Shown here piece after piece: positions 1-64,000 of a DNA stretch of 64,000 nucleotides (position 1 is its first letter; each line of letters opens with the position of its first letter). The DNA comes from Halichondria panicea (Eukaryota; Porifera; Demospongiae; Suberitida; Halichondriidae): contig NC_087379.1 of assembly GCF_963675165.1 (NCBI RefSeq), positions 2,360,201 to 2,424,200 on the forward strand. Reading direction: 5' to 3'. The notes beneath the pieces were generated by a model. The model was given only the letters and a program-made list of their open reading frames with translations. It had not been told where the DNA came from and searched no databases. Position numbers and translations under genes: made by a program.

Positions 1-1
1 T

Positions 2-1411
2 CCTCGTCCCAAACAGAAATTGGCCGGATCCAGTCCTAATATTGATGCTCATCGTAGTCTCAAACAAAGGAATTTGTCAAGATCCAGATCTGTACAATCT
101 ATACCGCACATGAAACTAACTCCTCCTACTCCTGATGGTCCTCGTCCCGGACAAATAAGGAAGGTGTCTGGATCCAAATCTGTGCATCTTGAAGTACCTG
201 GTACTAATCGTCTTCGTCCCAAACAAAAAACATTGTCCGGATCCAGCTCTATACAATTAGAAGAATTGTCCGATTCCAGTTCTGTACTACTAGAAGAATT
301 AGACAATCTTCATCTCAGACAAAGAAATTTGTCCGCTAGATCTGTACTGTTGGAAGAAGTATCTCCTCCTAATACTGATGATTCTCATCCCAAACTAAAG
401 ACGTTGTCCGTAGAAGTAGAAGTGTATGATACTGATGATGATCCTCGTCCCAAAGAAGAGAAGCCGCCTGAATCCATACAGCTAATACAAGTAGCTCCTG
501 CTAATATTGATGATGATCCTCGTCCCAAAGAAGAAAAGTTGTCTGAATCCATACAGCTAGCTCCGGCTAATACTAATGATAATCCTTGTTCCGAAGAAGA
601 GACTCTGCCGTCTGAATCCATACAGTTAAAAGAAGTAGCTCCTGCTAATATTGATGATGATCCTCGTCCTCGTCCTAAACAAAAGAAATTGTCCAAACCC
701 CGACCAAACGTTAATACTACTCATCCCAAACAAAAGAAGTTGTCCGTACATAGAAGTGCTGATACTGATGATGATCCTCGTTCCAAAGAAGAGAAGCCAT
801 CTGAATCCATACTGCTAATACAAGTAGCTCCTGCTAATACTGAAGATGATCCTCGTCCCAAAGAAGAGAAGCTAATACAAGTAGCTCCTGCTAATACTGA
901 TGATGATCCTCGTCCCGAAGAAGAGACTCTACCGTCGGAATCCCTAAAAAAAGTAGCTCCTGCTATTACTGAAGATGATCCTCGTTCCAAAGAAGAGAAG
1001 CCATCTGAATCCATACAGCTAATACAAGTAGCTCCTGCTAATACTGAAGATGATCCTCGTCCCAAAGAAGAGAAGCCGTCTGAATCCATACTGCTAATAC
1101 AAGTAGCTCCTGCTAATACTGAAGATGATCCTCATCCCAAAGAAGAGAAGCTAATACAAGTAGCTCCTGCTAATACTGATGATGATCCTCGTCCCGAAGA
1201 AGATACTCTACCGTCGGAATCCCTAAAAGAAGTAGCTCCTGCTATTACTGAAGATGATCCTCGTTCCAAAGAAGAGAAGCCATCTGAATCCATACAGCTA
1301 AAAGAAGTAGCTCCTGCTAATACTGATGATGATCCTCGTCCTCGTCCTAAACAAAAGAAGTTGTCCAAACCCCGACCAAAAACTGATCGCCCCAAACAAA
1401 AGAAGTTGTAA
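2..1411 (+). CDS. Low-complexity repeat protein, 5' end outside window
   Basis: The reading frame is already open at base 2 and runs to a TAA at 1409-1411, about 469 codons, so the start lies upstream. The protein has no recognisable domain. Its first third repeats a unit around PKQKKLSGSSS; the rest repeats a 20-30 residue unit with the core DDDPRPKEEKPSES followed by IQLIQVAPANT. It is rich in D, E, K, P and S and almost free of aromatic residues and cysteine, so it is probably disordered. A good splice donor (GTAAGT) sits at 1408-1413, exactly at the end of the frame, so the stop may be intronic and the exon may continue elsewhere. A degenerate repeat unit continues past the stop to about 1455. 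Function unknown; it could also be an expanded low-complexity tail of a larger protein. Confidence 0.5.
   Translation, partial: PRPKQKLAGSSPNIDAHRSLKQRNLSRSRSVQSIPHMKLTPPTPDGPRPGQIRKVSGSKSVHLEVPGTNRLRPKQKTLSGSSSIQLEELSDSSSVLLEELDNLHLRQRNLSARSVLLEEVSPPNTDDSHPKLKTLSVEVEVYDTDDDPRPKEEKPPESIQLIQVAPANIDDDPRPKEEKLSESIQLAPANTNDNPCSEEETLPSESIQLKEVAPANIDDDPRPRPKQKKLSKPRPNVNTTHPKQKKLSVHRSADTDDDPRSKEEKPSESILLIQVAPANTEDDPRPKEEKLIQVAPANTDDDPRPEEETLPSESLKKVAPAITEDDPRSKEEKPSESIQLIQVAPANTEDDPRPKEEKPSESILLIQVAPANTEDDPHPKEEKLIQVAPANTDDDPRPEEDTLPSESLKEVAPAITEDDPRSKEEKPSESIQLKEVAPANTDDDPRPRPKQKKLSKPRPKTDRPKQKKL
425..1405 (+). repeat. Coding tandem repeat of about 60-90 bp
   Basis: Units beginning near gatgatcctcgtcccaaaga recur with small changes and with higher-order copies. 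For example, the block at about 765-1000 is closely repeated at about 1110-1300. The reading frame is kept throughout, which suggests expansion under coding constraint. The spacing and lack of unique spacers rule out a CRISPR array. Confidence 0.8.
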
Positions 1412-1792
1412 GTGCTGATACTGATGATGATCCTCTCCCAAACAAAAGAAGTAGTAACAACTAGTGATTAGTGATAATTATGGAATTTATAATTATGGAA
1501 ATCAAAATACATTTGTGTGCATGCCCAGTTCTAGCCTCGATCCCAGGCCGCACTTCCCGCTAGGGAAGAGGCTAGACCAGTTCCATCTCCACAGATTAGG
1601 GGGCGTTCAAAGAGGCATACATAAAACTTGTAAGCGGGGCTCAATGTAGCATATCTAATAGCTAGCTAGCCGGCCTGTACTGTACTACTACTGTAGCTAG
1701 TCGAGTGTGCATGTGATGCATATGCTGAACTCTGATGTGGAGTACTATATATATGCGTGTAGTATCTAGATGTGAAGGTATATGAATCGAAC
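1412..1792. other. Intergenic stretch with a repeat fragment
   Basis: No gene was recognised. The stretch starts with a decayed copy of the upstream coding repeat. At about 1533-1573 it holds a short foldback (ctagcctcgatcccaggccg ... gaggctag) that recurs elsewhere in the window (43160, 47939, 48090, 48180) as part of a MITE family. Confidence 0.5.
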
Positions 1793-2920
1793 ATGAAGAA
1801 ACAGCACTGTACATTGATATCAGTATTGCTCCTGTGTGTGGTGGTCCTCTTAGCTTGGAAGGTCTGGACCACAATCACCCTGGAAATAGAGATCTATACA
1901 CAGGTTGAGGCTCAGATAGCAACAATTGCTAACACTCTATCCAAATGCAAAGCATTCCAAGATCGAAACGATCACTCACAACACAATTCCGGATTGAACG
2001 GAGAGGGAATTAAGAGATGTGTTATCGGAACAATTTTAAAGGACAAACAATGTATTCCATGCCCTCGAGGGACGTTCAGTTTACCAGGATGGATAGCGTG
2101 TGATAGTCATCTCACTTGTGATCAAATTCAATACGATGTTAGTGTCACAAATCACTTGTTTGTCATCGGGCAATGGCATTACAAGTCAGCTGAGTGGAGT
2201 GGTTACCAAGTAATACATGCTTCGATGGAAACGGAACATATGTCATCAATACATTTTGATCCTAAAGTTATTGGTGACGTCCTGAAAAATTCAAGCTTTT
2301 TACACCCAATCGGTTTCTGTATTGAAAGGGGTACAATTGTGTTTGTACAACCTTCAGTATCGACAATTAAAGGTCGTGCAATTGAATTAGAGGCAATGAT
2401 GATTCGCAATTCCAAGTGTGACAGTTGGATAGTTCGATTTAAACTAGCTATTGACTTTGTAAGGACATTATCGCAGCTGCATTCAACCCCTGGTGGTCCT
2501 GTGGTCTTATGCAACAGTCTTAGCTTGGAGCAAACTCTCAGACAGTTGGCAATAACTGAATATTGGGAGCTCACTCTAGGAGCTTTCGATAATTTGCAAC
2601 AGAGGAAGAACGGTTCTCTCATAAAATGCAGCGACAAAGAAATGAAAGGAGATTTTGTAGCTCCTGAACAAAGATGGCCATATCGTGAAACAAAAGTGTT
2701 CAATATCCAGCAGCAACCAGGCTATACTGAAGCTTCTGATGTGTGGAAAATTCCCGACATTACTGAAACTCTTCTGGGCAACTCCAAAAATGCACGTAAA
2801 GTTTTAGACTACTTGTCTCTGACACACTTTTTATGCAAGAGTGAAGACGTGAGATCAATTAGTGCTGCTGAGGTGTTGCAACAGTATGTAGAAGTCTGGA
2901 AACTGTTGGTGTATTATTAG
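1793..2920 (+). CDS. POMK: POMK-like protein O-mannose kinase, possibly inactive
   Basis: Single-exon gene of 375 codons from the ATG at 1793; the upstream in-frame GTG at 1772 is not needed. Residues about 7-25 form one hydrophobic segment followed by a lumenal stem, the type II Golgi/ER layout of POMK, which phosphorylates mannose on the alpha-dystroglycan core M3 glycan. Family hallmarks are clear: a cysteine-containing CPRGTF segment, then GDFVAPEQRWPY and SDVWKIPD in the C-lobe, and a length close to the vertebrate enzyme. Vertebrate POMK has a CDSNDL catalytic segment and an NDLDALP metal-binding segment; here the aligned positions read CNSLSL and GAFDNLQ, so two key acidic residues seem lost. 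This alignment is by eye. It may be a pseudokinase or a divergent paralogue. It ends 187 bp before the next gene on the same strand. Confidence 0.8.
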   Translation: MKKQHCTLISVLLLCVVVLLAWKVWTTITLEIEIYTQVEAQIATIANTLSKCKAFQDRNDHSQHNSGLNGEGIKRCVIGTILKDKQCIPCPRGTFSLPGWIACDSHLTCDQIQYDVSVTNHLFVIGQWHYKSAEWSGYQVIHASMETEHMSSIHFDPKVIGDVLKNSSFLHPIGFCIERGTIVFVQPSVSTIKGRAIELEAMMIRNSKCDSWIVRFKLAIDFVRTLSQLHSTPGGPVVLCNSLSLEQTLRQLAITEYWELTLGAFDNLQQRKNGSLIKCSDKEMKGDFVAPEQRWPYRETKVFNIQQQPGYTEASDVWKIPDITETLLGNSKNARKVLDYLSLTHFLCKSEDVRSISAAEVLQQYVEVWKLLVYY

Positions 2921-3107
2921 CTAGAATCATTCTAAAATCAAATTTTATTCCCTGTCTAATTATTCTTGCGTTTCATCAGAACAAAATCGCTAGCTAGTGA
3001 GGGGCGGAGCCCATAATAACTGTTGTAAATGACGTCATTAGGGTACTCCCCATGAAAAAACAATGGGTGTTTTTCAGTTCGCTAGCTACATCTAGGTCTG
3101 TTTCTCC

Positions 3108-6100
3108 ATGGATCCTGATGCAGAAGAACTGACTTTCCCACAGCAAAGTCCTTTTGTGGCAACTCTAGACAACTTGGCAGCAAATGCTTTCTATGACGTA
3201 GCCATCAAGAGGGAGGCGAGCAAGTTGAACACTGGTCCACAATGGTTTGAACCTGTTCCCTGTGAAGTTCGCTACCCCTTCACTCTAATTCAAATCCCCA
3301 AGTACTCCGGCGTTTCCGTAAGAAAATATTTGAAGCTTCGTGGTAGTGCCTGTGTGATTGTGAGAATGTACCCGTCACACAAAATCATAGACATAATAAT
3401 TATTGTCAAAACTGGATTACCATTATCCAGTTTTATACTAATAGGTATCACAGAGCCATTTTTAGTGCTCTAGATTTGATTTTTATGAAGCCAAAAGCTA
3501 GGCTTAGATTAACGATAGTTACATGTGTATTATTATTATGACAATTATGTGACAATCTTCCAGGATGCTAAAGAGATCTCAGAAAAGATGAAGAACTCAG
3601 GCAACAACTATTTCAAGCGAGGAGACCATTGGGAGGCTATCTGGAAGTACGAACATGCTCTCTTCATTGCTCGGTCCTTCCCCCAGCTCAAGGAAGAGTC
3701 AGCCTTGCTACATTGCAATATTGCAGCTGCCTGTCTTAAGCTCGGAAAGGACGACAGATCTGATCTTCTGGAGGGCTCCATGTTTCCACCTAGCACTATT
3801 CTGTGGTTTGTATACACTCAACAGCACACCACTGAGGCCATCAACTTCAATCCCTCAAACAGTATCCTTTGTAAGGTGTGTGCACACGTCAGTATGAGGA
3901 GGTGGGCTCACTAATAATCCTCTGTGTATCAGAGCTCTAATGGCTTGTAAACGGGATGAGTATAAACCATTACCGTAACCTTTCCTCATCATTACCGTAA
4001 CCTTTCCTCATCATTGCCTCTGTCATACTGTATGTCGACTCTCCCACAAAGCCTTTGTTGATAAGCATCTTACTAGTATGATTTTGGCCAGCTGCCAGCA
4101 GGAAAATTGTTGGCTGAAACACTATACTCACCAAAATAACTCACATGTTTGTATAATCATATAATGTACGCCCACTGGCTGCCAATTCTCAAGCATTAAC
4201 GACATGAACCTCAGGAATCTAATATTTGCACACGAAAGTACAAGTCATTCTATTGTGCTGATGCACTTCCATTATGCTCATATTAGAATGAGAATAGATG
4301 ACAGTAGATATTATTATCCTACTCTCTATTCCCTCTTGCAGGCTCACTACAGACGAGGGGAGAGCTTCAAGATTATCCTGAACATGCCTCAGCTGCAGAG
4401 CTCCATTCGGGCAATGTGTGGCATACTGCCCAATGGCTCAGGCTCTGCCAGTGAAGATGCTTTCAGTCAAGTCGTTGCCGATTTCGTCAGGTGTATACAG
4501 ATGCAGAGCGTTCCCGATCCAAAAATCTTCAGTGAAGCCACCGTGCTTGCCGTCAAGTATAGTACGTTGTTGTGTGTCAGTGGTACTTAGAGACAAATTT
4601 GGGAAACAAAATTTATTGAGAGGTGGCCTTTGTTGAGGGGTTGTTTTGCACAATTAAGCTGTTCATTGGCCTGAGTGGCTGACCTTTACAGCATTTGACC
4701 TTTCAGAGGGGTTCACTGTATTTGCTCTTTCTGTAGTCTGCTACAATACTGTACGTTTTTGGTAGACATTTGTCACTATAAAATAAACCTTTCTCTTATT
4801 TTTACCATTTGCCATGTATTATATAATTATTGCTGTTACCAGTACTTACTCTCTATACTGGTAACAGTTTGTGGATACTTATTACACAATGTAACTACAT
4901 GTACCAGTACCTAATCCTTATACAGAGAAGTTTGATACTTTATTTGTCTTTAGTAAATATTCATCTCTTCTACAGATCACTGTAGACTCCTCCCCCTTCT
5001 CACGGAGCGCCACGTGAAGAGCGGGTTCCCCTCACAGATACTGCAGGAGATGCTTCAACGGGAGGACATACAAACCGGTGACTTGCACCAACTCCTCATA
5101 AAGCAAGAGATACGCTCCAAACAAACACCTCATTTTGATGCCTCTAAAGTGAGCGTGGCTGATCTAATGAACAGGGGACTTGGAGATACTCCGGTTTTCA
5201 AGAAACTGTACGAGTGTGGGATGAGAATAAAAGGAAGTGATTTTGTGCTGGCTAGAGAGCTGTATCAGGAGAAGACTATCACCAGAGGAGTGTACGAGTT
5301 TGTCATGAGTAAACAGAAAAATTCCCCCGAGGTTAGTTTGATTGATTGAGGCTGTGCGTGTGTGTGTGGGGGTGGGAGTGATGTGTGTGTATGTTGTTAC
5401 TGTGTGTGGGGGGGTGTTACTGTGTGGGGTGTGTGTGTGGGGGGGTGTTACTATGTGGGGTGTGTGTGGGGGGGGTGTTATTGTGTGGGATGTGTGTGTG
5501 GGGGGTGTTACTGTGTGGGGTGTGTGTGTGGGGGGTGTTACTGTGTGGGGTGTGTGTGGGGGGGGTGTTACTGTGTGGGGTGTGTGTGGGGGTGTTTGTA
5601 CATGTGTGTGCTGTTTACTGTAACTATTTTGTGGAATGGTGTGTTTGTAAACAGCTTGCTTGAGTTGACTGGTTTATTAAAGTATAGACAAGCTTTATGT
5701 GTACCCAGAGGAGGTCCGACACGAGTACCTCGATTAGGCTAAAATTAGTCACATGCAACAATGACTTTAACGTTGAATTTTGCACGTGACCAAGCCTAAT
5801 CGTGGTACTCGCGTCGTACCTCCTCTGATGTGTACCACATTAGCTACGTATACATATACATGTACATTGTACTACTATATACGTTTCTTATACAGAGAAG
5901 TTTGACAACTACCCTCCCCCCTCACACACACACAATAGGAGCAATTCTTCAAACTGAAGCAAGAAGGCAATGTCCTGTTCAGTAAAGGCTCGTATGAGCT
6001 TGCCCTGGGGCTATACTACCAAACCCTGAACCACTGTCGCACTAACGGAATGGTGGAAGAGATGGCGGTTGTGAGGGCTAACTGCGCTCAGGCGTGTCTC

Positions 6101-7696
6101 AAGCTGCATCTGTACAGTGATGCCTACTCACACGCGGACCAGTGCCTCACTCTTAACCCTTCCTCACATAAAGTCAGATTAATGTTTATTTTTACACGTA
6201 ATCTAAAAGGCTTCTCTCTATTAAAGCTTCATAAAAATTGTTACATGTATTGTACCAACGAAACTAAAGTTTTGGCTGTTCAAAGATGCTTTATTTAACG
6301 TTGGGTCCGCTGTATTTTGAGAGTACTAGAGTAATTTATTACTCCATGCAGGGTTACTTCCGTCGAGCCGAAGCCCTGAAGGCCATGTTGGAGTCTCCTA
6401 ATAAGTCCACACCACCTCCTGGGACGTATAAGAACGTTGTCAAGGACTACCTGCAGAGCCACGCCTATCAATCCAACGTAGATACATTCCTCAATGCTGT
6501 CCACGTGGCCATTGATGAAGGTGAGGGCTAAACGTCAGCAAGTTAGCAGTTGCCCAATATGTGCATAATTATTATCTAGTCTAGTTGTATTTTGTATGCC
6601 AGTTCTAGTGAGAGCTTGTTGCCCTGTACTGTATACATGTAGCACTGACATCATTTTAAAATTAAACGTTTTTCATAGCACATGCACATGTACTTGTAAC
6701 ACATGCAGTGTTTAGCTGATTTTCTTAGGCTCTACTACTAAGTGGTGTTATCCTCATGCAATGCTACATGTACACATGTATGATCACTTGTACCCCCGGG
6801 GGCCTCCAGATGTGAGTCTGGACGTGATACCCCACCTTCTCCCCTCTGAAGTGAGATCAGGTTTTGCAGACGAAGTCCTCTATTCATTACTTAGACGTGA
6901 CAACGTCTCAGACCGCCACCTCAGGTACATACTCTTTGACTGGCCGCAGAAACTACCAAGACCATTCAATACATCTAAACTTAAGATAATTGAAATCGTA
7001 AACCGTGTACGAGATGCACCATCATACGAACGCATGTTTTCCTTTGGTCTAAAAGTTACAGACGACCAAGTTGTCATGATTGTTCACTTTCTTCCCGGGG
7101 ACTGTGCGGATATACTACACGTTATCTTGAACCACATCAAAAGCAAGGGGGAACACCCTACGTTGATAACATTTCTGAACGTGGGTTGCTCACAAGCACT
7201 GGTCGATCGCAAGTATGACCTAATTGTTTGTATGATGCAACACGGCGCTAAGCCGGGTCCGAAGGATCTGAGGGCTTGTGAGGGTGTGAGAGACCACCCC
7301 CTCGTACGTAAGTACCTGGAAGAGGGTACACCCGTTGACCCCATCCTCGAGGAACAAGAATTTAGTAAGGTGTGTGCATGGTGCATGGTGTGTGGTGTGT
7401 GGTGGTGTGTGGTGTGTAGTGGTGTGTGGTGTGTGGTGTGTGGTGTGTGGTAGTAGTGGTGTGCGAATCACTGATCAAGATTGTGTACCTTCCTATGTGT
7501 ACACTGTAATATTTCATGTAATAGCTAAGCTCTAGGGCTGAGTACTAATCAGCTGATACTAGTATGTACTGTACACTCTCTCTTGCTGCCCCCACACACA
7601 CACTCTCATGCCCCCCACACAACTTTCTTTCCCCCCCACACACACACGCACTCTCCTGCCCCCCCCCACACACACACATTCTCCTGCTGCCCCTAC

Positions 7697-7753
<57 letters not shown>

Positions 7754-10700
7754 CAGTGGCTACTCTTAACCTGGACGCCCGGGGCTACTTCAAGTCTGGC
7801 AAATACCCTGAGGCCATTCTGCTGTATAAGAAAGCCGTAGAGCTATGCCAGGAGCACAAACTCACAAAGGCGGAGGTCACCACTCACCTTAATCTTTGTC
7901 TGGCCTACCTAAGATACGGGAAGCATGTCGAAGCTTACACTGAGGCTGATGCCTGCATCAAGTTGGCACCGAGATATGCAAAGGTCGGTAGTACTTATTA
8001 TTATTGATGCTACACTGAAGTACACAAGAATGAGTGGCAACTATATGAGGGGGGGGGGGCTACTCATCACATAGAGCCAAACATTGCTCACACATGCGTT
8101 ATTACCACATGTATAATACATAAGTAAGAGTTAAGTGCAGCAGAATTAGCACAAACATGCTCCTGAGAAATGCCTGAGAGTCTGCTGACCTGTAGAGCAT
8201 GTACTTACAGTTTAATTGCATTCCAAAACATGTACATGTACATGTACGACGCATGATTCTGTATCTAGCATGTTGAATAATGCTAGCTGCTCATCAAACA
8301 TCTAGTTTTAATGGACGCCCCTTCTTGCATAATACTCTCCACTACCCTCACTACTTACACCCACACTTCTCTTGTTACACCTGTAGGCATATTTTCGTCG
8401 AGCCGAGGCACTCAAGAAGTGTGTGGATGAGCGGAGGGGTCCCAATGCATCTAGAGAGCTGCTGATTGGCTACCGGAAAGTGGTAGAGGACATCTGCAGA
8501 GGCAACCTCTTGGAGCCCAACCCTAAGGCATTCGCTGAAGCTGTCATCGTGGCTCTGGAATACAGTGGGTCTTAATAATTGTCTGTATAGAGACAATCTC
8601 CATTTACACATAGTGTCAATGTGCCGGCACCTTAGAGGGCAACGTTGTGTAGAAAGATTAACGAGAGAGATGCTCAGACACATGCATACTGTCTTGTGTA
8701 CTAGCTGTACATGTATTGAATTGTACGGAAAGATCATAGATTGATGTACATGTATTGATAGTGTTTTGATTTGCTAGGAAATATCTGTACATAATAACTA
8801 TGCTAATATTATATAACTTGTACGCTTAATCATCCATGATGTGATTGACTACCCTCTCTTCCTTCCACAGAGGAGCAGGACAAACTACCCACGCTGCAAA
8901 CATATCCCAAGTCTTTCTTGACCAGCGTTCTCAACGAGGTAGTCGCGCGATCAGACTGTGACCACAGACACTTACACTCTCTTGTTTGCAAGCTCTGGAG
9001 TCTGAAGGACTTCAGTGCAGCGGAGTTGTCCCTCAAAAGAGTCCTGTCAACTCTTGGAGTCACCCAGTTGTCCACCATTCAACGGCTCTTTGAACTAGGT
9101 ATACAGTACGACTTGGGTTGTAGTATTACAATGCATTCAGGGGCGTAGCCAGACTATTGAGACAGGGGTTTCCTTAGAAAAATCAGCGGCGCAGTAGCCC
9201 CGCGAAATTTTTGACCACGCCCACTTCCGGTGCCACACCCTCTTGATTGGGGCACACCTACTGCTCATTGACTTTTTTTACATGTTTGTGAGAAGCTAGC
9301 TAGCTAGCTAGCTATAGACATACTAAAAGGCAGGTGTTAATTAATTGTGTATTGCTAGTCTAGCTGAGCACAATTAAATGTTATTTACCTGAGAGGTTTC
9401 ATGTGGCTGAGATTGTTCTAAACTTATACTTCCTGAATTAAGTTGTGCTTAGAGCTGAGTCTGAGAATACTGGGATTGATACTAGAACTTAAGTCCTGGT
9501 CTTCTTTATTTGAGGTAGCTAGCTAGCTGAGACTAGCTGAGACAAAGCCAAAGTGAAACGCTTCATGGTGCCATCTCTAGCTCTGATGATTGATTTGCAG
9601 CCACGTGCATGAAAAGATGGGCAGGGCTGCTTGATTTCAATTATAGGAGAGCCCTGCCCAATTTTCTCAGCAGCTCCTGGGGGGGTTTCTGGGCAACCAG
9701 GAAACAATGGTAGCTACGCCCCTGGCATTACAGCTGTAATGGACATAAAATTGTGGTCCTTCATCTCTCTTGACTTTGTAGAAATAATCTCTTAATTGCT
9801 ACATGCATTACTCGTGCTGCTGTGTACTCTAAATCTATTGACATACCCCATGTACTACATAATTACATAATTATCAGTATGTGTGTCAGTTGTATGCAGG
9901 TGCACTTTCATCTCCATCGTTGCATTTAGGTATGAAGGTCAAAGAAATCGACGCTTCCGTTGCCATTGATCACCTGAAACATGACAACCCCAACCAGCTG
10001 CAAGCCTTCAAGCTTATCGCCTCAAAGTGCCCAAAAGAACATTTAGATAAACTCTGCACTAAAGCATTCCTCAGCAAAAAGACCCCGTTTGTGTTCTCGT
10101 TCATTGAATGTGGATCTTATGTACCTGGTAAGGGGATAGAACTATTGGAACTTACACTGAAAACTAAGGAATACATTACTGGAATGGAAGTTGTTCAAGC
10201 CATGAATGCTGAGCAAGTAGCAGCCATTGACCTTGGGGAAATTATCGACACGAATTTAGTTCATGCCCCAAAATTGTTGAAGTTGCTAGTGGAACGTGGT
10301 GCTAATCCTAACGGTCTTGACAGAAAGTCACCTGTCGTCATGGTGCTTTCAATGGAGTACATGCACATTGACAAGAGGTGTGAGCTGGTGTGCATTCTGT
10401 TATTGAAAGGGGCAGACTGTAGTCACCTCTGTCGGATGAGGAAGGGGACCACAACGCCGCTACATGTTGCCACGGAGATTGCATTCCAAGCAGGTAAGAG
10501 CATTTGTTTGTTAGCTTTAAGTGCATCTATCTCTCAAATACTCAACTTTTGCACAGTAACATTGAAGAATTTTTTATCCACGTAAAAGGCGTAATTGATC
10601 CTCTTCTCTTTATTTTATCCCTCCAGATGGCAATACCACCCTCATCTCAGCTGTGCTCCAATCCCCGAACTTTAACCCCAAAAAGCTCACCAATGACAAG

Positions 10701-13700
10701 CAAGAAACCCCCCTCCACCTGGCCGTCAAACCACATCGCAAACGAGTGCCGAGTACAAATATCCTGAAGGTACTCTTGGAGCCGGGAATTATCGATCCTG
10801 CTAAGAAAGATAAATCTGGAAGGAGAGTGGTTGACCTTCTCTCTAAGAATGACAATCGTATGAAATTGATTGAGACAGCAACGAGGCATTACAGGGCAGG
10901 CGGTGGTAGTCTGAGCAAAAAGAAACGAAAGAAAGGGAGTGCAAGCAAGCAACCTGAAGTGAAACAAGAAAGTGATCAACCTGGTGATTTGGAAGTTGTT
11001 GAGGAAGAAGTTCCTGTCGTGGAAGAGCCAGTTAAAATCCAACCAGCTCCTGCTCAAAAGCCTCTAATTGATTACAGCAAATTTTCGCCTTATGAGAAAG
11101 TGAATTGGCTTCTTGAAAGATTGCTCTTACAGAACAAAGACTATTTTATTCTCACCATTGAAGAGCCGTCTAGTGAGGATAGTAGTGTGAAACCACCATC
11201 ACCAAACTCATCGGCTTCACCCGAAGTGCCCCCCCAAAGAAATCCAACTAAAGAGAAAGCAAAACAAAAGGGACAAATTCGAGACCTCGCCCCTATTCCA
11301 CGTGAAATATCCTCCGTACCGGAATCAGACACTATGAACTCGGTTTTCGTTGAGTTAGGTTTCAATCTGGACACTTTACCGTGGGAAGTCGAAGGGACGG
11401 AAAAAATTATCAAATTCTTCAAAGATGTAAAGAGGAACTGTGAAAGTGATCGGGTTTGTGCAGCAAGGGCCATCTTCAGCCTAGCAGAAGGCCACAGAAA
11501 CAGGCACCTAGCTAAACCAGTGAGCAGCGAACCTGGACTATCCCTCTACGAGTCAAGAATAACAAAAGTTGCTCGTTTACTGTGGGAGAAAGCCATCACT
11601 TATTCGTCCAAGCTGACTGGACCGAGCACCACCCCAGTCTACACTCAGATCATCCGGGTATGGGATGTTGTGTTGGATCACGATGCATTGGAGAGGAAAA
11701 TCAAAGCTTGCACAGAACAGATTGAGTCATCTCATCGACGCGGTCGTCAAGCCTCCGTTAAATGGGTACTGCAACCTCAAGATACTGCCCCTATATCTGG
11801 TGGTGTTCGTGGCAGAGAAATGGTCGAACTGCCAATGCGTTTCCTCTTACCTGGCGGTGACTTACAAAATGCTGATTACGTGTTTGTACCTGCTGCTAGC
11901 ACGAAAGAAGACGAATACAACATCACAACTTTTGTGTCATTCGATACGATCTCTTTTAAGAGCATTCTTCTCGGAACAAACGAGAGACGAGACTACCCTT
12001 TCAAAGAGTGGCAAAAAGAGCACGAAATTATCAAGCTCCGTACGAAGGAAGCTATTTTGCTCCTGGGAAGAAGTGGAACTGGAAAAACAACATGCTGTCT
12101 GTACCGACTCTGGAATGAGTACAAAGAGTATTGGAACCCGCAGTCCCAATTCTACAACTTAAAAATTCCCAGGAGGGCTTTGGTGTCTCCCATAGCTCAA
12201 AAAGAATTGTATGAATCAGAAGATGAGATGTCTACTAGCGATGACGACGAATCTTTGAACGAGGATCCTCTCTCTCGACAAGACAGTACCAAGTCCACTG
12301 ATAGTTCTGGGTCACATTCCGTTCCGCCAAGACAAGCCAGTACACATTCCTCGTCTGACTCCAAAGCAGAAGCAATGCTGGCCAGTTATCAACAACTTGA
12401 CGATATAAGCACTGATGAAGTACTAGTCGAGGAAGATTTGCATCAAGTATTTGTGACAAAAAATTATGTGTTATGTGATCAGATCAAAAAGCGATTCTAC
12501 AACATGGCAGCAGCTCACGACTTCCTTAGTGAGCACCTGAAGTTTGAGAGCAGTCCTCTTCCAAATAATTTCTCTGAAATTGATAATCTGGCATTCCCAA
12601 TTTTCCTAACAGCTCGTCAGTTTTACATCATCTTGGATAATTCCCTTGGTGACGGAGAAATGTTCTTTCGTCGAGATGCAGACGGCAACGTTTCTGTGAA
12701 AGTTTCAAGTATGGACTACGATCACGAAGACATTGAGATTCTTCTTGACCTCGAAGAGAGTGACAGTGAGGGGGAGGAGAGTGGACAAGTTACTATGGCA
12801 ACCCAGGGTCTCGAGCACGCCACTGGGAAACAGCACGTCGAGCGATGGACTGAAGTCACTGCTCTCTACTTCAAAGAGATTGTGTGGCCGACTATATCTC
12901 ATCAGTGCCATGTTTCAAGCAAAGATTTTGACCCCTTACTGGTGTGGATTGAAATACAGTCATTCATTAAAGGCTCAGAAAGAGCGCTCAGAAAAGGGTC
13001 ACCACTGAATTGCTCCGAGTATCTTGAGCTGGGCAATAAAATGGCACCAAACTTTTCGAGTGATCGAGAAACAATCTTCAAACTATTTCAGAAATATCAG
13101 CTGTTTCTTCAAAGACTACGGCACAGCGAGTTCCTATTCGACGAATGTGAACTGATGCATAACCTGTACAAGAGACTGCAAAAGGTCCGTAATGTGCCGT
13201 GGTCCTTTCATAGCGTCTTCATAGACGAGGTACAAGATTTCACTCAAGCCGAGTTGGCAGTGTTCATCCATTGCTGTCGTGATCCTAACTCCATGCTCTT
13301 CACTGGAGACACAGCTCAGAGTATAATGCGAGGAATTGCATTCCGTTTTGAGGACCTTCGTTCCCTTTACCACCAAATTCACCAGCACACCTCCTTGGTT
13401 CAAATACCTCAGAAACCGTACAGACTTACAATCAACTTCCGTTCCCATTCGGGCGTGCTGAAACTAGCCGGCAGTGTGATCGATCTCATCAGCGAATTCT
13501 TCAAAGATTCCATCGACCAGCTCCCAGATGATGAAGGCATGTTTCCTGGCCCCATTCCAGTTCTTGTGGAGTCTTGCAAAGTGGACGAGCTAGCTCTACT
13601 GCTCAGTGCCAATAAGAGGAAGTCGTCTGCTATTGAGTTTGGTGCTCATCAAGCGATTATTGTCCAGTCAAAAGAGTCAAAGGAAAGACTACCCGATATA

Positions 13701-16700
13701 TTGAAGGGAGCCATTGTGCTCACGATATTCGAAGCCAAAGGGCTAGAATTCGATGATGTACTTCTCTACAACTTCTTCACTGATTCCTTGGTAAATGCAG
13801 TATTTTTGCTCTTATGTACATGTATAATTATACCTGACATTTAAAGTTGTGAGGTCTTGTATTTTCTTAGCAGCCTTACAAGGCGTTGTAAAAGTCTTGT
13901 GAAAATTTACCCAAATGTTATAAATGTGCATGCAGTACAATTGTATAAGCCATGTGAGCAGCCTACGTAGGTACCCTTCATTTTGATTTGGCTCTGTATA
14001 ATCATAGTCCAAATTCAATTTACTTAGTATAGGATCGAGCTTGTTCAGATGGTACACCTGTTTGCTCAAATCCCACGGAAAAAGATTTACTTTTGATTTT
14101 AACACAGCACCTGAAAACCCATCTCTAAGTTTTTAGTAAATCCGATTAACGTACATTGTTGGACCAACGGAACTACATGTACAATTCTATCTAACGCTAG
14201 TGCATATTGTTCAGCTAATTTTGCCACAATGTTTTATGGCATTGTACACTAACCAGTCTGATTTTATTGTACTTATACAAACTCTCTTCCCCCCCCCCCC
14301 CAGATCGATGAGAAAGGATGGAGAGTCATCTCCTCATATCTTGAAATGTCTCGACACAAGACCAAAATTTCCACCTCCTCTACACTACCTGGTGCTTCAG
14401 CCGGACCCAGGAGTCGACCTTTCGACCCCAAACTCCACAAGTCCTTAAATGCCGAACTGAAATATTTGTACACGGCCATTACTCGTACCAAATGCAACCT
14501 TTGGATATACGACTCCAATCAGAAATCAAGGCTCCCAATGTTCGATTATTGGCACAAACGAGAGCTTGTCAAAGTGGTCAGAACTGACACACCCTCAGGC
14601 GTACATGTAGAGGGTATGTACAATATTGTCTTTGCTTCCAACTCTACCATGGAGCAATGGAAAGCTCAGGGAGACAATTTCCGAAAGAAGCATCTCTGGG
14701 AGCAGGCCAGATTGTGTTACGAACGCTCTGGAGAAGAGAACAAGTATCTAGTGAAGGAGGCACAAGCTTATCAGCTGGTGAAAAACGCTCGACATCAAAA
14801 ACCATTCCTCTATTTCGAAGCTGCTCTTTTGTTTTTAGAGTGTGATCATTTGCACCACGGGACCAACTATCTGACAGCTGCAGCCCTTTGCCTGAGGCAC
14901 GCTAAACCCTCTAAACTCCCACAAGCCGGGAAACTGTACGAACTGCTTGGAGAGAGTGGCAAAGCATGTCAGGTCTATTTGAAAGCTCGCGACTTTGAAA
15001 ATTTTATAAGGCTCAAGGAATCGATCAAAGACTACAGTTCTGTCGTAATGACTCTACTAGGCAAGCCTTTCATGAGAAAGAGAGAAGCACTAATGAAGGC
15101 TAGGGAGTACGAAGTAAACGGCATCGAATTAGCCCCAGAACTTTCAGCTAGTAAGCTCTCCTACTCGTGTGCCAAGTTTTACGCTGAAAGGAAAGACAAG
15201 GAGACTCTAGTGGATGTACTGCAATACATGCCAGAGACGGAACGAAAAGTAAGGTTCTTGAAAGAGTCGAAGCTTTACGACCAAGCCTTCACAGAGTACG
15301 AACAAAACAAGCAGTACAGTGATGCCTGTAGACTGGCAGCTGCTCAAGGATGGTTCGATCGTGGTCACAAACTTGCCACATCTGCTGGTTACCAAGACGA
15401 AATAGATTCCTTCATTCTGCAAAGAGCCAAATCCAAGTACAAGTACACCATTGCTAAAAGTGGTGAGAAATTGACGTCAGTTCGAGTGGTCAAAGAAATA
15501 GGCCAAGATGTGATCGATGACCTGTCGTATCTGTTTGAAAGAGGCAAGAAACAAAGGAACTCGGTCAGTACCTATGCTGCCCTCCTGCTTGGAATGATCA
15601 CTTCAGACAAGGGTCTGTGTAGACTAGCATGGCGTACATTTAAGCTCCTCAAGCACAAAATTGGAGAATTGGAAGCCTTTCATCAACTTCAAGAACTAGC
15701 CGACGAATCAACAGCTTCCGTACTCGAAGTGTGTCAACTTGCAAAGGAGATCGGAAGAATGTTTCAAAGTGCCAAAGACATTAACAATGTTATACACCAA
15801 GGGCTGAGATTTTATGATATTCGAAAAGTAGGTCAAGTTTATTGTCTCCCACGTGATCAAGATATTTGGATGCCGAATATTATTCAACAGTGCCAAAATG
15901 AAACTGAAAAGGTGGATATTGATGGAATGCATAGATTAGACATCAAAAAAGTTCGTGCTTGTATTTCAGAGCATTGTGCGGACTATATAAAACACTGGGT
16001 GAATCGGTTCCAACTAGACACCAAGATCCCTTACAGCTGTGACACTTTCTCCCTACACAAGCCACTCATAACAAAACGGTTCCCAGATCGAGAATACGCA
16101 GTCGAAGAAGTTTCCAGCGAGGCTCTACGAAAATACATTCAGTCTGTTCTGGAATATTTAGAGCTGCGCCTGATTCTTGACAAAGATGTGGAGGGAATGA
16201 TTTCACTTCTTCTAGCACTGTTCAGCCCGCAAGTCACTCGATATCTTCCACAAAGATTCAACGAGCATCATGTGAGCGTGATACGAAACTACACTTTTAC
16301 ACACACTGCATTCACCACCTGGCTCAAAGAATCCATCCTTTCCCCTGCAAAGAATTTCCCAGAACGTGTGTCCATCGATCAATGGCTGACAGCATGGAGA
16401 GCTTGCTGCCTGTTTTCACCTCGCATGAAGCCACTGTTCTCCGCTCTGGAAGAGCTAGAAACTCTTGTGAAGAAAGCTGAAAGTGGTAGCGATTTCAAGC
16501 CACCTGCTGGTTTTGTGTACAAGAACAAAGATGAAGCGTATTACCATGTGTTCTCAATGTGGCTGCTTTCTTGTCAGCAAATTAGGGACGACGGTGATGT
16601 TTTGTGGGGTTCTAGACTTGCCATCTATCACTTTGTAAGTGAGATTGCTTCCAATCAATGCATATCAATTTCGGTGGCCAATATGGTGGATGTGTTGTCT

Positions 16701-18764
16701 CTGCACTGTACTGTGTTATTGGCCATCATCACTCACGTTCAAGGCCGTCAGAACCGATCCTCCTCTCTGACTGTCCCTCTACTGTACAAGAGTACAGTAC
16801 AGCTGTTTGACAGCATGGTCTCGCATGAAGACACCAAGTGGAAGTTGCTCCAAGGTTGTGCACATGAAATTAGCACAAAACCAGACCGAGCTCTCCCCAG
16901 ATATTTCCGAGATTCTCGTCTGCTACTAATACGATCTCTAGACATCCTCTTGGGTGCCTACAAACATGCCCCGTGGTTTAGTGTGCTCAAATTTGCTCTG
17001 AAAAAGCTTCCTCATAACGATGACACTCGCCATTGTCTTATCCTCACACTGACCATCTTCGGTAATCTCGTCATGCTCTGTGACAAACAAGTTATGGCTT
17101 TTTATCATGAGAAATTAATGTACATTTTCACTCGAATTCAAGACAAACAAGAAACTGTACCACCAGATTACGTTAAACATGTGATTGCTGCTCTCAGCAG
17201 TCCCACATTTGTCAACCCTCGCGAGGTGTTCGGTCTCGTTGATACACTCCTACACATGAAGCGTGGGAGGCAACCTCTAGCAAAACTGGTTCTGAAACAA
17301 GTTGGAAAAAATTACAAAGTCGACTTCATCCCATTGCCAAGTCAACCAAATCGATTGCAAATGCCTCCCAGAGTGTATCAACAGCCCCCACTACCCCCCA
17401 CATTGCAACCCGTTCCATCCCCTCAGGGTCAAACTTCGAATGTGATGGCCACCATTTCATCACCCCTTCCCCCAGCTCAGACCCAGCAGTATGAAGCTGA
17501 TACGAGCATTGCGACCCCACACATGCAACCTCCTATTGGCTCTGGCAGGACCACCCAGGCACCTCAAGTGCCCATGACTGCAAGGCAATATCCTACACAG
17601 CCTAGTATGTTTCCTACAACCTTCCCGCAAGAGAGTGATACAGGAATTTTTTTTCCTAGCCACCTAAGCAGGAAGCCATTTGTCAATCAGATGGATAACA
17701 GCTACAACCCTCCTTTCCCGATGGAAGGTGCTCCTGGTAAAGTTTCTCGACTGCCTCAACAGCCCACGGGAGCTCCGCAAATACCTGTTACAGTGAGAGA
17801 AAACATGCTACCTTCAATGGCCGCCATTGGCTCGTCTGTACCAAGTGAAGAAGATGCTGATTCTGTTACCAAGCATGTGGTAGCTTCTTACTCCATAGAT
17901 GAACTGCGACAACTTGCTTCTTCCAATCAAGAAGTATACACCTCGGACTTCGAGTTCTCACCATGCAACTCAGATTTCGGTGATGAAGAACCAGGCTATC
18001 TAGAGAATGAAGAAGATGGTGGATTTGATCAAGCATTGAGCAGCAGCCATGCCCATTTACCTCCTCTACCCACAGTGGATCCAGAGCTGGTGGACCCCAC
18101 CATTGTATCGCAAGGAGATTGCAGTGCGTGTGGTGTTAGCTTCTCCCCAAACGAAGATCAAGAAGGTGACCGTGCTACTACTTCTAGTGCATTGCTTTAT
18201 GCTCATGTCACGAGCGAAGCTCATCGCTTAAACACTATACTCTGTAAGCGATTTTTGTCTATTGTTGATTCTGAAGAGAGTGAAATTTCCTACCCACGAT
18301 TGTCCCAGAAGCTCCACGACTTAGTCACACGCTGCGAAGGCCTTAAAGAGTCAACTCACACGGAAAATGTGTATAAACTGATCGATAGCATCAAGGAAAG
18401 CAAGGAGAAAAACGATATTGTTCTCACTGGTATACAAGACAGACTCGCTTGGAGGGAGGGTATTCAAAAAGTCAGTAAAATGTTGGAGACTATGGACAAA
18501 CAGTTGTTCACTGGAGAAAAGATGTATAAAGAACTAGAATCGCACAAGGTACATGTATACAACAGGGAAGTTTCGAACCCTGAGGAATTGGACGCTGGGG
18601 AGTTGGAAATATTGAGTGGGCAGTACGAGGAGGGAGCAAAGGTTGATCAGGGGTTAGAGGTGAAGCGGATACGGACGGCTGCTGAGAAGCAAGTGTCTCG
18701 TCAGCGGAAAAGAGAGAAGAAAGAACGACAAGTTAAACATGGTGGGGGAAATAACAAAAACTAA
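3108..18764 (+). CDS. TRANK1: TRANK1-like TPR/ankyrin/SF1 helicase-like giant protein
   Basis: Thirteen exons inferred from GT-AG sites that keep frame: 3108-3317, 3564-3875, 4342-4561, 4976-5331, 5939-6172, 6352-6520, 6810-7369, 7753-7983, 8387-8564, 8871-9098, 9930-10493, 10627-13790, 14304-18764. The sum is 10,887 nt, 3,628 aa. The N-terminal half has TPR units (such as GNNYFKRGDHWEAIWKYEHA, ARGYFKSGKYPEAILLYKKA) alternating with helical blocks. Ankyrin-like repeats follow at about 1000-1130 (LLKLLVERGANPN, ETPLHLAVK). Then come SF1/UvrD-type motifs: Walker A GRSGTGKT near residue 1568, DEVQD near 1954, FTGDTAQSI, NFRSHSG, KGLEFDDV near 2123 and YTAITRTK near 2198. The tail has a proline-rich region and a possible C2H2 finger (CSAC ... 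HVTSEAH) near 3415-3449. Vertebrate TRANK1 shares this order but is shorter (about 2,900 aa). The role of the family is poorly known. First-exon choice is the least certain point. Confidence 0.85.
5345..5605. repeat. G/T-rich minisatellite in TRANK1-like intron 4
   Basis: At least seven head-to-tail copies of a roughly 28-bp unit gtgtgtgtggggggtgttac fill the start of the intron after the exon ending at 5331. Long open frames here in several phases are low-complexity artefacts. Confidence 0.85.
5706..5827. mobile_element. Foldback MITE in TRANK1-like intron 4
   Basis: A 122-bp element whose ends are imperfect inverted copies: it starts cagaggaggtccgacacgag and ends with the reverse complement of cagaggaggtacgacgcgag, each followed by an inverted copy of tacc-cgattaggct. 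No coding content. A related foldback lies at 28811-28914. Confidence 0.65.
7370..7752. repeat. TRANK1-like intron 7, built of GT/CA microsatellite
   Basis: The intron starts with a tggtgtg repeat array (to about 7460), continues with c-rich cacaca blocks from about 7590, and ends with an uninterrupted (CA)n of about 55 bp that runs into the acceptor cacag at 7748-7752. The simple repeat therefore supplies the pyrimidine/acceptor region. Confidence 0.75.
9138..9724. mobile_element. CAGGGGCGTAGC-type non-autonomous DNA transposon
   Basis: A 587-bp element in TRANK1-like intron 10 with inverted ends CAGGGGCGTAGC(CAG) and (GGTA)GCTACGCCCCTG. Both sides are flanked by the direct repeat gcatt (9133-9137 and 9725-9729). 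No open frame of note. Ends of this type resemble hAT-like MITEs, but hAT usually makes 8-bp duplications, so the family is uncertain. Confidence 0.65.
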
Positions 18765-19153
18765 ACTTACGAACATTGATACATACCGGTAGTTTCTCTA
18801 GTATATTTTCAAGTGTTTATTCTCAGTTCATGTGTACTGTACATGCATCAACACTGATAATTACCCTTACAACAGTACGTTTTTGTTTTACTTTTATTTT
18901 TAATAATTTAACGTATACGTGTTCATGTGATGTTAACAATTAATGTTAATTAGTGTATAATTTTATTTTATAACTATAATTATAGATCTCCCCTTGATCA
19001 AGCATGCGTGGTATAATTATATCGACATGCTGATAAACAAAGCAGAAAATAATTTTATTGATCATAATTTTAATTAGTGAAGGGGGTTAATTGTACATGC
19101 ATGCAGAACCACAAAATAGAACCAGAATTTTGTCTTAGAATCAGTTCGATTCA
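18765..19153. other. Convergent intergenic region
   Basis: AT-rich spacer between the ends of the TRANK1-like gene (+) and START gene A (-). A tttatt at 19054-19059 reads AATAAA on the minus strand, about 95 bp past the START stop, and is a plausible poly(A) signal. Nothing else recognised. Confidence 0.5.
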
Positions 19154-19758
19154 TTACTTCTTTCCAGCATATTGCTCATGATAGTACTTCTCGAGACTGT
19201 CCCTCCACGTTTCAGGGGCCCTAGAGGCAAAGGCATTGACAATCATGTGAGGGATCCACCCTTTCATGTCATTCTGTAGCAGTAAGGACATCTTGGTTGA
19301 GCCAGGGTCACTGGGGTCGGGCCGTACAATCACACCAGAGAGAATAGTTTCACCTCTGCAATTGGTAAAAGTGCATGCAGTAGTACAGATGGTACTATAT
19401 ATAAGCATACTGTGAGTTGCTTAATGGGCATTGTAGCTACTTATAGTTTAGAGAGGCCGTCAAGAAGTCCTGTTAGTCATGACTTCATTTGCTTGAGCAG
19501 TAATACGTAGTGGCTGAAACAAAAAGAAATATCTACTAGAATTCTTCTAATTCACCAAATCCATAAAGGTGATCGTTTAACACAGTACACCCACATGCAA
19601 CTGATGACTCACCTGATGGTCCCGGTATCTCCAGCGGGGTACTTCTCATGAGTGGCATTCTTGTAGAGAAAGTAGGTCATGTTAGCAGCCTCATCTCTCC
19701 TCATACCGATGTGCTGAACAATGTCCCTGTCAGTTACACCAATCGGCATCTTGGCCAG

Positions 19759-19838
<80 letters not shown>

Positions 19839-20945
19839 CGTGTGTGTGTTGAGCCGGGAGGAAGTGTATGAGAAAACATTGCATGCAATAGTAGGAGCTT
19901 GCTAAGCCTAGCTTGGAGAAAATAGACAATTGGGAATTATACGTTATATATATACACACTATCATTATGAACAATTGTGAGTGTAAAGACGTGATGTGGG
20001 TCCATATAGGAACAATGAGAAAGGTAAACCACACACTAATAAGAAACCACAGATTTGACACGGACTAAAGAGCTAAGGGCTCATTGATAATCGCCGTAAT
20101 ATGCACTCACCAGTAGACCACCCTGTAGTGCTTGTGTGTTTCCACGAGATCGATGATAGGGAAGGCTGTGTCCCACTCTTTGCGTCTCTCCAAGTCATAG
20201 AGTAGCTCAACAACTGCGGGGGAGCCGAGGGGGTAAATCTACGTTAACACTTTCCACACATTAATCAACACTTTATGGGCTAGCAAACAAACTCGTTTTG
20301 TACAGTATGTTATGTACATTGCCGTATGGCTCAGTACAACCGGTACTGTAGCATGCTACCGGGCGGTGTATGCTAGGTAGTTGTGCACATACTAGTACAT
20401 GTAGCTTACTTTTGTCTGGAGGTATACCGGGAAAGGAGAGGAAGCCCTGCAGAAGGTGGTTCGTCAGAAATGGAAGTTGCATGTTTAAAGAGTAGTTGTA
20501 ATGATTTGAGTTGAGTTATTAAGTTCACAACTAACACGAAACTACTACATACAATAGCTCCAAACGTAATGTACTCCTGCTCCAAATGACAGCACTATTA
20601 TATCAAACACAACTAATGAACGAGCTCTGCCCCTCACCTTGATGAGATGCACTGGTTTGTCTTCCTCATTCTTGCACCATACTTCACAAAGGTCATTCTT
20701 TCTCAGAAACTTCCAACCTTCTTCACGACTGCTCTCCTTCTCCTCATGCAGTATTTTCTGGAGGTCTAGAATGTGTGTGGAGGGAGTGTGGGAAGGGGAC
20801 AGGTAAGTCTTTATACCAGCTATTAAAATCACCTTGCAGGACTCTCTTTAAACTAATATAGAGATACATTTTAGAAATTAGATTAAAACTAAGCTGGCCT
20901 ACCATCCTCTGAGAAGGGATTGTAGTCATCATCAGCGGTAGCCAT
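19154..20945 (-). CDS. START-domain lipid-binding protein, tandem copy A
   Basis: Six exons on the minus strand in frame: 20945-20903, 20765-20638, 20446-20410, 20213-20111, 19759-19613, 19355-19154; 660 nt, 219 aa. The size matches a stand-alone START domain of the PCTP (STARD2) kind with no transit peptide, membrane anchor or extra domain. Typical START features are the RRKEWDTAF segment, HYRVVYW, the PIGVTDRDIVQ segment, the VIVRPDP strand and the C-terminal helix WIPHMIVNAFA...WRDSLEKYY. START domains carry one lipid such as a phospholipid, sterol or ceramide; the ligand cannot be told here. Exon 1 codes only MATADDDYNPFSED. Gene B next door has exactly the same exon lengths. The exon 5 acceptor is made by a (CA)n tract. 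Confidence 0.85.
19761..19850. repeat. (GT)n microsatellite at a splice acceptor
   Basis: About 80 bp of GT on the plus strand; read on the minus strand this is (AC)n ending in CAG, the acceptor of START gene A exon 5. Gene B has only a short remnant here (23029-23045). Confidence 0.85.
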
Positions 20946-21196
20946 GCCAGTCTAGTCAGAATATATAGTGGTGTAAACAGTATAGTAGTAGCCCTTGAAC
21001 TAAGTGTCAAAATGCAATAATTTGTGGTGGTATTAATCGTTATCATTTATCCACGAAGATGTGACGATCTTAACCATTCAAATGAAGCAACGGTCTATAC
21101 AGTACAGAAGATATGCATGATTGCAAAAAATTATCAATAAAAATTAGTCCATGAATTATTGTCTCCTGGGTGGCATTATTATTCGCCCAGATTCCC

Positions 21197-22393
21197 TTAG
21201 TTTTTTCCAACATAATGCTCGTGACAGTGCTTCTCTAGACTGTCCCTCCACCTCCCAGGAGCATGGGAAGCAAAAGCATTGGAAATCAAATGAGGGATCA
21301 ATCCCTTCATGTCCGTCTGTAGCAGAATTGACATCTTGGTGGAGTTAGAGTCGCTGGGGTCAGGCCGTACAATCACACCAGAGAGAATAGTTTCAGCCCT
21401 GCATGTGAGGTGTGTACATACATACCAATGGTTTTAACAACAACAAATGTGAACAAGAGAGAGTTGCTTAGTGGATCCTAGCAATTATTATATAGAGAGG
21501 CTGTCAGGAAAGCCTCAGTTCTATATAAATTATGATCACATTTGCTTGATTATATATAGCTATAATAAACGGTTTTGTGTGGTACTGGAGTTTGCAGAAT
21601 CTTTGCAACACACTAGTAAAAGCGTGGAGCGTTACGCGTTCCTTATATGAATTTTGTGGACACACTGTGGTCCGTTACTACTTAAATGTATGAGCATTTT
21701 CCATACAAGGAACCACAATGCTCAAAATTAACACTGTGTTACAAAGATTCTGCAAACTCCAGTGTAAGTATATATACTACGTCACTTTCAAACCACATTT
21801 TAAGTGGTGTTAATGAACACGTATATATAGGTGTAGTGGTTAATTAGTTATTAGCACACCGTGCAAGATTACCAATTGCAACAGTCAGTGCTCGTCACAT
21901 ATTTAGGCCAAAAGTAGAATGGAATGTGCGTGAGAGTTGGATACTCCTCTTAAGAACTCCTATGGCTATTATAGTACATGCAAGAGAATAGCCTACACGC
22001 ATGTATATACTATAAAATGAAAGCACGCTGGTGCTGATGCCTCGATGTAGGCGCCAAAGCTTTCCGTGAATGCAGAAAAATAGTGGGAATGATCGACGAT
22101 GATTATTGCTAAAAAGGAAAGTTCATTTATTGCAGCTCTTTTCCCACTCTTGCAGCTAGAGTTCTATAGTGCAAAGCTAAGTATAGAATAGCTTTATAGG
22201 TATATCAACAGATGTTGCTGCACACAATTTAAGTTTGAAGAGTGGCATAATTCGACAATGAAGCCGCTTATTTTGCGAATCCACTAATTGCAATCCAAGA
22301 AAACATGCATGACTATAGAAGCCTATGGAAATTCTTACTTGTACGTCATTGAGCAGCTATAATTATAGCACTAATAGCAGTCTATAATTATAT

Positions 22394-22489
<96 letters not shown>

Positions 22490-24425
22490 ACACACAGATA
22501 CACTAACACAACTCTGCACACGCAAAACCGAGGAAACAATAATCATTATGTATAACACAGACAAAACCTAGCAACAGATGCCTCAGTTGAATAATTGTCG
22601 TGAATTAATTTACTATAGAGTTATAGAGGTACATGTATAGTGGCTGCAGCCCACTAAAACACTAAAGTTTTGTTGTATATAGCAAGGTTTTAATGAACCC
22701 GTTAAAGTAACTACCAACAGGCAAACCTACAGCAACAGGCGCCTCAGTTAAATATTTAGTAGTATACTAGTGCATGGCTGCAAGAGATTGGCTTACTTAA
22801 AAGAACCCGTATAAAGGTAGACATACATAGCAACAGACATGCAGAGGCTTGAGAATGTCATACACAGTACACCTCACTCACCTGATGGTCCCGGTATCTC
22901 CAGCGGGGTACTTCTCATGAGTGGCATTCTTGTAGAGAAAGTAGGTCATGTTAGCAGCCTCATCTCTCCTCATACCTATGTGCTGGACAAGGTCTCTGTT
23001 GGTCACACCAATCGGCATCTTGGCCAGCCTGTGTGTGCATATGCGTGTGTGTTGCCAGTTGTGGAGGGAGTGCACGAGAAAATGAATGTTGATTGATGAG
23101 AAATGGGAAAGGTGAACCACAACTATACTAATGTTTCGACTGCACCTAAAAGATCATAAGGGCTCATAGAATATATTACAGTGACTGATATTATGCATGC
23201 AGGCACTCACCAGTAGACCACCCTGTAGTGCTTGTGTGTTTCCACGAGATCGATGCTAGAAAAGGCTGTGTCCCACTCTTTGCGTCTCTCCAAGTCATGA
23301 AGAAGCTCAACAACTGGAAAGAGCACAAAATCTGTATTCTAACGAATGTTATTAAACGCATTTTATGGGCCTCAGAGAGCAAACAAACTTGTTTCACACA
23401 TCCATGTAGAGATTCAGTACAACCATCTGCCATGCTATAGGTATATGGCTTACTTTTGTCTGGAGGTATGCCAGGAAAGGAGAGGAATCCCTGCAGAAGG
23501 TGGTTCATTCAGAATTAAAGTATGGAAATTACATGTTGTTGTCGATGGATATAAGGAGACAGTCATAATAGAATTGTATATACAGTATAATATAGACTAT
23601 CGCATTCCGGCTCTCTGAAGTACGTATACGTCCACCTTGACACCAGCCATTTGGTTTGGCACAGATTGCTGGCTATAATATGTTTGCTGGACAAAAACTC
23701 GCCCTAAAATGCGGCCACCCGCTATCTCGGCCGGATACGACATTTTGGGTGTGGCTTGGCAGATAAAATTGGATTACATTTACCATAATGATGCAATTTA
23801 TCCTTAAGACAGAACTGCAAAATTTGTTCATTATATTCGAGGTAGGGTCTTTTTTAAGCCGTGCTATTTTGAATTGCAACTATTCTGACCAAGATGCATT
23901 GTCCCAAGGGGGTGGCCGGATTAACGAGAGTCTACTGTAGCTGCATGTGCAGTACGATTTCACAATAGTGATCTAACACAGCACCAAAACGCATAATTAT
24001 AGCTCTGCATATAATAGCACACACAACTATATGAACGAGCTCTGCCCCTCACCTTGATGAGATGCACTGGTGTGTCTTCTTCATTCTTCCACCATATTTC
24101 ACAAAGGTCATTCTTCCTCAGAAACTTCCACCCTTCCTCACGACTGCTCTCCTTCTCCTCATGCAGTATTTTCTGGAGGTCTATAGATATATATGTGTGT
24201 ATAGGGGGGAGCAATTAGGGCGTCTCAATCATGCATTATAATAATAATTATCAGCTCTGGTGCACTATCATGCAAACCTGGCTACATGCATGCATAGATT
24301 ATTGCAAAAATAATTATTTCTAGGTACTAGGTGACTGCTCATACAGACAAAATATGACTGAACTATGGCATAACTGCCCTACCTTCCTCTGAGAAGGGAT
24401 TGTAGTCATCATCATCAGTAGCCAT
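21197..24425 (-). CDS. START-domain lipid-binding protein, tandem copy B
   Basis: Minus-strand paralogue of gene A with six exons of the same lengths (43, 128, 37, 103, 147, 202 nt): 24425-24383, 24180-24053, 23490-23454, 23313-23211, 23028-22882, 21398-21197; 219 aa. Exons 2-5 differ from copy A at few residues (for example CEIWWKNEEDT for CEVWCKNEEDK). The last exon has diverged much more (DMKGLIPHLISNAFASHAPGRW, KHCHEHYVGKN). Intron 5 is 1,483 bp against 257 bp in copy A and holds a MITE and a (CA)n array. A decorated pseudogene is unlikely because every frame and splice site is intact. The pair is head to tail, so a tandem duplication is the simplest origin. The two copies may be co-expressed or differ in ligand; the sequence does not say. 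Confidence 0.85.
21584..21763. mobile_element. 180-bp inverted-repeat MITE in START B intron 5
   Basis: Ends actggagtttgcagaatctt and its inverted copy (21742-21763) frame a short AT-rich interior with a further inverted stretch around tgagcattttccat. No coding content. Confidence 0.65.
22394..22497. repeat. (CA)n microsatellite
   Basis: About 100 bp of CA with a few T interruptions in intron 5 of START gene B. Confidence 0.9.
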
Positions 24426-24622
24426 GCCAGCTAGTGAGCAGTCAATATAAATTATATCAGTAGCTGGTCAGAATTCACTGTACACTACACCTTTGATCAA
24501 CCATAAAAATGTCAATAAATCTCTCACACAAAAATGTGACGATCTTAACCATTCAACTTCATTCCTCAAAATCACATTTAATCTTACATTGGATACTAAA
24601 TACACAATAAAAGCTAGCCAGT

Positions 24623-26051
24623 CTATCGATAACGACGTAATGACAGCGTGTTGTGCTTTCTCCAATTGGCCCATTGAGATCCTCCCATGACCTTGTTGTG
24701 ACGATGACCCTTTGCCATACCACGATTCTTCCGGCCAGCAGCAGTCAATCCACGGAGCTCGCGATGCTTGTGCACAGCCTTACAGATCCAGTTGATCCTG
24801 GCATCACGACGGACGGCCTTGTGCTGGGGGTCAACTAGAATGACCTCAAAGAACTTGTAGACAGAGTCTTGAGCGACCCAGTACGAGTTGAGCACACGCA
24901 GTCCACCACAGTACCTGCCGGCTCTCTCCTGTGAAGGGTGAAGAGTTGGTTATAGGAAGAAATACACACCATATACACAGTTCTTAAGGGAGGCTTATTT
25001 TTTGCTGATAATTTTGGCAAAAAGCAACTACAGAATCAATAGGTACAACATTGAAATTGAAAAAATGAGCTCCTTTAAGATAGGGTAGTAGGCAACTAAG
25101 AGGATATATGGGGTGCATATCCTCCGAGTAGGTGTGGTATACCTAACTTATATACCACGTGACCGCAGCACTATAAAAGGACCCCCTAGCAACAATTCAA
25201 CGCACTACAAATAGAACAAGGCTATGCCAGATTTTGCAGCCATCAAAGAGCTAGTTGAGCAATACGTCGACTCCTACAGATGCTTAAGAGCTTCCTTAGT
25301 CCAAGCGTTGACCATTCGACGTCCCTTACTGGAGTTGCAAGCTCTTGGGTAAAATGTATCTAAACCATGCCCGTGGACCCATGGAGGCTTAGCCATCTTG
25401 TTGGAGAGCAGCTTCCGTGTTTCTGCCGTGGCTTTGAGTCTTAGTACCGTCAAGCATGGCTCCTCTTTCTCTTTGCTTACTTTCTTGAACAAAAAAACAA
25501 AAACTTGAAACTGTGCATGCATGCATGCCTGGGGCCGTATGATAATTATTTTTCAATGTATCTTACAGCTGTTGACCAATGAATGCAAGTGTGGTATAAA
25601 GCATTGAACCCTACCTGTAATTTAATACAAACATAAGACAAATTTTATAAGGGAATGTCACACGTATCTCAAAAATGGCTGCTACCCGTAACCAAAGTTG
25701 CTAAACCATACTATGCATAGTACGATATTGCACGGCACTCACCTCAGCCACGGAGCGAAGACTCCTCTGGAACTTGAGTTGATTGATACCAATATTGGTG
25801 GGTTTGCCGAGCTGGTGACCTTTGTGAACCTTCCTCTTTCGACCACCACGACGGACACGTACACGATAGATTACATATCCTTGCTTGGCCTTGTAACCGA
25901 GGCGACGGGCCTTATCGGGACGTGTGGGATACGGTGCTCTGTGTACACCATTCAACTGGCGATACTGCCAACACCGAACACGAAGCAAGAATCGGAGGAG
26001 GTCAGACTGCTTCTTTCTCCACAGCTCTTCTAAATACTTGTATGCTCCCAT
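24623..26051 (-). CDS. RPL15: 60S ribosomal protein L15 (eL15)
   Basis: Minus strand, coding exons 26051-25743 and 24928-24623 joined in phase 0 to 204 aa, the exact length of animal eL15. The protein begins [17 protein letters not shown] and ends [10 protein letters not shown]; both halves are near identical to other animals. It is a core large-subunit protein. A 5' UTR exon is likely at about 26280-26237, with donor AAG|GTACAT at 26235-26236 and acceptor TACAG ending at 26065, joining 12 bases before the ATG. A pyrimidine start CTTTT (26280-26276, minus strand) fits a 5' TOP transcript start. The 814-bp coding intron (24929-25742) holds a TATA box followed by a 42-codon frame on the opposite strand and no snoRNA that I can identify. 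Confidence 0.97.
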
Positions 26052-26275
26052 GATTACTTATACCCTGTACACAGACAAAGAAAGGTGCCATGGTGACATT
26101 GCAATGTACGTAGAGAGATACATACACAACACATTTGCAATAATTATAGACGATGGACTTATGAAAGATGACTAAATAGGTAACAACAACAAGATGCAAA
26201 CGGATTAATAATACATGTACCATTTATACATGTACCTTGTCGCGAAGCTTACAATCTCTTCCTGACCTCGTGGCT

Positions 26276-26372
26276 AAAAGACGGTACTTTTATTGCGCAT
26301 GCGCACTCATTGTCGGTAATTAAGGCTAGGCTTAATTAGCCCTTGTAAACAAACCAGCAAGGGGTATAAATA
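26276..26372. promoter_or_regulatory. Divergent RPL15/NUPR1 promoter
   Basis: The start regions of RPL15 (minus) and the NUPR1-like gene (plus) lie about 115 bp apart. The interval contains the palindrome tgcgcatgcgca (26294-26305), which matches an NRF-1-type site. A TATAAATA at 26365-26372 is about 25-30 bp upstream of the likely plus-strand start. The functional roles are inferred from position and motif only. Confidence 0.5.
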
Positions 26373-26609
26373 AACAGACAGTTACGTGATAAGTTTCGAC
26401 AGCTTTCTCTCAGCTTGCATCAGCTTTGTGAAACGTGAATATATAACCTCAGGCTCTCTCTACCATCAACAAATACCTTGGTAAGAATATACTTTAGCTA
26501 TAAAAGTGCATTGGCTAGATCTAGTTCTAATTATGATTTCATATGTATCTAATTCTGTTTTTCTATTTGTAGCTGATCTTCACCAATAACCTTCAACAAT
26601 ACAACAGCA

Positions 26610-26822
26610 ATGTCTGACGATACCTATTTCGATTCCTACGACTACTACAATTTTGGAGCCGATTTTGACAAACTGAACCGAGTGAAAATGACCGGTGCCA
26701 GTGGCGGCCATTCTAAAAACAAGAAGACGGGACCAACTGCAAACGATCGAAAGATGGTTGTCAATATCCAGAACTCTTTAAAGAAGGAAAAGAAAGCCCG
26801 GCAACGATTGAACTCAGTTTGA
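26610..26822 (+). CDS. NUPR1: NUPR1/p8-like stress-response nuclear protein
   Basis: A 70-aa protein, complete in one coding exon. The N-terminal half is acidic and aromatic (DDTYFDSYDYYNF). The C-terminal half is basic with NDRKMVVNIQNSLKKEKKAR, which matches the NUPR family signature (a conserved R-K-...-L-x-N-S/T segment). NUPR1 is a small disordered chromatin-associated co-regulator induced by stress. A 5' UTR intron is likely: donor gtaaga at 26481, acceptor tttgtag at 26566-26572, with exon 2 starting at 26573. A TATA box at 26365 suits an inducible gene. An aataaa lies at 26906-26911, about 85 bp past the stop. Confidence 0.8.
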   Translation: MSDDTYFDSYDYYNFGADFDKLNRVKMTGASGGHSKNKKTGPTANDRKMVVNIQNSLKKEKKARQRLNSV

Positions 26823-28397
26823 GAACGTCTGCCAGCCCCACAATTTTGACCGTGATTAATGGATTTGGCTCACTGGATTATGCTACCTTCTTCCCCAAAA
26901 AAGGAAATAAAACTGTCGCTGTACATGTACAGATGTCACCTGCAATAACTGTTGATTGTGGTTGCCATTTTTGTTTGTGGTGTGTCTTAATTGTTTACGC
27001 TGCTTGTGGTCTCGTTGCTAACAGCTTATCACAATGTTCATCATTAGTAATGCTACATGTGTTGTTTCCCTTATCTTAGTTAGCTGTTTCGTCTAGCATT
27101 ATCAGTAAAAATGTTACATATTTGGATTCATCTAATTGATTTTCACTCGAGGATGCTAAAAATTGTTTTTTTGCAGTGGATGGTATTGCCCCACTTTTCT
27201 ATTGTTAATTTGAACCTAATTATTGATATTCATGCTCGTAATTCTAACAATGGGTATAAGCTTATTCAGCTTGTGAATGTACTGTAAGCCAAATAACAAG
27301 TACAGCTGCAAACAAGTGGAAATAATATGTATTAGAAGCAAATTCCTTAGGATAAGTTTCAACAGAGTGCATATTGCAACATCATTGCCCATTAACTATT
27401 TGCATTGCATGCTGATAGACCTATTATAATAAATAGTACTTGTGTACCCCAACAATATTATTGCTATATAGTACAGCTTCACAATACCCCTACCAGGGAT
27501 GTGCTCACACTGGTAGGTGGGTGCATGGTGAGTACTAGCTGACATTGTTGATCAGATGTAGATTTATATATTTGCACCATACCGAATGGACAACACATAC
27601 ACAAGGTTATAGCACGAGAGAAGTAATAATTGCATAGAAATCTCTACATAAGTGAAAAGTTAAGAGTTTTAGAGTTATAGAAATCACTCATTGTTGTCAG
27701 CAGTGAAATCAAACGGTTCAAAGCTCTCTCATTCTAATTTCTCACACAAGTATACGCAAGCTGTGTGTATGTGAGTGGGTGTGTGTGAGTATGGTAGGGA
27801 GGGGAGGGGAGGGGAGGGGGGAAAAACAAATAATGTTGGCAAAGAGAGTATTGACCACTAAAAGGCTTAAAGAATAGTACATAGAACACGGTACAGCTAT
27901 GATGTGTGTTACCTTTGAAGGTGGTTTCCCTGGGCACAATCTAAAGCCACACCCCCATACCCTGCCCATATCTATCAGTGAAGGCTTGTCTCAGGGCTCA
28001 GGCACTGGAATAACCTACAGTGACCACCACTATCACACGTTAAACACACAAAACTATCACTAATTCGTCTCTGTATTTTTACCAAACCTTGCTGGTGCTA
28101 ATTAATGGCTTCCTAAAATAAGATTGCAAAGACTTACCATATATCGGGAAATCTTGAAAGCTTAGAAACAGACCTCCAAGGGCCGTAATTTGACCTTGGA
28201 CCATGGACTAATAATAATCCATGGTATTAGGCCGAAATTGGCAAATTCTTTATCTCCCTTGCAATATCAAGTGATATCATTTAAAAGGCTTCTTTCTAAG
28301 CTTTCAGAAACTATTTTTTCTTTATCAAATGTATCGGTACTGCTAGATTGTACATTGTATATATTTATAGTTATGCCTCGGTGCACATGGCATACGG

Positions 28398-28399
<2 letters not shown>

Positions 28400-28469
<70 letters not shown>

Positions 28470-28495
28470 CGTGTGTGTGTGTGTGTGTGTGTGTT
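28400..28495. repeat. (GT)n microsatellite
   Basis: About 90 bp of GT interrupted once by gccgtg. Confidence 0.9.
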
Positions 28496-28810
28496 CCAGC
28501 TGTAACTGCTGAATGTGATGAAACTAACAGCCATAGGCTTCTAGTTACATTCTCTTGGATTTTAATTTTGATTTGCAAACTACTACTTTCTCGAGTTATG
28601 GAAAGTTGGAGGCCATTGAAGTATCAGTTTAGACTCTTGCGTAGCAAAATCTGTAGCTATTCTACTTAGTAGTTGTCTCTGCATCTGTTTTTAGTTGCCA
28701 GAGTAATAAAAGAGCAGCAAAATTTCCATTGCTAACATCTATGAGCAGCCATTGCATTGATTATTGCATCATGCCATTGCATCGATTATTGCAACAGCCC
28801 AACTTAGTCT

Positions 28811-28914
28811 CAGAGGAGGTTTGAAAAGTGCAGTGCAGCTCAAGCAATTAGCCACAGCGTGGGCGGATAATTAGTGTTCAATCTATTTGAGCTGCACCTG
28901 TCATACCACCTCTG
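28811..28914. mobile_element. 104-bp foldback MITE
   Basis: Begins cagaggaggt and ends accacctctg, with inner inverted segments cagctcaa / ttgagctg. Related by its ends to the element at 5706-5827. Confidence 0.55.
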
Positions 28915-28971
28915 ACCATATGTTGTTGTTTTGAACTTTGAACTTCAATCATCATTTTTAGCAACAACACA

Positions 28972-29319
28972 GTCAATCATTAGTCTCGAATTCCAGCCGG
29001 TTCTCATTGTAAGCGTGGGAGGGAGAGAACCGTCTGGTGACTCTGGGCAGAACGTTCTGTCAGTCAGGAATGTAATCATCCTGTTAACCACGTGGATAAT
29101 AACCCACAATTTAGTTGTATAGAGCGGTTGCATTCTCGAAGCTATCTTACATTCTTGTGGGTAAGGCTCCAATGAATATACTCTTCTTGCGGGTAAGGCT
29201 CAATGAATATACTCTACCCACATTCCGTCCGACGACAGAAAAGTATGCCCAGAGTCACCAGACGGTTCTCTCCCTCCCACACTTACAATGATAACCGGCT
29301 GGAATTCGAGACTAAGTCA
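28972..29319. mobile_element. Inverted repeat with arms of about 87 bp
   Basis: The left arm (about 28972-29058, through ctcgaattccagccggtt and gtctggtgactctgggca) is matched with few changes by the reverse complement of about 29234-29319. The interior is about 175 bp with no gene. Probably a foldback transposon remnant. Confidence 0.65.
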
Positions 29320-29450
29320 ACCATTTCCTACTCTCCCTGCCTGCAGCTTCAATCCACCGAGGCATCAGCACCCATGGTGCTTTTATTTCACAGGTAATGG
29401 AAAGGAAAGTTTAAAAATAAAATAATCAATTAATAACTTACCAGTATTGT

Positions 29451-29700
29451 AATGATATCGGACACCCTCTTTGCTGTTGGTGGAGTGGATAGTAGTGAAG
29501 ATGAAACCACTCAAAGGGTCTACGCCTAATCATCCTCGATGGACTCCCGGCTCTACGTTGGTGATCTACCATCTCCTGTAGCACACGCTGCCACTGTGTC
29601 ACTGTCTCCAAGAGTGCCTTGTAATTGGAGGATGGAACAAAAAAGAAAGACAATCAACTGTGTATAAAATTAGTATCACAGCAAATATTTCTGATATTAT
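29451..29700 (+). pseudogene. Kelch-exon fragment of a fourth kinase-kelch gene
   Basis: About 250 bp closely match the last 85 codons of the kelch exon in copy 1 (34573-34823), including DTLFAVGG and WLYVGDLPSPVAHAATVSLS-like sequence. It carries a stop (cctaatca where intact copies read cctactc) and a 2-base loss near 29610 (ctccaagagtgcc) that breaks the frame. No kinase exon is left upstream. Confidence 0.85.
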
Positions 29701-30007
29701 TGTCGACCAGGTATACAGTTGAAAAATAGTTATAGCTGTAGTATCAGTCAAACTGCTTTTATGACTCTTACACACTGTATATATTAGCTTGAACACAAAA
29801 TATTATCGAAAATGTCATACATAAATAGACAACAGATTATCGGATTCTAAAGATAATCGCTACGACAAAATACACAATGAAAACGTTGCAACTATTGCAC
29901 ATTTAAACACCGATCAAGACATAACTTTTTTGCTAGGTACAGCAAGTTTGCTTAATATCGATGTACATTATCAGCAACTAAGAGTGTGCTTTAGTTCTCA
30001 ATGTTCT

Positions 30008-30790
30008 CTACCTTTGGGCTCTCATACTTGTTGACTTTTGTACTATCTGAGGACCTGCTTCCTGTGAGAGCGTGGCTGAGGGGGTGGCAGCAGAGGGAGT
30101 CCTGCTCTCATAATTATGCCACTGTGTGTGTGTGTGTGTGTGTGTGTGTGAGTGTGTGGGTGGGGGGGGGGGGTTAGTTGAGCATGCTATATAGTAAAAG
30201 GATGGGATATATACACACGTATAGTAGCTGCTGATACATTGTATACTTGTCGATACTGTATTAATACGAGCAGCTTTCAAAGGTACTGGAGATATATACA
30301 TGTACATGTATACGAATCAAGGGAGAGATTTATTAAAAAAAAAAAAGGGATGAGACTGAACTTACCAGTATTGTTGTTGGTACGCTGTTGGTATTGGTGG
30401 AGTAGATATTTTGGCTGGTGGTTGCATGGCAAATGAACCACTTTGTCAAATTGGTGTCCAATGTCTTATTCTTTAGTGCTTCCTCTAAGCTGGGATTGGC
30501 GAAGAACACGTCCGGAGTCGATAGATTTTGCTCTCACTTTGACACAAACACTCTCAGAACGTTTGTCTTCCTTTGACTAACTGGAGCAGAGGCCAGAGAG
30601 TTGAGCTCCTGAGGATTGAGTGTCGATATCTCTTCCGTTTCTGTCTGGGGAGATAGTAGTCAGTGACAGAGCCGGGGGAAGGTGGGCGGTTGTTGGTTAC
30701 GTACCGTTCCTCTGAATCATGTGAGAACACCTTGTTCTGTGTACGTGTGGGGAGGAGGGGACAGTTGGTTGCTCTACTCAGCAAAGGAGG
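30008..30790 (-). other. Possible coding remnants, unrecognised
   Basis: Two minus-strand stretches look coding in composition: about 30115-30008 (ESRTPSAATPSATLSQEAG) and about 30784-30554 (NCPLLPTRTQNKVFSHDSEER ... PPSPGSVTDYY). The start of the second (ccaactgtcccc) resembles the CWF19L1-like remnant near 50920, so this may be the decayed CWF19L1 piece belonging to kinase copy 1. A GT microsatellite (30122-30152) and an A-run (30334-30347) lie between. Weakly supported. Confidence 0.25.
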
Positions 30791-31186
30791 TTAATAAACA
30801 CATAATAATTATTATATGCTGTTCCGTGCAACAAACACATTATGCAATCAAATTTTTGTCAGTAATTTTTGTCAGTAAACATATTTGATGGATTAAGTAA
30901 GCACTGAATGCACTAGCGAAAGGGTTTTGTTGATCTATGGTTGAGTTTAGTCTCGCAAGTCAGCCGTTAAAATGTATATATCGTCTGGCAAATTACACAT
31001 GAGCTTGTGCAGCGGTCTAAGTGGCTGTTTGCATTGATAAGTGGTTAGTGGTTAGAGGACGGATGTGTGAAACCACATAATTAGATTTGACAAATCTATT
31101 TTAGCTAGCGGTGCAACTGTGCAGTTTCACAATTACTATACAAACACTTCTCAGGCACTTAGAGCACTATATTGGTGGCGTGGTCA

Positions 31187-31381
31187 TATAGCCGGTAATT
31201 TTCGGGGGACAAAATTTAGACATTTCGTGGATAATATTTTCGTGGTTGCTGGTTGCTAATTGCACTGCAGGCAAAGGTAGTCAAGGTCGCTTCATTTGGG
31301 GGTAAAATATTCATAGTCAGAGCTCCAACCACGAAAACCACAAATATTTTGTCCCCCGGAAATTATACCAGCTATACAGTA
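31187..31381. mobile_element. MITE of the TATAGC...TTTTCG family
   Basis: Inverted ends tatagccggtaattttcggg and the reverse complement ending gctatacagta, with inner ccaaccacgaaaaccac / cgtggttgctgg. Sits 200 bp upstream of kinase copy 1. Relatives occur at 34894, 53048, 55909, 56096, 56440 and 62357. Confidence 0.7.
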
Positions 31382-31589
31382 TCACAAACTTCACCAAGAT
31401 CAACAAACTTTCTTTAAAAGGTGCATGGTAAGTTTATAATACTGTAACTGCAAATGGTCCTGTAAGACAGCTAATAATGCTTTACATTCCATTCATGCAT
31501 ACACAGCTGAAAGATTCATTGCTAATTCAATATAGCTGGATTGCCTATTTAATATTACATGCTTTTCTATTCACACAGTAACGAAGACA

Positions 31590-34500
31590 ATGGCTCTAAA
31601 TCCACAAGCTTTCGAGCAGTTCACACTGAGACAAATTCGCATTACTGAGAATGAGTTAGGACATGGTTCCTACGCTGTTGTCATGGAGCTAGAGTATCGA
31701 GGACTGAAATGTGCCGGCAAGAAGCTTTATCAAGTTCTCTACGAGACTGGAATCGGGCATGCAGCACGAAGGTATCTAGAGGAGTGTCACCTGCTCAGTC
31801 AAACTAGGCACCCCAACATTGTCCAGTTTCTGGGAGTCTGTTTTGAGGAAGGCTCTCAGTTCCCCATCCTAGTCATGGAGTTTCTCCCCATCAACTTGAC
31901 CAGCTGCCTCGAGCGCTATGGTATTCTCCCCGATGAGATCAACTTCTCCATCCTCCATGACGTCTCACTGGGCCTGGCCTACCTCCATGGCCAAACACCA
32001 GTCATTGTGCACAGAGACCTCTCAGCCAACAATGTCCTCTTGTCCACTAACATGACGGCCAAGATATCTGATCTGGGGGTTGCTTGAATATTGAACCTCA
32101 TCCCCCTTCAAGTGAGTCGAATGACGGAGACCCCTGGCACCCCAGCGTACATGCCCCCCGAAGTGATGGTTGCTAACCCCCACTACAACACCAGTGTGGA
32201 TGTGTTCTCCTTTGGGATAATGATGATTCACACCTTCACGGCAGAGTGGCCACTACCAAAGATTGGCCCCAACAGAATCGATCCTGCTAATCCCAATGGT
32301 CTGATACCAGTGACGGAAGCTGAACGACGTGAAGAGTTTCTTCGAAGCATTTCCCCAGACCACCCTCTGATGGACCTCATCATGCGCTGTCTCAGCAACA
32401 ATCCTCAGCAAAGGCCTAAAGCAGCGGAGATAGTGGGTCGGATGGTGGGTGTGGTACTTAAACACCCTCCCTCCTTTGAGAACAGAGTGGAGATGCTCCA
32501 GCGAGTGAGTGCTCTACTGTCAAAGAAGAGGGAGCTTGAGAAGGAGGTTGTGAGGAAGGACTCGGCAATCCAGGAGAAAGCAGGAGATAACGAAGCACTG
32601 GCCGGGGATAAAAGACGACATGAGGAAGAAAGTAAAAACACTGTCGAGCGTATGCAGTTGGTGCACTCTGTGGAAACTGATCAGTTTAAATTGGAGAATG
32701 AAGATCTTAAAGGTAAATTCGAAGAAAGAGAGACAATTGTTATCATGAAAGATGCTAGGATTACTGAGTTAGAACGTCGATGTAAGCAACTCACTGAAAA
32801 AGTGGAGCAGCAAATCAGAGACAAAAACTCTATTATTGCTGACAAAGATTTGACTATTGCTCACAAAGATTCAACTATTGCTCACAAAGATTCGATGCTT
32901 GCCTCCAAATGCACTTCCCTTCAGAAGAAAGAAGCCACCATTCAGATTTTAAATGACCAACTCACCAAAACTAGACACTACCTGACCAGTAAACCACAGG
33001 TGAGCTCATCAACACTGTACTACTAAGTGCATGCACACATCTAAAATAATTATAATACTTAGTGTGACAGGCTCTGGGAAAAGGGCCAAAGTGGCGCAAG
33101 CTATAATTTTTGCGATCTATATACCAGATGATAGGGCAAAGAATTGCCTACGCATTGATATTGTTAGTGTGCACATACCTCGTTCCATTCCTGAGTTATG
33201 CGCGTTGGAAACTCGAAGCTGTAAAACAGCAGTATTGAGAAATGCCCACTCAAAGATTGCTAAATTGGGGAAAGTAAGGTAATGGTGGCTGCTTAGACAA
33301 AGTACTTTATTTGGATTCAGAGCATCAGATTTTGCAGAGAGGTAGTAGCAAGACTGTAGATAACATTAGAAAAAATATTTTTTTATGAGATTATACACTG
33401 TAGCAAGTAATACATGTACTACATGTATGTATGATAGAGAAGAGAGTATCGAACGTAGGCATACTGTACATCAGATGTATGCGGAGAGTAACGTGACCTG
33501 TCACAAGCTTGGAATTTGCACACTGACCAATCTAAGCGTGGGTGATGTAATCTACTTTCAGATACAGGAAGTCACGTTACTCTCAGCATACATCTGATGC
33601 ACAGTATGCCTACGTTCGATACTCTCTCTGTCATAATTATACTCTTGACTGTAGCCTATAAATCTTGATACCAAAATCTGCTCCCAGAGCCTGTCACATA
33701 ATATGATACCGTCTTTTCATAATTATACATAATTATATTCCACCTTACTCTTCCAATACTATGATGTGTACAAAGAAGCGCCTTAAATAACCAGTTTCAA
33801 TTTTTTTCCCACATGAAATATAATGTTCACAAGATATTAACGTTACAATCATTCTAAACTTGATTTGCAGCACACAAGCGATTGACTGTCTGTATTCTCC
33901 AGTCCTTACAGGTTCAGTTGTCCTACAGTCAGTGCTCTACAGCTCCAGTGAATATGACTAGTGGAGTAGCGGTAACCATCAATGGCAAGGTCTACTATGG
34001 TGGAGGAGTCTGTGATGATGATTATGGCAGCTACTGTGTTCACTGTTACGATCTGCCGCAAGATGTCTGGTCAACTCTGCCCAGACTTCCTGTACGGTAT
34101 TTTGGTCTAGGGGAGGTCAAAGGTGAACTGGTAACAGTTGGCGGTGTGACTTCATCCCTCTCTGTATCCAACGTGGTACATGAGTTTGTCAAAGGAAGTA
34201 ACTGGAAACAGACGATCCCACCCATCCCCATAGCGAGGTATTGGCCAGCAGTCATTAGTCTTCCAGCATATCTGGTTGTAGCAGGAGGTGGGTTATTCCT
34301 TGGTGCCCTCACTGATAATGTTGAGATCTACAACATCAGCACCTCCCAATGGAGCGAGACAGACAGACTACCGTATATTTGTAATGACCAAAGAGGAATT
34401 GTCTACAACAACACAGTGTACCTAATGGGGGGATCTGACGGCAAGAATCTAAACAAGGTGTTAGCTACTCAAGTCGACAAGCTCATCTCAATACACCGAC

Positions 34501-34823
34501 AGGATGATGGGAGTGCCAACAAAGCCGACTCTGTCTGGAATACATCATCTAACACACCGTCTTACCACCCCTCCCCTGTAATGATATCAGACACCCTCTT
34601 TGCTGTTGGTGGAATGAATCATGAAGAGGAAGCCACTCAAAGGATCTATGCCTACTCGTCCGCGATGGACTCCTGGCTCTACGTTGGTGATCTACCATCT
34701 CCTATAGCACACGCTGCCACTGTGTCACTGTCTTCAACAGAGTGCCTTTTGATTGGGGGATGGAACAAAGGAGAAAGACAATCAACTGTGTATAAAATTA
34801 GTATCACAACAACCATTAATTGA
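31590..34823 (+). pseudogene. Kinase-coiled coil-kelch gene, copy 1, with in-frame stop
   Basis: Two exons: 31590-32999 (kinase and coiled coil) and 33912-34823 (kelch), joined in phase 0 through KPQ|VQLSYSQCS. The kinase keeps its glycine loop GHGSYAVV, the CAGKK lysine, HRDLSANN and DLG. Codon 166, right after DLGVA, is TGA (32085-32087) where the paralogues have CGA (Arg). The frame is then open to the end, so a C-to-T change at a CpG is the only break seen. If translated as read, the product stops before the activation segment and lacks PPE, the coiled coil and kelch. The kelch exon has six GG-ending blades (YYGGG, TVGG, VAGG, LMGG, AVGG, LIGG). A 5' UTR intron is likely (donor gtaagt 31428, acceptor cacacag 31573-31579). 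Could be a recent pseudogene, an allele or a base error. Confidence 0.85.
33064..33697. mobile_element. 634-bp TIR element in the intron of kinase copy 1
   Basis: Perfect 16-bp terminal inverted repeats gtgacaggctctggga (33064-33079) and its reverse complement (33682-33697). Inside lies a second inverted repeat of nearly 60 bp (about 33442-33497 against 33570-33628, around tatcgaacgtaggcatactg). No coding content. Absent from the introns of copies 2 and 3, so it arrived after the duplications or was lost there. Confidence 0.75.
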
Positions 34824-34893
34824 TTGATAGGTGTATTTTATTGAGTGAATGCTGAAAGGTTAATTTGTGTAGTACCAGCTCCACCCCCTTATA

Positions 34894-35019
34894 TACCGTA
34901 TAGCAGGTAATTTTCGAGGGACAAAATATTCGTGGTCGCTTCATTCGTGGGTAAAATATTGTGGTCAGACCTCCAACCACGAATATTTTGCCCCACGAAA
35001 ACTACACGCTATACAGTAG
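34894..35019. mobile_element. Short MITE of the TATAGC...TTTTCG family
   Basis: Starts taccgtatagcaggtaattt and ends in the inverted form cgaaaactacacgctatacagta; inner arms attcgtggt / accacgaat. It follows the kelch exon of copy 1 by 70 bp. Confidence 0.65.
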
Positions 35020-35039
35020 ATTTCTTATAGATTTCATGA

Positions 35040-35220
35040 TGTGAGACACTATTAAACTGTTCTCCTGGTGTCATCCTGTGCTCTGAGAGTGTGGATGTCC
35101 AGCCTGCCCTACACTGATGAGCATAAGGTATTATTAAGGTTCTGGTCCATCCTAGGATCCTAGGAGTTATAGGTCTCACAGGAGCCACTGTGAACTTGTC
35201 CACTGCATGCCCCGGGCCCA
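35040..35220. pseudogene. Junction of DNAJC25 exon 1 and CWF19L1 exon fragments
   Basis: Bases about 35051-35083 (+) match the signal-peptide region of DNAJC25 exon 1 (ctgttctcctggtgtc, then cctgtgctct) with a small insertion. Directly after, about 35115-35215 matches, on the minus strand, the CWF19L1-like exon at 51375-51480 (atgagcataa, ctggtccatcct, DKFTVAPVRP). The two pieces meet without their own genes, so this reads as a segmental-duplication joint. Confidence 0.65.
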
Positions 35221-35379
35221 GAGGAGGGAGGACACAATTAACCTTAGCTCTAATTAGCTAATTATCGCGACCTTTTAATTACATTCTTTGAATGATTCAT
35301 CTTTTCTTTCTTTATAACCTCTACATATTGGACACAAGAGCTAGAGCCTTTTCTCCTACTGGAGGTACCCCTATGGCCA

Positions 35380-35600
35380 AGTTGTCAGGACCTGAAGGTA
35401 ATAGGACCTATAAGAAGCTCCTCAAGTACTCCTATCTCTAAGATCCCTGTGAGAAGCATCCCAGGCACTCTGATCTTGTCTCTGTGAGAAGCACTCTTGA
35501 TCCTGGAGACAGGATCCCTATGAGGAGCACCCCAGGCACTCCTGTCTCCAAGATCCCTATGAGAAGCACCCCAGGCACTCCTGTCTCTGTGATAAAGCTG
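35380..35600. repeat. Minisatellite, unit about 35-40 bp
   Basis: Degenerate tandem units built on atccctatgagaagcacccc and aggcactcctgtctc. Five or six copies are visible. No gene. Confidence 0.75.
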
Positions 35601-37179
35601 CAACATGGAATTGTTTAGTTCAGAGTGTCTCCAACATGAAGAACATCAATGACACTAACAGTCTCAGCTTCTAGCACCCCTTTATTTGTATGGTTTGCTC
35701 ATAGATAGTAGAGGGGAGGGATTGGAAACATCTCAGGTGACCAATGTATTGCCCTAGAGAATTCTGACACCATGCGTGTTGCATTCCGCAAGTATTGATT
35801 GCGATTGATTGCGAGCCAGATGCAAAGACAAAAGAGAAGAAAGTGAAGAAAACTGCAGTAAGCACTGGCAGAGCTAGTCTGTATGTACATTATCCATAGT
35901 AAATGTATGGTTTACATCATTTACCTAATTTATTTGATCATCAGAGCTCCATGTTATACTGTTTTACATGTATTTAGCTAAGAATTGGTAAGTAAGAAAC
36001 TTTATGGGGGGATGTCTTGAGCTAGGAAGTAGTCATGGTTGCTTGAGAGTGATCAGAGTGTAGAGGGAGCATTGAAATATGCAGTAGGCATAGCCAAGTT
36101 GAGCATTATGCTGTTTAATGTTGAATATTTGCTTTTAAGTGTGAAAACAAGGATTCAAAAGTAACTTATTTTGCAGGGGAGCTACTGGTTAACAATAAAT
36201 TATACATCACTATTGTTTAGTTCTACATGTTGCTTAATGATCCCGATGTGCAGTAAGAAAAGATTTTCCTTGCTAACGTTTATCGTTTTGGAAATATACT
36301 AATTCAAACTTACCCATACATTTTTTCCCAGGGGTACTCAGAAAATCAGAAAATCTGCCAAGACCCTTTTGTATGCCAACGGCAGAGGGGAGGGACACAT
36401 GATAACCCCACTGTTATGTATTATGATTAGTAAATTCTTTTGCAAGAGCTAAACAGTGACCGATGACGAGAATACACCATTGCCTAAAAGGGCGTCAGGC
36501 TCATAAAAATTATGTTTTGTGTTTGTAAACATTTTTATGTAAACATCAAAATTGTGTGATTGTGTGAAAGTCATAATGTTATGAAGCAGTGAACAGTGCC
36601 TAGTACTAGTACCATAAAGTATAAATAATTATTGAGTTCTTCCTAGATTTAATTTCTTTGTAAATGCATGCCTTGTTATTTTCAAGGCTTGGAGAATGTG
36701 TAATCTTCACTCAAGTATTTGCAAAGAGAAAAGTGTCAGTCATTCAGATGTACAACAGCAACCAGAGCAACATTTCTATTGAAATTTGACCAAGTGCAGC
36801 AATAACATGCATCATAATTATAATTATACACGTAATAATAGCTGTTAGCCATAAATATAATGCTCATGATTATCAATGTTCAATTTATAAATAGTTGTGG
36901 TCAGTTATATTGCAGTAATTTGTGACGGAGGAGGAGGATGATCAACTGGCACATTGTAGTATATATTCGCACGTACATTTGATAAAACAGTAATAATTGA
37001 TAGCAACGAGGGATCCATTCGTTTGGGAGAACTTTCCTCCAATTTTACTTGACGGTGTGAAGTGTAAAATGTGCCCACCATATCTCTGAAGAAGCATTCC
37101 ACATCTCACATCTTCAGTTGTGGAAGCTCTTGAATGCTTGATATCTCTTCAGTGCAAGTGAGAGAGATCTTTCCAGCAG
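35601..37179. other. Gene-poor intergenic DNA
   Basis: AT-rich sequence without a convincing coding frame, RNA gene or strong repeat on either strand. Confidence 0.5.
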
Positions 37180-37186
37180 TTCACTC

Positions 37187-37482
37187 CTAGACTCGCAAGC
37201 CGTCACTGTTGCAGGCGAACAGTAGACTGGTCAAACTCCGTGTTGAGACTCGTGTTGCACAGTCAGCATATCAGAAAATATTTTAAGTGGCTGCGGTTTT
37301 CGTGACGTCAGTATACTGCATGTGATACGTAGAGTTTTCTAGTGAAACGTCACTATCATTGATCTTGTGGTAACCGCATGCGGTTAGTTGCCACAAATAT
37401 CGTGGCAAACGTTACACAAGTCTCAACACGGAGTTTGACCAGTCTACTGTTCGCCTGCAACAGTGACGGCTTGCGAGTCTAG
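37187..37482. mobile_element. MITE with perfect 64-bp inverted arms
   Basis: Arms 37187-37250 and 37419-37482 are exact reverse complements, starting ctagactcgcaagccgtcac. The 7-bp direct repeat ttcactc abuts both ends (37180-37186 and 37483-37489), as expected of a target-site duplication. The interior is 168 bp and non-coding. The perfect arms point to recent movement. Confidence 0.85.
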
Positions 37483-37489
37483 TTCACTC

Positions 37490-38240
37490 CTGTGTACCCA
37501 TGGTTAGGCTCTTGAATCAGCCGCCCTTCTCAAGGTCTCTCCCTCCTCAGGTAGGAAGGGCGGCTAATTCATGAGACTGGCATGCAACGGAGAGACCTGA
37601 TTAGCAAAGCATGTTGGCTTTAATTACCGCATTAGTCGCTTCCGGAATTTTGAGTATAAAAAGAGCTGCCCAGGACGCGACCTTTGACCCCGAAAATTTC
37701 ATTCAAGCCTTAGTAACGAGCTGTTTTTTTCTTTTGCGCAAAAGCGCTCAGAACCCATTCATACACACCGTGAACCACTAAAAAAATACACAGAAGGGAG
37801 GGGAATACATTCCTGGTGGGTTTTCTTTTTTACCAGAATCAAAAAGACAAAAATAAAAATTTATGATTATGGCTGACAAATAAATAATGCTTAGGTAGGT
37901 CTGTAGGTACAGTAAAAGGCTATGTCTATACAGCTCCAGGTTAGCTACAGTTAGCATTACTCCAGTGAACTCTTCCAAAGAGTTTTCCTTGATTTCTTGC
38001 ATATAAATAGACGGCATTGAGACTTGAGACTACGCCATTGTGCATTGTAGAAAGTTGGCGAAATTGATTCTGAAAAAGAATTTATATCAGCATTAATTAA
38101 TGTCAGTATATCAAACAAATGTTTGCTATCATTTAGAGTTGTAGAGTGCGGTGCAAACAAGTGAGAGCTCTCCCGGGTAGGGGTTGGTAGTGCTGGCATC
38201 ATTTTGGGGAAGAACTATGCTGGTATCATGGGAACATTAG
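37490..38240. other. Intergenic DNA with one foldback
   Basis: A foldback with arms around agccgcccttc / gaagggcggct spans about 37518-37578; a related piece is at 57818-57836. A TATA-like gagtataaaaagagc occurs at about 37652-37666 without a gene that I can recognise behind it. Confidence 0.4.
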
Positions 38241-38368
38241 TGAGAATAATACGAAGGTTTTGGAAATACAGGTCAGTCGAGTCAGTAGTATAAACATCTG
38301 TAGGCCTGATGAAAGTTGCGAGTACATGGGATGTGGAATAATGTGGGAATGAATAATAGAACTACCAA

Positions 38369-39112
38369 CCCCTAGCAGTGAGTCTTCCTCCAGAAAAGAG
38401 GCCAGAGAGGTAACGATATAATTATTGCTTGATACAGTAGTAAGACTTACATTTTCTGTATACATAGGTTGATGCCAGGAAGACTGTCCTGTCAACAAGC
38501 GACGGTAGTCCTTCAAAGCGACCTGAGAAAAGATGAACGTTATTAATAATAATGACTCCATGTATGAAGGTTATTATACAAATGTCATGGTGGCTATGAG
38601 CATGATGACCCACTAGTAATTGAACAGAAAAAACACCCGTCCATTTTGTCACTAGTCCCCCACCCTTCACCACAGCCATAACACCCAGCTGCTGTTTGTG
38701 CGATATTTAAAACTTACAATAGTAGTACAATCAATTTCCGTTCTTCAGGAGGTGCTTGGACGATACCCGAACCCACTAGGTGTTCCCTGGCCCTACAGAC
38801 TTTCAACACTTCACTTCGTTACTTTATCCATATAAAATGAAATGTTAATGTTAAAAAGCACTCGTAGGTTGATAAAGTCACATTACTGTATACTATATAC
38901 TACTTACTTTTATACTATAGACTAGACTATTTACCTTCTTCAACAACAACATCAGTTTGCCAAATCTTCATGTTTTCCAAGGCCAATGAACCTCTGGCAG
39001 CAAGAAAATTAAACGCTTAGCACTGTCAATTCTATCAACAAAGACCTGCTTGGTATCTTCAGTCTCAAACCAAAGCTCCTGTGGACCCCAGTAGGCTTCT
39101 TCTGAGGTTGAG
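38369..39112 (-). pseudogene. Unrecognised minus-strand gene remnant
   Basis: Several minus-strand stretches look like protein-coding exons. About 39110-38938 reads EAYWGPQELWFETEDTKQVF and, after a 1-base frame change near 39012, LAARGSLALENMKIWQTD, ending at a GT donor. About 38826-38719 reads VLKVCRAREHLVGSGIVQAP and ends at a GTAAG donor. 38522-38451 is flanked by CAG and GTAAGT and reads VALKDYRRLLTGQSSWHQPM. I do not recognise the family. The frame change suggests a pseudogene, but an intron could explain it. Confidence 0.35.
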
Positions 39113-40042
39113 AACACTTCTTGAAAATAAACTTTTGACAGCCATTTTTTGTTTTATGTTATGTCATGTCTACTATCTCGTGAGAGCGCGGAAGAAGGCG
39201 TTTCAAAAGAAGACCGTAAGAATATTCGAAAGAATGTGCATTGTACCGCAAGGGCGTCTTTTTGCAAGACTCAAGTAAATTCATTTTTTCATTTTCGCCA
39301 TTTTCCTGTTGCATCCGGTCAGAGCTGCCCGGAAGTATTATTGCATTACACACTAGGAAGTGATTCTTATTTGGAATGAAACGTTTTCAGCAGTGAGAGA
39401 ACAAGAAAAACAATAATTTACCACTTATGATCATGCAATGCAATGTTTATCAGTCTCTTTTCATGTTTTCTGATGCTCTGTATAACTTCTTTACTCTTTT
39501 GCAGTGAGGCTGAGGGTCAGGAGGTTGTCAGTGTTCAGTTTAGCCGTCATATTTAATGCATCTAACAGGCATCAGTGCTGGGAATGAGTGCTTTGAGCGG
39601 AATATTTCACATGTAGAAGTGTACTGCACCGTACCACCATTTAAGCCTGTTTAGCTTTTGTAATTCCTTTTTGCTTAAAAACTGGTTGTCACACTTTTAT
39701 TTTGCTATAGCGGTCCATGTTTCCTCTTCTGATACACTGGAGCATGATAGAAAGCAAATATACGCTGTTTATCCTTTCAGAACTATCCATTTTCAAAACG
39801 GGTTGCTGGTTAAGTGAATGTCCAAGTTTTTCTTGTCTGTTCTCTACAAAATCTTTTAGTAGCCTTCTGCTAGCTCTCCTGGTATTCTAGAGTTTTATTT
39901 CTTGGTCTTTTAGCCATTTTCTTTCTCTTAAAATCGTCTTCAACTTAACTGGGAGAAACTCAATTTTGTTGCTACGCATCCTTGTGGTTGACAAAGCAAC
40001 CGCATGTGAAGCATGCGCAGATTCAACCTGCATTTTGGTTGC
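39113..40042. other. Intergenic DNA
   Basis: No gene recognised. A copy of the gttgc-containing subterminal motif of the following transposon lies at about 39986-40004 (ggttgacaaagcaacc). Confidence 0.4.
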
Positions 40043-40098
40043 TACAGAGGTTTTCAGGTTGCTTGTCACAAGCCTTTGTGAAGGTGAAGTGCGCATGC

Positions 40099-40271
40099 GC
40101 ATATATTCTCCAGACCTAAACCCAGCAGAGGAAGTGTTTAGTGAAGTAAAAAGCATAATGAAACAAAACAATGCTTTATTTCAAGTCACAAGGTTTCTGT
40201 TAGCTACGGCATTCAGCATGGTCACCAAGGAGGACTGCTTAAAGTTTATTACACATTCTGGATATTTATAA
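40099..40271 (+). pseudogene. DDE transposase C-terminal fragment (IS630/Tc1 type)
   Basis: About 57 codons read YSPDLNPAEEVFSEVKSIMK and continue to a stop at 40269-40271. SPDLNPxE is the signature around the last catalytic acidic residue of IS630/Tc1/mariner (DDE_3) transposases. Nothing upstream in any frame supplies the DDE core, so it is a fragment. Confidence 0.75.
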
Positions 40272-40338
40272 AATTATCATACAGGACAACAATTATACAT
40301 GTACAATTTTTTATTGAAATTCTGTTAACTGGAAAAAA

Positions 40339-41270
40339 TTAAGAAACAGTTTTGTTCAGGTGATGAAGGAGACTCATGATTGACTCTTTCTCGGAGCAAA
40401 ATTCACTTTCAGACAAAATTCCTATGCTCTTCAAATTTTGAAGTTCTGAAAGCTGTCTATACAGTTTTGATCGACCTTCAATGACCTTTGCAGGACTACT
40501 ACCAACTGCACTTGTATCTTTTGGAGAGAGAGCAGAAGTTATGGCTGTTGCAGCTTCACTCATCAAATGAGATACAGAGTTTTGACTTTTCTTGCGATAA
40601 GGAGTTCCTCCTCCAGACCTAGCAAACATTGTTGTATTTGGGGGATCGTCTAACCCTTCGTGTAAACCACCAGTAATCATTTCTCCCCAAATGCGATACT
40701 GCACCAATGTGAATTTCGACCCATACTTTTCTTTTAGATTTTCCACAGTCTCCTGGACCTCGTCTTCTTTACTGGTGTCACTTTTCTTTTTCTTTTTAAC
40801 ACTGTCTTCATTTATAGATGCTGTTTTTTTCCTCTTATTTCCTCTTGCTGTAGTACCTGGAATGCATTCTTTAAGACCATCGCACCATAGTGTTAAACTA
40901 CAATTGGGCTTATTTAAATCAGCCAAAACTTCATACACGTCTTCTTCACTACGACTCCGTATCACGGCAGATCCACGTACGTAGCCAACATCAAAGTCTT
41001 CCTGTGTAATATCTTGACACAGTTGGCTTCTTATTACTATCTTCAGATCATCACATGAACAGTATCGATATTACGAAGGGTAAAAGATCGACACACCTTA
41101 CTATCGTCCTTACACACAGCTCTCAAAACAATTTTGTCCAGTTTGGTAGACTTTTCAATCGACAAAGGGTGACCTTGGCACCCTGACAGTGGAGTAACCC
41201 TAACTCTACTGCTGTTTACTGTCACACTGTGTTGTACTAAGTTTCTAATAGCATTTTGACTAAGATTCAT
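40339..41270 (-). pseudogene. Transposon-borne SHOCT-like protein gene, one frameshift
   Basis: The minus-strand frame from the ATG at 41270 (MNLSQNAIRNLVQHSV) stops at 41043. Shifting frame by one base near 41060 gives an open frame of about 235 codons to 40339 (VIRSRSEEDVYEVLADL ... HLNKTVS). The middle carries a K-rich basic stretch (KKKKK), then YRIWGEMITGGLHEG, then a C-terminal helix-turn-helix-like LSELQNLKSIGILSESEF that looks like a SHOCT-type short C-terminal domain. A short intron is the alternative to the frameshift. It lies wholly inside the TIRs, facing the transposase remnant, so it is probably an accessory gene of the element. Function unknown. Confidence 0.5.
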
Positions 41271-41394
41271 TTTTCCTCTTCTATCTATGATTTTCCAAGC
41301 CACGTGTCTCAGTGGAGTCCAAAGTTCATACAGTAGAATGATTGATACGCATGCGCGGACTCTACGTGACAAGCAACCTGAAAACCTCTGTAAG

Positions 41395-41517
41395 CATCCA
41401 TGGATACTGATGATTATCACTCGTCCGTGCCTAGTAACACTCGTGCCTTGCAGGCACTCGTACGATCGTGCAGTTACTGGCACAGAAGACTCGTGATAAT
41501 CTGCAGTATCCATAGGA
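41395..41517. mobile_element. Foldback element
   Basis: Ends tccatggatactgatgatta and the inverse of cctatggatactgcagatta enclose a smaller inverted core. Its left edge lies within a few bases of the 25-bp TIR element. A solitary end is found at 48429-48470 (cctatggatactgaagatta). Confidence 0.6.
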
Positions 41518-41758
41518 TAATAATTATCATAATTATAGCGTAAATCCAAGCCAAGCCAAGCTTTTTTTTTACAGGTAAGATCAAGTGAATAGTTTTAACT
41601 GCATGTGCTTCTGTAAGCCTTACAGTAGCATATAGATAAAAGCCTTACAGTAAGGCTTACTTTTAATTCTAGCGGTCATACCATTACTTGTGTACAGTAC
41701 ATAGCCAAAGGATTATATATTTTACATATCCATGCTTATTCACACAGTAACGAATACA

Positions 41759-44700
41759 ATGGCTGTAAATCCACAAGCTTTCGAGCAGTTCAAGCTGAGA
41801 CAAATTCGCATCACTAAGAATGAGTTCGGACGAGGTTCCTACGCTGTTGTCTTGGAGCTAGAGTATCAAGGACTGAAATGTGCCGGCAAAAAACTTTATG
41901 AGGTTCTGTACGAGACTGGAATCGGGCATGCGGCACAAAGATATCTGGAGGAGTGTCGCCTGCTCAGTCAAACTAGACATCCCAACATTGTCCAATTTCT
42001 GGGAGTGTGTTTTGAGGAGAGCTTTCAGTTCCCCATCCTAGTCATGGAATTCCTCCCCACCAACTTGAGCAGCTGTCTCAAGCGCTATGGTATTCTCCCC
42101 GATGAGATCAACTTCTCCATCCTCCATGACGTCTCACTGGGCCTGGCCTACCTCCATGACCAAACACCAGTCATTGTGCACAGAGACCTCTCAGCCAACA
42201 ACGTTCTCTTGTCCACCAACATGATGGCAAAGATATCCGATCTGGGGGTTGCTCGAATTTTGAACCTTACCCCCCTTCAAGTTAGTCGATTAACGGAGAC
42301 CCCTGGCACCCCAGCGTACATGCCCCCCGAAGTTATGGTTGCCGACCCTCACTACGACACCAGTGTGGATGTGTTCTCCTTTGGGATCATGATGATTCAC
42401 ACCTTCACAGCAGAGTGGCCACTACCAAAGATTGGCCAGACACGAATCAATCCTGCTAATCCCAATGGTCTGATACCAGTGACAGAAGCTGAACGACGTG
42501 AAGAGTTTATTCGAAGGATTCCTCCAGACCACCCTCTGATGGACTTTATCATGCGCTGTCTCAGCAACAACCCCCAGCAAAGACCTACAGCAGCGGAGAT
42601 AGTGAGTCGGATGGTGGGTGTGGTACTTGAATATCCTCCCTCTTTTGAGAACAGAGTGGAGATGCTCCAGCGAGTGAGTGCCCTACTGACAGAGAAAAGG
42701 GAGCTTGAGGAGGAGGTTGTGAGAAAGGACTTGGCAATCCAGGAGAAAGCAGGAGAGATCGAGGTACTGGTGGAGAAGAAAAGACGACAAGAGGAAGAAA
42801 GTGAAAACACTGTCGAACGTATGCAGTTGGTGCACTCTGTGGAAGCCGATCAAATTAAATTGGAAATTGAAGATCTTAAAAGTCAACTCGAAGATAAAGA
42901 GACAATTGTTAACACGAAAGATGAATTTATTATATCAAGAAATGCAAGGATTGTGGAATTAGAAACTCAATGTCAACAACTCACTGAGGAGGTGGAGCTA
43001 CAAATTGCTCACAAAGATTCGATCATTGCCTCCAAAGATACTTCCCTTCATAAGAAAGAAGCCACCAATCAGAGTTTGAACAACCAACTCACCAAAACCC
43101 GAGACTACCTGACCAGCAAACCACAGGTGAGTTGATTAACACTGTATACCATAAAATTAGGCCTGGGATCGAGGCTAATGCAAAGCTAGTGGGGGGTATG
43201 GTTTCCTGGTATTGAACCACAAAAATATTATACGAGCATTTCTGCTGAGGGCTCTGGAGCCAAATATATAGCGAAAATTTTCACCCATGAACATTTCTCG
43301 CTATACAGTAAATGATTTGCTGTACAGTCAAGTTAAATAGGGCATTGAAATGATCTTTTTGTTGAGAAATTTTTTTGATTAGCCCCCATACCCCATCGAA
43401 ATTCCTGGATCTGCCCCTGTACAGCCAATGGCTCATAATTATGCCTCGAGGCGTAGCCACACGAGGGATACGGTAAAGCTGACTGTGTGTGTGTATTCCA
43501 GCTGTAACTGCTCAACGGTTGCAATGTGACGAAAACTAACAGCTTCTATAGGCTTCTAGCCACGTTCTCTTGGATTTCGATTCGTGGATTAGCTAACTAA
43601 AGCTTCTTTCTCGAGTTACGGCTAGTTTGACTCACCCTTTAGAATCTTTCATCTGTTCGCACAAACTTTCTATTTAACACATGAGTTAGCCTTGCACTAA
43701 AGCGCTAGCTTTTCGTTAGCTACTAGAGTCAGAAAAGATCTGTTAGAACAGCTAACTAGCTAGCCATTGTGAACTTGAACTCTTTGGACACACCCTTTAA
43801 TTATTCCTGTGAATGCAATGCGCATGCGCGCTCATTCCCACATGTTAGAGAATCCAGTGGCAGAATCAACTTACTTGAGGTCCTAGTATAGTATACCGGT
43901 AAGCCACAAAACAATGATAACATAATTATAGACTAGATAACAATAGATTCATGTACACAGTCTTTTCTTCTCAGTATTAATATAGATAGATACGTACATA
44001 CTTCCTGCTTGTTTATATAATAATACTGTCTGTGCTATACTACTGTCTGTGCTTAAATTCTCTCTTAGTCTGTGCCTTTGGCAAAGGTTTGCTCCCACTG
44101 TTTGGCTACAGGCCATTTAAATAACATGCAGTTGCTTCAGTATCGTTGATTTAAGTCTGTGATTTTTTTTTTCTTTAAAATTTTTTATGCAAAAAAGCAT
44201 ACAGGGTTTACAACAAATAGCGCTAGGCTAATAAAACGTTGTCTACCTGGGAACGAACAGACGAACAAGGCAGTAAAAAAAAGAGAAAAAAAAAGAATGT
44301 TGTTCACAGCATGCATGCATGCAGTAACTACGGAGTGCAGGTATACAAACGGTGCAGGTGGTTTTTTAAAATGAGCGGGGTCTGTGCCGAGACAATTTCA
44401 TCAGGCAAGGCATTCCAATGTTTGATGACATTTATGAAATATGAAAATTTGTGTGCATCTGTTGGTACAAACGGGGTGAAGAGTTGGACTGAGTTTAAAC
44501 TTCTTGGAGATGGTTGTGGGTGGGGAGTGAAGGCTGTTGGAGGGATGCATAATTCTTTTCTTAGGATTTTAAAGCAAAGCTTCAACTTTTGCATGCGTCT
44601 TCGGATAGACAGTGGCTTTAGGTCCAGGGAGGAGCACAGAAATGGGTAGCTTGATGACCATGCAGTCTTGAGTTATAACTCTTCCCGCACATTTCTGAAC

Positions 44701-46323
44701 GTTTTCCAGTAATTTTGTGGATTTGAGTTGGTGGGGGTCCCAAACTGCCCCGCAGTAGTCTAGCTTCGGGAGTACAGTGGTTTGATATCTTGTGGCGAAG
44801 GTGTTTTGGGGCGTCACGAAAGTTCCTATGTATTCTACCTAGCAGTTGTTTGGAAGACTTGGAGATGTGATTGAATTGTACTGGACTATACTGGCTATAA
44901 TTTGACAAAGGTTTAATTTGCTCCCACTGTTTGGCTACAGGCCATTATTTTAAAACGATCAGTATACACTATACATGTAGTAACTGTGAACACCCCTTTC
45001 TTGTGAAATAATCAAAGCACATTGCAAATTATTTACCTCTTCTATAACACTCTAATACTTTTGAGCGAAAGCAAAAACATGGCGAGAGGCATTAGCAAGC
45101 GCACGCTTGCAACACTCGTTATGACAGCACTTTAAATGTCTTATTGCAGTTAGGTCATGCAAAGTCAATTTGTAATTTTTTGTGTGGCCTTAGAGAGTAT
45201 AAGTGCAATAAGTTTTTATTTCACACTTTTTTCTAATCCTCATGATTCATAGGCATCAAGCCATCTGAAAAATGCTTGTAGCTAGCTAGCTTTTTCACTT
45301 ATACTAGATCTACTTTCTAGTTTCATGTTAACATGAGATTAGCGTTACTGTACATATCCCCTAAATAAATCAACACACAAGTTATTGACCGTCTATATTC
45401 TCCAGTCCCTACAGGTTCAGTTGTCCTACAGTCAGTGCTCCGAGGCTCCAGTGGAGATGTCTGGGGGACTAGCAATAACCATCAATGGCAAGGTCTACTA
45501 TGGTGGGGGAGTCTGTGATGGCGTTGATGACATGTTTTATGTCCACTGTTACGATCCGCCACAAGACTTTTGGTCAACTCTGCCCAGACTTCCTGTATGT
45601 TACTTTGGTCTAGGAGAAGTAAAAGGTGAACTGGTAGCAGTTGGCGGTAGGGATCCATCTCGCTCTAAATCCAACGTGGTACATGTGTGTACCAAAGGAA
45701 GGAACTGGAAACGGACGATTCCACCAATGCCCACAGCGAGGAGTTGGCCAGCAGTCGTTAGTCTCCCAACACATCTGGTCGTAACAGGAGGTCGGTTGAG
45801 CTCTGGTGGCTACACTGATAATGTTGAGATCTACAGCATCAGCACCTTTCAGTGGAGCGAGACAGACAGACTACCATATGTTTGTATGGACCAAAGAGGA
45901 ATTGTCTACAACAACACAGTGTACCTACTGGGCGGATCTGACAACAATAATCTAAATGAGGTGTGTGCTGCTCAAGTCGACAAGCTCATCTCAGTAGACC
46001 GACAGCACGATGGTAGTGTCAACAAAGCTGACTCTGTCTGGAATACAATATCCAATACCCTGTCTTACCGGCCCTCCCCTGTAACGATATCCGACACCCT
46101 CTTTGCTGTTGGTGGACTGATTCGTAAGGAAGCAACTCAAGCGATCTACGCCTACTCATCCTCCATGAACTCCTGGCTCTACATTGGTGATCTACCATCT
46201 CCTGTGGCACACACTGCCACTGTGTCACTGTCTCCAGCAGAGTGCTTTGTGATTGGGGGAAGTAACAAATCAAAAAGACAATCTACCGTGCATAAAATTA
46301 GAATCACAGCAACTATTCCTTGA
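41759..46323 (+). CDS. Kinase-coiled coil-kelch protein, copy 2
   Basis: Two exons, 41759-43126 and 45415-46323, phase 0, 758 aa. The kinase domain (about residues 15-290) has GRGSYAVV, the CAGKK lysine, HRDLSANN, DLG and TPGTPAYMPPE, so all core catalytic residues are present. It fits the TKL/tyrosine-kinase-like range; HRDLSANN lacks the lysine usual in Ser/Thr kinases (HRDLKxxN), so substrate type is open. A coiled coil (about 300-455) follows with only about two KDSIIAS-type heptads. Six kelch blades (YYGGG, AVGG, VTGG, LLGG, AVGG, VIGG) form a predicted propeller of 302 aa. No signal peptide or membrane segment, so cytoplasmic. The ATG at 41759 matches the paralogues; a 5' UTR intron ends at cacacag 41741-41747. 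The 2.3-kb intron holds retrotransposon debris. Confidence 0.85.
44328..44908 (-). mobile_element. Decayed non-LTR retrotransposon fragment
   Basis: Minus-strand pieces in different frames spell the region just after the reverse transcriptase core: LPKLDYCGAVWDPHQ, STKLLENVQKCAGRVI and, further on, FINVIKHWNALPDEIV. These are typical of jockey/CR1-like non-LTR elements. Several frameshifts; no 5' half present. It lies in the intron of kinase copy 2. Confidence 0.8.
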
Positions 46324-46336
46324 TTATTATGGCTCG

Positions 46337-47780
46337 TGTAACAGACTGGACTATGAGAATAATACGTAGTGTACTATAATTAGATAACCTAACCTTTGTG
46401 ATATGTGATTGTAACGACCTTTTGATTCAGTATGTTTTTGGAGATGATTACTGCCGAGATTGCATTGAGAAGAAATCTAATTGAATCCTCCTAAATACAG
46501 CTAGAAACCGTCTCCAAAAGTACTCGAAGGAAGGACTATCTATCCTTTGCAGGATATTTCACTCGAAAAAGAAATCGTGAAGGAAGGAGGTCAAGTCCAG
46601 ACGACATGGCAAGTATGGAAGAGACTCAAGACTTGCCGGTTGGACGAGCTTTCGCCTTGAACTCCAGACATCTGGGAGCAGTATACGTGAAGGAAATAGA
46701 GTAAACAATGGAACTTCGCACGACACGTATTTTCGAACGATTTAGCACCACGGTAAGCAAAAACAAACAGCGTTATGCACCCTACACAAGCCGACTTACA
46801 TGCCTTAGGAACAAGCTGGGTTGAATAGCAACGCTTAACGTCGTAGCTCTTGCAATGATGACGTAATAATCCAGAAAACAAAAGTGTGCGATAGTTGGAA
46901 TTTCGAAAAAAGTAATGTATCCCCGAACCGAGGTACTTGCCGCTTTAATTAGCTAATATCGAGCTTCCCATCAGCTTTAGTATGTCCTATTTAGTATATA
47001 CGTAAGCAACACTAAAATTACTTCACTGCTACTCAAAACAAACAATAAACTTTCAAACAGTAAGTGCTGAATCAGCACTTTTAACACCCACGTGGATGGT
47101 TGTATAAAATCTGTCATTATGGACATACTAAAGCTGATGGGAAGCTCGATATTAGCTATTTAAAGCGGCAAGTACCTCGATTTGGGGATACATTACTTTT
47201 TTTCGAAATTCCAACTATCGCACACTTTTGTTTTCTGGATTATTACGTCATCATTGCAAGAGCTATGACGTTGCTATTCAACCCAGCTTGTTCCTAAGGC
47301 ATGTAAGTCGGCTTGTAATTGTGTAGGGTCAGATTCTGCATAACGCGTAACGCTGTTTGTTTTTGCTTACCGTGGTGCTAAATCGTTTGAAAATACGTGT
47401 CGTGCGTAGTTCCATTGTTTACTCTAGCCAAAGGCAGGTAACTGATACCGGACCAGAACCTAATAAGGAGCATCGATCAGATGATGAGATCGAATCAGAG
47501 GAGCATCGATCTGACGAGGAACCAAGCGAGACCGGATCCGAACCTATTAGGAAGCATCCAGTGGTAGATGCACCTAACCCGTTTCTACGAACACGATCAA
47601 GACGTATCAAACCCCCTAAACGTTTAATGACTATCACGGTTAACGCTCGAGACGAGCAGTCCGGGGTATGTAACAGACTGGACTATGAGAATAATACGTA
47701 GTGTACTATAATTAGATAGCCTAACCTTTATGATATGTGATTGTAACAACCTTTTGATTTAGTATGTTTTTGGAGATGAT
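46337..47780. mobile_element. Retroelement-like block with direct and long inverted repeats
   Basis: A 112-bp sequence (tgtaacagactggactatga ... ggagatgat) occurs at 46337-46448 and again in direct orientation at 47669-47780. Between them, 46697-46987 and 47121-47426 are inverted copies of about 300 bp around a 133-bp loop. The last part (about 47430-47701, +) encodes a charged tail, EEHRSDEEPSETG ... RTRSRRIKPPKRLM, like the C-termini of LTR-retrotransposon polyproteins, and runs into the second direct repeat. The first direct repeat starts 14 bp after the stop of kinase copy 2. Class assignment is tentative. Confidence 0.5.
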
Positions 47781-47938
47781 AACACTCGTGATAATTATAG
47801 AGTTAAACATGCCAAACTGATGAGATAGTAGTTGCATGAAAGGTGTAGAGGTTTTCGATCCCCCCAAAACAAATTTTATGGACCCTTCAACAAAATTTGG
47901 ACCCTCCACCATTAAAACTCTGTCTATAGGGTCTTTAT

Positions 47939-48050
47939 TAGCCTCGTTCCCAGGCCGATTTGTCTCTAAAATAACGCTATAGGTCGACAACCGCGTTATT
48001 TTAAGTTGACCTGCATGGCGTTGAGAAAAATCGGTCTGGGAACGAGGCTA
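47939..48050. mobile_element. MITE with TAGCCTCG ends
   Basis: The 112-bp foldback starts tagcctcgttcccaggccga and ends with its near-perfect inverse; inner arms ctaaaataacg / cgttatttta-like. Related ends lie at 1533, 43160, 48090-48112 and 48180-48230. Confidence 0.75.
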
Positions 48051-48680
48051 GTGTCTTAATCTACAGATGTGTCCAGTGGCTGATTATTTCAATAGGCCTG
48101 GAACCGAGGCTACTGTATATATATACATGTAGCTTCTAGCTAGTCTCCCACCCGCCCTGATTGATCCAAACTTATATGTTAGCCTCGATCCCAGGCCGCA
48201 TGCACTTCCTCTGAGAGGCCTGTGAAGGAGGCTATACTTATACGTCTGATCATAGATCCTGTATCTATGGTGATCGTCTACATAATTATGGTTAAATACC
48301 CTTGTAAAAACTTCAAGTAAAAGAGGCTCGTGCGTGCGCAGCAGGGATATAGTGTGTGTCGGTTGTGTGTGAGTCAGTTAACAAACTACACTATAATGCT
48401 TGCATGTGCATGTATAGTATGATATTATCCTATGGATACTGAAGATTATCACGAGTCTGTGCCAGTAATATTTTTGGCTATATCTTCTATTTATATGCAT
48501 GAACAATGACAACTGTAAGAAAAAAGAAAGCCTGCGAACGAGGCTAGTAGAAAAATACTATAACCTATATTTATTCAGTGATCTGGTTGTTAGTCTGCGT
48601 GCATGAGTTGGTGAACAAATGAACATTTTCCCCATCATCCAAACTCTGCCAGGAAGTATGGGACACCAGTGTACGCAAGC

Positions 48681-48711
<31 letters not shown>

Positions 48712-50825
48712 CTAAACAAAGAGAAACATCGATCACTAAAAGGCTTAGAGAATGGTACTTATATAGATCCCATTTTAGCAGGGAACTATAATTATGAGCT
48801 ATATAATTTTTATAGTACCAGTACTATATATGGGCTACAAAGTGCAACATCAACATTACATTTTTATTGTGATTTACAAGGATACACAGTCATTATAATT
48901 ATAGCTAGATGCTTCGTCTAGTAACACAACCTTACAAGTACACACAGTTTATGTTGAAGTCATAATTATGAATAATTATAGTACACACAGTTTATTAATA
49001 ATTATAGTAACGATGATGCAGTGCATCATTAAAAATTAAGTATTTGCGTTCTGCAGTGCCGCTTTTATCTCACTCTTGCAGCTACCAGTAGCTAGACTAA
49101 GTGCTCTAGTGCAGTTACTAAGTAACTATCTATTAACAGTTTTTGCTATGCATGATTCTCAAGATACGGAAACTGCCTTCAATGCGAGTTTTTATGTAAA
49201 CTATAGCCAGAGCGAAGCTTTAATGTTACTTGAGGCTTGTTGGTTTCAGAGTCTTCTTTGTGTTAATATATAGCCTAGCTTGCTTAGCACTATTCTAAAT
49301 CAGTTATAGGCCTCGTCCAACGGTCACTATGTAATAGTTAGATAATGGGCATGAGGTATCTATGTGTTATAGTGTCCCTCATCCCTCGGGCTACGCCCTC
49401 GAGCTTTGGGACACTATAACCATAGATACCGAATGCACATTTAGATCCCAAAACCTATTGGCTACTAGAAATGCACTAGCTTAGCAACAGTCAACCTATC
49501 TATATAAACAGTCAACCTAGCAACTGCACCTGATTCATTTCTTTTGAAAATTAATATCTGGCATCTCTGTGGCTCTACTAAATCTTTGTCTACGGTATAG
49601 CGGGTCAGTTTCGTGGGGTAAAAAATTCGTTCAACTAGAGAAACGGTAGTTTTCGTGAGTAAAAATTTCGTTTAGTCTCGTGGCTGCACAGCATTCCTAC
49701 GTTCAGATAAGCCACGCCTATAGAGTAGTGTTTGTGTCTGTTTGTTTGTGTCTGTGTCTGTCTGTCTGTCTGTGTAGACTGCTACATGCTGCTCAAGGAT
49801 GGATCAAGTGCAAGTAAGAGTTTCTATTGGCTTCTAGTCATGTTTTCTTAGATGATTTTAATTCGTGGATTTGCAACATAAATTAATGCTTAATTCGTTC
49901 TCGAGTTACGCCTAGTTTTGCTTACTTGGAATGCCATTGCAGCCTTTTCAGAAGAGCACGTAGCCAAACAGAGGAGTAGGAAGATGTTTTTGTAAGGGGC
50001 TGCTTTACAAATCTGGGGGTCCGGGGGCTTGCCCCAGGAAAATTTTGGCACTCTACATTCCCGGAGATTAATTCTGAGCAAATTTGGTATAAAATTATCA
50101 GTATCACAATGTTTATGCTATATACTTTAAATCTATAGAATCTGTTAAGTGGGTATGAATATACAATAAAAAAGATTGCATTGCATGTGTCATTGTACTT
50201 CGGAGGAACGTTTCAATCTTCGCAGTGAAGAAAACGAACGTTTTAACTACAGCATGGATCCAATTACACTTGATCTATAGTCTAGCTACCCTCTTTAGTA
50301 GCTGTTCATGGCTACCATTGATGTCAAAAATGAGAGGAGACTTGCTTGTTGCAGATTCGCAATGTGCTTGCTCTTTATAAGAGATATCTACGATGTGGTT
50401 CATCTAGCTGACCTTTGTACTGTGTACGTAACTATGCTAGTGCTTAGTAACTAATAGCTAGCTAGCTACTAGCTGGACTTCTAGCTAGCTGCTCCGAACT
50501 TCATGGAGCAAGTAGGTAAGGTAGCTTGAGATAAGGGGGTGCTCCAGCATCCTGAGCACCCGTGCTTCCTACGCCACTGCCAAACTTGGTACTCTACTTA
50601 GTAGTTAGCTCTGCACTAGAACGCTAGCTATTGGTAGCTGCAAGAGTGAAAAGAGAGCTACAAGGCTATATACAGTATAGAGCCGCAGCCATTAATTTAG
50701 CTTTTAGACTTCGTACTTTTGGCATCCTTTTTAGCATCAATCATAGTCAATTCATTTCCCACTCCTTGAGTTTTCCTATAGATTCAGCGTAAAAACATTA
50801 TGATATCTGTGTGTATTACTTTATG
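48051..50825. other. Intergenic region with repeats
   Basis: No gene recognised. It contains further TAGCCTCG pieces, a GT array (48681-48709), a foldback with arms 49355-49379 and 49408-49430 (ggtatctatg ... catagatacc), a tgtctg repeat (49735-49775), and a segment at 49825-49925 related to 28530-28610 and 43540-43630. Confidence 0.5.
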
Positions 50826-52640
50826 TTATGTACCTTTGACACATTCAGCACCCGCGGTGCTTTCATTACTTACAATAAAGTAAGTTTTCCTTACCAAAGA
50901 TTTGACTAGTTCAGTGTAGGGACAGTTGGTGGCAGTGGGTGGTTGCTGAGTCAGCTTTTTCTCGTCCATGGAGCTCATGGGTGTGACAGAGAATGCATAC
51001 AGGTACTGCAGGTATGAAGATAATGTAATCATTAGTAATACTAATGGGACTAGAATGATTTCAACTGACTCTTTTCTTCTTGTCTGGATTTCCAACTTTA
51101 AGAATCGTATCACATGATGTGGCTTGCCTTGGAGGATTTTGTGATTCCTGCATGAAATGAAGCACAATACAGTTAGCATCAAAAGTTGTGGAGGTATTAC
51201 TGTGTAGGGATTTAAATGAGGCCATTAAAAATGAGAGATATAAGACGAATGTATAAATAATAACGTTAAATGACTTTCTGAAAGCTTAGAAAGATGCTTT
51301 TCAGATGATGTGTGGAGCTGCAAAATGGTAGCCAGGCTTGAGACACATGGCCAGTTTACTCAGAGGTCCATCCTGCATGAGCATAAACTATATGTTATTA
51401 AGTACTGGTCCATCCTACAATAACTGGGAGCTAGGTCTCACAGGAGCCACTGTGAACTTGTCCACTGCCCCGGGCCAATCAGAGGTGAGGAGAATGTCCA
51501 CTCCACGGTAGCCCTCTCCACTGCACTGACCCTCCAGCCAGGACACATCAGAGCCAGTGAGCCAGTGAAATATTGTCACTAGAGGGAGAAACAAAAACTA
51601 CTTCTCCCAGTTATTCGGAAGAGAACTTACCAATAGGTTATCTCCCTTATTTGATACTGATAGTTCCTCCGTTGGTATAGCTCCCACTAAGATAGGCCAC
51701 CCTCAGACCACTGGACGCACTGTACACTCCACGCTGACCTGTAATGGAGTGTGACTCATGTGTGTACTGATAGAACATGCATACACTGTACCTAGACATG
51801 TGACATTGGGGCAGAGCTCTCCTCCATCACGTGACAAGTCTCCATAGAACTGGGCATGCTCAGTTGAACACGAGCCAAGTCGGTAGAGGCACTGTGCATG
51901 GGGGTGTAATAAATGTTACGTTAGCAGTGGCGGATCCAGGAAAAATGAAAGGGGGGTTCCAAACTAACGAGCGCGCAGCGCGAATTTTTTTTGTTACGCC
52001 CACTTCCTGTCACACGGACTAGGGAAAAATCCCATACTCTGCCAGGGGAAGTCCCATAATAGACTTGCGTAGAGCTAGCTAGCTGCCACGAACAGTCAAC
52101 TAGCTAGCCTAGGCTAACCTGAACACTCCTTTGGCAGTTGATACATCAAAACAACAGGTTAAATCATTGAATCAAATTACAATAGCTACAAAAACTGATA
52201 AATAGCTAGCTGGTGTCATTAAGCTTCTTCTAAAGTTAGTTCAAAAGGGGGGGTCAAGGGACCCCATGGACCCTCCTCTGGATCCGTCACTGGTTAGAGG
52301 AAGGTTATTTCAACATTGCTTAATTACGTACCTATTTCCACCCCCTCCCGATACTTGCTCCACTCCTCCTAGATCCTGGCAGTCAGAGCTAAAGAAAGAT
52401 ACAACACACAATAGCAGCTACATAAAGGGACAATAAATGCACTGGCACTGCATGCAGTGTATACGTGTGCATCCATTGAATCAATGAATGTATCTACCTC
52501 AAAATCTTTGTTCTTGGAGAGGATGCTCTGGACTTTGCTATTAACAGTTGCTTGAAGTGACCCTCCACATCTCCACACACCGACACCAGACTGAGTGAGG
52601 GGGAGAAGGTAGTTAATTCTAGGTGAGACAGCGACGTTCA
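50826..52640 (-). pseudogene. CWF19L1: CWF19L1 pseudogene, minus strand
   Basis: Five exon-like pieces follow the order of CWF19L1, a spliceosome-associated metallophosphatase-like/CwfJ protein. About 52575-52487: CGDVEGHFKQLL, then after a 1-base loss NSKVQSILSKNKDFE, ending at a GTAGAT donor. About 51890-51793: LPTWLVFN, a 1-base gain, then AQFYGDLSRDGGELCPNVT. About 51738-51655: GQRGVYSASSGLRVAYLSGS. About 51545-51420: GEGYRGVDILLTSDWPG. About 51010-50873: YLYAFSVTPMSSMDEKKL. The two frameshifts, the lack of the exon between the last two pieces, and no CwfJ C-terminal domain mark it as broken. It faces away from kinase copy 3, whose start is about 700 bp off. Confidence 0.75.
51925..52292. 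mobile_element. CAGTGGCGGATCCAGG-type MITE
   Basis: Ends cagtggcggatccagg and the inverse cctctggatccgtcactg flank a 330-bp interior. gttag abuts both sides (51920-51924 and 52293-52297). Ends of this kind are common in hAT-like non-autonomous elements. It lies between the first two pieces of the CWF19L1 pseudogene. Confidence 0.75.
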
Positions 52641-52666
52641 TGATCCGAGACATTCAAATACAAACC

Positions 52667-52785
52667 ACACTCTCTACTATACCCTGATCCTAGATATATC
52701 CTGGAAGAGAAGGGCGTGTGTCGTAAAACCACACTCTCTACTATAGTACTATACTCTGATCCTGAAAGAGAACGGCGTGTGTCGT
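52667..52785. repeat. Tandem duplication of about 60 bp
   Basis: ccacactctctactata ... gaacggcgtgtgtcgta occurs twice head to tail with small differences (52667-52727 and 52729-52785) in the spacer upstream of kinase copy 3. Confidence 0.8.
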
Positions 52786-53047
52786 ACCATGACCTTTTGC
52801 TTCTGCCTTATCTGCATAGATCCAGAGATTGATCTGCATTGTGTTGTCTGGCGTGGCATCTTCACCAAGATCGATCAAGCAAGGTTTCTTTACAGGTAAG
52901 TACGGTTAGTTTAAATATACAATACTGTAACTGCATATATGGTCCTGTAAGCTAGGCTGTATAGATAGATCTACCTCAAGTATTTTCTAGTGTACATTCC
53001 GTGAATGCAAAGCAAGGATTCTTTTTATTGCGATTGCTTGAATCAAC

Positions 53048-53290
53048 TACCGTAGCGTATTATCACTATAGCGCGAAATTTTCAAGGCACTTATATTTCA
53101 GCATTTTGTTGCACAATGTTCGTGGAAATGACTGCTTACCGGAAGCCACGCGTATTAATCTTTGCACGTTATAGCAGATCATTCTAATTAAAGAACAATT
53201 TTGTGGACTTAATTTTCGTGTACGTGTAAGATTGCTAACCCCAGAAATCCGCGAAAATTAAGCCCCTCAAAAATTTCGCGCTATATGGTA
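53048..53290. mobile_element. MITE of the TATAGC family upstream of kinase copy 3
   Basis: Starts taccgta...ctatagcgcgaaat and ends in the inverse aatttcgcgctatatggta. The whole element is the reverse complement of the copy at 56096-56314, sharing cttccggtaagcagtcatt-type interior sequence. Confidence 0.75.
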
Positions 53291-53352
53291 TATATTATAA
53301 TAGCTGCCTATTTAATATTGCATGCTTTTCTATTCACACAGTATCGAAGACA

Positions 53353-56300
53353 ATGGCACAAGCTTTCGAGCAGTTCACTCTGAGACAAATTCGCATCACT
53401 GAGAATGAGCTGGGACATGGTTCCTACGCTGTTGTCATGGAGCTAGAGTATCGAGGACTGAAATGTGCCGGCAAGAAGCTTCACCGAGCTCTGTACGAGG
53501 CTGGAATCGGGTATGCAGCACGAAGGTATTTGGAGGAGTGTCGCCTGCTCAGTCAAACTAGGCACCCCAACATTGTCCAGTTTCTGGGAGTCTGTTTTGA
53601 GGAAGGCTCTCAGTTCCCCATCCTAGTCATGGAGTTCCTCCCCACCAACTTGACCAGCTGTCTCGAACGCTATGGTATTCTCCCCGATGAGATCAACTTC
53701 TCCATCCTCTATGACGTTTCACTGGGCCTGGCATACCTCCATGGCCAAACACCAGTCATTGTGCACAGAGACCTCTCAGCCAACAATGTCCTCTTGTCCA
53801 CCAACATGACGGCCAAGATATCCGATCTGGGGGTTGCTCGAATCTTGAACCTCAACCCCCTTCAAGTGAGTAGAATGACGGAGACCCCTGGCACCCCAGC
53901 GTACATGCCTCCTGAAGTGATGGTTGCCGACCCCCACTACGACACCAGTGTGGATTTGTTCTCCTTTGGGATCATGATGATTCACACCTTCACAGCAGAG
54001 TGGCCACTACCAAAGATCGGCCCCACCAGAATCAATCCTGCTAATCCTGACATACTGATACCAGTGACGGAAGCTGAACGACGTGAAGAGTTTCTTCGAA
54101 AAATTCCCCCAGACCACCCTCTGATGGACCTCATCATGCGCTGTCTCAGCAACAACCCTCAGCGAAGGCCTAGAGCAGCGGAGATAGTGGGTCGGATGGT
54201 GGGTGTGGTACTTGAACACCCTCCCTCCTTTGAGAACAGAGTGGATATGCTCCAGCGAGTGAGTGCCCTACTGACAGAGAAGAGGGAGCTTGAGGAGGAG
54301 GTTGTGAGAAAAGACTCAGCAATCCAGAAGAAAACAGGAGAGATCGAAGTACTGGCGGAGGAGAAAAGACGACAAGAGAAAGAAAATGGAAACTTTGTCG
54401 AACATATGCAGCTGGTACACTCACTCGAAATTGACCAGCTCAAAATGGAAAATAACAAACTTGAAACTGAACGAAGTGTGGAGGTAGAGGACCTCAGAGT
54501 TGAATTGGAGCTCAAAGAATCATTGGCTGTCACAAAAAACTCTACCATTGCTAGTTTAGAAACTCGATGTAAGCAACTCACTGAAGAGGTGGAGCAACAA
54601 ATTGCCAACGTCAACTACACTCACAACGAGCTTGCATCTAAAGCTACGAAAATTGTTCAACTGGAAACAGAGCAAGCAGACAAAAACTCTATTATCGCTT
54701 ACAAAGATTCGACTATCGCTCGCAAAGATTCGATCATTGCCTCCAAGGATACCTTCCTTCAGATGAAAGAAGCCACCAATCAGAGTTTAAACGACCAACT
54801 CACCAAAACCAAAAACTACCTGACCAGCAAACCACAGGTAAGCTCATCAACACTCAACACTGTACAACTAAGTGCACACATCTAAAATCTGATACCATCT
54901 TTTCTTTTACTATAGTGCCAGTAGTTTATACTTTTCCAATCGATTGACAAGTTTTTAATCGATAGGATATGTGATTCTAAGAAACGACATTGCCTCAATA
55001 CTTAGCATCTAATCTATACCTTTACGCTTACAGCAATACTATACTATAAGCACCACTTCAAAAGAAGGTGCCGATCTTGAATACCGGTTTTTATTTGTGT
55101 GACTGGCTGGATACTAGCAAGGGCGTATAAAGAGAAGAGGGCATGCAACTTGCACTATTCTCAGACTCATACTGTTACAGTAGCTATTTTTAGAACTGCC
55201 CACAAAACGCCCATGCGTAACCTTTGACCGCGTAATAATGGTAAATTAGAATCTGCTGCACTTGCTAGCTAGCTCGATGATTGCATCATTCACCATTCAG
55301 CATTGACACAAAACCCAGCAATACCGGTATGGTTCGTACTAGCAGTATCAAAAGCAGAGGCAAAGCATCCAATTAACAGCACCAAACCTGCTCGAGGAAG
55401 TCCTGTTCCCTGCATTACTGATAGAGATCTACCAGTAGTTACCCGAGGCGCGTGGGCGGCCACGAGTGTAGTAGCTAGTCGTCTGGTTTGTTTCTCTGTA
55501 TCTGAGTCTGCTTACCTGGATTCCATAACACTGCGTTTACAGCATGGATAGCCTTCACACAACAAGTTTTAAGTTAATAGCTTCTTAGCTTCGTTGTCAA
55601 ATAAAGCTAAGAAGCCTCACACGCTGGCTGCTTGGCTGCATGCGTCTTTTATTCGAGGTGCGAACTTTACAGCTGAAGTGATCCCGTGTACCAGGAACAA
55701 TGGAACAGGGTCAAGCTAAAGGTTAATTTGCTAATCCTGATCCCTGAGGAGGTACGACAGTTTTTTCCATTGTGGAGACGTTTGCTTACATGGCAGTTTA
55801 CCGCGACTTTGCCATGACAAACTTTAGGCATGTAGAAAGTTTATAACTAACTGTTTAGCTATAATACATAGTAACTCCGTAAATAACACCGCTCACTTGT
55901 TTGTCCGTATACTGTATAGCTGGTTATTGAAACGAAAATTTAGTGTCTAGAAAATTGGGTATTGAAATCTCTCTACTGTAGGGGTGTGGTTATTTTAACC
56001 TCCATCCTCAAAAATATAATCCTCGAAATGTTTGGTTTGGGCAATCCACAAAAATTGAAAATAACCCGCTATACTGTATATGATTCTATTTGTAGTACCG
56101 TATAGCGCGAAATTTTTGAGGGGCTTAATTTTTGCGGATTTCGTGGGTTAGCAATCCTACAAGTCCACGAAAATTGTTCTTTAATTAGAATTATCTGCTA
56201 TATAACGTGCAAAGATTTAAAGGCCTGGCTTCCGGTAAGCAGTCATTCCGCGAACATTGTGCAACAAAATGCTTTTAGAGGCCATTCCACGAAATATAAG

Positions 56301-57736
56301 TGCCTATACAGTATATCCGGCATCTGATATCAAGTATGCCGATCATGTACGGTACATAGCGAGTTGCATGCCGTTTTCTCTTTATACGCCCTTGATACTC
56401 TAGTCAGTATCACTTAGTACTATAATTGCTGTTTAATGTTTCGCGAATTGCTCAAACTAAACATTTGTTTCCGAAAATAGAGGTTCAAATAACTATACAC
56501 CCCTGCAGTAGAGAGGTATTTCAATATCTAGAGGTAAACCATGATTCCCACGAAAATCACGAAAATAACCAGCTATGTGGTAATAGCATGTGACCAAGTT
56601 GCCTATATTGCATAAAACACGGGGGGATTCTCATGCTATAGATCACAGCGACCCCTTACCAAACCATGCCTCGAGGCTACGCGACCGTGTAATAATATAA
56701 CACGGAAAGGACTCTACAACTTTTATTATACCCTTGTAAGATTTAGCGTTACATGTACATTTCAAAGTGTCCTAAATTATTTGCAGCATACGAAATGACT
56801 CTCTGTATAATTCTCCAGTCCCTACAGGTTCAGTTGTCCTTCAGTCAGTGTTCTGAGGCTCCAGTGGAGATGTCTGAGGGACTAGCAATAACCATCAATG
56901 GCAAGGTCTACTATGGTGGAGGAGAATGTTATGTCGGTGATGACGAGTTCTGTGTCTACTGTTACAATCCACCACAAGACGTCTGGTCAACTCTGCCCAG
57001 ACTTCCTGTACGATGGTTTGGTCTAGGAGAGGTCAAAGGTGAACTGGTAGCAGTTGGTGGTGTTGATTCATCCCACTCTAAATCCAACGTGGTACGTGTA
57101 TTTAATGAAGGAAAGAACTGGAAACTGACGATCCCACCTATGCCAACAGCGAGGGATTCACCAGCAGTCGTCACTCTCCCAACACATCTGGTTGTAGCAG
57201 GAGGTGATGTGGGCCGTGTTGTCTACATTGATAATGTTGAGATCTACAACATCAGCACCTCCCAGTGGAGCGAGACAGACAGACTACCGTATGCTTGTGA
57301 GGACCAAAGAGGAATTGTCTGCAACAACACAGCATACCTAATGGGGGGATATCACGGCAATTATATAAACAAGGTGTTAGCTGCTCAAGTCGACAAGCTC
57401 ATCTCAGCAGACCGACAGGATGATGCGAGTGCCAACAAAGCCGACTCTATCTGGAATACAATTCCCAACACACCATCTTACCGCCCTCTCCCTCTAACGA
57501 TATCTGACACCCTCTTTGCTGTTGGTGGAAGGGATTGTGAAAGTGAAACCACTCAAAGAGTCTACGCCTACTCATCCTCGATGGACTCCTGGCTCTACGT
57601 TGGTGATCTACCATCTCCTGTGGCAGACGCTGCCACTGTGTCACTGTCTCCAACGGAGTGCCTTGTGATTGGGGGAAGAGACGAAGAAAAAAAATCAACT
57701 GCGTATAAAATTAGTGTCTCAACAACTATTTTTTGA
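53353..57736 (+). CDS. Kinase-coiled coil-kelch protein, copy 3
   Basis: Two exons, 53353-54837 and 56828-57736, phase 0, 797 aa, the longest intact copy. Kinase: glycine loop GHGSYAVV at 21-28, lysine at 41/42, HRD at 138-140, N145, DLG 158-160, PPE 186-188. A long coiled coil (about 295-490) ends in repeats KNSIIAY, KDSTIAR, KDSIIAS, KDTFLQM. Exon 2 gives a six-bladed kelch propeller (GG after each blade), entered through KPQ|VQLSFSQCS as in the paralogues. No targeting signal is seen, so a cytoplasmic kinase that may dimerise by the coil and bind partners by kelch is inferred. The 5' UTR intron (donor gtaagt 52900, acceptor cacacag about 53335-53341) is shared with copies 1 and 2. The 1,990-bp intron is packed with MITEs. 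Confidence 0.87.
55101..56412. mobile_element. Nested inverted-repeat elements in copy 3 intron
   Basis: Outer arms around tagcaagggcgtataaagag (about 55101-55155) and its inverse (about 56355-56412) bracket about 1.3 kb. Inside are two smaller TATAGC-type elements, 55909-56080 and 56096-56314. A further one at about 56440-56581 is an inverted relative of 55909-56080 (agctggttatt, ctctctactg-aggggtgt). No coding content seen. Confidence 0.55.
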
Positions 57737-57941
57737 TTGTTTAGGTATTATTGTTTTTGTGAAACTATTTTTGGTGTGAAACATTTTTTGCAATGTCAGC
57801 TTAAACGTAGTCTCATAAATTAGCCGCCCTTCCTGGAGTGTTATTAATTAGACGCCCTCGCTATGAGTGGTGCTAATACGTACTTAGCCTCGAATCTGAG
57901 GCGCAGGCTAATACTCAAACTCGACTTGAACTTAACTCCTG

Positions 57942-60766
57942 ATGAAAACCATGCTAAATAGACTAACTGTTCTCCTGGTGTCCTGTGCTCTGTCAGCGTT
58001 GTTCTCCAGTGCTGCTGGTCTCCTGGAGGGACTCTACTGTGGCAAAGAGAGCTGCTATGACGGTCAGTCCCTACACTCACTAATTGACAGAGTGTGTGTG
58101 GTTGGAGTTGTGATTATGCACTTATCAATGCCAGTCCCCACTACCCCCTAACCGTAATCCATGCGGAGGGTTTAGTGGGGATTATCAATATCAACTGCCC
58201 CACCCCTGGGGGCCTGATTGAAATCAAATCCCCACTTCCCCTCCCATACCCGTACCCCCACTTAACAACCCCGGGATTTCTACACGCGTGCATGTACTAA
58301 CTTTTCCAGATATTATTGCTGTAAGTTTAGGAAGTCAAATTTCCCACCCTATCCCGCACCTCGGGGTTACTTGCTGAATCAAAACCCGACTATGTCCCAA
58401 ATTCCCCGCAGGCCTGGGGGGGGGGGGGGGTAGTGGGGACTGACATTGATAGGTGCATTATTAGATCTGGCTAGCTAGTTCAATGCATGTAAATCATTTT
58501 AGAGCTGACTAGAGATGCTGTCATTTGTTGAAACAGGTGCATCAGTATAATTATCTGTATAAGTCATTTCTTCCTAGATTCTATTATCCAGGCCAACACC
58601 TGACTAGCTGATAATTATTCTCGTTCCCTACATGCAGTTCTTCAAGTGGACAAAGATGTCACAGCTGTAAGTACATGGTGGAGCTATTGACTGTGGTCAT
58701 ACACTGTTGCTTGGTTACAGGCGGAGATCAGGAGAGCCTATCGACACCTGGCACTAGAGTACCATCCTGACAAGAACAAGGTAACAGAGGAAGAGTTGGT
58801 TGTCTCAGTAGATATACAGGTAGTCCTAAACTGTCACAAAATACTTTGTAAATGTAGTTCGTCAGACAAATAAGTTTGGACAGTCCTGATATTCTCACCA
58901 AGTGCCATAGTAAAGTGAATTTGAGTGTAGACAAATGGAGCATTGCAACTTTAGACTACGTGCATACATTGTATGTAAAATGTATACATGTAGACTCCAT
59001 TTCTTTGTGTGCCCTAATACCTCACTCCCCCCTCCAGGCTGAGGGCTCTAGGGAGAGGTTCCAGCTCATTAGCACGGCCTACGAGATACTAAAGGATGAG
59101 GAGGAGAGAGCAAACTATGACTACATGCTTGAGAACCCTGGTAGGTACAGGGCTAGGGGGTAGTTATTACTCACTACCTATAGCTAGTAACTAGAGACAG
59201 TTCCCCTGCAATTGGTGATATCTTTCCATGGCTACCTCTAATGGCAATTCTCTGTTTGTATATTAATTGGATAGTTATGCTGATGAGTTGTATTGTAAGG
59301 AAATAATAACTATAATAGCACCATTCACATCAGTACGCTTTACTGCCCCCCACAGAGCAAGTGTACCGTCACTACTATCACTACTACCGTCGTCGAGTGA
59401 CCCCCCAGGTGGACATCCGAGTGGTTGTGGGTGTGGCCATCAGCGTCATCTCTCTGGTCCAGTACCTCGGCTGGTGGCACTCATACAATACAGCCATCAG
59501 TGCAGCTCTTAGAATGCCAAGGTCAGACTAGCAAATATTGTACATATTTTGTAAGAAACGTGTGCGGATGCTTTTTCAGGTTTTAAGAGCTGTCTTTGAG
59601 GGTCCATTACTTATACTAGGAAGACACACCCACAATGTGTGAATGAGATGTTCATGATTGGCTTAATTAGCCTAAAATCATCCTTAGAAGACATGCATGA
59701 TTTAACTGTCCTAATGTCCCCAGATATCGTGGTAAGGCTAAGGAGCTGGCGGTGGAGAAGGGGTTGTTGAAGGAGGGTCAGAGACGGAAGGGCCTCTCAA
59801 GGGAGGAAATAAAGAACGAGGAGGAAACTGTGCTACGGAGAATTGTGGAGGAGAATCTCAACATTCTGTGAGTCAATAATGTAACTACAAGTGCTAGCTA
59901 GTCTTATATAGGTCAGGTCGTGTATAATGTATTAGAGATAGACTACGTATTTTATTCACAATTTGAAGTACAGTTGAGCCTCGGTTATCCGAATCCCGGT
60001 TATCCGAATCCTCGATTATCCGAATGCTAGAGCATAGTGCAATCTGAGCATGCGCAGTAGGAAATTGCCCACGTGGCTGGCAAAAAGAAGCCAGCTGGCA
60101 TGTTTTGATTATCCGAATATTTCACTTACCCGAATGGGCCCGGGGACAAAGGTGTTCGGATAACCGAGGCTCAACTGTACTACCATGTCTCGATGTTTTA
60201 CATTGTAAGGATTTCTCTGTTCTTGTAGCGGTGGATACAGTAAACCTGTGTTGTGGGATGTGCTCTGGTTCAAGATCGTGTTCAGGTAAGCTCACTACTC
60301 ACACCCTTCACATCCCACACCCTTCACACCCACACAGTCCGTATTACCTCCTACGCTACCTCTATTGGTACGGCCGGTGGGTGTGGTTGTTCACGCTCCG
60401 TGGTCAGTCCTACGGCACTGAGGAGGTGGTCTATCTCACGAGGAGACAGCTTGGACTATCCATCACTCAATGGGAGGTGAGAACAGAACAACACATTGTC
60501 TTGTTTAATTTATTGCCTCACACACACAGTCTCTGGAGGAGGTCAAAAGGTTAGAGCTGGTGGACAGGAAGTTGTGGGAGGAGTCTAACTGGACTGAGTA
60601 CAAGGAAGAAAGAGAAGAGGAAAGAAAGACGGCGCTGCTAGATAATTCCAAGTACAAGAAGTACAAGTGAGAAAATTATTACCATGACTACAATACCCGG
60701 TACCCCCACCCTCACAGGAGATACATGAAAAGCACTGGACAGAAAAGAGTCACCGCAAACAGTTAG
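57942..60766 (+). CDS. DNAJC25: DnaJ homologue C25, ER membrane J-protein
   Basis: Ten exons in frame: 57942-58062, 58638-58666, 58721-58780, 59038-59140, 59356-59521, 59724-59867, 60229-60285, 60338-60476, 60530-60666, 60718-60766; 1,005 nt, 334 aa. Order matches vertebrate DNAJC25: signal/anchor segment (LTVLLVSCALSALFSSAAG), LLEGLYCGKESCYD, J domain with HPD in LALEYHPDKNK, the YHYYRRRV stretch, a membrane segment (VVVGVAISVISLVQYLGWW), a charged linker, a second hydrophobic segment near WYGRWVWLF, and a basic tail KYKRYMKSTG. J-proteins stimulate Hsp70 ATPase; this one is expected in the ER membrane. ATG 57942 or the in-frame ATG 57951 could start. A fragment of exon 1 near 35051 shows this gene edge was part of the local duplications. 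A pogo-type MITE sits in intron 6. Confidence 0.92.
59971..60177. mobile_element. pogo/Tigger-like MITE
   Basis: 207 bp with inverted ends CAGTTGAGCCTCGGTTATCC and its reverse complement, flanked by TA on both sides (59969-59970, 60178-60179). ttatccgaat is repeated inside the left end. Lies in intron 6 of DNAJC25. Confidence 0.85.
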
Positions 60767-60856
60767 GGACAATCAGTTTGTATAAATTATTTTGCTTCGG
60801 TTAATTTACTCTAGGTAGAATCATTGAAACAATCATTGACATGATCCACACGCCTG

Positions 60857-60866
60857 GCGCATGCGC
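60857..60866. promoter_or_regulatory. NRF-1-like palindrome upstream of FAN1
   Basis: gcgcatgcgc, 190 bp before the FAN1 ATG and 90 bp after the DNAJC25 stop. The same motif lies in the RPL15/NUPR1 promoter. A core promoter role is inferred from motif and position. The same decamer also occurs in repeats, so it is weak evidence. Confidence 0.35.
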
Positions 60867-61056
60867 ACCAAGCCATTGTGTTAGTAAGCAATTTCAATCA
60901 CAATTATTATTAAATTTATTATACATGTAATTGTTTTCATTTTTACATAATTTTTTACTTTATTCTGTGTAAGAAAAGTGTAAGACATCATTGTTTCTAA
61001 GTAGATCTATTTCATTTTTCTCTTTGACGATCTGTACCTAATAAACCACGTGGGAG

Positions 61057-63971
61057 ATGCAAACTAGAAGATCAACTAGATGCTTAGGGATCAGTGATGC
61101 TGAGGGATCATCCACTCAGAGTCCCATTAAAAAGAGAAAGATTTCATTATCCCTGAAAAAATTAGGTGGAAATGTGACTGTGCAGGTTGCCAATACAATC
61201 ACGCCTGAACCTACAGCAGCAGTGCGGTTAGAGTCAACAGTGAGAAGCTATCTTGGCTCAGAAGTAAAATACATCAATATACAAGAAGTCAATACATCAG
61301 TATCGAGTCCAGAGTCAAAATGCAAAAGCGAACCTCAACATACATGTCGACCTAATCCGTTGCAGTCAACCTCACTCCCTGTACGCCAACAATCAAAGCT
61401 GACTGACCTACAACAATCATCGGATGGTTATTACCTATACAACTTCAAGTTCATTCTAGACTTAGTTCTACAGAGCAGCCCAGAGCGGCATGTCATTGTT
61501 ACTGATGGAGTGCCTGTGGCGGAGCAATTCAAACAGCTACCTCGTGAGTTGAACTGCATTACATTCCTTGTTATCAGTAACGTATATATACATGTAGGTG
61601 GATATTTATATGGGAGGTTTTTGGAATCACTTTCAACTATTGTACAACAGAGGGGGAAGATGCATGTTTGTTTACAAACCAAGACAATGGGTAATCGTTT
61701 GACTTTGTACATGTACCATAATTTAGTACTGGAATTACTATCATTGTACATTCCCTCAGAGAAGGAACAGCAGTTGTACGTTCGACTGTTCCTGCGTAAG
61801 CACCAGTGGCTGAGAGCCGATAAGATCTCCTACTCTGACATTGCAGCTGACCTCTCCCCTGTTCTCACAGCCCTGGTTCATCATGGATTCCTAAATGACG
61901 GTGATTATACATTGTATAACGACTATAACTTGTGCCTAGCCTAGTACCAAGTTGGTAGCAGAGCACAGGTCTACGTAAAATTGTCGATTGTTCAAGCACT
62001 CAGTGATGGACAGTACTGTATGATGAAAACTTGGATCAAAAGTAATTATAACCATTAAATTTTTCTCGTCTGTACAGAGTCCCAGTTGTCTGACCCCACT
62101 GAGGTGCTGCCTTTGTTGCAAGTTTCTGAACTGAAGGAGCTGCGTAAACAACTCAACCTCCCCTCGTCAACAGGGGGTGGTCAGAAGGCGCAGATTATCG
62201 AGGCTCTTTTCAAGCACGACAGAGAACACAAACCTTTATTTGGAAAGTCGCATTTCTTGGCATCTGTAGTGCAGCGGTGAGACAATTAGAGAAGCTCACT
62301 ATATCATTACGATACTTCACAGTAGACTGGATGCTATAGGATCTACATGTACCAAATACCGTATAGCTAGAAATTTCTGCGGCCCAAAAATTCTGTGAAT
62401 TCTGCGAATGAACGAGTAAACACAGAAATATTATCTGCAAAATTAATACTTATTAACCACGCATAATTTAACAGTTGAAGTTTAATTCGCAGAAATATCC
62501 GCAGAAGGTCTTTTTACAGCTATTCGCACAATTTTTGGGCCACAGAAATTTCTAGTAGTGGGATAAAATTTAGCGAAGATATAAATTGACGATTTGACAG
62601 AGACTGCATGTACATTGTACAATTTCTATATCTACAGAGCTAAGAAGAAGGTTGGCTGTTGTGTGAAGGTAGCTTCTCACCCTGTAGACGTGTTCTCCAA
62701 GATCACTCTTCTCTTCTCTCTCACCAATGGCCGTTGGGGGGAAGAGGACAATGAACTCTCGCAAATTATGTGAGGGCGACTACTTATGAAGTATAATTGA
62801 TTAGTGAACTGTAGCCCTACAAGTACAATTTTGTGTCCAAGCCTGATTCACCAAATTTCCCTTGCAAAGTTATCTGTAGAGTCTGACAATGTGGTAAACT
62901 TTTAATAAGAAGTGCCCATATACACGTTGCTTTTCCCGGATGCTCCTTGTCCTCCACAGATTCAAACTGTTGCAAGTCAATATTGGGGCTCTGCGGTATC
63001 CTGATTATGAAGTGAGTGTGTCGCAATCTCTCTTTCCTACAGAGGAGAGCTTTCTTAAGTGAGTACTAGCTAGTTGTGATCTCTTACAGTATTGTTCTTA
63101 ATGAGGTGTTTCAGTAGCTACTGTACTAGCAGCTGTGTTCCAAGAGTTCAAGTCTAGGGCATTTAAGAAAATAATGTACTTATCGTAAGACCTCGATTTA
63201 AGGCGACCCACCAAATATGCGACACCCAGGAGCTTCAGCAATTTCTGACCTCTAAAAATAGCGACAGCTGCGTTAATGTCGCGTTCTATATAGAGGTAAA
63301 TGTAGCCACTCCCTAGCCTCGATTGTAGCCCACAGGAAAATCAGTGTTTTTAAGCGGCCTGAAATCAAGGCAAGTAGACTCTGTAAAGTTACCTCCAATT
63401 AGATGCGACCCTCTAAATATGCGACACCAGGACTCCAATATAATTTTTCAACCTCCAAAAGAAGCGACCTCTGGCTTCGTAATTATTAAAAAGTGTCGCT
63501 TTAAATCGAGGGAATTACTTTAGAGTTACACGTGTAAGGTTAGGTTATGGTTTGTTTCTTAGATTATGAGGCCACAACTGATGGTAACTACGTATGTCTA
63601 TTTGTTTTCTCAGCTACTACGGGGCGACCAAGGAGGAACAAGCTCTTGTGGAAGCCATTGACAATAAAGATAATGCAACTGTCAATTCAGCACTAGATAA
63701 AATCAGAAGCTCATTTTACAGTGAGCTGCATTCCGATGCAATCTGTACTACTTCTCTTCCGCCATTTTTGCTCATCTTCACGTCCTGCTGGCTGTATGCT
63801 ACCATGCTCTCAAAAATGGCCGAATATCTAGAGAAGAGTGGCGAGTATGAACGTGCCAATGAGGTGCTCGAGTGTCTCTTGTGTCAGGGGGTGGTCTGTC
63901 GTGGGTCGCGAGGGAGATGGTATGAGAGACTGGCACTCAACTGTGACTACCATCTTAAAAACAAAGAGAAG
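61057..63971 (+). CDS. FAN1: FAN1 nuclease, N-terminal part (window-truncated)
   Basis: Five exons in frame: 61057-61900, 62078-62276, 62638-62769, 62960-63058, 63614-63971, the last ending at a GTTGGT donor; 544 codons so far. FAN1 is a structure-specific nuclease for interstrand crosslink repair. Matching regions are LYVRLFLRKHQWLRADKISY and ADLSPVLTALVHHGFL (start of the conserved core), the SAP-type helices VLPLLQVSELKELRKQLNLP, the FSKITLLFSL strand region, and TPR-like helices ending GVVCRGSRGRWYERLALNC. The C-terminal VRR-nuc catalytic domain lies past the window. The first about 125 residues are basic and disordered (KKRKISLSLKK may be a nuclear signal) and show no CxxC...H...C UBZ4 finger as in vertebrate FAN1. 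It follows DNAJC25 by 290 bp on the same strand. Confidence 0.9.
62357..62557. mobile_element. TATAGC-family MITE in FAN1 intron 2
   Basis: Starts taccgtatagctagaaattt and ends with the inverse aaatttctag. The ends share ctgcggcccaaaaatt and its inverse. Confidence 0.7.
63191..63511. mobile_element. CCTCGATTTAA MITE in FAN1 intron 4
   Basis: Ends cctcgatttaaggcgac and the inverse of cctcgatttaaagcgac, 16 of 17 bases paired. The interior has repeated aaatatgcgacacc-type motifs in direct orientation and a gcctcgatt segment mid-way. No coding content. Confidence 0.7.
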
Positions 63972-64000
63972 GTTGGTCCGTTTTCCTTAAGCCCTATATC

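Follow-up and report, generated by a model that had tools for sequence, protein, structure and literature searches.

The window analysed here, a stretch of 64,000 nucleotides from contig NC_087379.1 of the sponge Halichondria panicea, contains an array of three tandem two-exon genes on the forward strand. As the first-pass annotation proposed, each encodes a kinase, a linker and a kelch propeller, and both the Pfam matches and the splice junctions bear this out. Exon 1 of copy 1 (kinase and linker) spans 31590..32999, and its exon 2, predicted to form a six-bladed kelch propeller, spans 33912..34823 (Kelch_1, 8e-21). In copy 2, exon 1 at 41759..43126 encodes a probable TKL-type kinase (PF00069, 1.4e-42; PF07714, 8.2e-36) and the charged linker, and is followed by a phase-0 GT..AG intron (43127..45414) and a kelch exon complete with its stop codon (45415..46323; Kelch_1, 1.3e-20). 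Copy 3 comprises exon 1 (53353..54837; PF00069, 6.6e-41), a phase-0 intron (54838..56827) and a kelch exon at 56828..57736 (Kelch_1, 4.7e-21). All these exons are open except exon 1 of copy 1, which has an in-frame stop at codon 166; the three copies are full length, as annotated, but copy 1 is not intact, the stop falling within its kinase. The single fragment of the annotation was also recovered, on the same strand at 29448..29703 (boundaries approximate, from blastn). It consists of the last ∼80 codons of a kelch exon, broken in frame, is 84–90% identical to the kelch exons of the copies, and is assigned to repeat family D7.

The two exons are joined at a common phase-0 site (..TSKPQ|V..), with donor AG|GT(G/A)AG and acceptor (C/T)TACAG|GTTCA. 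This shared join, already recognised in the window, is present in all 23 genes examined, three from the window and 20 fetched, across introns as long as 3.5 kb. All but one of these spliced genes (22/23) are open, although this is an unfair sample because the fetched genes were chosen from long exon-1 matches without stops; among the C3-type kinase rows, those of the window family, 5 of 58 contain stops. A conserved 5′ UTR intron had also been described. Its acceptor lies 11–13 nt upstream of the ATG in 23 of 23 genes, and in copy 1 the UTR piece from the conserved acceptor (TTCACACAG) to the ATG occupies 31579..31589 on the forward strand. A matching donor (ACAG|GTAAG) is found no more than 1.2 kb away in 16 of the 23 and is unrecognised in copy 1.

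Only three of these pairs lie in the window, whereas the contig has at least 56. The count drew on 58 of 121 kinase matches (C3 only, at least 64% identity, second exon fragments excluded) and 60 of 130 kelch matches (C3 only), and in 56 of the 58 cases the kinase exon is followed, no more than 8 kb downstream, by a kelch exon of the same orientation; an extra kinase-kelch pair on C16 (2922575 and 2921075) was excluded. The expansion is large and its genes sit in large arrays, with 47 members in one region 0.65–1.5 Mb from the window, of which family the window genes are outliers.

The kinase matches PF00069 and PF07714, and the alignment of 21 exon-1 sequences (copy 1 and one duplicate excluded) shows the catalytic lysine, the HRD motif and a DFG-type aspartate expected of the fold. 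Residues invariant in this alignment are the glycines of the glycine loop, K41, E61/E62, HRD 138–140, N145, the aspartate D158 and a PPE motif, with DLG in place of DFG. Searches with phmmer identify CTR1, WNK (WNK3), CERK1, TNNI3K, TAK1 and RIPK2 as the best solved relatives. Judged by these, the kinase appears better called TKL-like than TK, so that only the first half of the original TKL/TK label is retained. In exon 1 Pfam gives no families other than kinases, with no match to BTB or BACK and no death domain in the window family, and the window proteins match none of NACHT, NB-ARC and LRR. What NCBIfam adds is limited to remote matches to bacterial kinases and mutarotase, none of which reaches the cut-off. 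Elsewhere in the genome, scoring of 265 candidates gave 102 NACHT matches, a lower bound. Three genes of the family were tested for stretches resembling a signal peptide or spanning a membrane, and had neither; the proteins may be cytosolic.

Between kinase and propeller lies a charged linker of ∼136–235 residues, as estimated from exon-1 lengths, which had been annotated as a long coiled coil. That description is weakly supported; the heptad peak of the linker (3.45–3.55 residues) does not rise above shuffled sequences, 54, 68, 117 and 369 of 500 shuffles reaching the peak in the four genes analysed. A coiled coil is a plausible conformation for the linker.

The six-bladed propeller originally assigned to exon 2 is supported both by the Kelch_1 matches and by an AlphaFold2 model of the copy 3 kelch exon, which has a mean pLDDT of 89.8, a pTM of 0.89 and repeated groups of strands. 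In each blade two residues are hypervariable. These twelve pocket sites are 17/33, 62/79, 110/127, 158/175, 219/235 and 266/283 in copy 2 numbering. Their codons in copy 3, on the forward strand, run from 56876..56878 to 57677..57679, the last being the residue after GG, and begin at 56876, 56924, 57011, 57062, 57155, 57206, 57299, 57350, 57482, 57530, 57626 and 57677. Each of 22 unique spliced C3 genes (L023 dropped as identical to L021; copy 1 retained with its stop as X) has a distinct pocket, and pockets differ on average at 9.5 of the 12 residues. The hairpin turns at the opposite end of the blades have a mean pN of only 0.07.

A sister kelch family (C1/C6), with at least 131 exons ∼30% identical to the window-family kelch, also varies at these sites. 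Its C1 set comprised 22 sequences (L029, L030, L032–L051) taken from the higher kelch matches; eleven equivalents of the twelve sites are exact by alignment, and the twelfth (158) is one residue off. In the 22 C3 genes, dN/dS is 0.28 for the kinase, 0.42 for the linker and 0.96 for the kelch domain, the last being 1.02 in the C1 family. Measured against kelch-wide dS, dN at the two residues per blade is ∼9 in the C3 genes, and at the other kelch sites 0.75 (C3) and 0.78 (C1); the non-pocket sites are constrained. At the twelve sites pN is 0.54 (C3) and 0.51 (C1), against 0.074 and 0.068 at other kelch sites, a contrast reached by none of 20,000 label permutations in either family, although the sites were chosen with each family's variability in view. 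The test free of such choice is overlap: with a cut-off blind to position, 17 hypervariable sites are common to both families, compared with an expectation of 2.6. Site rates also correlate between families, with a Spearman coefficient of 0.43 (n = 289) that becomes 0.36 once the twelve sites are removed. Variability is not confined to the pocket, since pN also exceeds 0.3 at 5 positions in the kinase, 16 in the linker and another 17 in the kelch domain.

Within the twelve codons, a tree-free minimum-path method yields neutral N/S ratios, 0.96 for C3 (p = 0.62) and 1.56 for C1 (p = 0.087). The reason is that these codons also have an excess of synonymous differences (pS 0.34 in C3 and 0.24 in C1, compared with 0.09 and 0.08 elsewhere). 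The excess is traced chiefly to the CGN arginine codons; pairs of CGN codons differ in 72 of 172 cases in C3 and 42 of 107 in C1, whereas outside the twelve sites the counts are 0 of 342 and 75 of 1206. Among non-CGN fourfold codons at the twelve sites, pairs alike in their first two bases have different third bases in 3 of 78 cases (C3) and 2 of 32 (C1), few and non-independent as these pairs are, compared with frequencies of 0.074 and 0.057 elsewhere. Third-position differences at the twelve C3 sites comprise 736 transversions and 248 transitions, compared with 1600 and 3306 elsewhere, and codons within three of the pocket sites are barely above background.

Both genes of the sister family that were read carry a kinase and a death-fold domain ahead of the kelch domain; in the predicted gene structure the death fold would stand in front of the kinase. 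In L030 it matches Pfam Death at 3.5e-14. For the L029-type domain, 11 of 13 PDB matches of its profile are FADD death domains (best E 7e-4), and its AlphaFold2 model is poor (pLDDT 51.8). Pfam Death was found at E 0.01 or better in 4 of the 21 sequences scanned. A third kinase-linker-kelch family on C11 has kelch exons 34–55% alike, apart from one at 86%, and was set aside from the test for recent selection because these exons are too old.

Among the matches inspected, scans of prokaryotic and viral collections revealed no relative with the kinase-kelch architecture, and no relatives were found in viral contigs. Three loci on prokaryotic contigs were matched, L072 (from a planctomycete MAG), L073 and L074; L073 and part of L074 proved on reading by eye to be bacterial kinases without kelch. 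Our literature search, in which subscription journals were thinly covered, found no description of kinase-kelch arrays, and the accessible portions of sponge immune surveys tally NACHT, SRCR, TIR and like domains and do not describe kelch kinases. After microbial challenge, two sponges each had one gene with a kelch motif, whether or not of the kinase-kelch type, that was down-regulated (PMC6208332, in part).

We consider it probable, though well short of assured, that these genes encode cytosolic recognition receptors in which a kelch pocket diversified among paralogs is coupled to kinase signalling. In the six-bladed C-terminal propeller, two residues of each blade would together line a pocket on one face, and selection on amino acids would diversify this pocket among paralogs. 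The linker, perhaps as a coiled coil, would hold the subunits to one another; on clustering or on binding of a ligand, the N-terminal TKL kinases would then meet, cross-phosphorylate and start a signal. A role in innate immunity is suggested by the death folds of the sister genes and by the match of the variability signature to known non-self receptors. The annotation's suggestion of a fast-evolving recognition family is strengthened by binding-face variation in two families, by the large expansion and by the death folds, while its immune component keeps the standing of a suggestion.

Rather different readings must be set against this. In one, the kinase and kelch exons would be separate adjoining genes; the evidence for joining is genomic, introns are as long as 3.5 kb, and the exon 2 frame is open for some codons upstream of the acceptor, with in-frame ATGs there in copy 3. 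Such an arrangement is scarcely credible given the identical phase-0 donor and acceptor in all 23 genes and the constant order and strand of 56 of 58 pairs. It is also very improbable that diversity is not selected at all, whether because constraint on the kelch exon has relaxed and it drifts or because its twelve codons are mutational hot spots. An average kelch dN/dS of ∼1, the raised pS, the CGN synonymous diversity and a minimum-path ratio not above neutral are what such drift or hypermutation might leave behind. Relaxed constraint and codon-wide hypermutation are nevertheless disfavoured by the constraint on the remaining kelch sites and by the background level of the non-CGN fourfold third positions (78 and 32 non-independent pairs), and the near-background neighbouring codons, the preponderance of transversions at C3 pocket third positions and the agreement of the two families on the sites all argue in the same direction.

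More serious, though still unlikely, is the alternative that these proteins are kinase-substrate adaptors, each paralog's pocket recruiting another endogenous substrate in a signalling repertoire with no non-self role. The intact and constrained kinase would suit such a function, and the pocket sites correspond to Keap1 residues that line the site for its endogenous partner Nrf2, as indicated in the accessible part of PMC6891428. In our judgement, however, endogenous partners would seldom change so many pocket sites in recent copies, and twice over, and the sister-family death folds hint instead at defence or death signalling. Recognition of conspecific self/non-self markers or of resident microbes would involve like mechanics with other ligands, and we regard it as a minor possibility, about half as probable as the adaptors. 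The large arrays are in keeping with it, as is the nearest signature, that of the fungal HNWD genes, which include vegetative-incompatibility genes (PMC4986451, in part); the present sequence evidence does not separate these classes of ligand.

Returning to non-self recognition by a kelch-kinase receptor, we put the chances at about even that these genes constitute an undescribed class of animal non-self receptor, convergent with fungal HNWD. It would comprise ∼200 or more germline genes for cytosolic kinase-kelch proteins, counting the 56 window-type pairs and the sister-family kelch exons, of which there are at least 131. Some of the proteins would include death domains, and all would share a scaffold on which each bears a twelve-residue pocket of its own, diversified by selection at the same sites in at least two families. 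If so, it would be a new type of sensor in animals, a kinase-linked kelch repertoire of such size, with a direct path from pocket to kinase signal. It would also be a testable system, in that the twelve residues of each gene can be listed on a largely conserved scaffold. Repertoires that combine a fixed scaffold with a hypervariable pocket include antibodies, plant and animal NLRs, TRIMs and fungal HNWD.

Comparison with known systems shows where the likenesses lie. The RIP kinases and IRAK/Pelle share the TKL-type kinase, RIPK2 being among the solved relatives, and the death fold is matched in the sister family; the window family, however, has no death domain, and neither RIPK nor IRAK is known to carry a kelch propeller. 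The finTRIM and TRIM5-like proteins have the same general layout, an effector domain, a coiled coil and a C-terminal β domain with variable loops, and also occur in tandem arrays, but with RING/B-box and B30.2 in place of kinase and kelch. Sponge and other animal NLRs are likewise large lineage-specific expansions of intracellular receptors, as in Dysidea avara, where DEATH is present in 25 of the 126 NACHT-LRR genes (PMC12909245, in part), whereas the window proteins match neither NACHT nor LRR and would use the kelch propeller as sensor and the kinase as effector.

Keap1 and the other BTB-kelch (KLHL) proteins have the six-bladed kelch propeller, and the hypervariable classes match Keap1 Ser508/Ser555 and Phe478/Tyr525/Tyr572, with the remaining blades assigned by analogy; inhibitor contacts in the Nrf2 site are named in the accessible part of PMC6891428. 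The window proteins differ in having no BTB or BACK match, a kinase in place of the ubiquitin-ligase adaptor, and tandem diversification. The closest parallel is HNWD (HET-NACHT-WD40; het-d, het-e and het-r of Podospora anserina), in which, according to the available portion of PMC4986451, four interaction-surface positions per repeat are under positive diversifying selection. There too a recognition β-propeller with few selected positions per repeat is joined to an effector domain in a gene family, and our hypervariable positions, although their minimum-path count does not by itself exceed the neutral level, similarly lie on the interaction face of the propeller. The fungal proteins combine WD40, NACHT and HET, with repeats homogenised by concerted evolution, whereas the sponge proteins combine kelch and kinase, with blades that differ within each protein and variation that lies between paralogs.

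The three tandem genes of the window share one layout on the plus strand: a non-coding first exon is followed by an exon encoding the kinase and a charged linker (exon 1) and by another that encodes the whole kelch domain (exon 2). Exons 1 and 2 are separated by a GT-AG intron in phase 0, as the first-pass annotation had described. Its conserved 5′ UTR intron is also seen, with the acceptor 11–13 nt 5′ of the ATG in 23/23 genes examined and a recognised donor in 16 of the 23. Successive copies of exon 1 are about 10.2 and 11.6 kb apart. Of the three copies taken to be full-length, copies 2 and 3 have open reading frames, but copy 1 (31590–34823, plus strand) is interrupted at codon 166 by a single in-frame stop; the broken piece of a fourth kelch exon is present at about 29448–29703.

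The remainder of the window holds other apparent coding sequence. Long open frames at 9863–18764 match a UvrD-like helicase (PF00580, 1.3e-5) and, weakly, ankyrin (0.0083), and include a 1500-residue frame with no Pfam match; we take these frames to resemble TRANK1-type proteins. A DnaJ domain match at 58858–59163 (3.7e-7) is part of a J-protein gene, and a frame at 61045–61944 matches the helix-turn-helix of FAN1 (PF21315, 4.9e-8), a FAN1-like DNA-repair nuclease.

The original observation of tandem kinase-linker-kelch genes was right and understated. Searches of the genome (131 Mb, 39 contigs) returned at least 121 matches to the window kinase exon (93 of 883 candidates scored) and at least 130 to the kelch exon (130 of 458). 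A pairing count, in which totals are lower bounds, covered 58 kinase exons on the window's contig, C3 (the window is C3:2360201–2424200); each of 56 was followed, on its own strand and no more than 8 kb away, by a kelch exon of its own. The interval C3:0.87–1.71 Mb holds 47 of the 58: 26 minus-strand exons to the left and 21 plus-strand exons to the right. Among the 20 C3 array units fetched (L009–L028), 12 share a 30-base stretch starting CACACAGAGCATGG that lies past the kelch exon and may be a repeat element or else a promoter for the unit that follows. Two of these units, L021 (C3:1004000–1012700) and L023 (C3:1025500–1034700), have identical coding sequences in genes 22 kb apart, reflecting a very recent duplication, gene conversion or an assembly duplicate.

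A sister family on contigs C1, C6 and C28 has at least 131 kelch exons (131 of 453 candidates scored), all matching one member at 82–100% and one of them lying on C12. Its arrays, at C1:15.48–17.39 Mb (which holds most), C6:0.42–0.80 Mb and on C28, also contain kinase and death-fold exons; they are larger than the window-type kelch family and show the same hypervariable pocket sites. The C1 array is on the minus strand in its left half and on the plus strand in its right half. Within the same arrays are 140 matches to sister-type kinase exons, fragments and more distant kinases included, and 151 to a small helical domain. This domain precedes the kinase and the kelch in both genes read, L029 and L030, and the coordinates of a third (17112183, 17112876 and 17114705) are consistent with that order. 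L030 has a clear Death domain (Pfam, 3.5e-14). The L029-type domain lies under the Pfam cut-off (E about 0.001) and its structure model is poor; with a profile built from 20 copies, however, FADD death domains make up 11 of the 13 PDB hits (best 7e-4). A CARD-like helical stretch 5′ of the Death domain (L030:702–1451), judged by eye and with no Pfam match, has few relatives (13 genome matches). Death-domain matches number at least 148 genome-wide (150 of 503 candidates scored), with 0 in 14 control genomes, which indicates an animal source. An additional kinase-linker-kelch group is found on C11. Between the window and C1 families, kinase identity is 32%.

The hypervariable kelch sites (17/33, 62/79, 110/127, 158/175, 219/235 and 266/283 in copy 2) occur as two per blade, 16–17 residues apart. 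The first of each pair is just ahead of the strand leading to the GG doublet (in blade 3, after Arg109), and the second immediately follows the doublet. In Keap1, where a single offset of 318 locates Phe478, Arg483, Ser508, Tyr525, Ser555 and Tyr572 in the chain, Ser508 and Ser555 correspond to the first class and Phe478, Tyr525 and Tyr572 to the second, likewise with 17 residues between. Reported contacts of inhibitors at the Nrf2 site of Keap1 include Tyr334, Ser363, Arg415, Arg483, Ser508, Tyr525, Ser555, Tyr572 and Ser602 (PMC6891428). The kelch model of copy 3 is confident (pLDDT 89.8) and its secondary structure places, in every blade, the first class before and the second class after one hairpin; both classes are thus predicted to sit at the hairpin's open end. 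Twelve of the 29 kelch sites with pN >0.3 in C3 are these pocket sites; others include 83, 85, 129–132, 177, 179 and 238 in the same loops, and 40, 297 and 299 elsewhere.

Selection was assessed on 22 C3 genes (20 fetched and the three window genes, spliced, with one duplicate removed). NG86 dN/dS rises from 0.28 in the kinase through 0.42 in the linker to 0.96 in the kelch, where the value averages a scaffold under constraint with a small number of extreme sites. Values for C3 and C1 at the twelve sites are pN 0.54 and 0.51 (remaining kelch 0.074 and 0.068), with 0/20,000 label permutations matching in each family, and dN over whole-exon dS 9.1 and 9.4, all figures that are flattered because the sites were picked with each family's variability in view. 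Free of this bias is an overlap test with a single cut (pN >0.3), in which 27 C3 and 28 C1 sites, among 289 aligned, share 17 against 2.6 expected (Fisher p 1e-13). Mean pN is 0.07 at the hairpin turns on the opposite end of the blades. The C3 pockets are distinct in 22/22 genes and differ on average at 9.5 of 12 residues.

Plain tandem duplication alone does not predict this pattern, in which two families with conserved scaffolds share their variable pocket sites. Synonymous differences within the twelve codons are also raised, and a tree-free minimum-path ratio there (0.96 in C3, 1.56 in C1) is not above neutral, as would fit codon-level hypermutation. Three checks argue against such hypermutation. 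Codons 1–3 away from the pocket sites are barely above background, and third-position differences in C3 comprise 736 transversions against 248 transitions at the twelve codons and 1600 against 3306 elsewhere (pairs not being independent). Pairs that share their first two bases in fourfold boxes, CGN excepted, differ at the third in only 3/78 (C3) and 2/32 (C1) cases, in line with the 0.074 and 0.057 found elsewhere. The synonymous excess sits in CGN arginine codons at pocket sites, where 72/172 (C3) and 42/107 (C1) pairs differ, the counts for such codons elsewhere in the kelch exon being 0/342 and 75/1206.

From the neighbouring-codon, transversion and fourfold checks we conclude that the first two codon positions are very diverse at many pocket sites (mean 0.52–0.62 on a scale whose maximum is 0.75), whereas the adjoining silent positions are, CGN apart, ordinary. 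A mutational process directed at the first two positions of these codons would leave an identical trace at the sequence level.

The catalytic motifs are intact in 21 aligned exon-1 sequences, and the genes pair a constrained kinase with a diversified pocket. The three genes tested have no long hydrophobic stretch (highest 19-residue Kyte-Doolittle mean 1.4), and the receptor would be cytosolic. The linker may multimerise it, the kelch pocket may bind a peptide or small molecule, and the kinases so gathered could act on each other. The death-fold domains of the sister family suggest death-domain signalling as an output of the wider system. The kinase-kelch genes would encode diversified recognition receptors with a putative role in immunity.

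Among sponges, one kelch-motif gene was down-regulated in each of two species under microbial challenge (PMC6208332), and the protein families reported to have changed with niche in Mycale grandis include kelch-type propellers and kinase domains (PMC11000336); the available portions of both reports state no kinase-kelch architecture. A word search found 'kelch' absent from the main text of an NLR survey of Dysidea avara (PMC12909245). In plants, some NLRs carry an integrated kelch or kinase domain (PMC5819176). The nearest evolutionary signature known to us belongs to the HNWD proteins of fungi: each of their WD repeats is reported to have four positions, located on the interaction surface, under diversifying selection (PMC4986451).
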